Shown: piece by piece, positions 1 to 64,000 of the stretch
Numbering within the stretch: the stretch's first letter is position 1
Layout: each line of letters opens with the position of its first letter
Origin: Neolewinella lacunae
GTDB lineage: Bacteria > Bacteroidota > Bacteroidia > Chitinophagales > Saprospiraceae
Direction of reading: 5' to 3'
DNA length: 64,000 bases
NCBI RefSeq assembly: GCF_014349155.1
Contig: NZ_JACSIT010000061.1
Location: forward strand, 1-64,000
Translations under genes and position numbers: made by a program
The notes under the pieces: model-generated
Told to the model about the DNA's origin: nothing
The model's database searches: none
The model's input: only the letters and a program-made list of their open reading frames with translations

Positions 1-26
1 GCTAGTAGATTTTGTTGACTGACTAA

Positions 27-72
27 ATCAAAAAACGCAGGCAACGCCATAGCGTTGTTGAGGCTTTTTGAT
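27..72. terminator. Hairpin, terminator-like
   Basis: Outer arms ATCAAAAA (27-34) and TTTTTGAT (65-72) pair perfectly, and an inner CAACGC/GCGTTG stem closes a CATA loop. On either strand the hairpin is bordered by a run of T, as in a bidirectional intrinsic terminator. No gene is seen to its left inside the window. Confidence 0.45.
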
Positions 73-181
73 GACGGCAGGCGGCAAAAGATGCTGCAGA
101 TTACCCGAAAATTTAAGTTTGACAGACCACTAGTTAACGCCAGGCCCAACTTCCCCTGCTCTCCCCTTTGGGCCATTCCTC

Positions 182-201
182 TGCACCTGCGGACGCGCCC
201 A
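182..201 (+). repeat. Dispersed 20-bp repeat, copy 1
   Basis: TGCACCTGCGGACGCGCCCA. Member of the dispersed family (T/G)GCACCTGCGNNCGCGCCCA. This copy lies between genes, just beyond the M16 peptidase terminator. Confidence 0.85.
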
Positions 202-207
202 AAACAG

Positions 208-244
208 AATAGCTCCGCCAGTGACCAGTCACTGCGGAGCTATT
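208..244 (-). terminator. Intrinsic terminator of the M16 peptidase gene
   Basis: AATAGCTCCG plus CAGTGAC pairs with GTCACTG plus CGGAGCTATT, 17 pairs with one bulged C and a two-base loop. On the minus strand it is followed by CTGTTTT and lies 110 bases past the stop codon of the peptidase gene. It is the strongest hairpin in the first 353 bases, which hold no gene. Confidence 0.7.
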
Positions 245-353
245 CCATTTTATGCGAGCACCGTGGCTAAAATAAAAACGAAACCGAATAATTGCTTGAA
301 TTTAGTTGCGCATTAACTACGCTGCTGCCTCTGGCGGTCATTCACGCATTAGC

Positions 354-3083
<2,730 letters not shown>

Positions 3084-3219
3084 GAATTAATGATTAGGGT
3101 GAAGAACGTAACACAAGATCGTAAACGCGCCGACGAACGGCGGGGGTATTTCGATGAAAGACGGTAACAAATGGACGAAGGTTGCCATTCCCGGGCGGAT
3201 GGGAGGGAGGGAGAACAAC

Positions 3220-3239
3220 CGGGCGCGGTCGCAGGTGCC
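3220..3239 (-). repeat. Dispersed 20-bp repeat, copy 2
   Basis: Reads CGGGCGCGGTCGCAGGTGCC on the plus strand, the reverse of the family consensus, followed by GGG. Lies in the 246-base gap between the LptE-like gene and the M16 gene; nothing else was seen in that gap. Confidence 0.85.
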
Positions 3240-3329
3240 GGGTCAGGGACTCGGGAGCAATGCCCGCCGGGTAGGCTTCCATTGCTTCGGCAAGCGTGCC
3301 CCTGCATCCTGCGTCAGCGCCCCGGCAGC

Positions 3330-3881
3330 TTACCAATCGTCGGCAAAAGCTTTGTTGAAAATTTGCTCGTTGATCTGTCGGGAAATCTCTTCGATGGCCT
3401 CGTCCTGCACCGAAGCCAGGGTCTGGCTGCCGGGGAAGTCGAAGAAGAAAGAGAAGTTCTGCTTCCAGTTACCGGGGTCGTCAGCAGGCTTTTGCAGGTT
3501 TTTGAAGTCGATGGCCACCACAATCGTCAGGCGGTTGAGGGCCGAAAAGGCCGCTGTTTCGTCGCCCGCGCGGGCAGCTTCGGCCGTGACGCGGAAATCG
3601 ACGAGGGTACCCGTAATCAGCAGATCGGGGTTCTCTTCGGTGATGACCAGGCGGGCTTCGTCCCGGACTTTATTGCGGAGGCTTTCCGTCAGGTCCAGGT
3701 GCAGCGTGGGCGGAGCACCGATCGCGTTATCGACGTAATTGGGTACTGCTGCGGTCTCGACGCCCTCCGGGATAGAAATTCCTTTAAAGGAGTAGCAGGC
3801 GACCAGCAAGCAGGGCAGCAGCACCAGGCTAAGGGCCCGGCGAAAAAAAGAAATGGGAGGAAAACGATGGACCATACCCAA
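3330..3881 (-). CDS. LptE-like outer-membrane lipoprotein
   Basis: 183 residues. The N-terminus carries a hydrophobic segment ending in the lipobox LLVAC, so the mature protein should start at the Cys followed by YSFKGISIP, the typical beginning of bacteroidete LptE-family proteins. The family partners LptD in placing lipopolysaccharide in the outer membrane. The body (NYVDNAIGAPPTLHLDLTE, then LLITGTLVDFRV) matches the LptE pattern of an oligomer-forming alpha/beta fold. A methionine three residues in (GMV) could also be the start. The next gene on this strand upstream is a Crp regulator. Assignment rests on motif memory, not alignment. Confidence 0.75.
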   Translation of the reverse strand: MGMVHRFPPISFFRRALSLVLLPCLLVACYSFKGISIPEGVETAAVPNYVDNAIGAPPTLHLDLTESLRNKVRDEARLVITEENPDLLITGTLVDFRVTAEAARAGDETAAFSALNRLTIVVAIDFKNLQKPADDPGNWKQNFSFFFDFPGSQTLASVQDEAIEEISRQINEQIFNKAFADDW

Positions 3882-3943
3882 GCATAACGCCGCAAAGAGG
3901 CTTTTCGTGGTACCTACCGGCGCATTGTGCGTGCAGCAGCGGC

Positions 3944-4636
3944 TCAGGCGGCGCTGGCCTGGAGGGTTTCCATGTCGCGCACCAGGATGCGGCCACGGTT
4001 GAAGTAGATCAGGTTTTCCTTGCGCAACTCGTTGAGTACCAGCGTCACGGTTTGGCGGCTGGTGCAGGTGATGTTGGCAATGTCCTGGTGGGTAAGGCTG
4101 TGCTTGAGCAACATCTCAAATCCTACGCGGCGACCACGCTCAGCCACCACTTCGTAGAGAAAACCGACGATGCGGCTGCGGGCATCCTTGAAAATGAGGT
4201 TTTCGAGTTTGTGCTCGGCGGCCATCATGCGCTGCCCGAAGAGCTGGAGAAGGCTCAGGCTCAGGGCTGGGCTTTTGGCCAGAATCCGCTGAAAATCACT
4301 GACGCGGATGGTGTAGAAATGCACTTCTTCCTTGAGCGAGTGGGCCGTTTCGGTCCGCTGGGTCTCGCCAACGAGGGCCAACTCACCGAAGATGGCTTCG
4401 GGGTGGATCAATTGCTTGATCACTTCCTTGCCCTCACTGTTGTGGGTGCTGATTTTTACCGCGCCCTGGGTGAGGAGAAAAATGTGGTCGCTGGCGTCGC
4501 CGGGCTGGTAGATGACGGAGTAGCGCGGCTTCTTGCGGTGCTCCATCGCCTCACAGAGTTGGATCTTCTCTTCGTTCGTCAGAGCAGAAAAAAGTTCAAA
4601 CTGTTCAAGTAAGGCAATTTTGGCAACGGTAGGCAT
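3944..4636 (-). CDS. Crp/Fnr family transcriptional regulator
   Basis: 230 residues. The N-terminal half is a cyclic-nucleotide-binding-type beta roll (about 20-140, with GEKxxIY-like and FGELALVGE segments). The C-terminal half is the Crp winged helix, with LTHQDIANITCTSRQTVTLVLNELRKE spanning the recognition helix. No cysteine cluster for an iron-sulphur centre is visible at the N-terminus, so it is not an FNR-type oxygen sensor of the classic kind. It may respond to a nucleotide or other small ligand. It is separated by about 60 bases from the lipoprotein gene downstream and by 169 bases from the Nudix gene upstream on the same strand. Confidence 0.9.
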   Translation of the reverse strand: MPTVAKIALLEQFELFSALTNEEKIQLCEAMEHRKKPRYSVIYQPGDASDHIFLLTQGAVKISTHNSEGKEVIKQLIHPEAIFGELALVGETQRTETAHSLKEEVHFYTIRVSDFQRILAKSPALSLSLLQLFGQRMMAAEHKLENLIFKDARSRIVGFLYEVVAERGRRVGFEMLLKHSLTHQDIANITCTSRQTVTLVLNELRKENLIYFNRGRILVRDMETLQASAA

Positions 4637-4805
4637 GGCGCTAGTCTTTTTAAATGGTCTTGAAGGGGAAATCGGAAGGCTACATTTGGCAGCGGAGGCA
4701 TTTTGCCCTTTGTCGTTTGGCCGCTACAAGTTTAGGACACCATTTTGGAGCGCTCCCCCCAAGCAAGGGGGAAAATAAATTCGGTGAGGGCCTCTGCGCA
4801 CCCGT

Positions 4806-5342
4806 TCATGCCGGCCAATCGAGCAGGGCCACGCGCTGGAGGGCCAGGATGCTGAGGGCGTCGCGGATGCGGCCATCCAGGGTCATGGCAATGGCTTCGC
4901 GCAGGGGAAGGCGACGGAGCTGGAGTTCTTCGGTGTCTTCGGGCTCAGCCTCTTCCTGGCGGAGTCCTTTGGCCAGGTAGGCCACGCCGTATTCGTCGGT
5001 GACGGAATTGCTGAGGTGGAAGTCCAGCAGGCGCGTCCATTCCCGGGCCACCAGGCCGGTTTCTTCTTTGAGCTCCCGTTGCGCCGTCAGCAGGGGATCG
5101 CTGCCTACCGGGCAACCGCCTTCGGGGATTTCCCATTCGTAAGTGCCCAGGGCGTAGCGAAACTGGCCGACCAGGTAGGTGTAGCCTTCGTCGTCCACCG
5201 GGACAATACCGATGGCGTGGTTCTTGAACTTTACCAGTCCGTAGATGCCGGGATTCCCCGCAGGGTTGATCACCTCGTGGTGCTCAATGCGGATCCAGGG
5301 ATTTTCGTACGGTACGGCGGTGGTTAGCGTTTTCCAGGGCAT
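4806..5342 (-). CDS. Nudix hydrolase, ADP-ribose pyrophosphatase-like
   Basis: 178 residues, close to the size of ADP-sugar diphosphatases. A Nudix box begins at GGCPVGSDPLLTAQREL and ends KEETGLV; the REL-KEETGL catalytic core with its metal-binding glutamates is intact, while the first Glu of the textbook pattern (Gx5E) is replaced by Ser. The flanking WEIPEGG segment and YLVGQFRYALGTYEWEIP resemble ADP-ribose pyrophosphatases. It likely cleaves a nucleoside-diphosphate-linked sugar to clear toxic nucleotides. ATG chosen because the protein begins MPWKTLTTAVPYENPWIRIEH, a typical opening. Single gene on the minus strand. Confidence 0.88.
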   Translation of the reverse strand: MPWKTLTTAVPYENPWIRIEHHEVINPAGNPGIYGLVKFKNHAIGIVPVDDEGYTYLVGQFRYALGTYEWEIPEGGCPVGSDPLLTAQRELKEETGLVAREWTRLLDFHLSNSVTDEYGVAYLAKGLRQEEAEPEDTEELQLRRLPLREAIAMTLDGRIRDALSILALQRVALLDWPA

Positions 5343-5352
5343 TTTCGGGAAG

Positions 5353-5409
5353 TTTTAGTAGTTCATAGTTCAGTAGTCGGTAGGCACTACTCAACTACGA
5401 ACCATAAAC
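5353..5409. repeat. Heptamer array arranged as an imperfect hairpin
   Basis: A 7-base period runs CATAGTT CAGTAGT CGGTAGG CACTACT CAACTAC GAACCAT, so the left units are near reverse complements of the right ones. It lies between the Nudix gene and the secreted-protein gene and could end the latter's transcript. The same words recur at 24912, 31336 and 60660. Confidence 0.6.
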
Positions 5410-5454
5410 CGGCTAAAGTTATGCAGTTAGCTTTCAGTATGCTTCGCTCTGTCA

Positions 5455-6690
5455 CTATCTGAACCTTACACCCACCATCCCACGCACTTCATTATAACGG
5501 TATATAGAGCTTGGCGCTGAAACGCTGTAGCCACCAGTCAGCTTGAGGAAAGGGGAGAGCCTTTGATTGGGCAAAAAATCCACCCAAAAACCAAGATTGA
5601 AGCCAAGCAAGTTTTCGGGTTGGGAGCGACCGTCCGTTCTATCATCGCCTGGAATTACATCTTGACACACGAAAAAACGGAAACTGGTTCCAGCTAATTC
5701 GGTATAACAGGATTCGATGAGGTAATCGCTTTGCTGTAGAACGCCATAAAACGTTCCTCCGATGAGGTAGGTGCGCAGCTTTTGCGCTTTTGGGTTGAGG
5801 GCGAGGTGACCACTTATCTGGAAGGTCAGGTAACTGGCATCGATCCTGCTGGCCCCGGTAATGGTTTGGCTTTCGTTCCATTCAGGAACGCCGGGTACGA
5901 TGTTGAGATCGCCAGTGTACTCGTATTGATCGTACGATAAACTGCCCACAATCCGAAACCCATCGTTGACGGGAAGCATCAATCCGGCTTCCCCGAAGGA
6001 AAGTTTATCCCGGTTGAAATCAATGTATTGAAAGAAGCCCGTCCCCGAAGACCAGCCTGAGTTGGCGAAACCGACTCCACCGTAGAAAGCTAAGGAATTA
6101 TTGGTTTTCGGAGACTTCTCATTCCAAAAAAAATCGTGGTTTTTACAGGCGGACAATTCCCGGAAAAATTGCCCGACCTGGTAGTCAGAAAAGAGGTAAC
6201 TCTTACGTTGGAAAGAACAGGCATTTTCAACTTCCAGCAATTCATCAAGTTTCAGCTGATTACCAACGGCCAGGTAAGCACCGGGTAAAAGATAATAATA
6301 CTTGCGGGCCGGAGTCTCCAGCAACAGGTCATTGGTGCCCCTGATGCGCTCGGTATAGTTGAGCTTGTAGAGGCTGGCTGTTCCTGTTGCCAGGCGTTCC
6401 AGGAACTTGGGCGTACCCAATAAGCGCTTATCGGTAAGGTCAATGGTACGCGAGGACACAAAAGTTCCTTTCTTAGGATGGTGGTAACCGGCAACGTCGG
6501 CCGGAGTAAATTCCTCTGCGTCCCCATCCATCGCCTCGAATCGGATGAGTTCGTCGTCGGAAAAACTAGAAGGGAAAGTAATTTTTCCCCGGATGGTATC
6601 TCCCTCGTTAGTTACGATGTAACCCGTTTTTTGGGAAAGAAGCGGTGCCCCAAGGAACAAAAATAAAATAGCCGGTAAGTATCTGGACAT
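5455..6690 (-). CDS. Exported protein of unknown function, possible outer-membrane beta barrel
   Basis: 411 residues from the ATG at 6690, which opens MSRYLPAILFLFLGAPLLSQ, a clear signal peptide; a longer reading frame to 6879 gives an implausible N-terminus and was not used. The first third (DTIRGKITFP...FTPADVAGYHH) looks like the soluble N-terminal domain found on several bacteroidete envelope proteins that bind at GDTIxGKI. The last 250 residues alternate aromatic and polar residues and end in EVRGMVGVRFR, typical of a barrel strand with a terminal aromatic/basic residue. No function can be named. Stop codon region is followed by a heptamer hairpin. Confidence 0.75.
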   Translation of the reverse strand: MSRYLPAILFLFLGAPLLSQKTGYIVTNEGDTIRGKITFPSSFSDDELIRFEAMDGDAEEFTPADVAGYHHPKKGTFVSSRTIDLTDKRLLGTPKFLERLATGTASLYKLNYTERIRGTNDLLLETPARKYYYLLPGAYLAVGNQLKLDELLEVENACSFQRKSYLFSDYQVGQFFRELSACKNHDFFWNEKSPKTNNSLAFYGGVGFANSGWSSGTGFFQYIDFNRDKLSFGEAGLMLPVNDGFRIVGSLSYDQYEYTGDLNIVPGVPEWNESQTITGASRIDASYLTFQISGHLALNPKAQKLRTYLIGGTFYGVLQQSDYLIESCYTELAGTSFRFFVCQDVIPGDDRTDGRSQPENLLGFNLGFWVDFLPNQRLSPFLKLTGGYSVSAPSSIYRYNEVRGMVGVRFR

Positions 6691-6888
6691 AAGGAGAGGG
6701 TGTTTACACAAGCGCATTACACGAATCAGCCTACGCCAGTCCGCCTGAGTCATTAAAATTGGTGTATCGCCCATGTCGTTAGGATGAACGACAAAACAAG
6801 GACAAATCACGCAACCCACTCCAAAGGTAAAAAGGGCAAGCGACTCGAAGCCAAAAAAATAGGGATCCTGCTGCCCCAAACTAAAATT

Positions 6889-7140
6889 CTACTCCTTGCT
6901 CCGGTAAAACTCCAGCAAACGGCGCGTTACCCGGTGCGGATAAAAGCGGGGCTCTACGCCATAAGGATTGATGTGGATGCCCGGATCGGGCCGATCATCC
7001 ACAAACTTGGCGATGTACTCCGGGTCGTAACCTTCGGGGAGGGCTGCGATGACTTTTTCCCTGGCAAGGTGCCATTCCTGCCCCAGTTGCTTACGCAGCA
7101 GGCGGATGTATACGAGGTCTTCTTCACTGGGCTGTTCCAT
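6889..7140 (-). CDS. Small hypothetical protein
   Basis: 83 residues beginning MEQPSEEDLVYIRLLRKQL. Mixed charge with no membrane segment or signal. It contains PEGYDPEYIAKFVDDRPDPGIHINPYG and ends in a basic amphipathic stretch. No family recognised. Codon use resembles the neighbours, and the frame on the opposite strand looks less natural, which is the main argument that it is real. It follows the HAD phosphatase gene on the same strand after a 124-base gap. Confidence 0.5.
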   Translation of the reverse strand: MEQPSEEDLVYIRLLRKQLGQEWHLAREKVIAALPEGYDPEYIAKFVDDRPDPGIHINPYGVEPRFYPHRVTRRLLEFYRSKE

Positions 7141-7264
7141 GATCTACTTTGAATGTTTGAATGCAGGGTGGCTCGGGACGCCCCGCCAGGTTGATCGGTT
7201 GCAGACGTCCCGTCCGGCTAAACGCAGTTGAGGCGCAGGATGTGCACCGGCGAAGGTAGCACCT

Positions 7265-8113
7265 TTATTCGCCGATGGAGGCGCAGACGTAATCCGGAAA
7301 AATGCCGGAAGATTGGATTTCCGTGGCGGCGCTTTCCCGCCGGGTGTTGCCGGAAAGGACCAGCGCCGTATCGATGCCAAAGGAGTTGCCGCCCAGGATG
7401 TCAGTGTGCAGGGTATCACCTACCATGAGGATATCGGAGAGACTGACGTCGGTAAGTTCCCGGCCCACGCTTTCCAGGCCCAGTTGAAACATTTGCATGG
7501 CGGGCTTGCCGAATTTCACGAACTGTCTTCCCAGCACGTATTCCGCCAGCCGGGCGATGCTGCCCGTGGCCAGGGCCACGTCGTTGGCCGTTACCGGGTA
7601 CAACAGGTCGGTATTGGCCACTACCACCGGGGCCTGGCTCTGCCGCAGGAGGTTGATGACGCGGTTGACGTCGGTGTTCAGGTCGTAGCCCTCATCGTCG
7701 AGAAAGGCAATGGCCTTGATGTCGTCAATCCGGCTCATGTCCACCTCCGCAACGGGGATGGCCTCTAAACCCGCCCCGATGATGTACTCCGCAGCGGCGG
7801 CGGTACCGAGATAAGCTACCTTGCCAGAGCGCACTTTTTGTTGCAGGAACTGCCGGGTTGTGGCTCCGGAGGTGATGATTTCTTCCGGCGGGAAGCCCGG
7901 AAGGCCGTATTTGACCAGGCGGCGGGAGGCAGCCTGGGCGGAACGGGCGGCGTTGTTCGTCAGGACCCGCAGGTGCTTACCCTCGGCGCGCAAGCGGGCG
8001 ATACATTCCACCACGCCCGGGATGAGCCCGCGGTGGTTGATCAGCACGCCGTAACTGTCCAGGAAAATCACTTTGTAACGGTCGGAAACCTCCGAGAAGC
8101 GGTCGATGTGCAC
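7265..8113 (-). CDS. HAD-IIA family hydrolase (NagD-like phosphatase)
   Basis: 282 residues. HAD motif I is seen as VIFLDSYGVL (residues about 15-24), with Asp nucleophile and the second motif Asp replaced by Tyr-Gly, a known HAD-IIA variation; motif II is VLTNNAARS, and the motif III/IV region is VKFGKPAMQMF and ILMVGDTLHTDILGGNSFGIDTALVLSG. These identify a haloacid-dehalogenase phosphatase with the CIIA cap, active on sugar phosphates, nucleotides or glycerol phosphate. The start is a GTG (MHIDRFSEVSDRYKV); no upstream ATG in frame is seen. The start codon is embedded at the edge of the octamer repeat array 8113-8208. Confidence 0.88.
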   Translation of the reverse strand: MHIDRFSEVSDRYKVIFLDSYGVLINHRGLIPGVVECIARLRAEGKHLRVLTNNAARSAQAASRRLVKYGLPGFPPEEIITSGATTRQFLQQKVRSGKVAYLGTAAAAEYIIGAGLEAIPVAEVDMSRIDDIKAIAFLDDEGYDLNTDVNRVINLLRQSQAPVVVANTDLLYPVTANDVALATGSIARLAEYVLGRQFVKFGKPAMQMFQLGLESVGRELTDVSLSDILMVGDTLHTDILGGNSFGIDTALVLSGNTRRESAATEIQSSGIFPDYVCASIGE

Positions 8114-8208
8114 GGGAGTAAGGGAATAAAGGATGAAAGGAATAAAGGATGAAAGGATGAAAGGAATAAGGGAGGAAAGGAATAAGGGGGGAAAGGAATA
8201 AAGGTAAG
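8113..8208. repeat. Octamer tandem array upstream of the HAD gene
   Basis: Twelve consecutive 8-base units of the form RRGGRNRA, for example AAGGATGA, AAGGAATA, AGGGAGGA, all purine rich on the plus strand. The array begins at the GTG start codon of the HAD phosphatase and fills its 5' leader as a pyrimidine tract. A shorter array of the same unit lies at 16473-16505. Confidence 0.85.
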
Positions 8209-8254
8209 TTGGGGACTGTTCACCTGAGCTTGTCGCTGAAAGTAAGCCGTCTAC

Positions 8255-8298
8255 GGGGCCGCTTACGTAGCGTCGGGTGGAGCCCCGACGTTTTCGTT
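8255..8298 (+). repeat. Hairpin repeat family B, copy 1
   Basis: 44 bases from GGGGCCGCTTACGTAGC to the CGTTTTCGTT end. It contains stem CGTCGGG/CCCGACG around a TGGAGC loop, preceded by a small GCT/AGC hairpin. An inverted second copy is at 16339-16380. It lies in the gap between the HAD and phosphotransferase genes. Confidence 0.8.
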
Positions 8299-8312
8299 CA
8301 GACGGATAGTCG

Positions 8313-9335
8313 CTAAAGGTTCAGCGCGTTCAGCAGCTTGGCTTCGTCGAATTTCTCATCCAGCGTGGGCAGGTGCAGCGTCAGCGCATCGTGGGCGAGC
8401 GACCTGGCAATGGCGGGCTGGAAAAAGAACTGCCCGAGGCGCAGGACGTAATTGAGCAGAAAAAACCGGTAAGCCTCTTTGATGAACAGCACCTCCTCCC
8501 GGGAAAGGGGGAAAACCTCGTGGTAGGCCTGCAGAAAAGACACAAAGCGGTCTTCCAGTAAGCGATCGACTTCGTAGGTGAACACCGTGCGGTCGCCCAC
8601 CTCGGAAACCACCCGGCTGAGGAAGTAGAAATCGGCCACGCGGGTCGACATCCTGAACCAGTCGTAATCCCAGCGGCTGGCCAGGTGGCCGGCCCGGTCC
8701 AGACTGAAGTTGCCGATGTTCCAATCTATGAAGACCGGGATTTTCTGAAAACCGTAAACGTTGATCCGGAAGGTATTTTCCAGAAACAAACGACACTGTT
8801 CCTGGATCAGATCGAGGTGCTCCGGGTAATCCGCGGCCGCCGTTTGGAGGAGGGAATTGACGTCGGTGGTCATGTTCCGGTCGGAGCGCGGCAGGGTGTG
8901 GCTGACCAGCGTGCAATCGCGGTGGAAAAAAGCCATTTCCCGCCCCAACTGCGTCACCTGGTCGTCGGAAAGCCGCCGGGGCATGTGCTCCAGGATGCGC
9001 AAGGGGCGGTAGAAGATGATCCAGGCGTCCTGGTCTTCGCCCACGTGGCGGTGGAAGAATATATTGGGTCCTTTCATCAGGGCGCGGCTCAGCAGGTCGG
9101 CGTAGCGCACGGGCAGGTTGTTGGAAAGGACATTGATGATGGTGTGGTCTTCGGCGAAGTTCTCGAAGGAGCCAAACACGGTCACCTTGGCGATGAGGGT
9201 ATTGCCATCCTCCATCGTGAGCTGGTAGACGGAGTTGGTGGAGACCCGCGCGCTGATGTCTTTGATCTGCTTGATCTGCCGGGTGTGGTCGTAGGCCCGC
9301 CAGGCGTAGCGGATGATGGTTTCGTAATCTTGCAT
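8313..9335 (-). CDS. Phosphotransferase of the aminoglycoside/choline kinase (APH) superfamily
   Basis: 340 residues from the ATG at 9335 (MQDYETIIRYAW), 4 bases after the stop of the glutamine-synthetase-like gene; the frame stays open further upstream but only inside that gene. A kinase-like ATP lobe is visible (NTLIAKVTVFG). The catalytic loop is FIDWNIGNFSLD, where Asp204 and Asn209 fit the DxxxxN of the HGDxxxxN motif with the His replaced. WDYDWF around 222-227 is the metal-binding Asp segment. It should phosphorylate a small alcohol or amine such as choline, homoserine or a sugar. The tight coupling suggests a substrate shared with the neighbouring ligase, but this is inference. Confidence 0.75.
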   Translation of the reverse strand: MQDYETIIRYAWRAYDHTRQIKQIKDISARVSTNSVYQLTMEDGNTLIAKVTVFGSFENFAEDHTIINVLSNNLPVRYADLLSRALMKGPNIFFHRHVGEDQDAWIIFYRPLRILEHMPRRLSDDQVTQLGREMAFFHRDCTLVSHTLPRSDRNMTTDVNSLLQTAAADYPEHLDLIQEQCRLFLENTFRINVYGFQKIPVFIDWNIGNFSLDRAGHLASRWDYDWFRMSTRVADFYFLSRVVSEVGDRTVFTYEVDRLLEDRFVSFLQAYHEVFPLSREEVLFIKEAYRFFLLNYVLRLGQFFFQPAIARSLAHDALTLHLPTLDEKFDEAKLLNALNL

Positions 9336-9339
9336 GCGC

Positions 9340-10677
9340 TCAGGCTGTTTCGAAGTAGCGGCGGCGCTCCCAGTCGGTGACCGCCCCCGAAAATTGCCGC
9401 CATTCCCATTCGCGGGTGCGCAGGAAGTGGTCGGTGAAGTCTGGGCCGAGGATTTCCCCGGCTGTTGTGTTCCGCCGCATTGCACCTGCGGCCGCGCCCA
9501 GATCCGTCGGTAAAGATTCCCCGATTGCCTGATGGTAAGCACTGCCTTCCACGGGCGGCAGGGTAAGGGGCAGGGCCTTTTCGATGCCATACAGCCCGGC
9601 GGCAAGTGCAGCAGCGATGGCCAGGTAAGGGTTGGCATCGGCACCGGCCACGCGGGTTTCCAGGCGCGTTCCCTTCGGACTGCCGGGGATGACCCGCAGG
9701 GCCACCGTGCGGTTATCAACGCCCCAGTTGGCCCGCGTCGCCGCCCAGGAACCCGCCACAAAGCGTTTGTAGCTGTTCACGTTGGGCGCAAACATGGGCA
9801 GCAAAGCGGGCAGCAGCGCGAGCTGACCCGCTACGTAGTGCGCAAACAAGTCGCTCATGCCGTAGCGGCCCGCCGGATCGTGGAAAACGTTGTTGCCATT
9901 TTGCCAGAGCGACTGGTGGAGGTGCCCCCCGCAGCCGGGCAGAGCGGCCGACGGCTTGGCCATAAAGCTGGCGACCAGGCCGTGGCGGTAGGCGATTTCT
10001 TTAACCCCCTGCTTGAACAGCACGGCCCGGTCAGCGGCTTCCACGGCCGGACCGTAAGCAATGGCGGCCTCCATCACGCCGGGCCCCGTCTCCGTGTGCA
10101 AGCCCTCCAATGGGATACCAAAACGCCCCAGTTGCTCGAATAAATCGCGGTAAAAGGGCGCGTTCTGGCTGGTCCGGAGGCCCGAGTAGCCGAACATGCC
10201 CGGCGAGAGCGGCTCCAGGTTGGCGAAGTTTTTCGCGGCCAGGCTCCCGGGCGTTTCGGAGTAGGTAAACCATTCGTATTCCGGCCCGAAGCGGGCTTCA
10301 AAGCCCATTTCCCGGGCCTTTTCCACCGTCCGCAGCAGCAGCGCCCGCGGGCAGGCGGCCGCCATGGGTGCGTCCGACCCGGCAAAATCGGCCAGCAGGA
10401 AAGGCAGGTCGCCCTCCCAGGGAATGTTGCGGCGGCTGCCGGGCAGCAGGCGGGCCGGAAGATCGGCAAAACTACCGTCGTCGCGGCCGTTGTCGTACAC
10501 CACATCCTGGCTGTCCCAACCGAAAAGAACGTTGCAAAAACCGAAGCCTTCGCCCAGGCTCTGCAACACTTTTTCCTTGCTCAGGTACTTGGTGCGCAGC
10601 AGGCCGTCCACGTCCGTCACGCCCACTTTCACGCGGTTCGCTTCCTGTTCACGGAGCCATTGCTGAAGGTCTTGCAT
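9340..10677 (-). CDS. Glutamine synthetase family protein (GlnA-like gamma-glutamyl amine ligase)
   Basis: 445 residues from the ATG at 10677 (MQDLQQWLREQEANRVKVGVTDVDGLLRTKY); an in-frame extension to 10779 reads like intergenic DNA. It has the small beta-grasp domain at the start (VTDVDGLLRTKYLS) and the synthetase barrel: FGPEYEWF for the metal-binding glutamates, GCGGHLHQSLW for the ATP/metal histidine loop, NSYKRF and the NRTVALRVIP arginine region. The divergence and length point to the PuuA/GlnA3-type ligases that join glutamate to amines rather than to housekeeping GlnA. A dispersed repeat encodes LGAAAGA near the C-terminus. The gene is followed after 4 bases by a phosphotransferase. 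Confidence 0.85.
   Translation of the reverse strand: MQDLQQWLREQEANRVKVGVTDVDGLLRTKYLSKEKVLQSLGEGFGFCNVLFGWDSQDVVYDNGRDDGSFADLPARLLPGSRRNIPWEGDLPFLLADFAGSDAPMAAACPRALLLRTVEKAREMGFEARFGPEYEWFTYSETPGSLAAKNFANLEPLSPGMFGYSGLRTSQNAPFYRDLFEQLGRFGIPLEGLHTETGPGVMEAAIAYGPAVEAADRAVLFKQGVKEIAYRHGLVASFMAKPSAALPGCGGHLHQSLWQNGNNVFHDPAGRYGMSDLFAHYVAGQLALLPALLPMFAPNVNSYKRFVAGSWAATRANWGVDNRTVALRVIPGSPKGTRLETRVAGADANPYLAIAAALAAGLYGIEKALPLTLPPVEGSAYHQAIGESLPTDLGAAAGAMRRNTTAGEILGPDFTDHFLRTREWEWRQFSGAVTDWERRRYFETA
9481..9500 (+). repeat. Dispersed 20-bp repeat, copy 3 (inside a gene)
   Basis: TGCACCTGCGGCCGCGCCCA. On the minus-strand gene it encodes GAAAGA in a linker of the glutamine-synthetase-like protein. 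With flanks, 25 bases (9478-9502) are identical to 14397-14421. Confidence 0.9.
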
Positions 10678-10713
10678 CGTTTGCTTACTTGGTAAATCGG
10701 GCCAATGGGCAGT

Positions 10714-10733
10714 ATGGCGCTGCCGCAGGTGCA
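10714..10733 (-). repeat. Dispersed 20-bp repeat, copy 4 (degenerate)
   Basis: Plus-strand reading ATGGCGCTGCCGCAGGTGCA, three mismatches to the consensus. It lies about 40 bases upstream of the glutamine-synthetase-like start. Confidence 0.55.
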
Positions 10734-10795
10734 AGGTAGGGGATACGGAGCAGAAAACGTTTGGAGGGACGATTTTCATCCCAGAGCACCGACGT

Positions 10796-10981
10796 GAGGT
10801 CGAGACGCTTTACGTCGAGGGGGGGAGGTTTTTACTGCGCCGTGGAACGTCTTGGCCTCAAGGCTTGTCCGGCGCAGCCCCAAGCTTAGTGTACTTAGTG
10901 CGCTTAGTGTCCTTAATGGTTCAAAAAGATGAAGCCGTGCAACGGCTCAAGCATTGCTGCTACGTGAAACGTCTTGACCTC
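10796..10981. repeat. Triplicated 20-base element with a nonamer array, lepA/ligase gap
   Basis: The 304-base gap between lepA and the ligase gene holds no gene. It holds three versions of one word: GAGGTCGAGACGCTTTACGT (10796-10815, inverted), GTGGAACGTCTTGGCCTC (10842-10859) and ACGTGAAACGTCTTGACCTC (10962-10981, abutting the lepA stop). The inverted pair could form a 17-pair stem. Between them four nonamers ending CTTAGTG or CTTAATG occupy 10882-10918. Confidence 0.6.
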
Positions 10982-12772
10982 TTAATCCAGCTTCAAACAG
11001 TCCAAAAAGGCTTTCTGGGGCACTTCGACTTTACCGAACTGCCGCATTTTCCGCTTACCTGCCTTCTGCTTTTCGAGGAGCTTGCGCTTGCGGCTGATGT
11101 CTCCGCCGTAACATTTGGCGGTCACGTCTTTGCGCATGGCCGAGAGCGTTTCGCGGGCGATCACCTTGGCACCGATGGCGGCCTGGATGGCGATCATGAA
11201 CTGCTGCCGGGGCAGCAACTCGCGCAGTTTCTTGCACATCCCGCGGCCGATGTATTCGGCCTTAGAGCGGTGGACAAGGGCGGAAAGCGCATCGACGTTT
11301 TCGCTGTTCAGCTTGATGTCCATCCGCACCAGGTCGGTTTCCCGGTAGTCGAGGGGCTGATAATCGAAGCTGGCGTAGCCGCGGCTGATGGACTTGAGGC
11401 GGTCGTAAAAGTCGAAGACAATTTCGGCCAGCGGCAGCTCGAAGTGGAGCTCTACGCGGTGGGGGCTCAGGTAGGTCTGTCTCAGCAGCGTACCCCGTTT
11501 ATCGATGCACAGGTTCATGATGGCCCCGATGTAATCGGTGGTGGTAATGATCTGCGAGGAGATGAAGGGTTCCTCGACCATGGCCCGGTTGTTGGGTTCG
11601 GGCAGTTCGGCGGGGTTGCGGATTTCGAAGACGTTGCCTTTGGTGTCCGTTACGCGGTAGGTAACGTTGGGCACGGTGGTGATGACGTCCATATTGAACT
11701 CCCGGAAGAGGCGTTCCTGAACGATCTCGAGGTGGAGCATCCCCAGGAATCCGCAGCGGAAACCGTAGCCAAGGGCGGCGGAGGTTTCGGGCTCGAAGAT
11801 GAGGCTGGCGTCGTTAAGCTGGAGTTTTTCGAGGCTGTCGCGCAGGGGCTCGAAGTCGTCGTTGTCCAGCGGGAAGATGCCGGCGAAGACCATCGGTTTT
11901 ACTTCCTCGAAGCCGGAAAGCATCTCGCCGCGGCGGGCGTCGTGGGTGACGGTATCGCCGACTTTGATTTCGGAGGAGCGCTTCAGGCCGGTGATGACGT
12001 AGCCTACATCGCCGCAGCCGATTTCTGCGGTGGGCTTCATGTTGAGTTCCATGGCCCCTACCTCATCGGCGTGGTAGCTGGCCTCGGTGGCGAGGAAGTG
12101 GATTTTATCGTTCTTCTTCAGCACGCCGTTCATTACCCGCACGTAGGCAATCACGCCGCGGAAAGGGTTGAAGACGGAGTCGAAAATCAGGGCCTGGAGG
12201 GGCGCGGCGGGGTCACCCTTGGGCGGGGGGATGCGGTTGACGACGGCCCGCATGATTTCGGGGACGCCAATGCCCGTCTTGCCGGAAGCCAGAATGATGT
12301 CTTCGCGCTCGCAGCCCGTCAGGTCGATCATCTGGTCGGCCATCTCTTCAATCATGGCCGTTTCCATATCGACCTTATTAAGGATGGGGATGATTTCCAG
12401 GTCGTGCTCAAGGGCAAGGAAGAGGTTGGAGATGGTCTGGGCCTGGATGCCCTGGGTGGCGTCCACGAGCAACAGCGCCCCCTCGCAGGCGGCGATGGAG
12501 CGGGAAACTTCGTAGCTGAAGTCAACGTGGCCGGGGGTATCGATCATGTTAAAGATGTACTCCTGCCCATCGTCGGGGTGAGTGTAGTGCATCTGGATGG
12601 CGTGGCTCTTGATGGTGATGCCACGCTCCCGCTCCAGATCCATATCATCGAGCTGTTGATCCATCTTATCCCGTTCGGAAACGGATTGGGTAAAGTCCAG
12701 CAGGCGGTCAGAGAGGGTACTCTTACCGTGGTCGATGTGGGCGATAACGCAGAAGTTACGAATATGCTTCAT
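10982..12772 (-). CDS. lepA: Elongation factor 4 (back-translocating translational GTPase)
   Basis: 596 residues, the standard length of EF4/LepA. The GTPase domain is complete: G1 [15 protein letters not shown], switch [11 protein letters not shown]4 NKVDME and G5 SGKTG. It is followed by EF-G-like domains II, III and V and by the unique LepA C-terminal domain, seen as [21 protein letters not shown] and [22 protein letters not shown], and a basic terminal tail ([33 protein letters not shown]). It binds the ribosome and moves stalled tRNAs backward. ATG at 12772 gives [16 protein letters not shown], the normal start. It may be cotranscribed with the ligase/phosphotransferase pair, although the gap is 304 bases. 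Confidence 0.97.
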
Positions 12773-13172
12773 ATGGGGCGCAAAGGTAAGGCTAATTCAT
12801 GTCCTCAGGAAGTAAACCGTTCGGACCGTTGCAGTGGGCGGCACTTTGCCAATCCACACTTAGGGGAAACGGCGGAAGGGGCTTTGGGTTGAGGGAAATC
12901 CCCCCCGCCGGCGAACAAATTTGGACGGCCTCACGCTAGAGGTAGATGAAAGGATGGCTAAGACCTCTTGCAGCGGACGCAGGTTGATTTTTAACCCGGC
13001 GTCGTGAATGAAGCGCGTTGTTTAATGCACTTCTGGTGCGCACCCTTCGATGAGCCAGTCAATTGAAGATACTTGCTTCCCGGCCTGGTCCGTCCCTCCA
13101 CGGTGTATCCATTGCCGGTGGTTGCCGCTATCCCTCAAGACCGCATTAGTAACCCACAAAACCAATCAGATT
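12773..13172. other. Divergent intergenic region, no gene seen
   Basis: 400 bases between the lepA start and an exported-protein gene read in the opposite direction, so it should contain both promoters. I found no clear TAnnTTTG element. A weak partial match to the dispersed repeat (GCGGACGCAGGT, around 12974-12985) is present. Confidence 0.5.
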
Positions 13173-14183
13173 ATGACCAAGTATTTCACATCCCTACTCT
13201 TATTCCTGTTCGTGCTGGCCGGCAGCGCATCTGCCCAGGAGGAAATGACCAAGCCCTCCACCAACCGCGGCAGCGACGTCGCCACCGCCGAAGACTACCA
13301 GCGCATTTTCAAGAACAGTTTCAACGTTGAACTGCGCGCCCTGGCCATCGAGGCCCTGGAGCTGGACGAAAAGCAGACCACTGCCTTTACCCCCATCTTT
13401 CTCGATTACACCCAAGCTAAGAACGGCCTTATGACACGCCGTACCACCCTGCTTGACGACTACCGCGAGGAGATGAAGGAAGATGACACGGCAGAAGACG
13501 AGCGGGAAGAAACCGCCGACTTCATTGAAAACTACTGGGAAATTGACATCGCCGAAATGGAATTGCAGAAAGACTATTTCGACCGTTTCGAAGACGTCAT
13601 TACCGGCGAGAAGGCGCTTGAATTCTTCGCCCTGGAACGTATGTACCAGAATCGCCTGAACCGCACCATCCTGATGGAAAAGGTGCCCACCATCCGCTAC
13701 CTGGTGCCTTCCGACTATTCCTACCAGTGGGAGATGGACCAGTACAAAGAATGGAAAAAGGTAAACATCGACGGGAAGGTTTCCCTGGACCACAAGTTTA
13801 CCTCCACCGGCCTTTCCAAGTTGCTCAACGCCGCCGAAGCCATGACACAAGCCGAAGGCATCAAGGTGAACAACTTTGACCAACGCAAGGCTATGGTAAT
13901 GAAGAAAGCCGATCAGTTGCGCGACAACTGGAAAAGTACGGAGCACGCTGACTACGCCCGGGCCGCCTTCGTAGAAACCGCCAGCATCTTGCAGGAAATT
14001 GCCCAGTCTGACCGTTTTATGTCCCGCAAAGCGTGGACTGACCAACTCAGTGCTAACGCTAAGGCCATTAAGCCCGACGTAAAACTGACTGCCCAGGCCG
14101 ATAAAGTGTACAACTTTTTCGATACGGCCGAGACCATCGTCAACGACCTGGTGGAACAAGCCAACAAGCAAGCCCGCAAATAA
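13173..14183 (+). CDS. Exported hypothetical protein, helical
   Basis: 336 residues from the ATG at 13173, chosen because it opens MTKYFTSLLLFLFVLAGSASA, a signal peptide; the frame is open upstream to 13050 without coding character. The mature protein is highly charged and helix forming (KQTTAFTPIFLDYTQAKNG, REEMKEDDTAEDEREETADF) and resembles periplasmic Spy/CpxP-like or Hpt-like helical proteins in general texture only. No catalytic motif, no cysteine. No family recognised. It is followed by a CotH kinase gene on the same strand after 168 bases. Confidence 0.8.
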   Translation: MTKYFTSLLLFLFVLAGSASAQEEMTKPSTNRGSDVATAEDYQRIFKNSFNVELRALAIEALELDEKQTTAFTPIFLDYTQAKNGLMTRRTTLLDDYREEMKEDDTAEDEREETADFIENYWEIDIAEMELQKDYFDRFEDVITGEKALEFFALERMYQNRLNRTILMEKVPTIRYLVPSDYSYQWEMDQYKEWKKVNIDGKVSLDHKFTSTGLSKLLNAAEAMTQAEGIKVNNFDQRKAMVMKKADQLRDNWKSTEHADYARAAFVETASILQEIAQSDRFMSRKAWTDQLSANAKAIKPDVKLTAQADKVYNFFDTAETIVNDLVEQANKQARK

Positions 14184-14351
14184 GCCGGAGCCAAGATTTT
14201 CTTACGCTTAGTTACTTTGCCGCCCTGCTTCCGTGAATTCGGAGGCAGGGCGGCTCATTTTCGGGCCAGCCTTAAGATAAATACGGCCCCGGCGGCGTTT
14301 GCCTGGGTGATGGTACTATCTTCACGCGCTACAATAGCCCTTTTTGCCCCG

Positions 14352-16010
14352 ATGAGCCTCGTCTACCGCCTTGCCTTCCTTGCTATCCTAACCATTCATT
14401 GCACCTGCGGCCGCGCCCAGAACGTGCAATTGCCCGGTACAACCCTGGCCGAAGCCTCCCCGCAGGGATTGCCGCCCCGAGGCGAACGCCCGCCGGCACC
14501 GGGCCTCTACGACCTCAGCAAAATCGTGGAGATTGAGCTGACGATGCTCGACGAAAACTGGAAGAAGAAACTCAACTTCTGGAAAAAGCAGAACCTGGGA
14601 GACCGCGTACTGGCCACGCTCAAGGTAAATGGCATGACTTACGATAGCGTCGGCGTCCGCCTCAAAGGCAACAGTTCCTACTTCGGCCCCGCCCGCGAAG
14701 ACAAGAAAAAGCTGCCCTTCAACATCAAGGTCTCGGAAACCAAAAAGGACCAAAGCATCGAGGGCAAGTACCAGACCCTGAAGCTGAGCAACCTCTTCCG
14801 CGACCCCAGCTACCTGCGCGAAGCCCTGAGTTACGCCATTGCCCGCGATTACGTTGCCGCCCCCGACTGCAACTTCGCCCGCCTGACGGTCGATGGCGAA
14901 TACTACGGCCTCTACAACCTGACGGAATCGGTCGATGAGCAATTCGGGGAAGACGAGTTTAATTCCACCGACGGCCTGCTGGTCAAGTGCGACCCCGAAA
15001 GCAAAAACCCGCCGCCCAGCACCTGCCCCCCAGGCGTCGGCGCCAACCTGACCTACCTGGGCGAAGACTCGCTGTGCTACGCGGCCCGCTACGAAGTCAA
15101 GCGCTCCGAATACGGCTGGCAACAGCTCATCAACCTCACCAAGGCCCTGCAGGACGAAAAAGAAGACCTCGGCAAGCACCTTAACGTGGACGAGGCCCTC
15201 TGGATGCTGGCCTTCAACAACGCCCTGGCCAACCTCGACAGTTACCTGGGCCTGTTTTGCCACAATTACTACCTCTTCCAAGACGACAGCGGCATCTGGC
15301 GGCCCGTGGTGTGGGACCTCAACCTGAGCATCGGTGGCTTCCGCCTCGTGGAGCAAAACAAGGTACTGACGGACGAACAGCTGGCCACCATCAGCCCATT
15401 CCTGCACTTTTCCGACCGCAATGAAGACCGGCCGCTCATCCTCCGCTTGCTCGACCGGCCCCTCTACCGCAAGATGTACGTGGCCCACCTGAAGACGATT
15501 TACGAGGAGCAAATGGCTAGCGGCCTCTACCGCAAGCGGGCCGAGAAAATCCGCGCCCTCATTACTCCGTTCGTGGTTCAGGAACCCACTCCACTCTACC
15601 CCGTGGAAACCTACACACAGAACTACCACAGCTCGGTAGACGTACAGGGCGGTGCCGTCATCGGAATCGAGGAATTTTTCAAGCGGCGCAGTGAATACCT
15701 CGCGGCCCACCCCCTGTTGGTGAAACCTACCCCGGTGATTGCCGACCATTCCGCCACCCGCGACGGCGAGCAGGTAGTCATCAGCCTCTCCCTGGCCGCT
15801 GGCGAGCCCGCCGAGGCCGTCTGGGTAGCCCACCGCGCCGAAAACGCGGGCACCTTTCAGTACGCCCGCCTGGAGCCGGTGGCCGATAGCAATTACACCG
15901 TTGCCCTGCCTGCGGCCCAGGTCAAAGACTACTTTCTGGTGGCCGAGGGCAGTATCAGCGCCACGGTACTGCCCGCCCGCTCGGCCCGCGAATGGTTTAC
16001 GGTGAAATAA
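14352..16010 (+). CDS. CotH kinase family protein, exported
   Basis: 552 residues from the ATG at 14352 (MSLVYRLAFLAILTIHCTCGRAQ), a signal peptide; ATGs further upstream lack one. The CotH kinase-like fold is seen in VGVRLKGNSSYFG, then KKLPFNIKVSE, LKLSNLFRDPSYLREALSY, the catalytic-loop region FARLTVDGEYYGLYNLTESVDEQF and the metal-binding segment VVWDLNLSIGG. Family members phosphorylate proteins in spore coats or are secreted surface proteins in bacteroidetes. A dispersed 20-bp repeat forms the end of the signal peptide (CTCGRAQ), so the cleavage region is partly repeat-derived. A C-terminal domain of about 100 residues after 460 resembles an immunoglobulin-like fold. Confidence 0.88.
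   Translation: MSLVYRLAFLAILTIHCTCGRAQNVQLPGTTLAEASPQGLPPRGERPPAPGLYDLSKIVEIELTMLDENWKKKLNFWKKQNLGDRVLATLKVNGMTYDSVGVRLKGNSSYFGPAREDKKKLPFNIKVSETKKDQSIEGKYQTLKLSNLFRDPSYLREALSYAIARDYVAAPDCNFARLTVDGEYYGLYNLTESVDEQFGEDEFNSTDGLLVKCDPESKNPPPSTCPPGVGANLTYLGEDSLCYAARYEVKRSEYGWQQLINLTKALQDEKEDLGKHLNVDEALWMLAFNNALANLDSYLGLFCHNYYLFQDDSGIWRPVVWDLNLSIGGFRLVEQNKVLTDEQLATISPFLHFSDRNEDRPLILRLLDRPLYRKMYVAHLKTIYEEQMASGLYRKRAEKIRALITPFVVQEPTPLYPVETYTQNYHSSVDVQGGAVIGIEEFFKRRSEYLAAHPLLVKPTPVIADHSATRDGEQVVISLSLAAGEPAEAVWVAHRAENAGTFQYARLEPVADSNYTVALPAAQVKDYFLVAEGSISATVLPARSAREWFTVK
14400..14419 (+). repeat. Dispersed 20-bp repeat, copy 5 (in a signal peptide)
   Basis: TGCACCTGCGGCCGCGCCCA, exact consensus, encoding CTCGRA at the signal-peptide end of the CotH protein. 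This is the only canonical gene-internal copy not read as an Ala/Gly/Pro string. Confidence 0.9.
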
Positions 16011-16045
16011 TTCTGGTCTTTATACCCGCAATGCCGCCCGCTTTT

Positions 16046-16065
16046 TTTGCGCGCACGCAGGTGCC
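16046..16065 (-). repeat. Dispersed 20-bp repeat, copy 6
   Basis: Plus-strand reading TTTGCGCGCACGCAGGTGCC followed by GGGG, preceded by a run of T. Two mismatches, the same two as in copy 8 at 21201. It lies between the CotH gene and a small gene. Confidence 0.8.
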
Positions 16066-16085
16066 GGGGAAGTCGACAAAAAGCA

Positions 16086-16295
16086 ATGATGGAAGAGCTA
16101 CCCGACAACGTAATCTGGCTGGAAGACGCCGACCGGAGCCGCTACGTGCACAAATACGACTTTCAACCGTTTGAAACCGGGGAGGTGGCCACCTTCTACG
16201 ATTACCACGCCGGTGGTTTCCTGGATTACGACTCCGCCCTCACCTGCCGCGTGGTGGAAGATGACCTGCTGGGGCCGGTGGCGCGGGCGGTGTAG
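16086..16295 (+). CDS. Small acidic hypothetical protein
   Basis: 69 residues from the ATG at 16086 (MMEELPDNVIWLEDADRSRYVHKYDF); the next codon is also ATG. Acidic, with several aromatic residues (FQPFETGEVATFYDYHAGGFLDYDSALTCRVVEDD), no signal peptide and no membrane segment. No family recognised, but codon choice is like the neighbours and the conserved-looking aromatic spacing suggests a real small protein. It sits alone between the CotH and YheT-like genes. Confidence 0.55.
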   Translation: MMEELPDNVIWLEDADRSRYVHKYDFQPFETGEVATFYDYHAGGFLDYDSALTCRVVEDDLLGPVARAV

Positions 16296-16338
16296 GGGAC
16301 GAACGAAAACGGTGGGTTTTAAGGCAAATGGTCTCCTA

Positions 16339-16380
16339 AACGAAAACGTCGGGCTCCACCGACGCTACGTAAGCGGCCCC
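16339..16380 (-). repeat. Hairpin repeat family B, copy 2 (inverted)
   Basis: Reverse complement of the 8255-8298 element over 42 bases, with stem CGTCGG/CCGACG. Relative to copy 1, one G is missing in one arm and the pairing C in the other arm, so the stem stays perfect. Confidence 0.8.
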
Positions 16381-16472
16381 TCCAGGGCCGGGCAGCACGG
16401 TAAAGCCATCTTGTCATCCTTCGGCGTACAACGCCTCCATCAATAGCCTATCCCTTGCGGCAGCTCCCTTAA

Positions 16473-16505
16473 TCCTTTTCTCCTTTCTCCTTTACTCCTT
16501 TACTA
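16473..16505. repeat. Octamer pyrimidine array abutting a start codon
   Basis: TCCTTTTC, TCCTTTC, TCCTTTAC, TCCTTTAC, then TA and the ATG of the YheT-like gene at 16506. Same unit, other strand, as the 8113-8208 array. Confidence 0.65.
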
Positions 16506-17432
16506 ATGATCAGTCGCTTCCGCGCCCACTACCAGACCATCGTCCCCAACCTCTTCCGCAGCGTGCCGGTGGATTACCGCCGGGAGCGGATTACCACGCC
16601 GGACGGTGACTTTCTGGACCTCGACTGGCTGGACCACCCCGCAAGCCGGCAGCTGGTGGTGCTTTCCCACGGCCTGGAGGGGGATAGCCGCCGGGTGTAC
16701 GTGGCCAGTGCGGCGCGCTACTTCCACCGCCACGGCTGGCACGCCCTGGCCTGGAACTGCCGCTCCTGCTCCGGGGAAATGAACCTCACCGAAAAACTCT
16801 ACAGCCACGGACAGGTAGAAGACCTGGAGACGGTCATCAACCACGCCCTGGCCACGGGCCTTTACGACCGCGTGGTGCTGCTGGGCTACAGCATGGGCGG
16901 CAACCTGACGCTGAAGTACCTGGGCACGCAGGGAAAACAGCGCCCGGAGCAAGTCACCCACGGCGTAGCCTTCTCGGCCCCGGTTTTCATTGCCCACAGC
17001 GCCGATAGCCTGGACCGGGCGGAGAACATCATCTACCGCCTCAAATTCCGGCGGGCGCTGACGGAGAAAATCCGCCGCAAGGAAGCGCAGTTTCCGGGGC
17101 GGGTGGACTTCAGCCGTTTGAAAGACGTGCGGGTGTGGCGGGACTTTGACCGCTGGTTTTCCGCCCCCATCGGTGGATTCGACGACCTGGATGCTTATTA
17201 TGACTATCTTTCGTCGGGCAACTTCGTGGCGGGCACCACCGCGCCGGTCCTGATCGTCAATGCTACTAACGACCCCATCGTGCCGCCGGCCTGCTCGCCG
17301 CACGAACTGGCGGCCACCCATCCCCTGATCCACCTGGAGCAACCGCACTGGGGTGGCCACGTCGGCTTCGCCCTGCGGGGTAAACCCCACAACTGGATGG
17401 ACGAACGGGCCCTGGCTTTCGTTAATGGATAA
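16506..17432 (+). CDS. Alpha/beta hydrolase, YheT family
   Basis: 308 residues. Catalytic features are in order: HGLEGDSRR after the first strand, the nucleophile elbow GYSMGGN (Ser about 126), an Asp in VNATNDPIVPP and a His in HWGGHVGF near the C-terminus. The ASRQLVVLSHGLEGD opening and length match the YheT/EMB8-type esterases. The substrate is unknown, probably a cytoplasmic ester. ATG at 16506 is directly preceded by the octamer pyrimidine array. Single gene, next gene starts 120 bases later. Confidence 0.88.
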   Translation: MISRFRAHYQTIVPNLFRSVPVDYRRERITTPDGDFLDLDWLDHPASRQLVVLSHGLEGDSRRVYVASAARYFHRHGWHALAWNCRSCSGEMNLTEKLYSHGQVEDLETVINHALATGLYDRVVLLGYSMGGNLTLKYLGTQGKQRPEQVTHGVAFSAPVFIAHSADSLDRAENIIYRLKFRRALTEKIRRKEAQFPGRVDFSRLKDVRVWRDFDRWFSAPIGGFDDLDAYYDYLSSGNFVAGTTAPVLIVNATNDPIVPPACSPHELAATHPLIHLEQPHWGGHVGFALRGKPHNWMDERALAFVNG

Positions 17433-17552
17433 AGATCTCCTTCCCCGCGTAGCACCGTTCAAACTTCCCTCTCATGAACTTAAAGGCATATTCGATAGAT
17501 TTACATCAAAAAACGGTAGCTTTTCGTTAGAAAACGGTACAAACTCCTGCCC

Positions 17553-19046
17553 ATGAAATCTCTTTTAACGCTTCTGCTGTCCCTGCCGCTCTGGCTCAGT
17601 GCACAGTTCGTGGCCCCCAGCTCCAGTCCTCCCGCCGAAACAAGTACCGAGGCTGGCTATACCCAACTCAGCGTATCCTATCACCGGCCTAACGTACGGG
17701 GCAGGGTGATTTTCGGGGAACTTTTGCCGTGGGGGGAAGTCTGGCGGGCGGGAGCCAACGAGAATACCCTGTTGAAGGCCGACGGAGAGTTCCGGGTGGG
17801 CGACAGTACTTTCCGGGCCGGAACCTACTCCCTCTACCTCATCCCCCGGCGGAGCGGAGACTGGACCTGGGTGCTCAACCGCAGCACCCAGAACTGGGGC
17901 ACCCAGGGCTACCAGGACAGCAAAGACGTTCTTCGCATTCCCGCCCGGCCCATTCGCCTGCCCGAGCGCATTGAGACCCTGGAATACCGCTGGATGAACG
18001 TCAGGCCCCAGTCCGTCGATCTGGTCCTGGAGTGGGAATGGTACCGGGTTTCCCTGACCATCTCCCTGCCTACCGACGAGCAGGTTGCCGATAGGGCCGC
18101 CAGTTTTCTTAACCCCGCCCAAGACCCTAAAGAGTACTACGCCGCCGCCCGCTATTACCTCGATAACAAGCTGAACCTGCAAAAAGCCAAAGCCTGGATG
18201 GACCGTTGGGCAGCCCAGGATGAGGAACAGTTTGGCCGCCTCCGCTACCAGGCCCTGATTGAGTACCAACTGGGCAACGAAGCCAAAGGCAAACGCCTGA
18301 TGGAGCGCAGCCTCGAACTGGCCAAAGCCGCGAAAAACACCCACTACATCCGGATGAACGAGGAAAGCCTCAGGGAATGGTCGCGTACCCCCGAAAGCAT
18401 CTCGCCGGATAGCCTCCTGGCCCGCAGCATCCGCTACCACGACCCCGAAAAGCAGTGGACCGCCAAGGCCCACCTGCTCCAGCTGGCCGAAAGCCGCACC
18501 GACGGCACCGTCCGTCACACCCGCCTGAGCCTCTACCCTGCTACTGCGGACTTTGACCTTTACCAGGTGCGCGGCAAAGACAAGGTGCAGCTCCGCTTCC
18601 TCAACGGCACTTATTCCTTCAGCCACCAGGGCCGTACGGACATCTCCGACTCCACCCGCGCCAGCCTTCACCTGGACGAAGCCCGAACCTTACTGCTGCG
18701 CGACTACTACACCTACCTCTGGGGCCTGCCCATGAAACTCGAGGACCCGGGCACCCTGTTGCAACCGACGGTACACCGCGTTTGGTACGACGGACGGGAA
18801 ATGCTGGAAATGGAGGTTCACTACACCCCGGAAACGGGCAAGGACATCTGGTTTTTTCTGTTCGACCCCGTAACTTACGCACTGGCTGGCTACCGCTTCT
18901 ACCACGCCAAGGATGGCCCCGGTACGGGTGAATACATCCTGCTGGAAGGCGAAGCCACCGTCAACCAAATGAAATTGCCCGCCCGCCGCCACTGGTATTC
19001 CACTGCCGACCGCCTGTACCTGGGCACGGACGAAATCCTGGAATAG
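17553..19046 (+). CDS. Exported DUF2911 domain protein with a C-terminal lipoprotein-carrier-like region
   Basis: 497 residues beginning MKSLLTLLLSLPLWLSA, a signal peptide. Residues about 30-160 carry DUF2911, recognisable from SYHRPNVRGRVIFGELLPWGEVWRAGANE and FRAGTYSLYLIP. A helical spacer (about 180-280) with a TPR-like AxxYYLDNKLNLQKAKAWMDRW follows, and then residues about 310-497 form a beta-rich region (FDLYQVRGKDKVQLRFLNGTYSF..., EMLEMEVHYTPETGKDIWFFLFDP) like bacteroidete DUF6503-type proteins. Function unknown; periplasmic. It is followed after 17 bases by a membrane-protein gene. Confidence 0.82.
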   Translation: MKSLLTLLLSLPLWLSAQFVAPSSSPPAETSTEAGYTQLSVSYHRPNVRGRVIFGELLPWGEVWRAGANENTLLKADGEFRVGDSTFRAGTYSLYLIPRRSGDWTWVLNRSTQNWGTQGYQDSKDVLRIPARPIRLPERIETLEYRWMNVRPQSVDLVLEWEWYRVSLTISLPTDEQVADRAASFLNPAQDPKEYYAAARYYLDNKLNLQKAKAWMDRWAAQDEEQFGRLRYQALIEYQLGNEAKGKRLMERSLELAKAAKNTHYIRMNEESLREWSRTPESISPDSLLARSIRYHDPEKQWTAKAHLLQLAESRTDGTVRHTRLSLYPATADFDLYQVRGKDKVQLRFLNGTYSFSHQGRTDISDSTRASLHLDEARTLLLRDYYTYLWGLPMKLEDPGTLLQPTVHRVWYDGREMLEMEVHYTPETGKDIWFFLFDPVTYALAGYRFYHAKDGPGTGEYILLEGEATVNQMKLPARRHWYSTADRLYLGTDEILE

Positions 19047-19063
19047 CCCAACCGCCCCCTTCC

Positions 19064-19579
19064 ATGAGTACCCTCCATACGCCCGACGACCCACGCCACC
19101 AGGTGGGTAACCCCCTTGATAAATCCTGGTACCGTATCCTGCCGCTGGCGGGGGTGATCTTTTCCTTTGCCGTGGTGAGTTTCTACTACGGCCGCCTGCC
19201 CGCAACGGTGCCGATCCACTTCGGGCTGGACGGGACCGCCGACGGCTACGGACCAAAATGGATGCTCTGGATGCTGCCGGCAATCAACCTCGGCCTTTTT
19301 TACGTCCTGGGCTCCGTCAGTAAGGCCGATTTCCGCTGGTTCAATTACCCCGTGAAAATCACGGAAGCGAATGCCGCCAGGCAGCACGAAATCAGTTTGC
19401 AACTACTGGCGGTAATGCGCCTCGTCTGCTGCCTTGGTCTGGCCTATCTGGTCTATGCCGTGGTACTGACATCGCTTGACGGACAAGGCTATCTGAGCAT
19501 TACCGGCCTGGCGCTGTTCCTGCTCGCCGTTTTTCTGCCGATTGGCTACTTCCTGTGGCTGGCCCGTCGGCACCGGTGA
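19064..19579 (+). CDS. DUF1648 (SdpI-like) membrane protein
   Basis: 171 residues with four likely membrane segments (about 27-45, 66-86, 110-135, 145-165). The signature of DUF1648 is clear: LPATVPIHFGLDGTADGYGPKW. Members include SdpI, an immunity protein against a lantibiotic-like toxin in Bacillus, and regulators of envelope stress, but most bacteroidete copies have no known role. It overlaps nothing and starts 17 bases after the DUF2911 gene, so the two are probably cotranscribed. Confidence 0.8.
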   Translation: MSTLHTPDDPRHQVGNPLDKSWYRILPLAGVIFSFAVVSFYYGRLPATVPIHFGLDGTADGYGPKWMLWMLPAINLGLFYVLGSVSKADFRWFNYPVKITEANAARQHEISLQLLAVMRLVCCLGLAYLVYAVVLTSLDGQGYLSITGLALFLLAVFLPIGYFLWLARRHR

Positions 19580-19728
19580 CCGACGCCCATTAAACGCAGG
19601 TCCTGACGCAACCCGGGAGCCCGGGGCCCGGTACCTCTGGCTGCCCGGCTGCGTTTTTATGGACAATAAGTTCGGCACTTACCGCCCTCCTTTGATTACC
19701 TTCGCCACCCGAAACAGCCCACTGGCAA

Positions 19729-21000
19729 ATGAATGTACTACTTCTGGGCGGCGGTGGCCGCGAGCACGCCATGGCGTGGCGCCTGAGCCAAAGTCCCCTC
19801 TGTAAGCAGCTGTTCCTGGCCCCTGGCAACGCCGGCACCAGCGAATTCGGCCAGAACCTGGCGATCAATCCCCTCGACTTTGCTGCTCTCAAAACTGCGG
19901 TTTTGGAACACCGGATCGGTCTGGTGATCTGTGGCCCGGAAGAGCCCCTGGTGCGCGGCGTTCAGGACTTTTTCCGGGCGGATGCGGACCTACGCAGCGT
20001 GCGCTTCCTCGGCCCCAGCGCCGAGGCCGCCCAACTCGAAGGCAGCAAAGCCTACGCCAAGGTTTTCATGGAGGAACAGGGCATTCCTACGGCGGGCTAC
20101 CGCAGTTTTACCGCCGCCACGCTCGAAGAAGGCCTCGAATACCTCAACCACTGCCAGCCCCCGATCGTACTCAAAGCCGATGGCCTGGCCGCCGGAAAAG
20201 GCGTTGTCATTCTCAATGACGCAGGCGAAGCGCGCACGGAATTGCAAAGCATGCTGGAAGGCAAATTTGGTGCAGCCAGCGCCGAAGTGGTGGTAGAGGA
20301 ATTCCTGGACGGTATCGAGTTTTCGGTGTTCGTCTTGACCGACGGCGAAAGCTACCGCCTGCTGCCGGTCGCCAAAGATTACAAACGCATCGGCGTGGGG
20401 GATACCGGCCCCAATACCGGTGGGATGGGCTCCGTGAGCCACCCCCCGTTTGTGGACGCCGACCTCATGGCCAAAGTAGAACAACGGGTCATCAAGCCCA
20501 CCCTGCGCGGCATCCAGCAGCGGGGACTGGATTACAAAGGCTTCATCTTCATCGGCCTCATTGCGGTGGACAATGATCCCTACGTAATAGAGTACAATTG
20601 CCGGATGGGAGACCCCGAAACGCAGTCCGTCATGGCCCGCCTCAAGACCGATTTCCTCCAACTCTGCCTGCAAGCCGCCGACGGTGAACTGGCGGCGGCC
20701 ACCATCGAGATGGACGAACGGCAGGCGGCGACCGTCGTGATGGTCAGCGGCGGCTACCCCGGGCCCTACGAGCAGGGTAAAGTTATTGCGGGCATTGAAG
20801 CGGTGCATGACAGCATGGTCTTCCACGCGGGCACCAGCCGGAACGCTGCGGGAGAACTGGTCTCCAGCGGCGGCCGGGTGCTGGCCATTACGAGCTACGG
20901 CAAAGACTTCCGCGAAGCCCTGCAAAAGAGCTACGCCAGCGCCAAAAAAATCCACTTTGAAGGCGGTAATTACCGGGGAGACATCGGCTTCGATCTATAG
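19729..21000 (+). CDS. purD: Phosphoribosylamine-glycine ligase (GAR synthetase)
   Basis: 423 residues, full length for PurD, an ATP-grasp enzyme in purine synthesis. N-terminal MNVLLLGGGGREHAMAWRLSQSP is the nucleotide-binding PreATP domain; the ATP-grasp body includes LKADGLAAGKGVVI, VVVEEFLDGIEFSVF and NTGGMGSVSHP, and the C-terminal domain holds the EYNCRMGDPETQSVM motif. It joins glycine to 5-phosphoribosylamine with ATP. Upstream at 19697-19704 the element TACCTTCG resembles a bacteroidete minus 7 box. Single gene. Confidence 0.97.
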   Translation: MNVLLLGGGGREHAMAWRLSQSPLCKQLFLAPGNAGTSEFGQNLAINPLDFAALKTAVLEHRIGLVICGPEEPLVRGVQDFFRADADLRSVRFLGPSAEAAQLEGSKAYAKVFMEEQGIPTAGYRSFTAATLEEGLEYLNHCQPPIVLKADGLAAGKGVVILNDAGEARTELQSMLEGKFGAASAEVVVEEFLDGIEFSVFVLTDGESYRLLPVAKDYKRIGVGDTGPNTGGMGSVSHPPFVDADLMAKVEQRVIKPTLRGIQQRGLDYKGFIFIGLIAVDNDPYVIEYNCRMGDPETQSVMARLKTDFLQLCLQAADGELAAATIEMDERQAATVVMVSGGYPGPYEQGKVIAGIEAVHDSMVFHAGTSRNAAGELVSSGGRVLAITSYGKDFREALQKSYASAKKIHFEGGNYRGDIGFDL

Positions 21001-21105
21001 ATTTACGCTGCTTTTTTACCGGTTCATCCACCATTTGGGGGTCTTGGCGTGGGCTCCCGGCGGAAGTCCTTGCTGAGGACTGCCCTCGCTCGTCTACCCC
21101 ACCCT

Positions 21106-21125
21106 GGCACCTGCGGCCGCGCCCC
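21106..21125 (+). repeat. Dispersed 20-bp repeat, copy 7
   Basis: GGCACCTGCGGCCGCGCCCC in the purD/sigma factor gap, facing copy 8. Confidence 0.9.
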
Positions 21126-21200
21126 GTACGGCGTTGTGACACCCTGAATGACCAATACAGCGGGGCGAGCAACAAAATTCTGTTGTTTCACCAAATGTTT

Positions 21201-21220
21201 TTTGCGCGGTCGCAGGTGCC
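21201..21220 (-). repeat. Dispersed 20-bp repeat, copy 8
   Basis: Plus-strand reading TTTGCGCGGTCGCAGGTGCC followed by GGG and preceded by a T run, like copy 6. It is the inverted partner of copy 7. Confidence 0.88.
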
Positions 21221-21522
21221 GGGAACGCTATGAAAACGGGCGGTGAACGGCCAAAAACGCGCTGTTTTGCCCCGGAAAAATGCGGCAAAGCAGCGGAGCG
21301 AGAAACTTTAGCTATATTAGAGCACGTTGGGGACTTCGCAAACTGCCGCAGTTTGGTTATTTTCACCTCCCCATCTCTTCCACTATTACCCAATTAGCTT
21401 CGCTATGCAGTAACTTTAGTGGGCCAAAAGAGAGGAGAGGTTGAGCAGCGGCAAGCCGCCCACCCCAAACTGCCCCTGGGCATTTCTCAGGAGTCCCCCA
21501 GCTTTGAAAAGGATCAGAACCT

Positions 21523-22389
21523 ATGCGCCAACTTAAGATCAGTAACAAGATTACCTCCCGCGAGAGCATCGCGCTGGAGAAGTACTTAACCGACATCGGG
21601 CGGATCGATCTACTGACGCCGGAAGACGAGGCCCAGCTGGCCGTCCGCATCCGCGAGGGCGACCAGGCCGCGCTGGAACGGCTCACCAAAGCGAACCTTC
21701 GCTTTGTGGTGTCGGTAGCCAAGCAGTACCAAAACCAGGGACTGAGCCTGGCCGACCTCATCAACGAGGGCAACGTCGGCCTCATCAAAGCGGCCAAGCG
21801 CTTCGACGAAACGCGGGGCTTCAAGTTTATTTCCTACGCCGTGTGGTGGATCCGCCAGAGCATAATGCAGGCCATCGTGGAATACAGCCGCCTGGTACGT
21901 ATGCCCAACAATAAGGCCGCTGGCTATAATAAGGTCAGCGAAGCCATCGCCTCCTTCCAACAGAAATACGAACGGGAGCCCGAGCCGGAAGAACTGGCCG
22001 AAATGCTCAACGTGACGCTGGCCGACGTGGAACGTGCCCTGAGCGGCCGGATGCGCCATCTTTCTTTCGATGCGCCCGTGGCCGGAGACGATTCCGAAAT
22101 CACCATGCTCGATACGCTGGCCTCGGATGGGCAGAACCACCCCGATGTGAAAATCATGCACGAATCCCTCTCCAAGGAAGTACTGGCCAACCTCAGCCTC
22201 CTCGCCCCCCGCGAGCGAACGGTGCTGGCCTGCTACTTTGGCCTCGACGGAGAGACCCAGCTGAACCTCGAAGAAATCGGGGAACGCTTCGACCTGACGC
22301 GCGAACGGGTCCGGCAAATCAAAGAGCGCGCCATCCGCCGGTTGCGGCGCAACCGGAACAACAGCTTGTTGAAAGGGTACCTCGGGTGA
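21523..22389 (+). CDS. rpoD: Primary RNA polymerase sigma factor (RpoD/SigA)
   Basis: 288 residues, the short primary sigma of Bacteroidota without region 1.1. Region 1.2 begins [22 protein letters not shown]; region 2 is complete ([49 protein letters not shown]) for the melted promoter; region 3 follows [12 protein letters not shown]; region 4.2 is [22 protein letters not shown]. Such proteins recognise TTTG and TAnnTTTG promoter elements rather than the E. coli boxes. The gene follows a long leader, and the stop codon TGA is overlapped by a heptamer array. Confidence 0.96.
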
Positions 22390-22429
22390 TGTGGGATGTC
22401 CGATGGGGGATGTCAGATGGATGATGTGA
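22388..22429. repeat. Heptamer array GATGNNN at the sigma factor stop codon
   Basis: Six units in register, GATGTGG GATGTCC GATGGGG GATGTCA GATGGAT GATGTGA, beginning inside the TGA stop of rpoD. A second six-unit array of the same kind is at 24828-24869, also at a stop codon. Confidence 0.8.
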
Positions 22430-22447
22430 CGCGACACCGGCTTAAAT

Positions 22448-22501
22448 GGATCCGGACCTCCGGTCCGGTTAGGGTGTGTGCCCGACCGGAGGTTCGGATC
22501 C
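22448..22501. terminator. Bidirectional terminator hairpin between rpoD and the RYKN gene
   Basis: Arms GGATCCGGACCTCCGGTC (22448-22465) and GACCGGAGGTTCGGATCC (22484-22501) pair over 18 positions with one G-T pair and an 18-base loop. It sits between converging genes. No long T run follows, so Rho-independent ending is plausible but not certain. Confidence 0.6.
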
Positions 22502-22514
22502 GAGACAGCCTTGC

Positions 22515-22838
22515 TTAATTCGGCCGGCCCAGTTTACGGTTTTTGTAGCGGGGGCCCGTCAGTTGGGGTTGGCGGCTCGTGGGGTCGGCAGCAGCGGTCG
22601 GGGTACGCTTGCGGTTTTTGTAGGCGGGGCCCACCAGGGTCATTTCGCTGGTGCTGGCCGTTGCGGGGGATTTGTATCCGGCCCGACCAGCGGCGAGCGG
22701 GTTTTTGTAGCGGGGGCCAATAGCGGTGGATGGTGCTTCGGCCTGGGTGGTGGATGCGGGTTGCTCCGTCTGGGCGCTCACGGCGTGGGATGCGAGGAGC
22801 AGGCCCGCGACGAGCGGGAGGGATAAGAAGATTTTCAT
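22515..22838 (-). CDS. Exported small protein with GPxYKN repeats
   Basis: 107 residues starting MKIFLSLPLVAGLLLASHAVSA, a signal peptide. The mature part carries repeated motifs: GPRYKNPLA, AGYKSPA, GPAYKNRKR and GPRYKNRKL, four positively charged tyrosine-containing repeats in 70 residues, separated by Ala/Thr/Ser/Pro stretches. No family that I can name. It may bind an acidic envelope polymer or lipid through the YKNRK patches, but that is a guess. Convergent with rpoD across a strong hairpin. Confidence 0.75.
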   Translation of the reverse strand: MKIFLSLPLVAGLLLASHAVSAQTEQPASTTQAEAPSTAIGPRYKNPLAAGRAGYKSPATASTSEMTLVGPAYKNRKRTPTAAADPTSRQPQLTGPRYKNRKLGRPN

Positions 22839-23066
22839 TTCAGCTCAGGTTCTATTCGGTTAAAAGAAATATAACAAGTCCATTGAGAGGCTCGTTCGCC
22901 AGAATGATACGATAGTAACAAAAAATGATAGTAATGCTTTCATTTTTACAAGTAGGTGACACAATCAAGCTCTGTGGGTGAAAAGGGTGAGAGGACCTGG
23001 GGAGAGTGGTTCCTGGAGCCACTGTTTCGGCCGCGCACCTTACCTTGACCGGCAAAGCGAAAAATC

Positions 23067-24332
23067 ATGGCCAGGGGAAAAAGCGAAAAAAACGGGAAGC
23101 GACCGGGGCGGAACAAAATCGAAAGCATCCGGCCGGAGGGAAGGCGTGCGTTCCTGCAAAAAACGGGGCTGGCGGCCCTGGGCTTCGCAGCGGGTGCGGC
23201 CTACCTGGACGACGGTGGCTGGCCAGCCCAGCCCGTCGGTCCCCTGCCCGGTAAACACCCGGGCCTGATCGTGCTCAACGACAAACCCATCAATGCGGAG
23301 ACGCCGCCGGAGCTGCTCGCCGATTCGCTGACGCCCAACGACCGCTTCTTCGTGCGCAACAACGGGGTGGTGCCGGCCAACTTAGACGCGACGAACTGGA
23401 CCCTCACGGTAGGCGGCGAGGCCGTGCGGCGCGAAAAAAGCTATACCCTGACGGAGCTGAAAACTAAATTTCCCGTCGTTACCTACCACCTTACGCTGGA
23501 ATGTGGGGGCAATGGCCGCAAGGAATTCAATCCGCCCGCTACTGGCAACCAGTGGGCTACCGGCGCCGTCGGCTGCGCAGCCTGGACGGGCGTGCGGCTG
23601 CGCGATGTTCTGCAGGACGTGGGGATTACCGACCGGGCGGTGTACGTGGCATACTACGGCAAAGACACCCATCTATCTGGCGATCCGGCCAAGGTGGTCA
23701 TTTCCCGGGGCGTCCCGGTGGCGAAGGCCCTGGAAGAAGAAAGCCTCATCGCCTGGTCGATGAACGGTAAAGACTTACCCGTGCTGAATGGTTATCCCCT
23801 GCGGCTGGTCATTGGCGGCTACCCGGCCTCGGTCTCGGGCAAGTGGCTGGACCGACTGGTGGTCCGCGACCGGATACACGACGGCGAAAAAATGCTCGGC
23901 CAGTCTTACCGCGTTCCCTGCTCGCCCGTGCCTCCCGGCGCGAAGGTGGCCGACGAAGACATGTGCATCATCGAAGAGATGCCCGTCAAATCCCTGATCA
24001 CCTTCCCAAAAACAGGGGCAATGCTGCGCAAAAGCCAAACCCTTCCGCTGGGGGGACACGCGTGGGCGGCCTCCAGCGGGGTGGCCCGGGTGGAGTACTC
24101 CATCGATTTTGGGGCCACCTGGCAGGCCTGCACCCTGGCCCCGGCGGCCAACCGCTACGCCTGGCAGGACTTTAGCGCCCGGATTTCTTTCCCCTCCGCA
24201 GGATATTTCGAGGTGTGGGCGCGGGCCACCGACGGGGCTGGGGTGGCCCAACCCATGCTCGTCCCCGGATGGAACCCCCGCGGCTACCTCAACAACGCCT
24301 GTCATCGGATTGCTGTAAAAGTCATCGCCTGA
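23067..24332 (+). CDS. Sulfite-oxidase-like molybdopterin enzyme, Tat exported
   Basis: 421 residues. A twin-arginine motif RRAFLQKTGLAALGF (Arg26-Arg27) opens a Tat signal. The molybdenum-binding Cys is Cys146 in LTLECGGNGR, with the neighbouring HLTLEC and GAVGCAAWTGVRLRDVL segments typical of the sulfite oxidase fold, and LPLGGHAWAASSGVARVEYSIDFG begins the C-terminal dimerisation domain. It lacks the N-terminal heme b5 domain of eukaryotic enzymes, like SorA. The adjacent cytochrome gene overlaps its stop by one base, matching the SorAB arrangement. It probably oxidises sulfite or a related substrate in the periplasm. Confidence 0.87.
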   Translation: MARGKSEKNGKRPGRNKIESIRPEGRRAFLQKTGLAALGFAAGAAYLDDGGWPAQPVGPLPGKHPGLIVLNDKPINAETPPELLADSLTPNDRFFVRNNGVVPANLDATNWTLTVGGEAVRREKSYTLTELKTKFPVVTYHLTLECGGNGRKEFNPPATGNQWATGAVGCAAWTGVRLRDVLQDVGITDRAVYVAYYGKDTHLSGDPAKVVISRGVPVAKALEEESLIAWSMNGKDLPVLNGYPLRLVIGGYPASVSGKWLDRLVVRDRIHDGEKMLGQSYRVPCSPVPPGAKVADEDMCIIEEMPVKSLITFPKTGAMLRKSQTLPLGGHAWAASSGVARVEYSIDFGATWQACTLAPAANRYAWQDFSARISFPSAGYFEVWARATDGAGVAQPMLVPGWNPRGYLNNACHRIAVKVIA

Positions 24333-24826
24333 TGCTCCCCAACCAAAGCAATTTCAACCTGCTCATCGGGCTGCTCAATGCCTTCGTGGTGGTGGTCATT
24401 TTGGCGATGATCCAATTGCTGCTCGGCGATTCCCTGGCCGCCTGGTTTGCGCCCGCGCCGGAGCCCGTCGTCGCCGTTTACCGGCCGGGAGCGGGCGGCG
24501 GCACGCGTGCACCCGACCCCGCAGAGCGCGTCGAGAATGGCCTGCACGTAGCCACCGGCCTGGTGTACGCCGAAGGCTTTGAGATTGTCCGCGGCACCTG
24601 CACCGCCTGCCACTCCGCCCAACTCATCACCCAGAACCGCGCTACCCGCGACGGCTGGGAACAGATGATCCGCTGGATGCAGAAGACCCAAAACCTGGGG
24701 CAACTGGGTGCCAACGAGCCCATTATTCTGGACTACCTGGCGGCGCACTACGCCCCAGAAGCGATCGGACGCCGTGCCAACCTCGACGTAGAAGCGATCG
24801 AATGGTACCTGCTTGAGTTGGAGTGA
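24332..24826 (+). CDS. Membrane-anchored c-type cytochrome partner of the molybdoenzyme
   Basis: 164 residues from the ATG at 24332, which shares its A with the TGA of the molybdoenzyme gene (TGATG), so the two are translationally coupled. Residues 9-31 are a single hydrophobic anchor (NLLIGLLNAFVVVVILAMIQLLL), followed by a Pro/Gly linker. The heme site is CTACH at residues 90-94, and a later Met in QMIRWMQ may be the distal ligand. It should accept electrons from the molybdenum centre and pass them to the respiratory chain, as SorB does. Its stop is followed by a heptamer array. Confidence 0.85.
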   Translation: MLPNQSNFNLLIGLLNAFVVVVILAMIQLLLGDSLAAWFAPAPEPVVAVYRPGAGGGTRAPDPAERVENGLHVATGLVYAEGFEIVRGTCTACHSAQLITQNRATRDGWEQMIRWMQKTQNLGQLGANEPIILDYLAAHYAPEAIGRRANLDVEAIEWYLLELE

Positions 24827-24827
24827 G

Positions 24828-24869
24828 GATGTTTGATGTCGGATGTCAGATGTTTGATGTCTGATGTTG
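24828..24869. repeat. Heptamer array GATGTNN after the cytochrome gene
   Basis: GATGTTT GATGTCG GATGTCA GATGTTT GATGTCT GATGTTG, beginning two bases after the stop codon. Same unit as the rpoD array 22388-22429. Confidence 0.85.
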
Positions 24870-24911
24870 TACCGAGGATTGTTGGGACAGTTCATCAATG
24901 TGTAGCTATTA

Positions 24912-24995
24912 AACTACAAACTACAAACTATGAACTATGAACTATGAACTATGAACTATGAACTATGAACTATGAACTATGAACTACAAACTCTC
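24912..24995. repeat. Heptamer array AACTATG/AACTACA
   Basis: Twelve units in a row: two AACTACA, eight AACTATG, one AACTACA, one AACTCTC. Its last bases reach the stop of the ribD gene read from the other side. Words of this type also occur at 5353, 31336 and 60660. Confidence 0.9.
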
Positions 24996-26040
24996 ACCCG
25001 GGGGTAAAAACCGTCAGGAGGTCGCTACCAATCCATTCATGGCGGAGCGCTGCGGCGGAAGCGGGGAGCTGCGGTGCGGGCAGGCCAGTACCGAAGCGGT
25101 GGGGGGTAGTGAAGACGCGGGCTTCATCCCAGCACCCGGCGGTGCAGAAGGCCTGAAGGAGTGCGCTGCCGCCTTCGACGGTGACGTGGCCAAAGCCTCG
25201 CTCGTACAACTTGCCCAGCACCTGCGCCAGCGCCCCGGTGGATAAATCGGGTCCGATGGCGTACTGCGTGACTTCGAGCGAGGGACGCGGGAGGCCGGAA
25301 AACAGCAGGGGAGACGGTCCTTCGCCACGGAAGATGCGTTCCCGGCCCGTGGTGCGGTCGCGCGGGTCGACGATGACGGGCTGGGGGTGTGGGCCGGGGA
25401 ACAGGCGGGTGGTGAGGGCGGGATCGTCTTCCACCACGGTGCGTCCGCCGACGAGGATGGCCGAGGTATTCGCCCGCCAGCGGTGGACGAGGCGGCGGCT
25501 GATGGGATTGGTGAGCCAGTACTTTTGCTGGCGGTTGGCCGGGCGCAGGAATCCGTCGGCCGACTGCGCAAACTTGAGCAATACGAAGGGCCGCCCGAGC
25601 TGGGTAAAAACCCGGCGGTGGGCATTGGGGGCCAGGGTTGGGGCAAACGCCGGGTACTCCCGCACGGTAATGCCCGCTTCGCGCAGTAGGGCAACACTTT
25701 GCCCCCCCGCCCCAGTGGTGGTGTCGCGCTGGGCGAAGACGACGGTGGGGATTTTTTCGCGGCGGATGACGTCCACACAAGCCCCCGTGCGGCCGGTTAC
25801 GTAGCAGGGTTCCAGGCTGATGTAGAGTGTGCTGGCGGGAATGAGCGGCCGATCGGCGGGGCGCACGCTGGCCAGGCAATTGACCTCGGCGTGGGCTTCG
25901 CCAGCCCGCTGGTGGTAGCCCTCGCCAATAATTCGGTCGGCATGAACGAGGACGGCACCGACGCGGGGATTATCCCGCACCCGGGCATCGGCCAGCTCGG
26001 CCAACTGGGCACAGCGGAGGAGATAGTCCTGATCGGTCAT
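24994..26040 (-). CDS. ribD: Bifunctional riboflavin biosynthesis deaminase/reductase RibD
   Basis: 348 residues. The N-terminal deaminase domain has the zinc motif with HAE in GEAHAEVNCLASV and the second zinc site LEPCYVTGRTGACVDV (two Cys, the usual His-Phe replaced). The C-terminal reductase domain (about 150-348) contains KFAQSADGFLRPANRQQ and VTVEGGSALLQAF for NADPH binding. It converts the pyrimidine intermediate of riboflavin synthesis in two steps. ATG at 26040 overlaps the stop of the upstream gene by four bases (ATGA), so it belongs to a ytxJ-mnmD-ribD operon. The transcript ends into the heptamer array. Confidence 0.92.
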   Translation of the reverse strand: MTDQDYLLRCAQLAELADARVRDNPRVGAVLVHADRIIGEGYHQRAGEAHAEVNCLASVRPADRPLIPASTLYISLEPCYVTGRTGACVDVIRREKIPTVVFAQRDTTTGAGGQSVALLREAGITVREYPAFAPTLAPNAHRRVFTQLGRPFVLLKFAQSADGFLRPANRQQKYWLTNPISRRLVHRWRANTSAILVGGRTVVEDDPALTTRLFPGPHPQPVIVDPRDRTTGRERIFRGEGPSPLLFSGLPRPSLEVTQYAIGPDLSTGALAQVLGKLYERGFGHVTVEGGSALLQAFCTAGCWDEARVFTTPHRFGTGLPAPQLPASAAALRHEWIGSDLLTVFTPG

Positions 26041-26747
26041 AACGCGGGTTCAGCGTTTGAAAAGGGACGGCGGGCGCGGACCATCTCGCGCTTACCCGGC
26101 GGGCCGGGGAGGCCTTCGACGATAAAACCCACGGATTTGAGGTTGCGTTTGAAGGCTCCTTTGGCGCAGTAGGTCACCAGAACGCCCCCCGGCGCGAGGG
26201 CGGCGAAGCAAATGGCGAGAGCCTCCGGCGTCCAGAGTTCGGGCTGGCTGCTGGGCGCGAAGGCGTCGTAGTAAATCAGGTCGATCCGGCCCAGGGGCCA
26301 GGCCGTGGGGAGGCCGGCCAGGAAATCACCCTCCCATTTCCAGAGCTGAAAATTGGGGTCCAGGGTAACTTCCTGGCCCCAGGGAGCGTCGTGCAGGGCC
26401 AGGAAGTCGGCCCTGGGGAGATTCAGTAATTCGGGGTAGTTGAGGTGGGCGGCCGTGGCGCTGGGCAGGGGAAAGCGTTCGCAGGCGTAATAGTGGATGG
26501 CCGTACAGGGGAAATGAGTGGCTACCTGCCGGGTGAGCAGGGCGTTGAGACCGGTGCCAAAGCCCATCTCGAGGATGCGGAGCTGCGGCGGCCCTTCCCC
26601 CAGGCGGTCCCAGAGGCCCGCGTCTAAGAAGACGTGACGACTTTCCTGAATGGCCCCGTGGCAACTGTGGTAGGGGACGCCAAAGGGCTGGCTGACGATG
26701 CTGTGGCTGCCGTCGCCGGTGGTCAGTAACACCGTTTCCGTACTCAC
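26037..26747 (-). CDS. mnmD: tRNA 5-methylaminomethyl-2-thiouridine methyltransferase MnmD-like
   Basis: 236 residues from a GTG start at 26747 that overlaps the TGA of the upstream gene by four bases; ATG at 26801 would run through that gene. SAM-binding motif LEMGFGTGLNALL with later DLIYYDAFAPSSQPELW and LAPGGVLVTYCAKGAFKRNLKSVGF matches the MnmC methyltransferase half that exists alone as MnmD. It finishes mnm5s2U at the wobble position of tRNAs. The FAD oxidase half of MnmC is absent. Overlaps with ytxJ and ribD show one operon. Confidence 0.85.
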   Translation of the reverse strand: MSTETVLLTTGDGSHSIVSQPFGVPYHSCHGAIQESRHVFLDAGLWDRLGEGPPQLRILEMGFGTGLNALLTRQVATHFPCTAIHYYACERFPLPSATAAHLNYPELLNLPRADFLALHDAPWGQEVTLDPNFQLWKWEGDFLAGLPTAWPLGRIDLIYYDAFAPSSQPELWTPEALAICFAALAPGGVLVTYCAKGAFKRNLKSVGFIVEGLPGPPGKREMVRARRPFSNAEPAL

Positions 26748-27073
26748 GCTGCGCGCAGTTCGTCGACGCGAATGTCCAGATGCGAAGCATCGTAAACGCA
26801 AACGCCGCCTTTGATGAGCAGGGCCTGGGGCGACTCGTGGGGAATCTCAAATGTATCGGCAATGAAATTACTCACTTCGCGGTAGCGGATCAGGTCCAGG
26901 TAGTAGGTTTCTACCGTATCTGGTTCGAGATCCCAACCGAGTTCCAGGCGGTGTTTGGCCATGGAACTGATGGGGCAGCGGGTGCTGTGCTTAAGAATGA
27001 GACAGGGCACGACGCGGCTGCGCTCAATGAGGTCGTGAACGTCACTGACGGAAGTGAGAGAATGCCAATGCAT
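26744..27073 (-). CDS. ytxJ: YtxJ-type bacillithiol-system protein (monothiol bacilliredoxin)
   Basis: 109 residues. A thioredoxin-like fold with the single-cysteine motif in LILKHSTRCPISSMA (TRCP in place of CxxC) marks YtxJ proteins, found in bacteria that make bacillithiol, including many Bacteroidota. It is thought to remove bacillithiol from modified proteins. The C-terminal YREVSNFIADTFEIPHESPQALLIKGG is the thioredoxin cis-Pro and following strand. First gene of the ytxJ-mnmD-ribD operon. Confidence 0.85.
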   Translation of the reverse strand: MHWHSLTSVSDVHDLIERSRVVPCLILKHSTRCPISSMAKHRLELGWDLEPDTVETYYLDLIRYREVSNFIADTFEIPHESPQALLIKGGVCVYDASHLDIRVDELRAA

Positions 27074-27177
27074 GGAAAGCGGGTTCAGTTTGCCAGCGGC
27101 CGGAAACGGAATCTGGAGCTACTGCGGGCGGCGGGTTCAGGCGCTGGGCGGGGTAGCAGCAGTTCCGGTTTAGTCCA

Positions 27178-27336
27178 CTAAAGCAGGTTCAAAGCAACTG
27201 AAACACAATCTGCAAAGAATTCGTTGAGGGAAAAGTTGGTGGGGCAGCCCATCCCGCGGTTGCAGGAGCTCAGGGTGGAGAGGGCTACGGCAGCCATCAC
27301 TACCAGGGTACGGGAGTTGCGAAAAGAAACTTTCAT
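27178..27336 (-). CDS. Small lipoprotein, 52 residues
   Basis: Reads MKVSFRNSRTLVVMAAVALS followed by TLSSCNRGMGCPTNFSLNEF, ending LNLL. A signal sequence ends in lipobox LSSC, so residues from Cys25 would be a 28-residue lipidated peptide. CNRGMGCP-NFSL-type short lipoproteins are found in bacteroidetes, but I cannot name a function. The frame is complete from ATG (27336) to TAG (27178). It lies between ytxJ and pdhB, the latter on the other strand, where no longer gene was found. Confidence 0.6.
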   Translation of the reverse strand: MKVSFRNSRTLVVMAAVALSTLSSCNRGMGCPTNFSLNEFFADCVSVALNLL

Positions 27337-27474
27337 GGGAAATTACGATAACTGGAGTAATCTGAAGAAACGGCCAACCCTGCCTGGGGCGGCGTTGTTA
27401 GGACCGAAAACGTACCGCGGGGCGGTAGTGTTGCGCCCACCGGCAAATCGTTTTTAGAAGTGTTGGTGAAGCGC

Positions 27475-27482
27475 TACATTTG
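27475..27482 (+). promoter_or_regulatory. Minus 7 element of the pdhB promoter
   Basis: TACATTTG, a perfect TAnnTTTG bacteroidete minus 7 box, 22 bases before the pdhB ATG. The minus 33 region around 27451 is T rich (GTTTTTAG) rather than a clean TTTG. Confidence 0.55.
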
Positions 27483-27503
27483 CGCCCGCAAAGATAACCC
27501 ACT

Positions 27504-28487
27504 ATGGCCAGAAAAATTGCCCTCCGTGACGCGCTCCGCGAAGCGATGATTGAAGAGATGCGTCGTGACGACAAGGTTTTCCTCATGGGTGAGGAAGTAG
27601 CCCAGTACAACGGTGCTTACAAAGTCAGTAAAGGGATGCTCGACGAGTTCGGTCCCCGGCGCGTTATCGACACCCCGATTGCCGAGCTCGGTTTTGCGGG
27701 CATTGGCGTTGGCGCGGCGATGAATGGCCTGCGGCCCATCGTGGAGTTCATGACCTGGAACTTTGCGGTGCTGGCCTTCGACCAGATCATCAACAACGCG
27801 GCCAAGACGCTTTCGCAGAGTGCGGGGCAGTTCAATTGCCCGATCGTGTTTCGGGGCCCGTCGGGTTCGGCGGGGCAGCTGGCGCAGCAACACAGCCAGA
27901 CTTTTGAGAGCTGGATGGCCAACACGCCCGGACTGAAAGTGATTTCTTGTGTACACCCCGCCGATGCCAAAGGCTTGCTGAAAAGCGCCATTCGCGATAA
28001 CGACCCGGTGTGCGTAATGGAATCGGAATTGTTGTATGGCTACGAAGACGAGGTCCCCGAGGGAGAATACCTGGTACCGATCGGTAAAGCAGCCGTGCGC
28101 CGGGAAGGGACGGACGTGACGCTGATTGCCTACAATAAGATGGTTCTCGTTGCCCTGGAAGCCGCCGAAGAACTCGCTAAAGAAGGCATCTCTGCGGAGG
28201 TCATTGACCTGCGGACGATTCGCCCGCTCGACCGGAAGACGATTGTGGAGTCCGTCAAGAAAACGAACCGTGCGGTAGTCATTGATGAGGCCTGGCCCTT
28301 CGCTGGCGTCAGTTCGGAGATTGCATATGAAATCCAGAAATCGGCCTTCGATTACCTGGATGCTCCGGTCATCCGGGTGAACAGCGCCGATGTTTCCCTG
28401 GGCTACGCGCCCACCCTGGTGGAGGAATTCCTGCCCAACCCTACGAAAATTATTCGTGCGGTAAAGGAGGTGGCTTACGTGAAGTAG
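27504..28487 (+). CDS. pdhB: Pyruvate (2-oxo acid) dehydrogenase E1 beta subunit
   Basis: 327 residues, standard for E1 beta. It contains the alpha/beta-interface and thiamine-pyrophosphate-domain segments MARKIALRDALREAMIEEMRRD, GEEVAQYNGAYKVSKG, then ELGFAGIGVGAAMNGLRPIVEFM, a FRGPSGSAGQLAQQHSQTFESW loop with the conserved His, and a C-terminal domain beginning GTDVTLIAYNKMV. It joins E1 alpha to decarboxylate pyruvate in the PDH complex. The E1 alpha gene is not in the window. A close minus 7 box lies 22 bases upstream. Converges with the vWA gene across a hairpin. Confidence 0.95.
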   Translation: MARKIALRDALREAMIEEMRRDDKVFLMGEEVAQYNGAYKVSKGMLDEFGPRRVIDTPIAELGFAGIGVGAAMNGLRPIVEFMTWNFAVLAFDQIINNAAKTLSQSAGQFNCPIVFRGPSGSAGQLAQQHSQTFESWMANTPGLKVISCVHPADAKGLLKSAIRDNDPVCVMESELLYGYEDEVPEGEYLVPIGKAAVRREGTDVTLIAYNKMVLVALEAAEELAKEGISAEVIDLRTIRPLDRKTIVESVKKTNRAVVIDEAWPFAGVSSEIAYEIQKSAFDYLDAPVIRVNSADVSLGYAPTLVEEFLPNPTKIIRAVKEVAYVK

Positions 28488-28549
28488 TGGCTGGTCCGCT
28501 GTTGCTGCTTTCCGCCGGAGCCCAAGTGCCCTACGCGGGGAGAGGTAAA

Positions 28550-28600
28550 GGGGGGGAATCCTTGGGTAAGTCTTCGCGGCTTGTCTACGGATCCCCCCCC
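28550..28600. terminator. Bidirectional terminator between pdhB and the vWA gene
   Basis: GGGGGGGAATCC (28550-28561) pairs with GGATCCCCCCCC (28589-28600) with one bulged A and a 27-base loop, between two converging genes. Confidence 0.55.
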
Positions 28601-28610
28601 TGCATTATAG

Positions 28611-30413
28611 CTACCTGGCGCTGATCATTTGAGCCGTTTTGATCAGTCCGATCATTTCTGCGCGGTAGCCATTGGGGTCCTTTCCCCGGGCATTTTCAGC
28701 GAGTTCGAGGCAATGTTCCCAGGTAGCATCCCCGAGGTATTCACTGCCAGCGAGAAGCATGGCAAATTCTGCTACGGCGGCTGACCAGCGTAAGTCAGCG
28801 GAGGGTTTTTCCCTTCGTTCGTTGCGTTTGGTGATGGGGTGGACTATTTTCTGGGAGGCTCCCACTACATCTGGCTTATAGCGCAGGCGTAGTTCTCCGA
28901 TGCTTTGGTAGTTGGCAAAGTCCGGGGCAGGCACCAGCTCGTATAGAACGGTAACGTTGTGTCCAGCACCCATTTCGGCAGCGTCCTTGGTGTCATCATC
29001 AAAATCCTCCTGGTTGAGCAGGCGGTTTTCGTAGCCGATGAGCCGGTATTCAGCTACTGCGTTTTTCTGAAATTCGAGTTGGAGTTTGACATCTTTCGCT
29101 ACGGTGTAAAGGGTTCCGCCGAATTCCTCAACCAATACTTTATGGGCCTCGGCGGGAGTATCGATGTAGGCATGGTTACCGTTGCCTTTGTTGGCCAGCA
29201 ATTGCATGGTGCCTTCCTGGTAGTTGCCAGTGCCGAAGCCGAGCACCGTGAGGTAGATGCCTGTTTCTCTTTTTTCTTCGATGAGTTTCACCAGCTCATT
29301 TTGGTTGGTGATGCCGACGTTGAAGTCGCCATCGGTGGCCAGAATGATGCGGTTATTACCGCCGGCAATAAAGCTTTCTGTGGCCACCTGGTAAGCCAGC
29401 TGGATACCGGCACCGCCGGCCGTAGAGCCCCCTGCCTGAAGATCCTCCAGCGCATTGAAGATAGACGCGGCATTGGACGTGGGTGGCAACACCAGGCCAG
29501 CGGCACCGGCGTAAACGACAATGGATACTTTATCGGAAGGCCTTAGGGACTGGGCCAGCAGGAGCAGACTCTGTTTCACCAGGGGCAATTTGTTGTAGCT
29601 CGTCATACTGCCCGATACGTCGAGCAGGAAAACCAGATTCGAGGGGGGGATTTCCGCCGGAGCCAGGGGCATCGTTTTTGCGCTGATGCGGAGGAGTTGA
29701 TTGTTGGAGTTCCAGGGGCAGGTCATCAACTCGCTGCGAAGCGCAATGTCGCTTTTGGAAGATGGGTTGGGGTCCTCATAGGGGAAGTAGTTGATCATCT
29801 CTTCGGACCTTACTGCATCGGCCGGGGGTAAGGTGCCGGCATGGAGAAAGCGGCGGACGTTGGCATACGCCGCCCGGTCCACATCGGTAGAAATCGTGGA
29901 GGTATTTTCCTTCTGGGTAGCAATGAATTTGTTGGGAAGGATTTCATTGTAGGATTCTCTGCTTTCGGGGTCAGTACGGTGGCTGTTCCCCGTCGCCGGT
30001 TTTGGACCTCTGCGCTTGCGGGAGATACTGCTGAGGTCTTCCTGGTGGACAACCGCAGCAGACATTTCCCTTTTTGCCGTTGTACCGTAGCCCGTAACAA
30101 CTACCTCCTCGAGCAACACCTGACCGATCATAACAACCCGAATCAGGCTATCCCCGACCAGGTAATCCGCATCCTGCGTTACGAATCCAGTGTAAGAAAT
30201 GTTGAGGCGTACCTGTTTTGCGGGAGCCAGTCCGCAGAGCGAAAATTTGCCGTCCCGATCGGACACCGCCCCCGAGTTAGTGCCTTTGAGGAGAATACCG
30301 ACGCCAATCAGGGGAGCGCCGGAATCATCTACAACTATCCCGGAAATGCAGTCAGCCTGGGCAGAAAGTTGCAGGGTAAAAAAGATGGCCAGGAGGGGAA
30401 GAAAGTGCTTCAT
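28611..30413 (-). CDS. YfbK-type von Willebrand factor A protein with SusC-like N-terminus
   Basis: 600 residues from the ATG at 30413 (MKHFLPLLAIFFTLQLSA, a signal peptide). Residues about 20-105 form a carboxypeptidase-regulatory-like domain (GIVVDDSGAPLIGVGILLKGTNSGAVSDRDGKFSL) followed by VVVTGYGTTAKREMSAA, the start of a TonB-plug segment as in SusC, but no barrel follows. Residues about 175-410 hold the YfbK vWA region with MIDAS DVSGSMTSYNK, and a DUF3520-type C-terminal part (ELRLRYKPD) completes it. It resembles YfbK-type metal-adhesion proteins of the envelope. Role unknown. Confidence 0.85.
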   Translation of the reverse strand: MKHFLPLLAIFFTLQLSAQADCISGIVVDDSGAPLIGVGILLKGTNSGAVSDRDGKFSLCGLAPAKQVRLNISYTGFVTQDADYLVGDSLIRVVMIGQVLLEEVVVTGYGTTAKREMSAAVVHQEDLSSISRKRRGPKPATGNSHRTDPESRESYNEILPNKFIATQKENTSTISTDVDRAAYANVRRFLHAGTLPPADAVRSEEMINYFPYEDPNPSSKSDIALRSELMTCPWNSNNQLLRISAKTMPLAPAEIPPSNLVFLLDVSGSMTSYNKLPLVKQSLLLLAQSLRPSDKVSIVVYAGAAGLVLPPTSNAASIFNALEDLQAGGSTAGGAGIQLAYQVATESFIAGGNNRIILATDGDFNVGITNQNELVKLIEEKRETGIYLTVLGFGTGNYQEGTMQLLANKGNGNHAYIDTPAEAHKVLVEEFGGTLYTVAKDVKLQLEFQKNAVAEYRLIGYENRLLNQEDFDDDTKDAAEMGAGHNVTVLYELVPAPDFANYQSIGELRLRYKPDVVGASQKIVHPITKRNERREKPSADLRWSAAVAEFAMLLAGSEYLGDATWEHCLELAENARGKDPNGYRAEMIGLIKTAQMISAR

Positions 30414-30722
30414 ACCAGTGGTTTTTTCATTTGGATGAACGCTGAAGCATTTTTGCATACATCCCTCAGAAAAAAAGATCCCCGTTCATTCGTGCGAAAA
30501 AAATGGAAGCGGGCTCCAACGAAAATTATCTCGTTCCGCAGAGTAACGCGAAGCCGCTGTGGGACGATAAAGTGGCACACTGTCTCCTGCATTTACTATT
30601 CGCTGTACACCCTGCCCCCAGGCGTCCCCGGCCTGAAGCAACTAAAGTTATATGGCCAACGCGCCCCGTTGGCCCGATCATTGTATTCCTATCCCATCTA
30701 TCCCATTCCAACCGAGATTTTC
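30414..30722. other. Divergent region between vWA and LuxR genes
   Basis: 309 bases with no gene. Both promoters must lie here. It is AT-richer than the flanks near 30420-30530. The only marked structure is the dyad at 30654-30674. Confidence 0.5.
30654..30674. promoter_or_regulatory. Dyad, candidate operator upstream of the LuxR-type regulator
   Basis: GGCCAACG-CGCCC-CGTTGGCC, perfect 8-base arms with a 5-base centre, ending 48 bases before the regulator start codon. Size and symmetry suit a dimeric DNA-binding protein, possibly the regulator itself, or an mRNA hairpin. Confidence 0.4.
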
Positions 30723-31325
30723 ATGAACTACCTGCTCATCGGGGGCTCCCCCATCTACCAAACCGGCCTGTCCCAAATTCTCCAGCGATGCCTGCCTGGC
30801 GCCCAGCGGCGTTTACTGCCCTTCGGGGCGGTTCCCGAGGGAGCTTACGATTTGGCCATCGTGGTCATTGGCAACCGGCCGGCCTCCGCCGTCCTGGAAG
30901 TACTGCGCAAAGGACTGAAACCCACCATTCTGCTGGGCAGCTACCAGCCGATGACTGCCGTAAAGCGCTATTTCAAGGCGGGCGCGGTGGCTTACCTCTT
31001 ACAAGGAACGCCCTCGGAAAGCCTCTGCCAGGCCGTCGGCTGCGTCCGGGAAGGCAGCACTTTTATCGATCCCACCTTGAGCGCGGCGTGGCTGGGCCGG
31101 CAGCGCGGAGACTACCCCCAGGGCACCACCGAGGCCCTGACCAAGCGCGAGCGGCAGGTGCTCGAACTCATCGTACAGGAACACACCACCGACGAAATTG
31201 CCGGGCAACTCTTCGTCAACCGCTGCACCGTGGAAACCCACCGCTCGCACATTCTTCAGAAGCTGGGGGTCCGGAATACCGCCGGCATCGTCCGGGAAGC
31301 ACTGCGGCGGGAGTTGGTGGGGTAG
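30723..31325 (+). CDS. LuxR/NarL-type regulator with degenerate receiver domain
   Basis: 200 residues from the ATG at 30723 (MNYLLIGGSPIYQTGLSQIL); the frame is open further up but without coding character. The C-terminal LuxR HTH (about 135-195) is intact: LTKRERQVLELIVQEHTTDEIAGQLFVNRCTVETHRSHILQKLGV. The receiver-like N-terminus has lost the acidic pair (IGGSP instead of VDDHP) and the phospho-acceptor Asp (YDLAIVVIGN), so it should not be switched by ordinary phosphorylation. It sits 246 bases upstream of the injection-system operon, on the same strand, and is the natural candidate controller. That link is inference. Confidence 0.85.
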   Translation: MNYLLIGGSPIYQTGLSQILQRCLPGAQRRLLPFGAVPEGAYDLAIVVIGNRPASAVLEVLRKGLKPTILLGSYQPMTAVKRYFKAGAVAYLLQGTPSESLCQAVGCVREGSTFIDPTLSAAWLGRQRGDYPQGTTEALTKRERQVLELIVQEHTTDEIAGQLFVNRCTVETHRSHILQKLGVRNTAGIVREALRRELVG

Positions 31326-31335
31326 TTTTTCAGTG

Positions 31336-31391
31336 CATAGTTCAGTAGTGCGTAGTGAGCCTGTTCATCTAAGGATGTCTGCTGAACTATG
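31336..31391 (+). terminator. Hairpin built from heptamer words after the regulator gene
   Basis: CATAGTTCAG (31336-31345) and CTGAACTATG (31382-31391) pair perfectly over 10 bases. The 7-base period continues on both sides (CAGTAGT GCGTAGT; AACTATG AACTGCT). Ten bases after the regulator stop, so a likely transcript end. Confidence 0.5.
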
Positions 31392-31494
31392 AACTGCTGC
31401 ATTATTGAACGCTCTCCCCTACCCCGGGCGGTAGCTCCCTTTCCCCCGTTTACCCTTTACCCATTACTCCACTCATGGAAAACCATGATTTTTC

Positions 31495-31518
31495 AAAATC
31501 CGGGTTTCTAAGGATTTT
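31495..31518 (+). terminator. Short AT hairpin with T run upstream of the eCIS operon
   Basis: AAAATCC (31495-31501) and GGATTTT (31512-31518), followed by TTG. It could end leader transcripts or act as an attenuator before the first cap gene. Weak. Confidence 0.3.
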
Positions 31519-31550
31519 TTGAGGGGGATAAAGCGGCAATTTTACATCGT
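31518..31550 (+). promoter_or_regulatory. Possible promoter of the eCIS operon
   Basis: TTTG at 31518-31521 and TACATCGT at 31543-31550 are 21 bases apart, near the minus 33 / minus 7 spacing of bacteroidete promoters, and the operon starts at 31572. The minus 7 match to TAnnTTTG is imperfect. Confidence 0.3.
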
Positions 31551-31571
31551 CAATCCCACTCCCAAAAACAC

Positions 31572-32210
31572 ATGCCCAGCGTACAAGATAATGTCAGTGC
31601 CCTCCTGGGGGTCGTCAGGGGCTATCTCCAGGACCGCCTCAATGAGATCCAGACCTGGGACCTGAACCGCGTCCTGATCGGCAACATCGCCCGGGCCGAC
31701 TCCCTCGGCACGGCCACCGATGGGACGGAGCACGCTTTGAGCGATGCGGTAGTGCTCACCCTCGTCAGAACCGAAGAAGACCCCACGCGCAAAAACCAGC
31801 GCAACTACCGCGCCAACCCCCTGGCTACTGATGCCAGCGACGGCATTTTGTACCGCAACCCACCCGTGGGCCTGAACCTCTACCTGCTCATCACGGCCAA
31901 CCACCAGAACTACGCCAATGCGCTCGATATCCTTTCCAACGTCATTGCCGTCTTCCAGCAGCGCAAGAACCTGACCGACGACGGGGTGGTGACCTGGCCA
32001 GCGGGCGTGCTTTTCGGGGAACGGAGCCTGAAGTTCAACCTGCTTTCGCCCACCTTCGAGGAAGAAAACCACCTGTGGAGTATGCTGGGGGGCAAGCAGT
32101 TGCCCTCCGTGCTCTACATGGTCCAAACGGCCAACGTCGAGATGGTCCCCGACCAACCCACCGTGGGCCCGCCCATCAACCAGATCACCCTCAACGAAAG
32201 CATTTACTGA
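31572..32210 (+). CDS. Pvc16/Afp16-type tail terminator (DUF4255)
   Basis: 212 residues with the DUF4255 pattern: MPSVQDNVSALLGVVRGYLQDRLNEIQTWDLNRVLIGNI and RNPPVGLNLYLLITANHQNYANALDILSNVIAVFQQR, followed by LKFNLLSPTFEEENHLWSMLGGKQLPSVLYMVQ. Proteins of this family cap the tube and sheath at the far end from the baseplate and set the tail length with the tape measure. In PVC and Afp loci the cap is last; here it opens the operon. Its TGA overlaps the next ATG (TGATG). ATG at 31572 gives the normal opening. Confidence 0.88.
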   Translation: MPSVQDNVSALLGVVRGYLQDRLNEIQTWDLNRVLIGNIARADSLGTATDGTEHALSDAVVLTLVRTEEDPTRKNQRNYRANPLATDASDGILYRNPPVGLNLYLLITANHQNYANALDILSNVIAVFQQRKNLTDDGVVTWPAGVLFGERSLKFNLLSPTFEEENHLWSMLGGKQLPSVLYMVQTANVEMVPDQPTVGPPINQITLNESIY

Positions 32211-32980
32211 TGGGCTTCCAGATCGGCTACCGCAAACTGCTCACCCTCCGCTGCTGGCACCCCACCTACCTGGGGCGGATGGCGGGAAAAGTCCCGCACG
32301 ACGGCAGTGCCCTGACCATCGCCGAGCGGCAGGACTACCTCCGCTACGACCTGCGCAACCTGCTGGATATTTTTCCGACGGCGGCGGGCGCGGCCACCCT
32401 GCAGCGCTTCAACCTCCGCTGGGTAACTTCCACGTTGGGGGGCTGGCTGCTGGCCAAAGACACCTTCACGCCGGTTGAACCGGGCCTGCGCCTGCAACTC
32501 GGGGTGGCCCTGCGCGACCCCGGTTTTGCGGCCGCCACCGATTTTGGCATCAGCAGCCGGCAGGGTAAGCTTTTTTACCTCAGCAACGCTGGAGCAACGC
32601 CGGCGGCCCAGCACGACCTGACGGCCGGCGACCTGCGGGCCATCCACTTTGAAAACAGCCAGGCCCGGCAGGTGCGCCTGAACCAACTGGCCCCGGGTAC
32701 CGACGGCCAAGTGCAACTCCGGGACCCCTTACTGGCTGGCAATCCCGTCTTGCGTACCCTCCCCGTGGGCGGCGGCGCGGCAACTACCGACCATTACTTG
32801 CTCGAACTGCCCACGCTGGCGGCGGGCCTTTACCGCTTCACGGGCACCAACATCGACAACCAAAACCTGGTGGTGGGGCTGACCGACCGCCCGGAACTCC
32901 TCGGCGTGATCGACCTGCAACTGGCCGGGTGGGTAGCGGCGGCCTGTGACCTTCATTTCAAACCATCTCCCAACCCCTAG
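32210..32980 (+). CDS. eCIS-associated protein of unknown function
   Basis: 256 residues from the ATG that overlaps the previous TGA by one base. Opens MGFQIGYRKLLTLRCWHPTYLGRMAG. A mixed alpha/beta composition with motifs NLLDIFPTAAGAATLQRF, TPAAQHDLTAGDLRAIHFENSQARQVRL and PELLGVIDLQLAG, no signal peptide and no membrane segment. I recognise no named family. Its position between cap and sheath genes, with translational coupling, marks it as part of the machine or its assembly. Confidence 0.75.
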   Translation: MGFQIGYRKLLTLRCWHPTYLGRMAGKVPHDGSALTIAERQDYLRYDLRNLLDIFPTAAGAATLQRFNLRWVTSTLGGWLLAKDTFTPVEPGLRLQLGVALRDPGFAAATDFGISSRQGKLFYLSNAGATPAAQHDLTAGDLRAIHFENSQARQVRLNQLAPGTDGQVQLRDPLLAGNPVLRTLPVGGGAATTDHYLLELPTLAAGLYRFTGTNIDNQNLVVGLTDRPELLGVIDLQLAGWVAAACDLHFKPSPNP

Positions 32981-32985
32981 CAGCT

Positions 32986-34443
32986 ATGGCTAATTACCCC
33001 ATCCCCGGCGTCTACGTCGAGGAAATATCCACCTTTCCGCCTGCGGTTGCGGCCGTTGAGACGGCCCTGCCAGCCTTCCTGGGCTACACCGCCTTTCGCC
33101 GCAATGCCGCTGGGGCAGACCTGGGGCAGACCACTCCGCAGCGCATCGGTTCCCTGCTCGAGTTCGAGGCCCGCTACGGGCGCGGAGCCACGCCCACGGT
33201 AGGCAGTGTGGAGCTGGACGAAACCGGCGCTTTCCTCCGGGCCAGCGTCAGCCAGCGCTTTTACCTCTACGATGCCGTCCGGCTCTTTTACGCCAACGGT
33301 GGCGGCGATTGCTTCATTGTTTCCCTGGCCGACGGCTTTCCAGCCAACCCGGCGGTGGCCGACTTTACGGCCGGCCTTACGGCACTGGAAACCTGGGATG
33401 AGCCCACGCTCGTGCTGGCACCGGATGCAGTATCCATCCCCGAACCCGCAGACCCTGCCGCCTTCAACGCCTACTACGGGCTGGCCGACCAAATCCTCAC
33501 CCACTGCCGCACGTTGGGTGACCGCTTCGGGGTGCTCGACCTGCTGGCCAATGACCTCACCGGGGCCGACTTCCGCAACCAAACCGGCACCAACGGCCTC
33601 AAATACGGCGCCGCCTACACGCCCTGGCTGGAAGCGGCCTTGCCCAAGACCCTCTTCGCCAACGACTTCGGTAACGTTTTTGGGCGCCGGGGCGCAGGTG
33701 CAGGGTTAGGACTGACGGCAGTGTTGACCGACGTTGCCCCTGCGCTGGTGGCCGCCGTAGCCGCCGCCACAACGCCAGAAGCCCGCCAGGATGCGGAAAA
33801 TGATCTCCTGCAAAGCTCGGGCATTTACAAGGGCATCATGCGCGGCCTCAACGCTACGCCCGTGGCCGTGCCGCCGAGTGGTGCGGTGGTCGGTCTTTAC
33901 GCCGAAACGGACCGCAACCGGGGCGTCTGGAAAGCCCCCGCCAACGTCAGCATCAACGGTGTTGGCCGACCCAGCCGTGCCTTCACCGAAAGCGAATTGG
34001 GCAACCTCAACGTGGATGTCACCTCCGGGAAATCCATCAACGCCATCCGCTTTTTCACCGGCCGGGGCACCCTGGTGTACGGTGCGCGCACGCTGGCCGG
34101 CAACGACGGCGAATACCGCTACGTGAACGTCCGCCGCCTGATGAACATGCTGGAGGAGTCCGTTAAAAAAGCCACCGAGCAATTCGTCTTCGAGCCCAAT
34201 GATGCCAATACCTGGGTCCGGGTACGGGGCATGATCGAGAACTTCCTGACGCTGCTCTGGCGCGACGGTGCCTTGCAAGGGGCCCGGCCCGACCACGCCT
34301 TCCGGGTAGCCATTGGCCTGGGGCAGACGATGACGGCCCAGGACGTAGTCGATGGCCGCATGATCGTCGAGATCGCCGTAGCGCCCGTACGCCCCGCTGA
34401 ATTCATCATCCTCCGCTTTATGCAACACTTACCCACCAGCTAA
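32986..34443 (+). CDS. Contractile tail sheath protein 1
   Basis: 485 residues. Begins MANYPIPGVYVEEISTFPPAVAAVETALPAFLGYT, the standard sheath opening of PVC/Afp systems, and ends in the conserved C-terminal domain with KSINAIRFFTGRGTLVYGARTL, YVNVRRLMNMLEESVKKATEQFVFEPND and MIVEIAVAPVRPAEFIILRF, the part that forms the sheath strand exchange. It makes the outer contractile cylinder. A long-spacer dispersed repeat lies at 33681 in a variable region (FGRRGAGAG). Its gene precedes a second, longer sheath paralog. Confidence 0.93.
   Translation: MANYPIPGVYVEEISTFPPAVAAVETALPAFLGYTAFRRNAAGADLGQTTPQRIGSLLEFEARYGRGATPTVGSVELDETGAFLRASVSQRFYLYDAVRLFYANGGGDCFIVSLADGFPANPAVADFTAGLTALETWDEPTLVLAPDAVSIPEPADPAAFNAYYGLADQILTHCRTLGDRFGVLDLLANDLTGADFRNQTGTNGLKYGAAYTPWLEAALPKTLFANDFGNVFGRRGAGAGLGLTAVLTDVAPALVAAVAAATTPEARQDAENDLLQSSGIYKGIMRGLNATPVAVPPSGAVVGLYAETDRNRGVWKAPANVSINGVGRPSRAFTESELGNLNVDVTSGKSINAIRFFTGRGTLVYGARTLAGNDGEYRYVNVRRLMNMLEESVKKATEQFVFEPNDANTWVRVRGMIENFLTLLWRDGALQGARPDHAFRVAIGLGQTMTAQDVVDGRMIVEIAVAPVRPAEFIILRFMQHLPTS
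33681..33702 (-). repeat. Dispersed repeat, long-spacer variant, copy 9
   Basis: TGGGCGC-CGGGG-CGCAGGTGCA on the plus strand. Both arms match the family, but the centre is two bases longer. It encodes GRRGAGAG in a variable loop of sheath 1. Confidence 0.65.
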
Positions 34444-34455
34444 ATCATTATCCCC

Positions 34456-36180
34456 ATGCTTGCCAACCTGAGAGTTCCCGGTGTTTACGTCCAGGAAATC
34501 CGCACCCTCCCCCCCTCGGTGGCGGCCGTGCCCACGGCCATCCCCGCCTTCATTGGCTACACCGAGATCAGCACCGACGGCTTTGGGGAAAGCCTGGTCG
34601 ACCGGCCCCAGCGCATTGAAAGCCAAAAAGATTACGAAGCCATCTTCGGCTACGGTCCTCGCCCCACGATCACCTCGGCTACGCTGGATGCGAACAACAA
34701 CTTCATCACGGCCGACGTCAACATTCCCTTCCATCTCTACGACGCCATCCGCCTTTTCTACGCCAACGGGGGTGGAGAATGCTTCGTCTGTTCCACTGGC
34801 AACTACGCTGGCGGGATCGACCCGGCAGACTTCACCGGCGCCGGCCGGGCGCTGGCCCAGATTGCCCTGGTGGATGAGCCGACGCTGCTCCTGTTCCCCG
34901 ACGCGGCGGCGCTGACGGCGGCGGAACTGGCGGGGATCCAGCAAGTAGCCCTGGCCCAGTGCGGTGCCCTGCAAGACCGCTTTACGGTGTGTGACTGCGT
35001 AGAAACCGATACCCTTGGCACGAATTTCCGGGACGAAATCGGCACCAACAACCTAAAGTACGGTGCAGCGTATACGCCCTGGCTCAGCGTTCGCCTGGAA
35101 CGGGGCATCAACTACGGCATGCTCCGGGGCATGGCGCTCAACGGGCCAACGGGACCCATCGCCGGCGGACTGACCAACGCCGGGCTCCAGAACAACGATG
35201 CCAACGTCGTCAACCTCCTGGCCCGCTACGATCTAATTGACGACGTAGACAGTGCCTACCGCGACTTCCGCGCCGACCCTGCGGGCGTTGGCGCCGACGA
35301 GACGGCATTGACAACGGCCATTTCCGACTTGCACGACGCAACGGATGCGGACGCGGACGGCACGCCCGTTACGGTAACGACGCCCCGCGATGCTTTCCTG
35401 GCGGCGTTGACGGCCTACACGGGCATTGACGACACCGACCCTGCCCAAGCGGCCGGCATTCCGGCGGCGAGTGGACGGCTGAGCGAAACCCACGCCGCCT
35501 ACCGCACTGCGCTGGAGGCCGCCTACCAGCCGGAGGCCAACCTCCGCAATCTCTTCCCGGCCTACCGGGCCATTGCCGACGGCATCAACAATTTGCCACA
35601 AGCGACGCCGCCTTCCGGGGCCGTGACCGGGATTTACGCCCGCACCGACGCCCAGCGCGGCGTGTGGAAGGCCCCCGCCAACGAAAGCCTGAACGGCGTT
35701 TTGGCCCCGGCCGTCCGCTTCACTACGGCCCAACTGGGCAACCTCAACATCCACCCCGCCGGGGGGAAATCCATCAACGCCATCCGGTCTTTCACGGGCC
35801 GGGGCACCCTCGTCTACGGCGCACGGACACTGGCGGGCAACGACAGTGAAAACCGCTACGTGAACGTCCGCCGCTTGCTCATCTTCCTCGAAGAATCCAT
35901 CAAAAAGGCGGCGGAGCAATTCGTCTTCGAGCCCAACGACGCCAATACGTGGATCCGGGTGAGGGGCATGATCGAAAACTTCCTGGAGCTCCAGTGGCGG
36001 GCCGGTGCCCTGCAGGGAGCGCGGGTCCGCGATGCCTACCGCGTAGCCATCGGGCTGGGCACGACGATGACGGCCGACGACGTAACGAGTGGCCGCATGA
36101 TCATCGAAATCTCGCTGGCTCCCGTCCGACCCGCCGAATTCATCATCCTGCGCTTCTCCCAGCAGCAAGCCCAATCCTAA
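34456..36180 (+). CDS. Contractile tail sheath protein 2
   Basis: 574 residues. Same start (MLANLRVPGVYVQEIRTLPPSVAAVPTAIPAFIGYTEI) and C-terminal domain (KSINAIRSFTGRGTLVYGARTLAGND, EESIKKAAEQFVFEPND, PVRPAEFIILRF) as sheath 1. It is about 90 residues longer, with an extra Asp/Thr/Ala-rich segment around residues 250-350 (DDVDSAYRDFRADPAGVGADE, AQAAGIPAASGRLSETH) that should decorate the outer surface. Paralogous sheath pairs are usual in PVC/Afp loci, where one type lines most of the sheath and the other sits near the base. The PVC third sheath is not seen. Confidence 0.93.
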   Translation: MLANLRVPGVYVQEIRTLPPSVAAVPTAIPAFIGYTEISTDGFGESLVDRPQRIESQKDYEAIFGYGPRPTITSATLDANNNFITADVNIPFHLYDAIRLFYANGGGECFVCSTGNYAGGIDPADFTGAGRALAQIALVDEPTLLLFPDAAALTAAELAGIQQVALAQCGALQDRFTVCDCVETDTLGTNFRDEIGTNNLKYGAAYTPWLSVRLERGINYGMLRGMALNGPTGPIAGGLTNAGLQNNDANVVNLLARYDLIDDVDSAYRDFRADPAGVGADETALTTAISDLHDATDADADGTPVTVTTPRDAFLAALTAYTGIDDTDPAQAAGIPAASGRLSETHAAYRTALEAAYQPEANLRNLFPAYRAIADGINNLPQATPPSGAVTGIYARTDAQRGVWKAPANESLNGVLAPAVRFTTAQLGNLNIHPAGGKSINAIRSFTGRGTLVYGARTLAGNDSENRYVNVRRLLIFLEESIKKAAEQFVFEPNDANTWIRVRGMIENFLELQWRAGALQGARVRDAYRVAIGLGTTMTADDVTSGRMIIEISLAPVRPAEFIILRFSQQQAQS

Positions 36181-36200
36181 TTTGAAAATCCCCTTTTGCC

Positions 36201-36632
36201 ATGGCAACATTACCCTTACTGAAATTCAGCTACCTCGTGGAGTGGGGCGGCGAGCGCGTAGGCTTTACCGAAGTGACCGGTATTGAATCCTCCACCGAAC
36301 CGATTGAGTACCGCGAAGGATCCACCCCGGTAGCCTCCAAGCTGAAAATGCCGGGAATGATCACGTACAGCAACATCACGCTCAAGCGGGGCACTTTCGC
36401 CCAGGACTCTGAGTTCCACCGCTGGTTTGCGACCCACCAGTTCAACAGCACGGAGCGGCGCGACCTGACGATCAAGCTCCTCAACGACGCCCTGGAGCCG
36501 GTGATGACCTGGCGGGCGATGAACTGCTTCGTGGTGAAGTACACGGCCAGCGAGCTCAAAGCCGACACCAACGAAGTGGCCGTAGAAGCCATTGAGGTGG
36601 CTACCGACCGCATGGAACTGATGGAAAACTAA
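36201..36632 (+). CDS. Inner tube protein 1 (Hcp/gp19-like)
   Basis: 143 residues. Typical tube protein with FSYLVEWGGERVGFTEVTGIESSTEPIEYREGSTP, KLKMPGMITYSNITLKRGTFAQDSEFHRW, and VKYTASELKADTNEVAVEAIEVATDRMEL. Such proteins stack as hexameric rings inside the sheath and enclose cargo. It is encoded 20 bases after sheath 2 and 12 bases before the second tube protein, and closely resembles Pvc1 of Photorhabdus. Confidence 0.93.
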   Translation: MATLPLLKFSYLVEWGGERVGFTEVTGIESSTEPIEYREGSTPVASKLKMPGMITYSNITLKRGTFAQDSEFHRWFATHQFNSTERRDLTIKLLNDALEPVMTWRAMNCFVVKYTASELKADTNEVAVEAIEVATDRMELMEN

Positions 36633-36644
36633 AAGCAGAGCACC

Positions 36645-37079
36645 ATGCAGCCGCCCTTTGCCGTCGGGTTTCACTTCAGCGTTCACTTTGCCTTCGACAT
36701 TGGCTCGGTAGACTACCGCTTCCAGTCCGTCAGTGGCCTGGGAGTAGAGTACGCTACCGAAGCCGTGGTGGAAGGCGGCGAGAACCGCTTTGAGCATAAG
36801 CTGCCGGTGCGGACGCAGTACAGCGATCTGGTGCTGAAACGGGCGCTGGTGACCGACTCGGCCCTGGTGACCTGGTGCCGGGAAGCCTTTGAAGAGCGGG
36901 TGTTTGCACCCACTACCGTTACCGTCCACCTGCTGGATCCGGCGGGGGTTCCGTTGCGGAGCTGGCACGTCGACCGCGCCTGGCCCCGGAAGTGGTCCAT
37001 CTCCGACCTCAACGCCGAGGAAAACGCCCTGGTGATCGAAAGCCTGGAGTTGAGCTACCGCACCTTCCGCGTCAACTAA
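36645..37079 (+). CDS. Inner tube protein 2 (baseplate-proximal tube type)
   Basis: 144 residues. Same fold as tube 1 but divergent: VGFHFSVHFAFDIGSVDYRFQSVSGLGVEYATEAVVEGGENRFEHKLPVRTQYSDLVLKRALV and ISDLNAEENALVIESLELSYRTFRVN. In PVC-like systems such second tubes (Pvc5) form the ring layer at the tube start above the spike. The gene is followed by a 107-base gap, the longest in the operon, holding a hairpin and a dispersed repeat. Confidence 0.9.
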   Translation: MQPPFAVGFHFSVHFAFDIGSVDYRFQSVSGLGVEYATEAVVEGGENRFEHKLPVRTQYSDLVLKRALVTDSALVTWCREAFEERVFAPTTVTVHLLDPAGVPLRSWHVDRAWPRKWSISDLNAEENALVIESLELSYRTFRVN

Positions 37080-37114
37080 CGCCTCCTCGGACGGCCACTG
37101 CTCCTTCAACTTTC

Positions 37115-37132
37115 TCCCCCCTTCGGGGGGGC
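37115..37132 (+). terminator. UUCG-loop GC hairpin inside the eCIS operon
   Basis: TCCCCCC-TTCG-GGGGGGG, a 7-pair stem with a TTCG loop, right after tube 2 and right before a dispersed repeat. Without a T run it is more likely an mRNA stability or processing element than a terminator. Confidence 0.5.
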
Positions 37133-37140
37133 GGGGGGGA

Positions 37141-37158
37141 GCACCTGCGGCCGCGCCC
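37141..37158 (+). repeat. Dispersed 20-bp repeat, copy 10
   Basis: GCACCTGCGGCCGCGCCC, the exact core, in the only sizeable gap of the eCIS operon. Confidence 0.9.
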
Positions 37159-37186
37159 TTTGTCTTACCAACCTCATTTCACCGTC

Positions 37187-37366
37187 ATGCCGGTCACCAT
37201 CAAAGAATTCATCATCACCGTTAAAACCGACCAAAAGGCGCAGGCTCCCGTGACGCAGGCGCGGCCCGAGGAACGGCAGCGCATCCAGGAAAACGGCCAG
37301 GACGCCCTGGTGCGGGAGTGCGTAGAGCAGACGCTGCGAATCATGAGAAACAAACAGGAGCGGTGA
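37187..37366 (+). CDS. DUF5908 small eCIS protein (Pvc6 position)
   Basis: 59 residues from the ATG at 37187 (MPVTIKEFIITVKTDQKAQA). The I-K-E-x-x-I-x-V start and a C-terminal helix ending CVEQTLRIMRNKQER match the small DUF5908 family found in bacteroidete eCIS loci between the tube and LysM genes. Likely a baseplate-tube adaptor or chaperone; role not established. It is shorter than most annotations would call but has a proper start and position. Confidence 0.75.
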   Translation: MPVTIKEFIITVKTDQKAQAPVTQARPEERQRIQENGQDALVRECVEQTLRIMRNKQER

Positions 37367-37418
37367 GTACGCCGCCCCGAAAACCTCCCTTAACCACCTG
37401 CTAAACAGCCTCATCCCC

Positions 37419-38099
37419 ATGCTCGGTCCACTGGAAAAAATGAAAATCCTGGCGTTTACGGACAGCGAATACACGCGGCCCGCCACGGTACCGGCCTTCC
37501 CCGTGCTGGTCAATCCGGAGAGCTACGCGATGGACCACGCCATTGAGTACAACACGGAAACAGCGACGGGCAGTACGGGCAGCGAAGCGGCCTTTGTACG
37601 CAAAAACCCGGAAGTATTCAGTTGCGAGCTGCACTTCGACAACACGGGCATCCTGGACGGTCTTCCTCGTCCGGATGTCCACGTCGAGCTCGAAGCGTTC
37701 AAAGCCTTTTTGCTGGACGTAGAGAGCGAGACCCACGAGCCGCGGCACTTTATGATCATCTGGGGCAAGATGATTTTCAAGGGCCGGGTAACGGCGATGA
37801 ACATCAAATACAAGCTTTTTGCCGCCGACGGCACCCCGATCCGGGCGACGGTGGAGCTGGCTTTCAAGGGAAGTTTCAGCGACTTGCTGCGGCTGGCGAT
37901 TGACAATTTGCTTTCGCCCGACCTGACCCACCTACGGGTCATTCGGGCCGGCGACACCCTGGCCAACCTCTGCCAGGAAATCTACGGCGACACCAGCCAA
38001 CTGATGGCCGTGGCCAGGGCCAATGGGCTGAGCAGTTTCCGCTCCCTTGCCGTCGGCAGCCAACTGGCCTTTCCACCCCTCCAAACCCGTAAAGTATGA
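37419..38099 (+). CDS. LysM-containing tube-associated protein (Pvc7-like)
   Basis: 226 residues. The N-terminal half (about 10-165) is the eCIS tube-protein domain: MKILAFTDSEYTRPATVPAFPVLVNPESYAMDH, FSCELHFDNTGILD, and MIFKGRVTAMNIKYKLFAADGTPIRATVELAFKGSF. The C-terminal LysM domain (about 173-222) reads LRVIRAGDTLANLCQEIYGDTSQLMAVARANGLSSFRSLAVGSQL. In the PVC machine this protein joins tube and spike and is called Pvc7. Its stop overlaps the next start by four bases (ATGA). Confidence 0.92.
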   Translation: MLGPLEKMKILAFTDSEYTRPATVPAFPVLVNPESYAMDHAIEYNTETATGSTGSEAAFVRKNPEVFSCELHFDNTGILDGLPRPDVHVELEAFKAFLLDVESETHEPRHFMIIWGKMIFKGRVTAMNIKYKLFAADGTPIRATVELAFKGSFSDLLRLAIDNLLSPDLTHLRVIRAGDTLANLCQEIYGDTSQLMAVARANGLSSFRSLAVGSQLAFPPLQTRKV

Positions 38100-39823
38100 G
38101 TGCGCCCCCTTCCAGAATCATCCCGACTTCGGCCGCGCCCACGGTGGCGACCTACACCATTAAGAGTGAAGGCAACGCCGTTGGTCCGGAGTTGACCCTG
38201 CTCTCCATTGTGGTGGACCAGGAAGTCAACCGAATCCCCGTGGCCACGCTCATCATCCGCGACGGGGCGGTGCAGGAACAAACTTTCCGCATCAGCGAAG
38301 GGGAAGCCTTTGCACCGGGTAAAAAGATCAGCGTTGAGGCCGGGTACCGCGCCGTCAACGCCCCAATTTTCAGCGGGGAGGTGGTCAGCCAGCAAATCCG
38401 CATCCGCGAGCAGCGCTCCTTGCTCATCGTCACCGTCAAAGACCCCGCCTACCGCCTGACGATGGGCCGCAAGAGCCGCTACTTCAGCGACCAGACCGAC
38501 TCGGACGCCTGGGAAAGCATCATCAACGGCGCGGGATTGCAGGTTGACGGGGAAAGTACGACGGCGGTAATTCCCGAACTGACCCAGTACCGCAGCAGCG
38601 ACTGGGACTTCATCATGAGCCGGGTGGAAGCCAATGGCCTGGTGTGCATCACCCGGGACGGCAGTCTGCGGATTGCGGCCCCGGCTACGGGCCCCACGGG
38701 CGTCCTCAAGTTGGAATACGGGGCCAACCTGCTCAACTTCGACGCGGAGCTCGACACCCGCACCCAGTACGCCGAAGCCGAGGCCCGGGCCTGGTCTCCC
38801 GCCAACGCCGAAACCATCACCGAAAGCGCCCCGCCTTCTGCCGCCGGGCCGGGAAATGCCTACAGCACCGATGCCCTGGCTGATCTCCACGGTCGGGGTC
38901 CGTTGACCGAATGCCACGGCGGCGCACTGGAAGCCTCCGAACTGAGTACGTGGGCGGGGGTACTGGCCCGCCGCAGCCAGCTGGCCCGTGTCCGCGCCAC
39001 TGCCGAATTCCAGGGAACCAGCGAAGTGAGCGTAGGCGATACAGTAGAGCTGGCGGGCCTGGGCGAGGTTTTCAACGGGCTGATTTACGTCAGCGGCATC
39101 CGCCACGAAATTGCCGATGGTCAGTGGCGGACGAGTGCGCAGCTGGGCCTGGACCCCGAGTGGTTTACCGGGCGGTTTGCGGTGAGTGCGCCACCGGCGG
39201 CGGGGCTGTTGCCGGCGGTGAGTGGCCTCCAGATTGCCACCGTGGTGCAGATGCACGATGACCCGGCGGGCGAGGAGCGCATCCTGGTAAAAATCCCCGC
39301 CCTCCAGCCCGAGGGAGAAGGCAATTGGGCCCGCCTGGCCAGCACGGTGGGCGGCAACGCAGCGGGGATGATCTTCCGGCCTTCCGTAGGGGAAGAGGTG
39401 CTGGTGGGTTTTTTGGACGACGATCCGCGTCATCCCATCATCCTGGCCGGGCTCCACAGCTCTGCGCAGCCCTCTCCCCTGCCGCCGGAAGAAGACAACT
39501 ACCGGGCCGGCTACGTCAGCCGGGCCGGCAACAAGCTGGTGGTAGACGACGAAGAAAACGCCATCACACTGGAAACTGAGGCGGGCGATAGCCTGGCCCT
39601 GTTGGGCAAAGACGGCAAGATTGTCTTGCAAGACCAGCACGGCAACGCCATCACCTTCTCCTCCGCCGGCATCGAGATCAACAGCGCCAGCGACCTGGTG
39701 CTGAAAGCCAGCAACGGCATCACGGCGGAGGGTACCACGGTGGAGATCAACGCCTCGGCCAACGGCAAATTCGAAGCCGGCGCCACCCTAACCCTCAAAG
39801 GATCACTCGTACAAATCAACTAA
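38096..39823 (+). CDS. VgrG-like spike protein (Pvc8 type)
   Basis: 575 residues. Two parts: an N-terminal gp27-like domain about 1-370 (IVVDQEVNRIPVATLIIRDG, YRLTMGRKSRYFSDQTDSDAWESII) and a C-terminal gp5-OB plus helix region from about 375: IATVVQMHDDPAGEERILVKIPALQPEGEGNWARL, GNAAGMIFRPSVGEEVLVGFLDDDPRHPIIL, followed by repeated beta-helix strands (LALLGKDGKIVLQDQHGNAITF). It trimerises to form the spike at the tube tip and carries the PAAR protein encoded next. The overlap ATGA with the preceding gene shows coupling. Confidence 0.93.
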   Translation: MSAPPSRIIPTSAAPTVATYTIKSEGNAVGPELTLLSIVVDQEVNRIPVATLIIRDGAVQEQTFRISEGEAFAPGKKISVEAGYRAVNAPIFSGEVVSQQIRIREQRSLLIVTVKDPAYRLTMGRKSRYFSDQTDSDAWESIINGAGLQVDGESTTAVIPELTQYRSSDWDFIMSRVEANGLVCITRDGSLRIAAPATGPTGVLKLEYGANLLNFDAELDTRTQYAEAEARAWSPANAETITESAPPSAAGPGNAYSTDALADLHGRGPLTECHGGALEASELSTWAGVLARRSQLARVRATAEFQGTSEVSVGDTVELAGLGEVFNGLIYVSGIRHEIADGQWRTSAQLGLDPEWFTGRFAVSAPPAAGLLPAVSGLQIATVVQMHDDPAGEERILVKIPALQPEGEGNWARLASTVGGNAAGMIFRPSVGEEVLVGFLDDDPRHPIILAGLHSSAQPSPLPPEEDNYRAGYVSRAGNKLVVDDEENAITLETEAGDSLALLGKDGKIVLQDQHGNAITFSSAGIEINSASDLVLKASNGITAEGTTVEINASANGKFEAGATLTLKGSLVQIN

Positions 39824-39826
39824 GCC

Positions 39827-40123
39827 ATGCCCCCCGCCGCCAGAATCGGAGATTTCCACACCTGCCCCCTGCAGACGCCGGGTACGCCGCCCGTTCCCCA
39901 CGTTGGCGGGCCGGTCATCGGGCCGGGGGTGGCGACCGTCCTGATCGGCGGAATGCCCGCCGCCGTGGTGGGCGATTCCCTCACCTGCGTAGGGCCACCC
40001 GACAGCATCATTGCGGGCTCCGGCAGCGTCCTCATCGGCGGAATGCCCGCCGCCCGGCAGGGGGACAGCACCGCCCACGGCGGCAGCATTGCCGTGGGTT
40101 TTACTACCGTCCTCATCAACTAA
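39827..40123 (+). CDS. PAAR-domain spike tip
   Basis: 98 residues. PAAR motifs: MPPAARIGDFHTCP, then two copies of VLIGGMPAAVVGDSLTCVG and VLIGGMPAARQGDSTAHGG. PAAR proteins bind a metal with His/Cys (HTCP, THG type) and cap the VgrG trimer as a sharp point. No extension is present, so it carries no fused effector. Encoded 3 bases after the spike gene. Confidence 0.94.
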   Translation: MPPAARIGDFHTCPLQTPGTPPVPHVGGPVIGPGVATVLIGGMPAAVVGDSLTCVGPPDSIIAGSGSVLIGGMPAARQGDSTAHGGSIAVGFTTVLIN

Positions 40124-40129
40124 ACAACC

Positions 40130-40543
40130 ATGGAAAAAGCATTTCTCGGCATCGGTTGGAGTTTTCCGCCCGCCTTCCCGCGGGAAAGCGGAACGGTTGC
40201 TTTAAGTGCCGGCACCCAGGACATTGAGGAGAGCCTCCGCATCCTCATCGGTACACTACCCGGCGAACGGGTGATGCTGCCCGAGTACGGGGCCTCCGTG
40301 CGCGACCTTCTTTTCGAGAGCATGGACACGGGTACGCAGACCCTGCTTTTTGACCGGATGAAGACGGCTATTCTTCGCTTTGAACCCCGCATCGAGGTGC
40401 TGGAACTCAGCCTGGACAACCGCTTTTTGACGGAGGGCCGTATCGAGTTGCGCCTGGATTACCGCGTGCGGGCGACGAACTCCCGCTTCAATTTCGTCTA
40501 TCCCTTCTACCTCGCTGAAGGCAGCCAGGTCGAAACACCCTAA
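40130..40543 (+). CDS. Baseplate wedge protein GPW/gp25
   Basis: 137 residues with the gp25 signature: GTQDIEESLRILIGTLPGERVMLPEYGASVRDLLFE and MKTAILRFEPRIEVLELSLD. The gp25 core (EPR motif in FEPRIEV) anchors the baseplate to the first sheath layer and starts sheath polymerisation. Sits between PAAR and the large baseplate gene, as Pvc9 does. 8 bases to the next gene. Confidence 0.95.
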   Translation: MEKAFLGIGWSFPPAFPRESGTVALSAGTQDIEESLRILIGTLPGERVMLPEYGASVRDLLFESMDTGTQTLLFDRMKTAILRFEPRIEVLELSLDNRFLTEGRIELRLDYRVRATNSRFNFVYPFYLAEGSQVETP

Positions 40544-40551
40544 TCTCCGCC

Positions 40552-43500
40552 ATGCCCACTACGCCCACCGCTCAAGTCCGTAACCCCCACCCCGTTCCCG
40601 CCGACGGTGCCTTCCAGCTCGACCGGCTGCCCGCCGCGCTGCAAAGCACCTACGTGGGGGTAGACGAAATGAGCACGGAAGCCTGGGTGGATTACGTCGC
40701 CCGGCTGGCGGAACTCGTTACTTACTTCGACGAGACCGAGGCCGCCCGGGGCAATTGGCTGCCTTTCTACAACAGCCAGCCGGCGGCCCTCGTGGCGCGC
40801 ATCCTCAGCTGGCCGCTGGAGCTGCTGGCCGAACGCATCAGTGCGCACCGGGAAACCATTGAGGACAATGACCTGGCGGACCCCGAGGGCGAGCGCCGGC
40901 AGCTCCTCGCCAGCCTGTTCGACCTCGTCGGCACCATCGCGATTCAGCTGGACGGGGTGGTCCGGGCATTGCCGGTCAACTCCCCCTTGCACCTGCGCGC
41001 CGGCGCCCTCATCCGCCACCGTTTGGCACCGGACCTGGCCCGCTGGATGGCCTACCACAAAGCTGCGGCGGCGGGGGGACTGCTGGATGACAACCGCGAT
41101 TTGCTGGCCCCGGATCTGGTGGGCCAACACCCGCTGGGTGGCCCCAGCCAGCGCCTCCAGGACCTGATTGACGGTACGCTGAGCCTCTCCACTTACTGGA
41201 GCGAGGGCGAAGACTGGGGCGCGTACGCAGGTGCAGTGAACGCCCAAACGGCCGTGTACGGTACGGATACGCCGGGGACGGACCCCGCCCGGGAGATCGT
41301 CCACGCCGCTGGCCACACCTTTTTCCACGGCATCTACGAGGGTTTCGTCAGTGCGCTGCTGCACCTGCGCCAGCAGGCCCAGACCGAATGGGAACGTCTG
41401 CTGCAAAGCCCCGATCACGCCCCCCACCTGGCCTTGCTGCTGGCCTTTCTGGAAGTCAGACGCCGGCAGCAAAGCATGCTTAATGCACTGACGGACCGTC
41501 ATCTGGACTTCTACTACCGCCGGGTGCTGCGCCTGGCTCCGGGGGCGGCAGCCGCTCCGCAGGCATTCCTCCACCTGGAGGCGCGCAACGGCGTGACGGC
41601 AGCGTACCTGCCCGCCGGCACCGTCTTCCGCGGCGGTAAAGACGAAGCGACCAAACGGGAGCGCCGCTTTCTGAGCAAGGCTCCCGTCAGCGTTTCCACC
41701 GCCCGGATTGCGGAAATGCGCGCCATCTTCAAGGTGGCCCAAAACCCCGCCATCTTTGCCTTCCCCGGCGAAAACCGGCCGGTATTTGCCCCGGCCGACG
41801 GCGGGCGCCTCTACGCCGCCACCGTAGTGAACAGCACTGACGGACTGGGCGAAGCGCTTCCCGAGGGCAGCGAAAGTTGGCACCCCTTTGGTTACCGCGC
41901 TCCGTCGGGAACCCAACTGACGGCGGGAATGCCTACTGCCCGGCAGGGACTGGCCATCAGCAGCCACTACCTCTACCTGGCCGAAGGGACGCGGACGGTG
42001 CGCCTGACGATGAATGGTACAGGCGTTGCGGCCCTGGTGGGCAAGACCTTCAACGTGGCCCTGAGCACCGAAGAAGGCTGGTGGGAAAGCACCGCAACGG
42101 TGGCCGCCGGGCGGGTGCTCACCATTTCCCTGAGCCCCAACGACCCGGCCATCACGGCCTACAACGAAGAAGTCCATGCACTGGGCCTGGACGTTCGCCA
42201 CCCCGTTTTGCAACTCACCCTACGGCAAGTGCCGGGGGTGGCCTACGACTACCAGGCACTGCGGGGAGTAGAACTCAGCCAGATTAATTTGTTCGTAGCC
42301 GTCAGCGGCGCGAAACAGTTGCAGCTAAGTGGTCCGACGGGGCCGCTGGATCCTGCCAAGAGCTTTTATCCCTTCGGTGCGGCACCCAGCGGCCAGGAAG
42401 TCCTCACGATCGGCCACCCGGAATCATTCCAGAAAGCCGCCAACATTGACGTGAAATACGGCTGGAAAAACTCCGTCCCCAGTTCTGCCCCCACCATGCG
42501 GGTGGAGATACTGACGAATGGCAGTTGGGTGCGCCACGACAACTACAACGAAGTCATCAGCGGCTACCAAACCAACAACCGTGCCTTCACCGTGGGGGCG
42601 GGCAGTACATTGCCGGCCGGGGGGGACGGCAGCCCAGGGTTTTCGGCGGCGGCCAGCCGGGGGTTTGTCCGTTTTAAATTGCAGGGGGACTTTGGGCACC
42701 GGGCCTATCCGGGCGCCCTGGCCAGGGCTTTGGCCATAGGGGGAACGAATCCCATCCTCCCCGCCCTGCCCTTCGACCCCGAGCTGGACTACCTGACGCT
42801 GGACTACGATGCCAGCATCAACCTGGGGACCAGCGCGGTGAACGACACGGACGATACCCAGATCCACCACCTCCTGCCCTTCGGAACTGCCCTGCCGGAG
42901 GTGAGGTACGGCCGCTTTCCGCTGCTGGCCGAGGTATTGCCCCAGACGGAGCCGACCATGGACGCCGGCGCGCTCTACCTCGGCATCGAAGCCTGGGTTC
43001 CGGGGAGCCAACTGAGTTTACTGGTGGTGGTGGACGAAGGCTCCGCCGACCCCTTACTCGAAAAACCCGCCGAACACCTGACCTGGGAATACCTGCACGA
43101 CAACCGCTGGACGGCTTTCCCGGCCGATAAACTTCAGGACGATACCGATGCGCTGCTGCGGTCGGGCTTGGTCCGGCTGGACCTCCCGGCGGGCACCCGA
43201 GCCCGCAACCGCCGTTTCGGCGACGAACTCCTCTGGCTCCGTATCCGGGCCGGCAAGCACACCGATGCGGTTAACTACCTGCGTGGGGTGCACGCCCACG
43301 GAGTGCAAGTAGGCCAGGAGCTGGCGGCAGCTGACACCGTGAACCTCAGTCCTTTACCCCCGGCGACCATCACGAAGCTGCTGCTCCCCGCGCCGGGCAT
43401 TAAGAAAATTACGCAGGCTTACCCCAGTTTCGGGGGACGACCGACGGAGGCGCGCAATGCTTACTTCACCCGACAAAGCGAAAGACTGCGGCACAAAGAC

Positions 43501-44211
43501 CGGAGCATTACGGAGTGGGACTATGAACATCTGGTACTGGAGGCCTTCCCGGCCGTCGACCGCGTCATTTGTCTCCAGCACCTGGAATTTGCGCCGGGGG
43601 CGACTACGGGCACTTACACCTACCACGAATTGCGGGCCGGGCACGTCACGATCCTCCCCCTGGGCCAGGGCAGTGGCTCGCGGGCCAACTTGTTGCGTCC
43701 CTACGTGAGCCTTACCACGCGGGAAGACATCGCCAATTTCCTGCGGGCGCGGATGAGTTGCCACGCTACGCTGCACGTCAGGAACCCCTTGTTTGAGGAA
43801 GTACGGGTGGTGGCCGACGTCCGTTTCCGCGCGGGCACCGACGAAGCCTGGGCCCTCCGGCAGATCGACACCGACCTGATTGGCCACCTTTCCCCCTGGG
43901 CCAGTGAAGGCCTGGGCGACCTCAACCTGGCCGCCGAGATCCACCGCTCCGTCGTGCTGAACTTCCTGGAGGAACTCGACTACGTCGACTACGTAAAAAA
44001 CCTGAGCCTGCGCCACCTCGCCGATGCTGCGCAGAACGGGCAGGAACGCCTGAAGCCAACCAAGCTGGTAGCCGTGCTCGTGGCCGCCACCCACCACCTG
44101 ATTACGCCCTTGCCCGCGCCGCCCGCAGTGGTGATTGGGGAGGTGTGCAACAATACCCACCGCAGTCACCGGGGCCGCAACCGGATCACCATTGAAAACC
44201 CCATTGCCTGA
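40552..44211 (+). CDS. Large baseplate protein 1 (gp6/baseplate J-like, Pvc11 type)
   Basis: 1219 residues. N-terminal region (MPTTPTAQVRNPHPVPADGAFQLDRLPAALQST) is specific to these loci; the C-terminal third is baseplate J-like, seen in NAYFTRQSERLRHKDRSITEWDYEHLVLEAFPAVDRVICL, VSLTTREDIANFLRARMSCHATLHVRNPLFEEVRVVADVRF and SEGLGDLNLAAEIHRSVVLNFLEELDYVDYV. It should form the baseplate wedge that holds sheath and fibres. Large internal regions are unrecognised. Its stop overlaps the next start (TGATG). Confidence 0.85.
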   Translation: MPTTPTAQVRNPHPVPADGAFQLDRLPAALQSTYVGVDEMSTEAWVDYVARLAELVTYFDETEAARGNWLPFYNSQPAALVARILSWPLELLAERISAHRETIEDNDLADPEGERRQLLASLFDLVGTIAIQLDGVVRALPVNSPLHLRAGALIRHRLAPDLARWMAYHKAAAAGGLLDDNRDLLAPDLVGQHPLGGPSQRLQDLIDGTLSLSTYWSEGEDWGAYAGAVNAQTAVYGTDTPGTDPAREIVHAAGHTFFHGIYEGFVSALLHLRQQAQTEWERLLQSPDHAPHLALLLAFLEVRRRQQSMLNALTDRHLDFYYRRVLRLAPGAAAAPQAFLHLEARNGVTAAYLPAGTVFRGGKDEATKRERRFLSKAPVSVSTARIAEMRAIFKVAQNPAIFAFPGENRPVFAPADGGRLYAATVVNSTDGLGEALPEGSESWHPFGYRAPSGTQLTAGMPTARQGLAISSHYLYLAEGTRTVRLTMNGTGVAALVGKTFNVALSTEEGWWESTATVAAGRVLTISLSPNDPAITAYNEEVHALGLDVRHPVLQLTLRQVPGVAYDYQALRGVELSQINLFVAVSGAKQLQLSGPTGPLDPAKSFYPFGAAPSGQEVLTIGHPESFQKAANIDVKYGWKNSVPSSAPTMRVEILTNGSWVRHDNYNEVISGYQTNNRAFTVGAGSTLPAGGDGSPGFSAAASRGFVRFKLQGDFGHRAYPGALARALAIGGTNPILPALPFDPELDYLTLDYDASINLGTSAVNDTDDTQIHHLLPFGTALPEVRYGRFPLLAEVLPQTEPTMDAGALYLGIEAWVPGSQLSLLVVVDEGSADPLLEKPAEHLTWEYLHDNRWTAFPADKLQDDTDALLRSGLVRLDLPAGTRARNRRFGDELLWLRIRAGKHTDAVNYLRGVHAHGVQVGQELAAADTVNLSPLPPATITKLLLPAPGIKKITQAYPSFGGRPTEARNAYFTRQSERLRHKDRSITEWDYEHLVLEAFPAVDRVICLQHLEFAPGATTGTYTYHELRAGHVTILPLGQGSGSRANLLRPYVSLTTREDIANFLRARMSCHATLHVRNPLFEEVRVVADVRFRAGTDEAWALRQIDTDLIGHLSPWASEGLGDLNLAAEIHRSVVLNFLEELDYVDYVKNLSLRHLADAAQNGQERLKPTKLVAVLVAATHHLITPLPAPPAVVIGEVCNNTHRSHRGRNRITIENPIA
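40989..41008 (+). repeat. Possible long-spacer repeat copy (weak)
   Basis: GCACCTGCGCGCCGGCGCCC has the long-variant layout seen at 33681 and 46503, but it encodes ordinary-looking LHLRAGAL. May be chance. Confidence 0.35.
41216..41235 (-). repeat. Dispersed 20-bp repeat, copy 12 (inside baseplate protein 1)
   Basis: GGGGCGCGTACGCAGGTGCA, one mismatch to the consensus core, encoding WGAYAGAV. Confidence 0.8.
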
Positions 44212-47200
44212 TGCAACCGATCAACCCCGCCATCGCTCCCCACCCGGCCGAAGATTACGCAGGCATGCGCGCCGAGGGTTTTGCCGCCATTGAGCGGCTG
44301 GCTCACCAGCGCTGGACCGACTACAATGCCCACGACCCGGGTATTACCCTGTTGGAAAACCTGTTGTATGCACTGGCCGAAACCGGTTACCGGGGGCAGT
44401 TTGACCTGGCGGATTTGCTTACCGGCCCGGGAGGAGCGATTGATCACCGCCAGCCTTTTTTCACTGCCCGGCGGATCCTGACTGGGGCTCCGCTGACCAA
44501 CGACGATTTCCGGCGGCTCCTCATTGATAGCCTGGGGCTGAGCAATGCCTGGGCCATTTGCAAGCAGTGTGCCTGCGGGCCCCTACTCTTCGCGGAGTGC
44601 AAAGACGGTGAACTCAGCACCGCCCCCCGCTGGCGACTGGCCCTGGATCCCAGCAACCGCCGTGAAGAACACCCCGTGCGCATCCAGGGCTTTACCGACT
44701 TCCTGCTGCAGTTTGCCACCGACCAGGAATACGGCAACCTCAATAGTCACCGCCTGGACGGAACCTTGGTTTATCCACTCCCCGCAGGCGAGTTCCTTTC
44801 CATCCCCGCCGAACTGCGGTTCCCGGATTGGCGACAGCTTTCGGAGTCTGCCTACCGGGAAGTCAGTGCCTCCACCACCGTTTTGGAGGGGCTTACGATT
44901 GAGCGCTTCAGCCGTGACCGTACTTTGTTGGAGCCGGTTGATGCCGATGATTTCCGGCGGGGTGTGCGGGACATTTTCTTTCTGGACGTCACGCTCCGCC
45001 TGCGGACGGGCGACGGGGCCCTGATTCAACTGCTCCTCACGGAGATCACCCTGCGGGTGTGGCTGGGGGCGGAAGACGCGGCCTTGATTGACCCGCCCAC
45101 GCTGGAAGCCCTCCTCGGCCAAAGCGACCTCTTTGCCCGCTACCTTGGCAAACTCCAGCGCCGCGAAGGCATCCTGGCCACGAGCCAGCGTTTACTGCAT
45201 GACAACCGGCGGGTGGGCGAAGACTACTGCCGCGTGGATGGCATCCGCGCGGAAGACGTTGCGGTGTGCGCCGATCTTCACCTGACTCCGGGTGCGGACG
45301 TAGAGCAAACCCTGGCCCTGGTGTACTACACCCTCGAAAGTCTCCTCAATCCCCTGGTGCCCTTCCGCACACTTGCCGAATTGGAAAGTCTGGGCATCCC
45401 GACGGAGGCCATCTTTACGGGGCCGCCCTTGCAGCAGGGCTTTTTGCTGCAGGAAGACCTGGATGCGGCCCAACTGCGGAGCGTCGTTTACGTCAGTGAC
45501 CTCGTCAATGCCCTCATGGACTTGCCGGGTGTGAGCACCCTGGAGGCCCTGCGCTTTACGGTGTACGACGCTGACGGGCGTCCGTTGGCACCCGCTCATC
45601 CGTGGTGCATTCCCGTCAGCCCTGGCCACTATCCGGCGCTGTACCTGGCCGCTTCGCAGGTGATGGTCTACAAAGATGGATTGCCACTCTTGCCCCGGCG
45701 GGCGGAGTTGCGGTCGGTGCTGGCCCAGTTGCGGGCGGCCGACCGGGCAGTGGCTCTGCCGACGGAGCAACTCGACTATCCCGTACCAACGGGTAAGCAC
45801 CGCCCCGCGCCGGAGTACCTGCCGGTTCAGCGGACCTTGCCGACCATTTACGGCCTGAGCGAAGAAGGTTTGGGCGCGGACGCAGGTGCCGGGCGGAGGG
45901 CAAAGGCAAGGCAACTGGCAGGCTACCTCTTTCCCTTCGAGCAGATTGTTGCCACCACGGCCCAACAACTTGCCGGCTTCGGCGACCTCTTCTCCACCGA
46001 TGAGGCCGTTGCGGCGACCTACCCCCACCCCAGCCTGGCGGGGGCGGGCGAGCCGTTGGGGCACCTGGCGGAGTTGCTGACCCCGGCCGCCACGCCCGCC
46101 GCCCTGCGCGATCTGCTGGAACCCGCCGGGCGTTTTGCCGACCGAAGGAACCGCTTCCTCGATCACTTATTGGCCCGCTTCGGGGAGTCCATTGCCAACT
46201 ATTCCCTGCTCATCCACGACCAAAGCACGCGCCGCGCGTACGGTCCGGAGAAACTCATCCAGGACAAGGTGCGCTTCCTTCGCTTTTACCCCGAGATCAG
46301 TGGGCGACGGGGAACGGGCATCAACTACACCCGGGCGGAGGGCGTTTGTGCCTACCGCAACCGTAGCGGCCTGGGGGAAAGGATCCGCCGCCTGCTGGGG
46401 ATGGAGGACGCCCGGGCTTATTTCAGTTTAGAGACGGAACGCATTGAAGGCGGCTGGAAGAGCGGCTTTGTCGTGACGGCCCCGGCTCCCAACCTTTCCA
46501 TGGCACCTGCGCTCCGGCGCCCCAGTGGTGAATCCACGGACCCTCCCGGCATCTACGGCGCGACCGCCGAGGAGGCCGAAGCCCGGGCCTGGGAGGTGGT
46601 GCGCGAGCTCATCGAACTGGCCCCCGACCCCGCCAACTACGCGGGAGATGAACTCCACAACGCCGCCGGGGAAGCCCTGGCGACGCTAGGTGCGGGTGTG
46701 ACGCAGCAGGAGGTGGCCGATTTTTTCTCCGCCGCCCTGGCCCGCGAACGGCTCTACGTGGTGGAGCATATTTTGCTGCGGCCCAAGTTTCCCGGCGATG
46801 CCCTGCTTAGCGTCTGCCTGGCCGAGAACTGTGAACACTGGGGGATGGAAGACCCCTACTCCTTCCGCATCACCTACGTCTTGCCCGCCGACGTGGAACC
46901 CTTCAGCCAGGATATGGAACTGCGGCGCTACGCCGACCGGCTCATCCGCCGCGAAACGCCCGCCCACCTGCTGCCGAAGCTCTGCTGGGTCAGCGATGCC
47001 AAGGCCGAAAGCGAATACTCGCCCGAGGAACTGGCGGAGCTGGCCGAACAGTGTCGCTGCCCCGTCCCCGATGCCCTGGCCCGCCAACTGAGCCGCTTCG
47101 AGGCCGTCTACTGCGCCTACCTGGAGCGGAACAAAGACTTTGCCTGGACGGCCCTGAACGACGAACTGAGCAGTGCGGTGCTGGACCTGCTGCCCCCCGC

Positions 47201-47609
47201 CGCAACGCCCACTACAGCCCACCTGCTGCTGGGCTACTACGGCGAAAATTTCCGGCGCTTCCTGGCCGACGTAGCCCGGAGCAACGAGACATTGCCCCCC
47301 GCCGCCAGCGCTGACTGGGCCGACAGCGTCTGGGACGACTTGGTGGACGACCTGGTGCTGATCCAGCAAAACGACCCCGCCTTTTACGGCCAAACAGGTA
47401 TGGAGGACGCCGCCCGGCGGGCCGACTTCCGGCAAACTGTGGAAAGCTTTTACGGAGATTGGCTGGACGTCAGCTTCCGCCTGCACCGCCTGCTGCTGGT
47501 CTTTGAACAATTGCGCAGCGCCTACCCCGAAGCCACCCTGCACGACTGCGATGACGGGGACGATGACCAACCCGTACGCCTGGACCAAACCACCCTCGGT
47601 ACCCTTTAA
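44211..47609 (+). CDS. Large baseplate protein 2 (gp6-like, Pvc12 position)
   Basis: 1132 residues. Begins MQPINPAIAPHPAEDYAGMRAEGFAAIERLAHQRWTDYNAHDPGITLLENLLYAL; the WTDYN-HDPGITLLE part is the start of gp6/baseplate J-type wedge proteins. The rest is unrecognised, with Pro-rich and helix-rich blocks. It should pair with baseplate protein 1 as Pvc12 pairs with Pvc11. Two dispersed repeats fall in linkers: 45871 (LGADAGAG) and 46503 (PALRRPSG). Coupled by a one-base overlap with the previous gene. Confidence 0.85.
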   Translation: MQPINPAIAPHPAEDYAGMRAEGFAAIERLAHQRWTDYNAHDPGITLLENLLYALAETGYRGQFDLADLLTGPGGAIDHRQPFFTARRILTGAPLTNDDFRRLLIDSLGLSNAWAICKQCACGPLLFAECKDGELSTAPRWRLALDPSNRREEHPVRIQGFTDFLLQFATDQEYGNLNSHRLDGTLVYPLPAGEFLSIPAELRFPDWRQLSESAYREVSASTTVLEGLTIERFSRDRTLLEPVDADDFRRGVRDIFFLDVTLRLRTGDGALIQLLLTEITLRVWLGAEDAALIDPPTLEALLGQSDLFARYLGKLQRREGILATSQRLLHDNRRVGEDYCRVDGIRAEDVAVCADLHLTPGADVEQTLALVYYTLESLLNPLVPFRTLAELESLGIPTEAIFTGPPLQQGFLLQEDLDAAQLRSVVYVSDLVNALMDLPGVSTLEALRFTVYDADGRPLAPAHPWCIPVSPGHYPALYLAASQVMVYKDGLPLLPRRAELRSVLAQLRAADRAVALPTEQLDYPVPTGKHRPAPEYLPVQRTLPTIYGLSEEGLGADAGAGRRAKARQLAGYLFPFEQIVATTAQQLAGFGDLFSTDEAVAATYPHPSLAGAGEPLGHLAELLTPAATPAALRDLLEPAGRFADRRNRFLDHLLARFGESIANYSLLIHDQSTRRAYGPEKLIQDKVRFLRFYPEISGRRGTGINYTRAEGVCAYRNRSGLGERIRRLLGMEDARAYFSLETERIEGGWKSGFVVTAPAPNLSMAPALRRPSGESTDPPGIYGATAEEAEARAWEVVRELIELAPDPANYAGDELHNAAGEALATLGAGVTQQEVADFFSAALARERLYVVEHILLRPKFPGDALLSVCLAENCEHWGMEDPYSFRITYVLPADVEPFSQDMELRRYADRLIRRETPAHLLPKLCWVSDAKAESEYSPEELAELAEQCRCPVPDALARQLSRFEAVYCAYLERNKDFAWTALNDELSSAVLDLLPPAATPTTAHLLLGYYGENFRRFLADVARSNETLPPAASADWADSVWDDLVDDLVLIQQNDPAFYGQTGMEDAARRADFRQTVESFYGDWLDVSFRLHRLLLVFEQLRSAYPEATLHDCDDGDDDQPVRLDQTTLGTL
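45871..45890 (-). repeat. Dispersed 20-bp repeat, copy 13
   Basis: TGGGCGCGGACGCAGGTGCC followed by GGGC, encoding LGADAGAG in a linker of baseplate protein 2. Confidence 0.9.
46503..46522 (+). repeat. Dispersed repeat, long-spacer variant, copy 14
   Basis: GCACCTGCGCTCCGGCGCCC, same arms with a CTCCGG centre, encoding APALRRPS. Confidence 0.6.
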
Positions 47610-47623
47610 AATTTAGCCTCATC

Positions 47624-50600
47624 ATGTTACCCATCCATCCCAACTATCCGCAATTCGCCCCCAACCAGGTACTGAGCAGCAGCCACCTCAACCAACTTTT
47701 TGACTACCTCGAAGAGCAGGGGCGGCTGACCCGCACCCACCTCATCGGCATCGGCATCGTGTGTGGCCTCCGTGCGGAGCTGAACCCGGCGGGTACCGGC
47801 ATCACCATCAGCCGGGGCTGCGGGGTGAGTTCGGCCGGGCACCTGCTCATTTGGGACGAAGACGAAGCGCTGGAGTTTTTCCGGCCCTACTCGCCCCCGG
47901 AAGACATCGACTATACCTTTTTCGACCTACCCGACGGCGAAGGGACCTACCCGATGTGGGAACTGACGACCGACCGCAACGACGACCCCGACGCGAGGGC
48001 CCTGAGCCGCAACTTCCTGACGGGTGCCAACCAAGTGGCGGGTGAAGGCGACGAAAAAGTCTTGCTCCTGCTCATTGAATGCCGGGTAGTGGATAACCGC
48101 AACTGCACCCCCAACAATTGTGATGACAAGGGCCGCACGGTAGAGACGGCCATCCGTCCTGTACTGATCCGGCGGGGAGACCTGGAAGAAATCCGGCGGG
48201 TACTTGCGGCGGGCAACGCAGGGGTGGCCGCCTACTACTCGCTGTTCCAGGACCGGGCGGCGCGCCTGGGTCTGGCGACGCTGCGGCCGCCGCGCTTCAA
48301 CGTCCCCAACACCAACCCCGTCACCACCCGCCAGGTTCTGGAAACCTACCGGGCTACCCTCTCGGCAACTTTTCTGGCCCGCGTGCAGGTGGTGCTCAAC
48401 GCAGTGTACGCCAGCCTGGCCCCTTTGCTGACGGACTACACCAGCAATCCCTTTGCGAACCGCATCACGGGGCTGAGTTTTCTCCACGACGGTCGCTTGC
48501 TGACGGGTGCGCATGCCCTGGGCTATCAATACTGGTTTGACCATCTGTTGACCATCATCAACGCCTACGAAGAATTGCGCAGCAAAGCCGAGGAGCTCTT
48601 TAGCCTCTGTTGCCCCGACGACCGGATCTTCCCCCGCCATCTGGTCTTGCACCACTTCACCGCTGCCGGTATTTCGGACGAACTGCGCCACCTGTGGGTC
48701 AGCTCGCCCGTCCAGAACCAGCAGGCCGAAGGGAGGGCTGAGTTGGAGTCCTTATTTGATCGTCTGGTGGCCCTGACCCGGGCGACGGAGCTGCCGCTGC
48801 CCCCGGCCCCGACGGGTGGTGGCCGGGATGTTTTCACGGCAGAGGAGGTCCGGGAGGAATTGCGCGATCGCCTCCGGGCGGCTACCGCTGAACGCCGCGT
48901 GCGGGAGATTGCCGGAGACAACAACCGACTGAGCGCTGCGTCATCAGAAGCCCAGCCGCTGGCTGTTGCGACGGCCAACTTCCAAGCCATCGGCGCGGTG
49001 CGCTTTGCGGAATTTTTGGGTCCGGCCATCCTTGCCCCGGCTCCTACCCAGCCCAGCCTGCGGCAACCCATTCGCATTACGCCTTCTTTCCTGGGCAAGC
49101 CCCTTTCCGAGAAAGCGATTCCATTTTATTACGACCCGGCCATCGTGTTGGAACCCTGGAATTACCGCCTGAGCCGCCGGGGCCGCGCCGCCGAAAATTA
49201 CGGCTTTGATGCAGTGGATTGGAACGGTACGGACGACTTCATCCGCCGCCCCCTCGTGTACGACCTTGAGCCCCGCAATTTCGTGCGCATCGAAGGGGCC
49301 ATCGGCCAGCACTACCTCCCGGTTCTCCGCGAAATCCGACGGCAGATCAATGAATTCCGCTTACCCATCGACGTGGTGGCGCTGCGGACGGGCACGCTGA
49401 CCGATGAGTTGGAGATTGAGGACTTCGACGTTCTTTTTGCCGACCTGGAAAGCCAGTACCAAACCTGGCGGGCGCGCCTGCTGGGGCGGTTGGCCGAAGT
49501 AGCGGTGCGGTTTTACGACACCAAAATACTGGGGCCGAAGGGTGAAGCGCCGCCCTTTGCCCTACGGGGTTTCCCACGGTCTCCCCTGCTGCGCCGCTTA
49601 ACCGGATACCGCTACTTCGGGGGGACGGTGGGTGACTTTTACGAAGCCCATTTTGATCAACACAGCAGTTCTGCGCCCTTCAGTACGGGCCTGGATGGGT
49701 CTTACGGCGTTCATTTGGGCGTCATCCACTTCCTGGTGCAACTGGAAAACCGCCTGGGAAGTACGCTGCGCATCCTCGATTTTGCCGAGGCGGAGCAGGC
49801 CCTGGAGGAATTGCAGGGGGGTGGGCGCCTGTTCGGAAGGCTGGCGGCCCTGGGCCTCAACGATGCCCAGACCGGTGGGGCGGCTACGAGTCTGAAAGTA
49901 GATCTGGAAGAGTACGCCGACCAATTGGACGAGCTCATTACAGCCGGCGACCTCGATGCCCTGCGTGCCCTGCGGCTGAATGTGGAAAGCCGGCGGGAGG
50001 ACGCTTTGCAGCAACAACTCCTGGCCACCTTCCAGCGGCAGCACCCCGGTTTACAATTTAAGGCGGGCTGTGAATTGGGCGGCACTTTTATCGTAGTATA
50101 CCATGGCCCCGAAAACGCTGGTGGAGGCCCGCGCCAAACCGGGAGGTTCCGCCTGACGGGTGTAGTGCTCAACGACGGCGAGCCCGTTCCAGGCGTCAAT
50201 GTCGCGGCCAGGGGCTTCAGCAGCGGGACGACTACGGACCTTGACGGCCGCTTCAGCCTTTTCGTGACGGTCTTACCCGTTCAGCTGGTCTTCAGCTACC
50301 CGGGATTCCCCAGCCAGGAACGGTGGGTGATGAAAGAAGAGAAATTCCTGAGTATCGACCTGGCCGAAGACGGTGGGGATGGAACGGACGAAAACCCCAT
50401 CCAGGGCATTAGCGAGGGGACGGTCGTAGCTGACTTTTACCTCCCCTACCGCTGTTGCGGCCAGGGTGCGCCGATCCACATTTTTCCGCCCACCCCGCCG
50501 GAGCCGCCTGTCCCTCCTCTGGTGGCCCGCCTGGAGCAAAGCAGTTGTTCACGCATCGACAGCAACCCTACTAACGCGGCACAGGCCACGGTAGCCCTTG

Positions 50601-51862
50601 CTACCCTGCAAATCAGTGGTGGTACGCCCCCTTACTTTATTGAGGATAGCAACGGCAACCGACAGGCGGCACCTAATGCAGCCTTTGAAGTCAGGGCAGG
50701 TGTAGCTTTTACGGTGGTGGATAACCAGGACCAGCGGGTGCCCATTACCGTATCCTTATTCCCTCCCTTAAACGTACAGCGGACTGGCGAACCACGCTGC
50801 CTGGATGGCAACCGGCGCTACTTACAAGACTTCCTGGTGGAAGGCGGAAAGCCTCCTTACCGCTACCAAGACGCCCGGGGAAACCTGCAAACCCTCACTT
50901 CAAGTCAGGTGGCCAGCCTGGAAATCCCGAGTGGGGAAGGCTTCGTCCTGCGGGTCGAAGATGCCTTCGGCGAAGCCTGTGGCCAAACCATTGAACTACC
51001 CGCTTTTACCTGTTCCACCAATCCGAACCCCAACGACTGCGGCCTGCCCTGCGGGGGCATAGGTACCATCCACAGTTCGCCGCTCTGGACCCAACGCCCC
51101 GCTGGCGAAGGGGTGACCTACGAGAACCTCCTTTTCCAGGTGGAGCGCCTGCACCTCGACATCAGCGACACCCAGCGCTTTGCCCTCAGTGCCGATGATT
51201 TGCGCAGCCTCAACCGGAACCTGCAGGCTACCATCGACCGGGAGGCCGACATCAACTTAAACACCTACCCGCAACTGATGAGCGGGCTGGTCAACAACAT
51301 CATGAAGTTTGTCGACGAAGTCATCAACCGCGAAGCCAACCTGGCCGGAGGGCAACGGGCCCTGGAGTTTTCTACGAGTGCTACCCGCAATTTTGACGAG
51401 TTGACGGTCAGTTTCTTTGAATGCTTCCGCTTCAACTTCGTGGTTACCGTAGCCTACAATGAGTTGGATAAAGCCTCCAGTTCCCAATCAGATCGCAAAC
51501 GGACCATCGAGTACAGCAACGACGGTGCACGGCCCGACAGTGTTGAAAGCTTCTTCCCCTCCCACCAGCGCTTCAGCGTAGACCGTTGCGATCGGGCAGC
51601 GGCTCCCAAACCGCTCTGCACCGGGGAAGTATCCGGGCGTATTACCCAGCGGGGTGAAGGGGGTAAGCGCAGCTTCAGCGTCCGGGCAAGTGAAGACCTG
51701 GCCCAGATCTGGTTTGAGTTCCCCTTGGGCGAGCCTGGCCTATCGCTGACCAACCCAGCGGAGGTGGAATACCGGCGCGATGGCATTGCCACCCGGGCTA
51801 CGGCTTTGGTGGTGGGAGATAATGGCTGCTTTGCCATCACCACCAGTACGGTGAACGTCTGA
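47624..51862 (+). CDS. 1412-residue eCIS protein with carboxypeptidase-regulatory and SprB-like repeats, function unknown
   Basis: The N-terminus (MLPIHPNYPQFAPNQVLSSSHLNQLFDYLEEQ, THLIGIGIVCGLRAELNPAGTGITISRGCGVSSAGHLL) is shared with other bacteroidete eCIS loci but has no named function. Residues about 840-910 are a carboxypeptidase-regulatory-like fold (TGVVLNDGEPVPGVNVAARGF...TTTDLDGRFSLFV). Residues about 960-1150 contain two GGTPPY-type SprB-like adhesin repeats (ISGGTPPYFIEDSNGN, VEGGKPPYRYQDARG). Cysteine-rich stretches occur between them. It stands where PVC loci encode the tail fibre (Pvc13), so a receptor-binding or baseplate-plate role is likely but unproven. Confidence 0.7.
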   Translation: MLPIHPNYPQFAPNQVLSSSHLNQLFDYLEEQGRLTRTHLIGIGIVCGLRAELNPAGTGITISRGCGVSSAGHLLIWDEDEALEFFRPYSPPEDIDYTFFDLPDGEGTYPMWELTTDRNDDPDARALSRNFLTGANQVAGEGDEKVLLLLIECRVVDNRNCTPNNCDDKGRTVETAIRPVLIRRGDLEEIRRVLAAGNAGVAAYYSLFQDRAARLGLATLRPPRFNVPNTNPVTTRQVLETYRATLSATFLARVQVVLNAVYASLAPLLTDYTSNPFANRITGLSFLHDGRLLTGAHALGYQYWFDHLLTIINAYEELRSKAEELFSLCCPDDRIFPRHLVLHHFTAAGISDELRHLWVSSPVQNQQAEGRAELESLFDRLVALTRATELPLPPAPTGGGRDVFTAEEVREELRDRLRAATAERRVREIAGDNNRLSAASSEAQPLAVATANFQAIGAVRFAEFLGPAILAPAPTQPSLRQPIRITPSFLGKPLSEKAIPFYYDPAIVLEPWNYRLSRRGRAAENYGFDAVDWNGTDDFIRRPLVYDLEPRNFVRIEGAIGQHYLPVLREIRRQINEFRLPIDVVALRTGTLTDELEIEDFDVLFADLESQYQTWRARLLGRLAEVAVRFYDTKILGPKGEAPPFALRGFPRSPLLRRLTGYRYFGGTVGDFYEAHFDQHSSSAPFSTGLDGSYGVHLGVIHFLVQLENRLGSTLRILDFAEAEQALEELQGGGRLFGRLAALGLNDAQTGGAATSLKVDLEEYADQLDELITAGDLDALRALRLNVESRREDALQQQLLATFQRQHPGLQFKAGCELGGTFIVVYHGPENAGGGPRQTGRFRLTGVVLNDGEPVPGVNVAARGFSSGTTTDLDGRFSLFVTVLPVQLVFSYPGFPSQERWVMKEEKFLSIDLAEDGGDGTDENPIQGISEGTVVADFYLPYRCCGQGAPIHIFPPTPPEPPVPPLVARLEQSSCSRIDSNPTNAAQATVALATLQISGGTPPYFIEDSNGNRQAAPNAAFEVRAGVAFTVVDNQDQRVPITVSLFPPLNVQRTGEPRCLDGNRRYLQDFLVEGGKPPYRYQDARGNLQTLTSSQVASLEIPSGEGFVLRVEDAFGEACGQTIELPAFTCSTNPNPNDCGLPCGGIGTIHSSPLWTQRPAGEGVTYENLLFQVERLHLDISDTQRFALSADDLRSLNRNLQATIDREADINLNTYPQLMSGLVNNIMKFVDEVINREANLAGGQRALEFSTSATRNFDELTVSFFECFRFNFVVTVAYNELDKASSSQSDRKRTIEYSNDGARPDSVESFFPSHQRFSVDRCDRAAAPKPLCTGEVSGRITQRGEGGKRSFSVRASEDLAQIWFEFPLGEPGLSLTNPAEVEYRRDGIATRATALVVGDNGCFAITTSTVNV

Positions 51863-53103
51863 TGGCCGCCCAGCACCATATTCTCCGCCAGCATCTGGTG
51901 TTGGCCGCCAGTGGGATTGCGCCTTTGGCGGCTAATACCTGGCACGAGCGCCTGGACCTACTTCAGGCCAGTACCATCCTGCCCGCCCTTGAGCGGCAGT
52001 TGGCGGCCGTGGACCCAGGCAGGGAGGAAGTGGTGATTGAGCGACTGGAAATTACGGTGGAAGCCCCGGGCCTGGATCAGCTTGAAGCGACACTGGAAGC
52101 ACAAATTGCCCCGCTGTTGGCCAAAGCATTGCGCCAAGCAATGCCGGAGCTTAATGGCCCCCGGACGGCAGCCGTCCCCTTCATTCAACACTTGGTCCAC
52201 TACCTGCAAACGGGCAACCTGGGGCCGAGTTTTAGTGATGCAGCGGCTTTTCAAGCGGCTTTGGCAGCCTGGTATGCCGTTGCCGACCGGGGTGATTGGG
52301 AGCTTTTGTTCGAGTTGGCGGTTGCGGCACCGGAAAGGATATTTGGGCGCATCGCGCAGGTGCCGGGCCAGTCGCTTTGGGCGCAAGGCTGGGCCACCCT
52401 GCGGAAGCTCTACCCCCACCAGGTTGGACAACATCCCGCCCCTGCCCTACCCCACCAGGCACCGCCCCACGGCGATTTGAACCTGTGGGTAGCCACCCTT
52501 AAAGCGGCGGGCTACGGGAACAAAAGGGCAGCCCTTACCAACCAGCCAAGCCCCAGCAAAAGCCTCCCTCAACTTGCGCAGGCTTCGGGATCAAGCCCGG
52601 GTGCCCCCACAACCTGGTACCCGGAAAACGCGGGCATTGTGTTGCTGCACGCCTACCTACCCTACCTCCTTAAGGAAACAAATTTATTGGACGACGACGG
52701 CCTTCCCCGCTACGGACCAGCGGCGGCCTTATTGCATTACTGCGCTTTTGGCCAGCCCAACGGCCAGGAATGGGACTACCCCCTGACCAAAGTCCTGCTG
52801 GGCCTGACGCCCGACGACTACCTGCCCGGCCCAGGTGCACCACTGTCAGCGGAGCCCCTGGCCTTTGCGGATGCTTTCCTGGAGGGCGTCATCGAAAACT
52901 GGGGAGCCCTTGGCCAGGCCAGTCCCGCCGCCCTGCGCGATGCCTTCCTGCAACGCCCAGGATTACTCCGCCGTCAGGGACGCACCTGGCACCTGACGGT
53001 GGACCGCAAGCCTTATGACGTCCTGCTGGACCGCCTGCCCTGGGGCATCAGCATGGTAAAAGCCCCTTGGATGCCGGACCTTCTACAAGTCGCCTGGTCA
53101 TGA
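51862..53103 (+). CDS. Contractile injection system tape-measure-type protein (Pvc14 family)
   Basis: 413 residues. Opens MAAQHHILRQHLVLAASGIAP and carries helical repeats; the C-terminal signature NAGIVLLHAYLPYLLKETNLLDDDG... followed by LHYCAFGQ and the ending DVLLDRLPWGISMVKAPWMPDLLQVAWS is that of the CIS tape-measure family in bacteroidetes. It is shorter than Photorhabdus Pvc14 and may share length setting with the following giant protein. A variant dispersed repeat at 52344 encodes GRIAQVPG. It overlaps both neighbours (one base with the previous, four with the next). Confidence 0.85.
   Translation: MAAQHHILRQHLVLAASGIAPLAANTWHERLDLLQASTILPALERQLAAVDPGREEVVIERLEITVEAPGLDQLEATLEAQIAPLLAKALRQAMPELNGPRTAAVPFIQHLVHYLQTGNLGPSFSDAAAFQAALAAWYAVADRGDWELLFELAVAAPERIFGRIAQVPGQSLWAQGWATLRKLYPHQVGQHPAPALPHQAPPHGDLNLWVATLKAAGYGNKRAALTNQPSPSKSLPQLAQASGSSPGAPTTWYPENAGIVLLHAYLPYLLKETNLLDDDGLPRYGPAAALLHYCAFGQPNGQEWDYPLTKVLLGLTPDDYLPGPGAPLSAEPLAFADAFLEGVIENWGALGQASPAALRDAFLQRPGLLRRQGRTWHLTVDRKPYDVLLDRLPWGISMVKAPWMPDLLQVAWS
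52344..52364 (-). repeat. Dispersed repeat, copy 15 (one extra base)
   Basis: TGGGCGC-ATCG-CGCAGGTGCC followed by GGGC. The arms fit the family with a one-base longer centre. Encodes GRIAQVPG; could be coincidence. Confidence 0.5.
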
Positions 53104-56100
53104 TCGAAGCCCGTGCCCAACGCCCTCGCCCCGCCCCCCGCAAGGCGGAATCCTTACTGCCACTGGTGGGTGGGGCGGGCCAGGCATTGCTTCCTACTCC
53201 CCTCCTTGCACCTGCGGCCGCGCCCAAAACCGACGCTGACCAACTTGCGGAAACCGCCCTCCTGGCTCCGGCGGACCTGGCCGCAAATGCCCCGCGTGCC
53301 ATTGAGATGGCCCCCGAGGCCCCGGAAGCACCCTCCCCGGAAGACCCCGCCGAAGCAGGTGCCGAGGCCGAACTGGCCGTGGAGGAAAGTCCGCGGATGG
53401 AAGTGGAACTGATCATCCCTCCACCCTCGCCCGAGATCGAGGCCCGATCCAGCCAGGGCGCACGCTCCGCCAGCGGTGGCATGGGCGGCGCAGGCAGTGC
53501 TAACCAGGCCCTACCTCCCGCCGATGAAAATGCCCAAACCGCCCGCACCAACGTCCAGGAACCCGACGCCGAAACCCTCGCCCGGGCCGACGCCGCCCTG
53601 ACCGCCACCCTGCGCGAAGTTCCGGCCCCCAGCCCCGAAATTGAGCAGCTCTGCGACGACATCCAGGACGCCATCGAAAACCGCCGGCCCGTCGACGAAG
53701 ACAGCCTGCGCCGCGCCAACCCCGCCGCAGAAGCCCAGGCCGTGGGCGATAACCTCAATTCCGACATCCAGGGCAGTGCCGATAACGTCAGCGGCACTTA
53801 CGACGCCGTCAACGACCCCACCAGCGGCACCCCCGAGCAAGTAAGCGCCCCCCTGCCCGAGCCCGCCACCTCGGTGGCCACCCCTCCCGTCAACGCCGCC
53901 GGAGCCAGCCCACCGGCCAGCGATCCGGAAGACTTAGACCTGGGGCCGGACCTGGCCGCTACCAGTAACTCCGTTGAAGAAGCCGGGATGACTACCGAAC
54001 CCGCCGAGCTGGTAGAGGACGAACCCTTTGCCTCGGCGCGCGAGGGGCTCTCCGAGCTGGAAGCCACCGCAGCCATCGCCCCGGCGGAAGTGATGCGCCA
54101 GGAGCAGGAAGCCATTGCCAGCAGCCAGGCCAGCATGCGTGCCCTGCAGGTCCAGGCCCTCCAAGCCCTGGAAAACAGCCGGGGCAACACCATTCAGGAC
54201 ACCTTGGGTGGCCAACTGGCCATGGCCCGCACCGAAGAAGAAAAACGGGTGGCCGCCTCGGCTGCCGCCGACACCATCTTCACCCGAGCCCAGGACGCCG
54301 TCAACGCCCTGATCGACCCGATGGTCTCCACCGCCATGGAGCGCTGGACGGCGGGCAAAAACCGCATCGTTGGCGAGTTCGACCGCGAGCTCCAGCGCGC
54401 CAAAGACCTGGTCGATGAGCGCCACGAAGGCATCGGCGGAGCCATCGTCTCCATCTGGGACGACGTCACCGGCCTGCCCAGCAGCATCACCCGCATCTAC
54501 GACCGGGCCGAAGCCACTTTCGGGCGGGAGATCTGTGCACTGATCCGGGAAATTTCCACCTACGTAAATGGCATCGTCATCGCCTGCGAAGAGTTGATTG
54601 ACAATGCCGACCGGGACATCCAAAACCTGTTCGACAGCCTGGGGCCCGAGCTGGCCACCTGGGCAGCGCAGCAACGGGGCGGCTTCCAGGAGCGGCTCGA
54701 TGGCCTGCGCAATCGGGTCCACGAGACCCAGACCAACTTTACCAACGACCTGGTCAGCCAGGCCGGCGACGCGGTGCAAGAGGCCCGCGAACGCATCGAT
54801 GCCCTCCGGGAAGCGGCCAAGGGACTCATCCAGAAAGTAGCCGACGCCGTCAATGCCTTCCTGGAAGATCCGGTGCGGGCCATCATCAATGGCCTGCTCT
54901 CTTTGGTGGGGATTGCGCCGGGGGCCTTTTGGGCTTTAGTGGCCCAGATTGAGCAGGTGGCCAGCGACATTGCCGACGACCCGAGGAACTTCGCCAACAA
55001 CCTTATGGCGGCCGTGGGGCAGGGTTTTAGCCAGTTTTTCGATAATTTTTTCACCCACCTCCTATCGGGCTTCTTGACCTGGATGTTTTCGGCCATGGGG
55101 GCGGTGGGGGTGCAGTTGCCGCCGGATATGTCGGTGGGCAGCATCATCACCTTCTTTTTGCAGTTGATGGGCATTACCTGGCCCAACATCCGCCAGATTC
55201 TGGCCCGGCACATCGGGGAGGAAAACGTGGCTTTACTGGAGCAGGCCTACGAGCTACTGAGCATCCTCATTACCCAGGGGCCAGCCGGCATTTATGAGAT
55301 GATTCGCGAGCGGTTGGACCCGGCCATGATCCTGCAAAGCATCATCGATGCGGCGGTGAGCTATTTGGTGGAACGCATTGTGGCGATGGCTACGGCGCGT
55401 TTACTCATGCTCTTCAATCCGGTGGGAGCCATCGTACAGGCCATTGAGGCGATCTTCCGGGTGTTGCAGTGGATATTTCAGAATGCGGCGCGGATTTTCA
55501 GCCTGGTCCAGACCATTGTCAGTGGCGTCGCCGACCTCATTGCGGGCAACATCGGGGGCATGGCCGCACGGGTGGAGCAGGCCCTGGCGGGCTTGTTGGT
55601 GCCCGTGATTGACTTTATTGCCAGCTACCTGGGCCTGGGCGACTTGCCAGAGCGGGTAGCGGATGTGGTGAAGGGTTTTCAGCAGATGGTCCTTGGAGCC
55701 ATCGACCAGGCCATTGGTTTTCTGGTGGAGCGGGCACGGGGGCTTTTGGCGAATTTGGGTTTGGGCGCGGGCGCAGGTGCAGAAGATGGGGATAATGAGC
55801 TGGGGGATGATGAGGTGGGGAAGAATAAAACCTTCAGTGGCGGAGGGGAAGGCCATCGGATGTGGATCGGCGTAGGGGGAAGCACCACCGTGATGGTGGC
55901 CAGTGGCACGCCGGAACCGCTGGGCACCAAAGTAAGGCGTTGGATTGGGGAGGTGGGGGATTTGCCCGCCGCCGAAGCCGCCGAAGCCCGGGGGCTGCTC
56001 CAACGCGTGAGCGCTCAGGAAGGCATCCTTTTGACTGAGGCGGAGCAAGCCAAACTTGCCATCGCCCAGGCGGACGGGCCAGCGGCAGACCCTGCCCTGA

Positions 56101-57329
56101 TTGCCACCGCCCAAACCGAGGACGCCGAGGTAGAGCGCAAGCAGGATGAACTTGCCCCGGAAGTGGGGCGGCTATTTGATATTTTTGAGGGGGGGGTGCC
56201 CTTTCAAGCCTTTAACCGTCAGGGCAACCTGGGCACTGCCCGCCTACCCTTCACCGTAGAGGAAAGAAGTGGTGACCTCAAAGTAGAAATGGGCGGAAGC
56301 AGCCTGACGGGCAAACTCAACGCAATGGCCTACGGGCCTACCGCACAGGCACATCACCAACACGGCAACCAACTGATACAAAGCGTGCTGGAAGCGACGG
56401 ACCCCGCCGTGCGTTTCATCGAACGGGTATCGGTTCGCAACGGCCGATTGCAATCTCCACTCCTTCAGGAGGTACAATCCAATGCCAACACCATTGAATC
56501 CCAACTCTCTACGCTGGGCCCCACCAAGGCACATTCCCTGGCCCACCTGAGCGCGCCGCCCCCCCACAACATTCAACGGCAGGAAATAGCCTTTACCCCC
56601 GATGCAGCCGTCCCCCTGAACAATGCGGCGATGCTGACGGAATACGACCGCCAACTGGACTTGCAAACCCAGGGCATCAACCAACTATTGGTGGACCAAT
56701 GGGTGCTCAACCGGAACGCGTACAGCGTAGACGAATCGCGTTTTGCCGCTCTGGATTCAGAACAACGCAGGGTGCTGCTGTTGGAACTCAACCGCCGCGC
56801 CACGGCAGCGAATAACGTCAGCCGCGCCAACGTTACCAAATACCAACGGGCGCTGGATGCCCTGGCCGAAATTGAGGCGGATCCGGACAATGCAGATCCC
56901 TCCGCTTTCGTCCGCGTGGAAGCAGTTTCCGGCCGGATCGGCAATGAGACGCAATGGAAACGAGTCCACATCACCCAAAGGCCCGGTCTCCTAGCCCAAG
57001 TCCGCGCTGAAATGGAACTGCAATACCCGGGATGGACACAAATCACCGCGCAGTACAATATCTTACACAATGCCGACCAGGTGGCGGGGGGATTCGGCAC
57101 CATCCCTGCCGTCGCCTTGCAGGCCGAACCCGGGCCCGACGGAGACCTGGCCACATGGCGGGCATACCTCCAGCACCTGGCCCAGTACATAGGTTCGGCC
57201 GACGTAAACCAGGCCATCGGGCGCAGCTGGAGAACCCGCTACGAATCGTTGCACACCGGCATCACCACAGCCTACCCGCCGGAAGGTTGGGGCATCTGGA
57301 AAATGAATGTATCACTAAGAAGAAGCTAG
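53100..57329 (+). CDS. Putative eCIS effector with C-terminal Ntox15-like (Tde1-type) nuclease domain
   Basis: 1409 residues from the ATG at 53100, whose AT overlaps the preceding TGA (ATGA). Residues 1-330 are Ala/Pro/Glu rich and probably unstructured. Residues about 400-620 are helical (coiled coil), 620-890 contain long amphipathic or hydrophobic helices (FLTWMFSAMGAVGVQLPPDMSV, SIITFFLQLMGITWPN, LPERVADVVKGFQQMVLGAIDQAIG), and GAGAGA at 888-894 comes from a dispersed repeat. The C-terminus carries ILHNADQVAGG (His1323, Asp1326) and ADVNQAIGRSWRTRYESL, matching the HxxD motif and VN-IG-W-R pattern of Ntox15 DNases such as Tde1. Delivery as cargo is inferred from position before a probable immunity gene. 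Confidence 0.62.
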   Translation: MIEARAQRPRPAPRKAESLLPLVGGAGQALLPTPLLAPAAAPKTDADQLAETALLAPADLAANAPRAIEMAPEAPEAPSPEDPAEAGAEAELAVEESPRMEVELIIPPPSPEIEARSSQGARSASGGMGGAGSANQALPPADENAQTARTNVQEPDAETLARADAALTATLREVPAPSPEIEQLCDDIQDAIENRRPVDEDSLRRANPAAEAQAVGDNLNSDIQGSADNVSGTYDAVNDPTSGTPEQVSAPLPEPATSVATPPVNAAGASPPASDPEDLDLGPDLAATSNSVEEAGMTTEPAELVEDEPFASAREGLSELEATAAIAPAEVMRQEQEAIASSQASMRALQVQALQALENSRGNTIQDTLGGQLAMARTEEEKRVAASAAADTIFTRAQDAVNALIDPMVSTAMERWTAGKNRIVGEFDRELQRAKDLVDERHEGIGGAIVSIWDDVTGLPSSITRIYDRAEATFGREICALIREISTYVNGIVIACEELIDNADRDIQNLFDSLGPELATWAAQQRGGFQERLDGLRNRVHETQTNFTNDLVSQAGDAVQEARERIDALREAAKGLIQKVADAVNAFLEDPVRAIINGLLSLVGIAPGAFWALVAQIEQVASDIADDPRNFANNLMAAVGQGFSQFFDNFFTHLLSGFLTWMFSAMGAVGVQLPPDMSVGSIITFFLQLMGITWPNIRQILARHIGEENVALLEQAYELLSILITQGPAGIYEMIRERLDPAMILQSIIDAAVSYLVERIVAMATARLLMLFNPVGAIVQAIEAIFRVLQWIFQNAARIFSLVQTIVSGVADLIAGNIGGMAARVEQALAGLLVPVIDFIASYLGLGDLPERVADVVKGFQQMVLGAIDQAIGFLVERARGLLANLGLGAGAGAEDGDNELGDDEVGKNKTFSGGGEGHRMWIGVGGSTTVMVASGTPEPLGTKVRRWIGEVGDLPAAEAAEARGLLQRVSAQEGILLTEAEQAKLAIAQADGPAADPALIATAQTEDAEVERKQDELAPEVGRLFDIFEGGVPFQAFNRQGNLGTARLPFTVEERSGDLKVEMGGSSLTGKLNAMAYGPTAQAHHQHGNQLIQSVLEATDPAVRFIERVSVRNGRLQSPLLQEVQSNANTIESQLSTLGPTKAHSLAHLSAPPPHNIQRQEIAFTPDAAVPLNNAAMLTEYDRQLDLQTQGINQLLVDQWVLNRNAYSVDESRFAALDSEQRRVLLLELNRRATAANNVSRANVTKYQRALDALAEIEADPDNADPSAFVRVEAVSGRIGNETQWKRVHITQRPGLLAQVRAEMELQYPGWTQITAQYNILHNADQVAGGFGTIPAVALQAEPGPDGDLATWRAYLQHLAQYIGSADVNQAIGRSWRTRYESLHTGITTAYPPEGWGIWKMNVSLRRS
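53207..53226 (+). repeat. Dispersed 20-bp repeat, copy 16
   Basis: TGCACCTGCGGCCGCGCCCA, exact, encoding LAPAAAPK in the disordered N-terminus of the putative effector. Confidence 0.92.
55762..55781 (-). repeat. Dispersed 20-bp repeat, copy 17
   Basis: TGGGCGCGGGCGCAGGTGCA, encoding LGAGAGAE at the boundary between hydrophobic helices and the C-terminal part of the putative effector. Confidence 0.9.
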
Positions 57330-57333
57330 CACC

Positions 57334-57948
57334 ATGAGTTCAGGAATTGAGGCTTTCAAGCAAAAATTCGGCTCCCCCAATCCCGCAGCCACCCCCATCC
57401 ACTTTTCCGCAACGTGGGCCCAGGGGCTTTGGCAATACTTCGTTGACCAAGCCGGGGCGGGTTATTTTCTACACGGCTTCGTCTACCTGTTTGGGGCAGA
57501 AGCCAATGACCTGAATCCGCTACTGGCGCATTGGCATTTTCTCTTCGAAACCGAGGTGGAAAGAATGGTCATTGGCCGCAATGCCTACGGTGCCTTGCTG
57601 GTACTGGAAAACCCCGACCAAGACGCGACCCGTGGCAAAGTTGGTCTACTGGACCCGCTTACCGTTAGTTATTTTACTGACCCCAACCTCACCTTTGTCT
57701 CCCTGCAAGCCAGGTGGTTACCCCTTGATCTGTTGCCCCGCTTTTTAGACGATAGCGTATATCGGACGTGGCGCACTACCGATCCAGCAACTTTGGCGTT
57801 TGATCAGCTGCTGGCCATTAAACAGCCCCTCAGTCTGGGAGGCAAAATGGACCTCGAAAATTTCCAGGTAGAAAATATCTTCGATTACTACCGCAGCACG
57901 GGAGAAGTCTACGCAAAACACCCTGGTCATGGAGGAAAGAAAGCCTGA
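57334..57948 (+). CDS. Putative Tdi1-type immunity protein (GAD-like and DUF1851-like)
   Basis: 204 residues, 4 bases after the putative effector. The N-terminal part (WAQGLWQYFVDQAGAGYFLHGFVYLFGAEANDLNPLLAHW) resembles GAD-like domains, and VERMVIGRNAYGALLVLENPD, LLDPLTVSYF and FDQLLAIKQPLSLG resemble the DUF1851 half of Tdi1, the immunity protein of the Tde1 DNase. No signal peptide, as expected for protection against a nuclease in the cytoplasm. Its 3' end overlaps the ATPase gene by 20 bases. Family call is from motif resemblance; a direct alignment is needed to confirm it. Confidence 0.58.
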   Translation: MSSGIEAFKQKFGSPNPAATPIHFSATWAQGLWQYFVDQAGAGYFLHGFVYLFGAEANDLNPLLAHWHFLFETEVERMVIGRNAYGALLVLENPDQDATRGKVGLLDPLTVSYFTDPNLTFVSLQARWLPLDLLPRFLDDSVYRTWRTTDPATLAFDQLLAIKQPLSLGGKMDLENFQVENIFDYYRSTGEVYAKHPGHGGKKA

Positions 57949-59281
57949 TAGCACTGAGAACCTGGGCCGCGCCATCGCCTACCTCGGGAAGCTCATCCGG
58001 GGCCGGATTGAAGTGCACCTGGGCAAGCGGGAGGAGGCCAGTATTGCGGCTCCGGATTTTAGTTATGACGACAGTCCGTTCACCCTTTTCCTGCGTCGCA
58101 GGCAGCCGGAGTACGCGGAATACGTCACGCTGCTGCTGGCGCTGGTTCCTCACTTACGGGTAAATTTTTTCGATGATCTGCTGGCCGATTACTTCGCGCC
58201 CGGCGTGCATTTTCCCATTTTCGGCGGCACCCGGGGGGCCAACCACCGCGGGCTGCTGCCTACCGGCGAAACGGTGCAGTTTATTTTGGCGGGAGAAAAC
58301 CTGGCCCAGCGGCTCCAGGTCGCCCGCTTGTTTTCTCCCGAGCACTGGTTCCACCGCCAAAATGTACTGGGCCTTTCTTCTGCCCCCACCGGCGAGCCCC
58401 CAATGGCCGGCCAGCTCATCGCCCAGCCCGAATGGGTCGAACAAATCCTTACCGGCAAAGTCAGTCCCCCTGCCTTTTCCAGCAGCTTCCCGGCCGAACG
58501 TGTGGAGACCCAGCTGGAATGGACCGACCTGGTGCTGCCCGAACGCAGCCTGACCGAACTCAACTACCTGCGCAATTACCTGGCCACCGAGCAAAGCCTG
58601 GCCGGCAACAGCGCCTACGGCAAACACAGCCGCCGCGGGTACCGCGCGCTCTTTCACGGTCCGCCGGGAACGGGCAAAACCCTCAGTGCCGCCCTGCTGG
58701 GCCGGGCCACCAACCGGCCGGTGTTCCGGGTGGACCTCTCGATGGTCGTCTCCAAATGGATCGGGGAGACCGAAAAAAACCTGGCCAAGCTCTTCCAGCG
58801 CGCCGAAAGCAAGGGCTGGATCCTGTTCTTTGACGAAGCCGATGCCCTCTTCGGCAAACGCAGTGAAGTGAAGGAAAGCAACAGCCAGTACGCCAACCAA
58901 ACCACCAGCTTCCTCCTCCAGCGGGTAGAAAATTACGACGGCCTCTGCATCCTGGCCACCAATTTCCGGAGCAATCTCGACCGGGCCTTTACCCGCCGCT
59001 TTGAGGCGATTGTGCCCTTCTTCCCGCCCGCGCCGGCCGAACGCCAGCGGCTGTGGCAAAGCATCTTGCCCCCGGCCCTGCCCATGGAAGCCGGCCTGGA
59101 CCCCCACGAGCTGGCCGAGCACTACGAACTGACGGGCGCTGGCATCGCCAACGTCGTCCGCCACGCCGTCCTGGAAAGCCTGGCCGCCGGCGCCAGCACC
59201 CTGAGCAAAAGCCAGCTCCTGGCCGCCATCGTCCGCGAATACGCCAAGGAAGACCGCGTCGTCAAACCGGGCATTCTTTAG
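57929..59281 (+). CDS. AAA+ ATPase of the injection system (Pvc15 type)
   Basis: 450 residues. After an N-terminal domain (about 1-200) lies the AAA module: Walker A GPPGTGKT (244-251), Walker B WILFFDEAD (297-305), sensor LATNFRSNLDRAFTRRFE, and a lid with HYELTGAGIANVVRHAVLESLAAG. Pvc15-type ATPases load or process cargo and assemble the particle. ATG at 57929 overlaps the preceding gene by 20 bases, giving MEERKPDSTENLGRAIAYL. It closes the 18-gene operon; a dispersed repeat and the ilvE promoter follow. Confidence 0.93.
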   Translation: MEERKPDSTENLGRAIAYLGKLIRGRIEVHLGKREEASIAAPDFSYDDSPFTLFLRRRQPEYAEYVTLLLALVPHLRVNFFDDLLADYFAPGVHFPIFGGTRGANHRGLLPTGETVQFILAGENLAQRLQVARLFSPEHWFHRQNVLGLSSAPTGEPPMAGQLIAQPEWVEQILTGKVSPPAFSSSFPAERVETQLEWTDLVLPERSLTELNYLRNYLATEQSLAGNSAYGKHSRRGYRALFHGPPGTGKTLSAALLGRATNRPVFRVDLSMVVSKWIGETEKNLAKLFQRAESKGWILFFDEADALFGKRSEVKESNSQYANQTTSFLLQRVENYDGLCILATNFRSNLDRAFTRRFEAIVPFFPPAPAERQRLWQSILPPALPMEAGLDPHELAEHYELTGAGIANVVRHAVLESLAAGASTLSKSQLLAAIVREYAKEDRVVKPGIL

Positions 59282-59326
59282 TCCGCTTAACGGCGGCAGC
59301 GACGTCGCTGGTGGGGCAAAATAAAA

Positions 59327-59358
59327 TTTGGAGCCTGTCTGAATTATCCGCAACTTTG
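59327..59358 (+). promoter_or_regulatory. ilvE promoter with bacteroidete boxes
   Basis: TTTG at 59327-59330 and CAACTTTG at 59351-59358, 20 bases apart, match the TTTG and TAnnTTTG boxes with one mismatch. The leader is about 140 bases and contains a dispersed repeat. Confidence 0.45.
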
Positions 59359-59377
59359 CTCCAATAAGTGCTATTCT

Positions 59378-59397
59378 TGCACCTGCGGCCGCGCCCA
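59378..59397 (+). repeat. Dispersed 20-bp repeat, copy 18
   Basis: TGCACCTGCGGCCGCGCCCA, exact, in the ilvE leader between the predicted promoter and the start codon. Confidence 0.92.
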
Positions 59398-59500
59398 GCG
59401 CAGCAAACTGATCAGCAAAAGTGCTCCGCTGGTCTTTTGACAACCCGCCGCAGCCCGCCGAGGCACGTTCTTTCTTCGCCCAAACCAAAAAACCAAGATC

Positions 59501-60562
59501 ATGGTCGCTACCCAAATTCGTACGGAAAAAGTTCAGCAGAGCCGCGTCCAGAGTGTGGACTGGAACAACCTGCCCTTCGGCAAAATCTTTTCCGATCACA
59601 TGTTCGTCTCCGACTACCGGAACGGGGAATGGACCGACGACCGGATCGTGCCTTTCGGCCACTTCACCATGCACCCCGCCAGTATGGTGCTGCACTACGG
59701 GCAGACCATTTTTGAGGGGATGAAGGCCAGCAAACTGGCCGACGGAACGCCGGTGTTACTCAGCCCCCTCGACCATGCCAAGCGCCTCAACGCCAGCGCC
59801 CGCCGGCTGATGATGGCCGAGTTTCCCGAAGAACGCTTCGTCGAAGCGGTCAGCCAGCTCGTGGCCCTCGACCAGGACTGGATTCCACCCGCCGAAGGCA
59901 GCGCCCTGTACCTGCGGCCGTTTATGTTTGCGACCGACGAATTCATTGGCGTGCGGCCCAGCGACAGCTACCGGTTCTGCATTTTTACCGCCCCCGTAGG
60001 TCCTTATTACGCCAAGCCCGTGCGCCTGGTCGTGGAGCAGGAATACATCCGTGCCGTCCCCGGCGGCACCGGCGAGGCCAAAGCCGGTGGCAACTACGCC
60101 GCCAGCCTGCTGCCCGCCTACCTGGCCCAGCAAAAAGGCTTCGATCAGGTCGTCTGGATGGGCGGCCCCAAGCAAACCCAGATCCAGGAAGTCGGAACGA
60201 TGAACATCTTCTTCGTCATCGACGGTGAAGTGGTCACCCCCGCCACCGACGGCGCCATCCTCAAGGGCATCACCCGCAAAAACTTCATCGCCATCCTGCG
60301 CGATAAAGGCTACCAGGTGACGGAGCGGGTGGTAGAAATCGACGAAATCGTCGCCGCCCACGACGCGGGCAAACTCGAAGAAATGTTCGGGGCCGGCACC
60401 GCTGCGGTGGTCAGCCACGTCGCCGAACTTCAGTACAAAGACAAACTCATGGTGCTGCCCGACGTGGCCGAGCGCAAAATCGGCCCCATGCTGAAAAAGC
60501 ACATTGATGGCCTGCGCACCGGTGCGGTGGAAGACAAATTCAACTGGCTGGTGCGGGTGTAG
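59501..60562 (+). CDS. ilvE: Branched-chain amino acid aminotransferase
   Basis: 353 residues, class IV aminotransferase. Fold-type IV motifs: HYGQTIFEGMKA near the start, then YLRPFMFATDEFIGVRPSDSYRF, and GGTGEAKAGGNYAASLLPAYLAQQKGFDQVVWM with the active Lys in GEAKAGGNYA. FFVIDGEVVTPATDGAILKGITRK forms the last part of the PLP site. It performs the last step of valine, leucine and isoleucine synthesis. ATG at 59501 gives MVATQIRTEKVQQSRVQ and full length. Own promoter with bacteroidete boxes. Confidence 0.96.
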   Translation: MVATQIRTEKVQQSRVQSVDWNNLPFGKIFSDHMFVSDYRNGEWTDDRIVPFGHFTMHPASMVLHYGQTIFEGMKASKLADGTPVLLSPLDHAKRLNASARRLMMAEFPEERFVEAVSQLVALDQDWIPPAEGSALYLRPFMFATDEFIGVRPSDSYRFCIFTAPVGPYYAKPVRLVVEQEYIRAVPGGTGEAKAGGNYAASLLPAYLAQQKGFDQVVWMGGPKQTQIQEVGTMNIFFVIDGEVVTPATDGAILKGITRKNFIAILRDKGYQVTERVVEIDEIVAAHDAGKLEEMFGAGTAAVVSHVAELQYKDKLMVLPDVAERKIGPMLKKHIDGLRTGAVEDKFNWLVRV

Positions 60563-60599
60563 TTGCCCCTCTGGACAGAAGTAATTTAACCTGAGGCTG

Positions 60600-60690
60600 G
60601 AGCTGGGAATGTAAATGGCCGCTGGTTAAGTTCTGTAGTTCTGTCGGGGATTACGTTCTCACTACCAAACTACAAAACTACCGAACTCCC
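60600..60690. repeat. Heptamer words in the ilvE / oxidoreductase gap
   Basis: ACTACCA AACTACA AAACTACC and on the other side GTAGTTCTG; the arms can pair (GTAGTT/AACTAC). Same vocabulary as 5353, 24912 and 31336, here between converging genes. Confidence 0.5.
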
Positions 60691-60766
60691 TTCTGACGGG
60701 TTTTGAATAACATTTACTGGTGATTATTGCCAGTAATGTGTTGTCGTGGCCCAACCGCAGGTCAAT

Positions 60767-61804
60767 TTACTCGCCGGGGTACTTGAGCCCCACCATGTCC
60801 CGCACCCGCGTGAGCGTCCGGTGGAGGGCCAGCGAATCGTCCAACGACCATTTGGCGTTCTCCCGGCGGCCGTTGCGCACGTCGTCCATCACGGCGAGGG
60901 CCTCGAATTTGTAGCCGTTGGCGCCTTCGAAGTCGAAGTAAAAATTTTCGGGTGCCGCGTCTTTATCGCGCAGGATACTGAAGCTGCTGGGCTCGTGCCA
61001 GCGCGGATGCCAGTGGATCATGGCCCCGGAACCGATGATGAAGGCCTCGGTTTTGGTCCGCCCCAGTACCGTGGAGTAGTTGTGGGAAAGCTTGCCGCTG
61101 GCGTGGACGCAGGTTACCTGGGTTTCCAGGTCGATGCCCTGCGGCGAGAGCCGCGCGGTGGCGCTGATTTTCTCGGGTTCCCCGAGGAGAAATTGGGAAA
61201 GGAACTGGGGGTAAATGCCAATGTCAAGCAGTGCACCGCCGCCCAGCGCGGGGTTGAGAATCCGGTTGTGCGTAAGGTCGATGGTGGGCGCGGACGCAGG
61301 TGCCGGGGAAGTCAGGATACCCGCCAGGTCTCTGGCCCGAAAACCAAAGTCGGAGCGGACGCTCTGTACCTCGCCGATGGCCCCGGAAGCAATGAGTTCT
61401 TCCAGTTTCAGCGTAGAAGGCAAAAAGCGCGTCCACAGGGCCTCCAGCAGGTAAACGCCCTCGGCCCGGGCTACGCCGACCATTTCTTCCACTTCGGCCA
61501 GGTTGAGGCCCATGGGCTTCTCGCAAATCACGGGGATGCCCCGGCGCAGACACATCAGCGTCAGTTCCCGGTGCTGCACGTGGGGCGTGGCAATGTAGAC
61601 GGCATCCACCCGGGGGCCCGTGAAGGTCTCCTCGTAAGTACCCGCCACGTGCTCCGCCCCGTAGGCATCGGCAAAGGCGCGGGCGCGTTCCAGGGAGCGG
61701 GATCCAACGGCCACCAGGCGGGCATCGGGGATGAGGGCGAGGTCGTCGGCAAATTTCCGGGCGATGTTCCCCAGGCCAAGAATGGCAAAATGAAAATCAG
61801 ACAT
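60767..61804 (-). CDS. Gfo/Idh/MocA family NAD(P)-dependent oxidoreductase
   Basis: 345 residues. N-terminal Rossmann fold with ILGLGNIARKFADDLALIPD, a VYIATPHVQHRELTLMCLRRGIPVICEKPMGLNLAEV segment with the conserved EKP lysine, and a C-terminal alpha/beta half typical of this family, seen in GGGALLDIGIYPQFLSQFLLG. Members oxidise sugars or inositol-like molecules. A dispersed repeat inserts PAPASAP into the region after LAGILTS, where homologues usually have a short loop. ATG at 61804. Substrate unknown. Confidence 0.93.
   Translation of the reverse strand: MSDFHFAILGLGNIARKFADDLALIPDARLVAVGSRSLERARAFADAYGAEHVAGTYEETFTGPRVDAVYIATPHVQHRELTLMCLRRGIPVICEKPMGLNLAEVEEMVGVARAEGVYLLEALWTRFLPSTLKLEELIASGAIGEVQSVRSDFGFRARDLAGILTSPAPASAPTIDLTHNRILNPALGGGALLDIGIYPQFLSQFLLGEPEKISATARLSPQGIDLETQVTCVHASGKLSHNYSTVLGRTKTEAFIIGSGAMIHWHPRWHEPSSFSILRDKDAAPENFYFDFEGANGYKFEALAVMDDVRNGRRENAKWSLDDSLALHRTLTRVRDMVGLKYPGE
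61285..61304 (-). repeat. Dispersed 20-bp repeat, copy 19
   Basis: TGGGCGCGGACGCAGGTGCC followed by GGGG. In the minus-strand oxidoreductase gene it encodes PAPASAP between two conserved segments. Confidence 0.9.
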
Positions 61805-61887
61805 GGGCGGTAGTACTTATGCGCGAGGCGCAATATCGGCCCTGCCGGACGAATGCCGGGCATATCCTCTCCACCAATGTCAAAAAA

Positions 61888-62106
61888 TCAGGCCCGCCCC
61901 TTGCGGAAGGTCATCGCCCCCACGCCCAGGCAGGCTACGGCCAAGACACCGTACAGGGCGGCCGTCATTTGCCCACCCTCGTCGCTGGCGGAAAGGTCGA
62001 TGCCCAGCACCTCAACGTTGGCCGTGGAATCCTGGAAGGTGGTGATGGCCAGGTAAGCGAACGCGAGGCCCGCCAAGACGAGAATGATGGGAAGAATGCT
62101 TTTCAT
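61888..62106 (-). CDS. Small two-helix membrane protein
   Basis: 72 residues, MKSILPIILVLAGLAFAYLA with a second hydrophobic helix at about 49-66 (AALYGVLAVACLGVGAM) and a basic tail RKGRA. Between them is an acidic loop (FQDSTANVEVLGIDLSASDEGG). The pattern fits DUF3185-like small membrane proteins, which I cannot confirm. Upstream of the oxidoreductase on the same strand with an 83-base gap. Confidence 0.65.
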   Translation of the reverse strand: MKSILPIILVLAGLAFAYLAITTFQDSTANVEVLGIDLSASDEGGQMTAALYGVLAVACLGVGAMTFRKGRA

Positions 62107-62214
62107 AACTGGATGTTTTTTACTGAATAGTGTGGGGCAGTGCCCGTCATAGAGCGCAGGCAGTGGCCCCAATGTTCGGGCGGGTGCCAAAGCCGTCTTA
62201 TCTTCGTTGTTGCT

Positions 62215-63210
62215 ATGGATCACCAGTACCACTTCTTCGAACAGCTCCAGATGCGCTTTGCCAGCCGCCAGGCTATGGTGGCCGAGGTAGCCAGCACCCT
62301 GGGCCTGAGTAAAGACGCCATTTACCGCCGGCTGCGGGGGACTACCGTGCTGAGCACCAACGAGCTCGTTCAGCTCTCCCACCACTACGGCGTACGCCTT
62401 TCCAACCCCGGCGATGCCCACTACTTCGCCTTCAACCACGCCGAGACCGTCATCCGCAGCCCGGGCGACTACCTGGCGCAGCTGACGGATCGCCTTGCCA
62501 AGATCCAGCGCCTCAGTGGACTGTTCATCTACCTGGCCAACCCGGGGCTGCCCTTCTTCCACGAAATGGTGTATCCCCGCCTTTTTGCGTTCAAACTCTT
62601 CATCTACGGCAGCACCTGCTGGAATTTTCCCGGCTGGCGCGACCGCAAGTTCAGCGTAGACCTTATCGACCGCAAAGTCCTGGAACAAGCCCGCGCCATC
62701 GGAGAATATTCCTACACCGTCCCCGGCCGGGAACTCTGGACAATGGGCATGCTTCGCGCTACCCTCGACCAGATTGAGTACATGCACATTACCGGGCGCT
62801 TCGCCGCCGAAGCCGAAGCCGAAGCCCTCCTCGACGAGCTCGAAAGCCTCGTCCGCCACCTAGAAAGCATGGCCCGCCACGGACGCAAATTCCTCCCCGG
62901 AAGTGCCACTACCGACGGACCCGAGTTCTTCCCCGCCCACAACGAAGTAGCCAATAACGACAACGTGATCCTGATCGATTCCGATCAAATCTCCAGCCTC
63001 TTCGTCACCTTCATCACCCCCAACTTCCTCCAAACCGAAGAATCCATCTTCTGCGACCTCACCCGCGAATGGTTCAAGGGCATCGATAGCATGTCCTCCT
63101 CGCTCGGCGCCGAGGCAGGTAAGTACCGCGCCTGGTACTTCAACCGCTTCTACGCCCAACTGCGCACCACCCGCCAACGCCTCTTTTTTGGCGATGAAAA
63201 TGGTATGTAA
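62215..63210 (+). CDS. HTH-containing hypothetical regulator
   Basis: 331 residues from the ATG at 62215 (MDHQYHFFEQLQMRFASRQAMVAEVASTLGLSKDAIYRRLRGTTVLSTNELVQLSHHYG), which is a helix-turn-helix of about 50 residues; an upstream ATG at 62140 gives a poor start. The rest is helical and aromatic (NFLQTEESIFCDLTREWFKGI, RAWYFNRFYAQLRTTRQRLF), a pattern seen in uncharacterised regulators of this phylum. No known ligand domain. A TATCTTCG box lies at 62199-62206. Confidence 0.75.
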   Translation: MDHQYHFFEQLQMRFASRQAMVAEVASTLGLSKDAIYRRLRGTTVLSTNELVQLSHHYGVRLSNPGDAHYFAFNHAETVIRSPGDYLAQLTDRLAKIQRLSGLFIYLANPGLPFFHEMVYPRLFAFKLFIYGSTCWNFPGWRDRKFSVDLIDRKVLEQARAIGEYSYTVPGRELWTMGMLRATLDQIEYMHITGRFAAEAEAEALLDELESLVRHLESMARHGRKFLPGSATTDGPEFFPAHNEVANNDNVILIDSDQISSLFVTFITPNFLQTEESIFCDLTREWFKGIDSMSSSLGAEAGKYRAWYFNRFYAQLRTTRQRLFFGDENGM

Positions 63211-63265
63211 TTAAATCGTAATGTATTAATTGCACATCTTAATTCCGGGGCTAAATGCTATGGGC

Positions 63266-63273
63266 TAATTTTG
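63266..63273 (+). promoter_or_regulatory. Minus 7 element for the RNA candidate
   Basis: TAATTTTG, exact match to TAnnTTTG. No clear minus 33 TTTG is seen about 20 bases upstream, only AATTCC. Confidence 0.4.
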
Positions 63274-63279
63274 CCCCCA

Positions 63280-63535
63280 GCTTCAAAGGAATGGACAATT
63301 TGTCGCAGGATCCGGTCTAAAACGAAAAGAATCCGGCAACCCAGCGGTCTGCTAGTGGCCAATCAGCCGTTCCCTGCGAGCATAAAAAGACCCATTAGAG
63401 TCCGGATCTACACCACGAAAATTGCCTTGGTGCAGCGTGTCTCCCCCCGCGTTCGTTCCCAGGCACCCGCATTACCCCTGTGAACATCCTGCCCCGTCGG
63501 TAAGAATGGCAACATTCGCCGTCGGGGCATTTTTG
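63280..63535 (+). ncRNA. Candidate small structured RNA, about 250 nt
   Basis: Between the minus 7 box and the terminator lie two nested long-range stems: CAATTT (63296-63301) and TCG (63303-63305) with CGA (63416-63418) and AAATTG (63419-63424), one bulged G; inside it GATCCGG and TCTAA (63309-63320) with TTAGA (63395-63399) and CCGGATC (63402-63408), a 12-pair stem with a two-base bulge. GGTCT/AGACC (63346-63350/63388-63392) continues the rod inward. No reading frame of note. Resembles a rod-like RNA such as 6S in outline only. Confidence 0.35.
63491..63535 (+). terminator. Intrinsic terminator of the plus-strand RNA candidate
   Basis: GCCCCGTCGG (63491-63500) with CCGTCGGGGC (63519-63528), nine pairs and one mismatch, followed by ATTTTTG. 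Oriented on the plus strand. The DUF4294 gene ends just after it on the other strand. Confidence 0.6.
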
Positions 63536-63541
63536 TACCCC

Positions 63542-64000
63542 TTACCTTTTGACTCCCGTGGTATCCGCGCGCATTTCGGGCAGCTCATAGCTGATGTCAA
63601 AATCATCCAGCACCGTATCCAGGATCCAGTCGTCGCCAACGGTGTACTTGTGCTTCAGTCGGTGGCCGTAAAACCCGGCCAGCGTCGCCCAGTAGCGCGC
63701 CGTCAGGCCGCCCCGCAGTTCTTTGATGAGGTCGTAAATCGGCACGTCCAGCTCCCGCTCAATCATGGAAATGAGCACTTTACCCTGGGTTTTGGACATC
63801 TTCTTGAGCGGCTCTTCAAACTTTTCTTCCAGCTCTTTTTGCAGGCGCTTGTTGTACTTTTTGCGCTCACTGTTGCTCATGTTTTGCGTCATGTATTGCG
63901 TTTCCCGAAAAATCCGGATCGCGTCTACCGCGTAAGGGTAGGCCCGCTGGGCGTAGATGCGGTAGCGGCGGTATTGCTTGTAGTCTTCTTCCGTTTCAAA
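63542..64000 (-). CDS. DUF4294 domain protein, 5' end cut by the window
   Basis: Partial: at least 152 codons. The frame is open from the window edge, reading FETEEDYKQYRRYRIYAQRAYPYAVDAIRIFRETQYM, then MTQNMSNSERKKYNKRLQKELEEKFEEPLKKMSKTQGKVLISMIERELDVPIYDLIKELRGGLTARYWATLAGFYG. These are the conserved parts of DUF4294 (KKY-K-E, TQGKxLI-LIDRE, LIKELRG). The internal ATG at 63892 is not the start. Function unknown in this family. Confidence 0.82.
   Translation of the reverse strand, partial: FETEEDYKQYRRYRIYAQRAYPYAVDAIRIFRETQYMTQNMSNSERKKYNKRLQKELEEKFEEPLKKMSKTQGKVLISMIERELDVPIYDLIKELRGGLTARYWATLAGFYGHRLKHKYTVGDDWILDTVLDDFDISYELPEMRADTTGVKR

Follow-up and report, generated by a model that had tools for sequence, protein, structure and literature searches.

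A dispersed DNA word with dialects in Lewinella/Neolewinella (Bacteroidota): a putative uptake sequence

Background

What keeps a long DNA word, in both orientations, at place after place in a bacterial genome? The question is raised by 64,000 nucleotides of Neolewinella lacunae (contig NZ_JACSIT010000061.1, positions 1 to 64,000), a stretch that we call the window. An earlier note had pointed to a dispersed 20-base word there and had offered several explanations, namely a mobile miniature element, a DNA-uptake word, a structural word and a protein-binding word. We followed the word through the window, the whole genome (G000; 5,815,296 bases in 154 contigs, 99 % complete) and other genomes. 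A base-by-base reading covered 464 kb, that is the window plus 400 kb, or 8 % of G000. Genes were taken from a home-made codon-usage caller (84 % coding).

Results

Abundance and accuracy of the word

With up to three mismatches allowed on both strands, the 20-mer KGCACCTGCGNNCGCGCCCA is found at 16 places in the window (Table 1), against a mean of 0.50 and a maximum of 3 in 100 dinucleotide shuffles; the claim that it occurs far beyond chance stands. Eight of these places match exactly, three with one mismatch, three with two and two with three. A tighter core, GCACCTGCGNNCGCGCC, fits all 16 places with at most one mismatch and 12 of them exactly. To speak of about 15 canonical copies was therefore somewhat generous. 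All 15 places listed before do hold the word, with the corrections that the one given as 37141 begins at 37140 and that a copy at 25217, with three mismatches, had been missed. The two central bases had been described as free. This is true of the first (G in 61 %, T in 20 %, A in 12 % and C in 6 % of 127 copies in the 464 kb), whereas the second is C in 86 %.

Table 1. Copies of the word, and the elements upstream of one of them, in the window. Mismatches are to the 20-mer unless the core is named.
Feature	Positions	Strand	Match	Context
word	182..201	+	exact	intergenic; hairpin-like inverted repeat then follows
word	3220..3239	-	1 mismatch, core exact	intergenic
word	9481..9500	+	exact	within glutamine synthetase gene (minus strand), codons GAAAGA
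word	10714..10733	-	3 mismatches, core 1 (A variant)	intergenic
word	14400..14419	+	exact	near start of CotH-domain protein, reads as signal peptide (..IHCTCGRAQ)
word	16046..16065	-	2 mismatches, core 1	intergenic
word	21106..21125	+	1 mismatch, core exact	intergenic; inverted pair with 21201..21220
word	21201..21220	-	2 mismatches, core 1	intergenic; inverted partner of 21106..21125, 79 bp between cores
word	25217..25236	+	3 mismatches, core 1	within ribD-like gene; at most 1 mismatch at same site in G002, G009
TGCTCC box	37099-37104	+		upstream of 37140 word
C6..G7..G7 element	37116-37139	+		between box and core of 37140 word
word	37140..37159	+	2 mismatches, core exact	intergenic; hairpin-type copy
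word	41216..41235	-	1 mismatch, core exact	antisense within 1220-aa ORF
word	45871..45890	-	exact	antisense within 1133-aa ORF
word	53207..53226	+	exact	108 bp from called start of 1410-aa ORF
word	55762..55781	-	exact	antisense within the same 1410-aa ORF
word	59378..59397	+	exact	intergenic
word	61285..61304	-	exact	within 346-aa ORF called on minus strand

Some of the genes in the window deserve a remark of their own. The very large ORF at 53067-57329 (1420 aa) has an Ntox15-like domain towards its end, and the neighbouring ORFs 40552-44211 and 44211-47609, each of more than 1100 aa, have no Pfam match.

Far from sinking to background frequency genome-wide, an outcome that would have spoken against the word, the core occurs in the whole of G000 1344 times with at most one mismatch, as against 4 times for the reversed pattern. 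Its density, 231 copies per Mb, is lower than that of classic DUS and USS, which lies at about 800-1000 per Mb. With 663 copies forward and 681 reverse, the earlier claim of both orientations extends to the whole genome. In the 464 kb there are 88, 116, 128 and 189 copies at up to 0, 1, 2 and 3 mismatches, and 0, 1, 15 and 79 of the reversed control; since no excess is left beyond two mismatches, the copies form one sharp class, with no smear around it. A strand bias of the Chi or KOPS kind was looked for and is absent, both in G000 and in 400 kb of a 1.3-Mb contig of G019 (32 forward, 33 reverse). An apparent excess on the forward strand among the first matches listed from G019 vanished over those 400 kb.

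Genomic context and anatomy

Of the 116 copies that the 464 kb hold at up to one mismatch, 79 are intergenic and 37 (32 %) coding. That conserved protein sequence might fix every copy is at odds with this intergenic majority and with the constraint on silent sites of the tested coding copies (see below). The word takes little notice of gene direction: 20 coding copies lie on the gene's strand and 17 on the opposite one, and in the 41 spacers between tandem genes 22 copies have the same orientation as the genes and 19 the opposite. Eight of the 37 coding copies have the gene's orientation and lie no more than 80 bp from a called start; those read by eye resemble signal peptides ending in C-T-C-x-x-A-Q. 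Where two words stand less than 300 bp apart, they are inverted in 13 of 14 cases, with only one spacer below 39 bp; the inverted pair at 13603 and 13638 of L138 has an 18-bp spacer and lies between convergent genes.

Spacing is fairly even. After clusters are merged, the coefficient of variation of the gaps is 0.71 as against 0.91 at random (2000 draws, P 0.0005); when copies are taken singly, the effect is smaller (0.82 against 0.97, P 0.025). Intergenic preference could partly create this evenness, because the null model leaves that preference out. The longest gap without a word, 20 kb, includes some 8 kb of genes low in GC (33-51 %), among them one for a Schlafen-helicase/S24 protein, but also a 2240-aa ORF at 63 % GC. 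The two 4-kb bins below 45 % GC, few data as they are, hold no copy.

Information in the word is concentrated in GCACCTGCG, a two-base spacer and CGCGCC, followed by C or A and an A-rich tail. Pyrimidines are frequent in the 30 bp immediately upstream of intergenic words (a share of 0.62, against 0.50 in random intergenic stretches), and a [CT]GCTC box stands 19-22 bp upstream of 22 of 54 plain intergenic, 5 of 29 coding and 3 of 8 gene-start copies. In the remaining, hairpin-type intergenic copies (25 of 79), an CCCCCCTTCGGGGGG..GGGGGG element is placed between box and core; here the box is found at 41-44 bp in 20 of 25 copies and at 19-22 bp in none, a displacement of some 22 bp, or about two helical turns. 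The flanks of the 116 copies vary, and no shared element boundary is seen in them.

Two further observations concern the neighbourhood of the word. The C6-TTC-G6-NN-G6 hairpin element abuts a word in 26 of its 37 occurrences in the 464 kb, and arrays of the ACATC type (ACATCNNACATC) are placed directly upstream of words at L148:6667, L151:19863, L152:6735 and L152:6844.

Substitution and silent-site constraint at coding copies

Orthologues were fetched for three stretches of the own genome, which gave usable ones for 7 of the 29 coding copies outside gene starts. Where aligned, the relatives are about 64-83 % identical in DNA, with no very close strain pair among them. At the glutamine synthetase site the core is exact in G002, G005, G008 and G009, has one mismatch in G007 and G012 and two in G004 and G011; in G006 and G001 it has 7-8 mismatches and no gap. 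Two sites in an 821-aa protein and the one in the ribD-like gene follow the same pattern. A further copy, at 3270 of L142, is confined to G000; of the relatives, three align there free of gaps and G007 is three residues longer. The word alters residues, as in LARPQVQ in G000 against ISREEVR in G010. In short, all seven tested copies lie in alignable codons, in which sister species either have the word or differ from it by substitutions; for coding copies this contradicts a mobile miniature element, since, that one longer relative apart, the sites align without insertion.

When G000 is compared with eight relatives in which the main word is plentiful, 81 of 87 four-fold third bases are kept inside the word and 524 of 1212 in the flanking codons (Fisher P 1.6e-21, with sites taken as independent although orthologues share descent). 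From codon-matched flanks only 30.6 of the 87 would be expected to be kept, and the excess is seen in 6 of the 7 copies. In six relatives with other or mixed words (G001, G004, G006, G010, G011 and G012), four-fold sites are mildly conserved as well, with 16 of 26 kept inside the word and 159 of 398 in the flanks (P 0.04). The silent-site excess and the gap-free orthologues together mean that the DNA word itself is maintained, and that at the tested coding sites it arises by substitution.

Distribution and dialects

A search of 60 genomes shows the word to be abundant in the genus Lewinella/Neolewinella alone. All 20 same-genus relatives have matches (some of these genomes are incomplete: G003 88 %, G009 55 %), in numbers from 3 to 1581: the main word reaches 1581 copies in G005 and 1409 in G014, numbers 1157 in G018 and 1067 in G002, and is scarce in G001 (3), G010 (8), G006 (37) and G004 (100). 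In other genera 8 of 39 genomes have any match, with at most 6 each. A scan of one genome per species for exact TGGCACCTGCGNNCGCGCC gave at least 102 stretches, among which 69 belong to Neolewinella, Lewinella, Saprospiraceae or one Bacteroidia MAG and the remaining 33 to scattered taxa. The exact 19-base form GCACCTGCGNCCGCGCCCA was found in 27 stretches among 2.9 million viral contigs, with one or two matches each. No such word emerged from k-mer counts on 60-80 kb from each of G021-G025 and G033, which represent six further genera of the family; the power of this sample is weak.

Unbiased k-mer counts put the main word at the top of the dispersed k-mers in G000 and different words at the top elsewhere. 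In G010 the word is TGCTACTTTG-N2-RGYCAAAA, with 37 exact 10-mers in 120 kb (17 intergenic, 20 coding); genome-wide, G010 has 707 exact CAAAGTAGCARTG, and none of the other genomes among the 60 has more than 2. The word of G001 is TTACCTGCGCTCCGCCGCCCA, and its genome holds 496 copies of an ACCTGCGCTCCGCCGCC type. With at most one mismatch, ACCYGCGCTCCGCCGCC occurs those 496 times in G001, 220 times in G006, 174 in G012, 172 in G020, 148 in G016, 28 in G000 and never in G010; 19 genomes of other genera have 2 in total. G013 prefers GCACCTGCGGCAGCGCC (60 kb) and G019 GCACC(C/T)GCGACCGCGCC (400 kb); G004, G012, G016 and G020 look mixed. By k-mers G006 has no clear word of its own, yet it has the copies of the G001 type just mentioned. 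The same is true of 60 kb of G004, which genome-wide has, beside its main-word copies, 82 of the G001 type.

A common layout can be made out in these words: a T-rich edge, an ACCTG-like left half, a loose centre, a GC-rich right half and a CA tail (G010 being aligned by eye). The words carried by G010 and G001, the two genomes poorest in the main word, are dialects, and we count the forms preferred by G013 and G019 with them. Related dialects are not fully exclusive between species, since G000 itself has G001-type copies. In a tree of a LepA-like protein (family name by eye) from 13 members of the genus, G010 is excluded from a fully supported group of the 12 others; most of the remaining forks have weak support.

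Competence genes

ComEC is present in one copy in each of the 19 genus genomes examined. Outside the family, 8 of 11 genomes have it too, and in the order overall it is present in 27 of 30; being so common, it discriminates nothing. The ATPase of type IV pili and type II secretion (PF00437, PilB/PilT-like) was not found in the 21 genus genomes, where the best score is 25 bits over a short P-loop stretch, as compared with 410-423 bits in G041 and G046. A receptor of the type known for DUS, a minor pilin, would thus be left without its platform.

Riemerella, likewise of the Bacteroidota, offers a comparison. Its transformation needs ComEC, DprA, ComF, RecA, DUF5689, helix-hairpin-helix and DUF1343 proteins, and an eighth essential protein lies in the outer membrane and has a carboxypeptidase regulatory-like domain; one of the eight is predicted to be fimbrial, and none of those named is a recognised type IV pilus component (PMC8459023). 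R. columbina favours its own DNA, and the only frequent k-mers reported for it are A/T-rich ones of low complexity (PMC7965970). Riemerella would be like the putative system of Neolewinella in the ComEC/DprA/ComF/RecA route, in having no recognised pilus component among the essential proteins named and, in R. columbina, in the preference for own DNA. It is unlike it in its k-mers and in the pair formed by DUF5689 and a receptor, which most of the Neolewinella genus lacks.

DUF5689 is absent from 20 of 21 genus genomes, G010 being the exception, and its receptor-like partner is missing in all six DUF5689-less genus genomes checked; in the eight genomes checked, the partner is full-length only in G010 and G021. 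We therefore rejected this pair as the uptake gate of the main clade, as both members are found only in G010 among genus genomes. The missing gate in the main clade is the weakest link of an uptake reading. In G010 itself (L343:5673-10601) a protein resembling a TonB receptor adjoins one with three DUF5689 domains, an arrangement that resembles the Riemerella competence pair.

Discussion

What the word might be

We think it rather probable, by analogy with the DUS of Neisseria and the USS of Haemophilus, that the word is a DNA-uptake sequence kept by biased uptake and recombination. A surface or periplasmic receptor would prefer fragments with the word, and recombination of such fragments into the chromosome would favour alleles that carry it. 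At every place where the sequence can bear it, point substitutions would then build up the word across the genome ('molecular drive'), and drift of receptor specificity between species would give rise to dialects. Such a scheme supposes that uptake is the step at which the word is recognised, that the genus is naturally competent, and that there is a receptor, presumably not pilus-based, which co-evolves with the word. Spread into coding DNA by substitution, a long word kept uniform, no preference for either strand, inverted pairs and dialects are, in combination, what PMC3630211 and PMC1939737 report of uptake sequences.

The main rival, in our view an unlikely one, would make the word the site of a genus-specific intracellular DNA-binding protein that serves to organise, replicate or repair the chromosome and that varies in specificity between species. 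Genome-wide and fairly even spacing would suit such a protein, as would the intergenic preference and the bipartite look of box and core, with the box shifted by about two helical turns. However, a binder needs no near-perfect site at more than 1000 places and need not alter residues in conserved genes, polar orientation is absent, and a wholesale swap of the word at hundreds of sites would be costly; these points are arguments and amount to no exclusion. A cellular binder could share several features of the word, but does not readily explain the near-perfect long word or the entirely different one of G010. The earlier suggestion of an uptake or protein-binding word is supported as a whole by substitution spread, silent-site constraint, dialects, a fairly even spacing and the lack of a strand bias, data that do not separate its two halves. 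A self-marking word, read in the cell by immune or recombination machinery as a non-polar Chi-like signal or a nuclease-sparing tag, would agree with the dialects, the restriction to one genus, the absence from the low-GC genes with the Schlafen-type helicase and the rarity in viral contigs. Yet there is no strand polarity, and some drive would still be required for such a tag to spread by substitution, so we consider it improbable.

The remaining readings fare worse still. Spread by insertion of a mobile repeat (REP, MITE or RAYT type) could account for intergenic enrichment, inverted pairs and the C-G hairpin element beside the core, and a few Y1 transposase matches do occur in the genus (2 in G000, 0-7 per genome). 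These do not seem to track copy number, however, G018 with its 1157 copies having no Y1 match at all; together with varied flanks that share no boundary and tested coding copies that align with their orthologues, for which the idea is largely refuted, this makes it very improbable. We give equally little credit to a transcription terminator, a promoter or an RNA-processing element: intergenic preference and the close inverted pair between convergent genes would fit, but not the indifference to orientation in tandem spacers or the third of the copies that lie within genes. Protein-coding constraint or a codon-bias artefact, for which one could cite GC-rich codons and the similar CTCxxAQ stretch encoded by some gene-start copies, retains next to no probability and is already refuted by the intergenic majority on both strands and by the codon-matched silent-site comparison. 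The mobile-element, terminator, Chi-like and coding readings were accordingly set aside on the strength of gap-free orthologues, both orientations, lack of polarity and silent-site constraint.

Comparison with known systems

The DUS of 10-12 bases is shorter than the Neolewinella word, which has at least 15 fixed bases. USS have a strong core with weaker flanking segments, as does the word. The HIP1 octamer of cyanobacteria, a palindromic 8-mer whose function is unproven, is likewise genome-wide; the word differs from it in being long, directional and split into dialects. With REP/RAYT elements the word shares a dispersed, largely intergenic placement and inverted pairs, and it departs from them in its coding copies, in that no insertions were seen and in showing no evident link to the number of Y1 transposase matches. 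Neisseriaceae DUS are like the word in having thousands of copies, coding as well as intergenic, inverted pairs and dialects with a common core (PMC3630211), and Pasteurellaceae USS in accumulating by point change under a drive (PMC1939737). Neolewinella stands apart from the former in its phylum, in the lower density and in that no type IV pilus ATPase was detected, and from the latter in its pyrimidine-rich flanks, the [CT]GCTC box and an unrelated sequence. The coding share of uptake words is given as 35 % in the gonococcus and 65 % in H. influenzae (PMC1939737), as compared with 32 % for the Neolewinella word. We do not file the word as a DUS or USS, although it would work like one, because the pilus platform, as judged by its ATPase, was not detected and the role in uptake is putative.

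Whether the word represents a third, independently evolved uptake-sequence system, in the Bacteroidota, is a question on which we are evenly balanced. By analogy, such a system would combine pilus-free import, at least five word variants within the genus (four related, and one, in the basal species, entirely different) and a putative receptor in the envelope, which may span both core and upstream box. Established uptake sequences belong, in the literature compared here, to two proteobacterial families, and among the matches listed from the open-licence PMC literature there was no account of a repeated or uptake word in Lewinella/Neolewinella. If the reading is correct, uptake sequences would have a third origin, in a different phylum and with no type IV pilus involved, and preference for self DNA would prove to evolve repeatedly. 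Such an origin would point to a new DNA receptor, and would make the debate on adaptation versus drive testable in a genus whose 21 genomes allow words and dialects to be compared. Several cultured type strains have the word, and foreign DNA in the genus might be easier to recognise with its help.

Other repeats

The window and its genome hold repeats of other kinds. The repeat at 10790-10980 has relatives on C66, C82 and C20; at C73:83072-85952 its copies are numerous and lie next to a match resembling a Y1 transposase (C73:83499). It may form a REP/RAYT family of its own, separate from the word. The repeat at 16337-16500 has matches on C22, C51, C52, C67, C82, C129 and elsewhere, in stretches of about 45-160 bp that are 77-96 % identical. 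Two k-mer families, AACTATGAACTA (30 occurrences, on both strands) and CTTAGTGGTTCAA, are enriched in the 464 kb made up of the window and L133-L152. In G001, intergenic tandem arrays of CACTCCGAGGT are found at L188:1479-2060 and L186:10837-11320, and in L188 they alternate with ACCTGCGAGCG.
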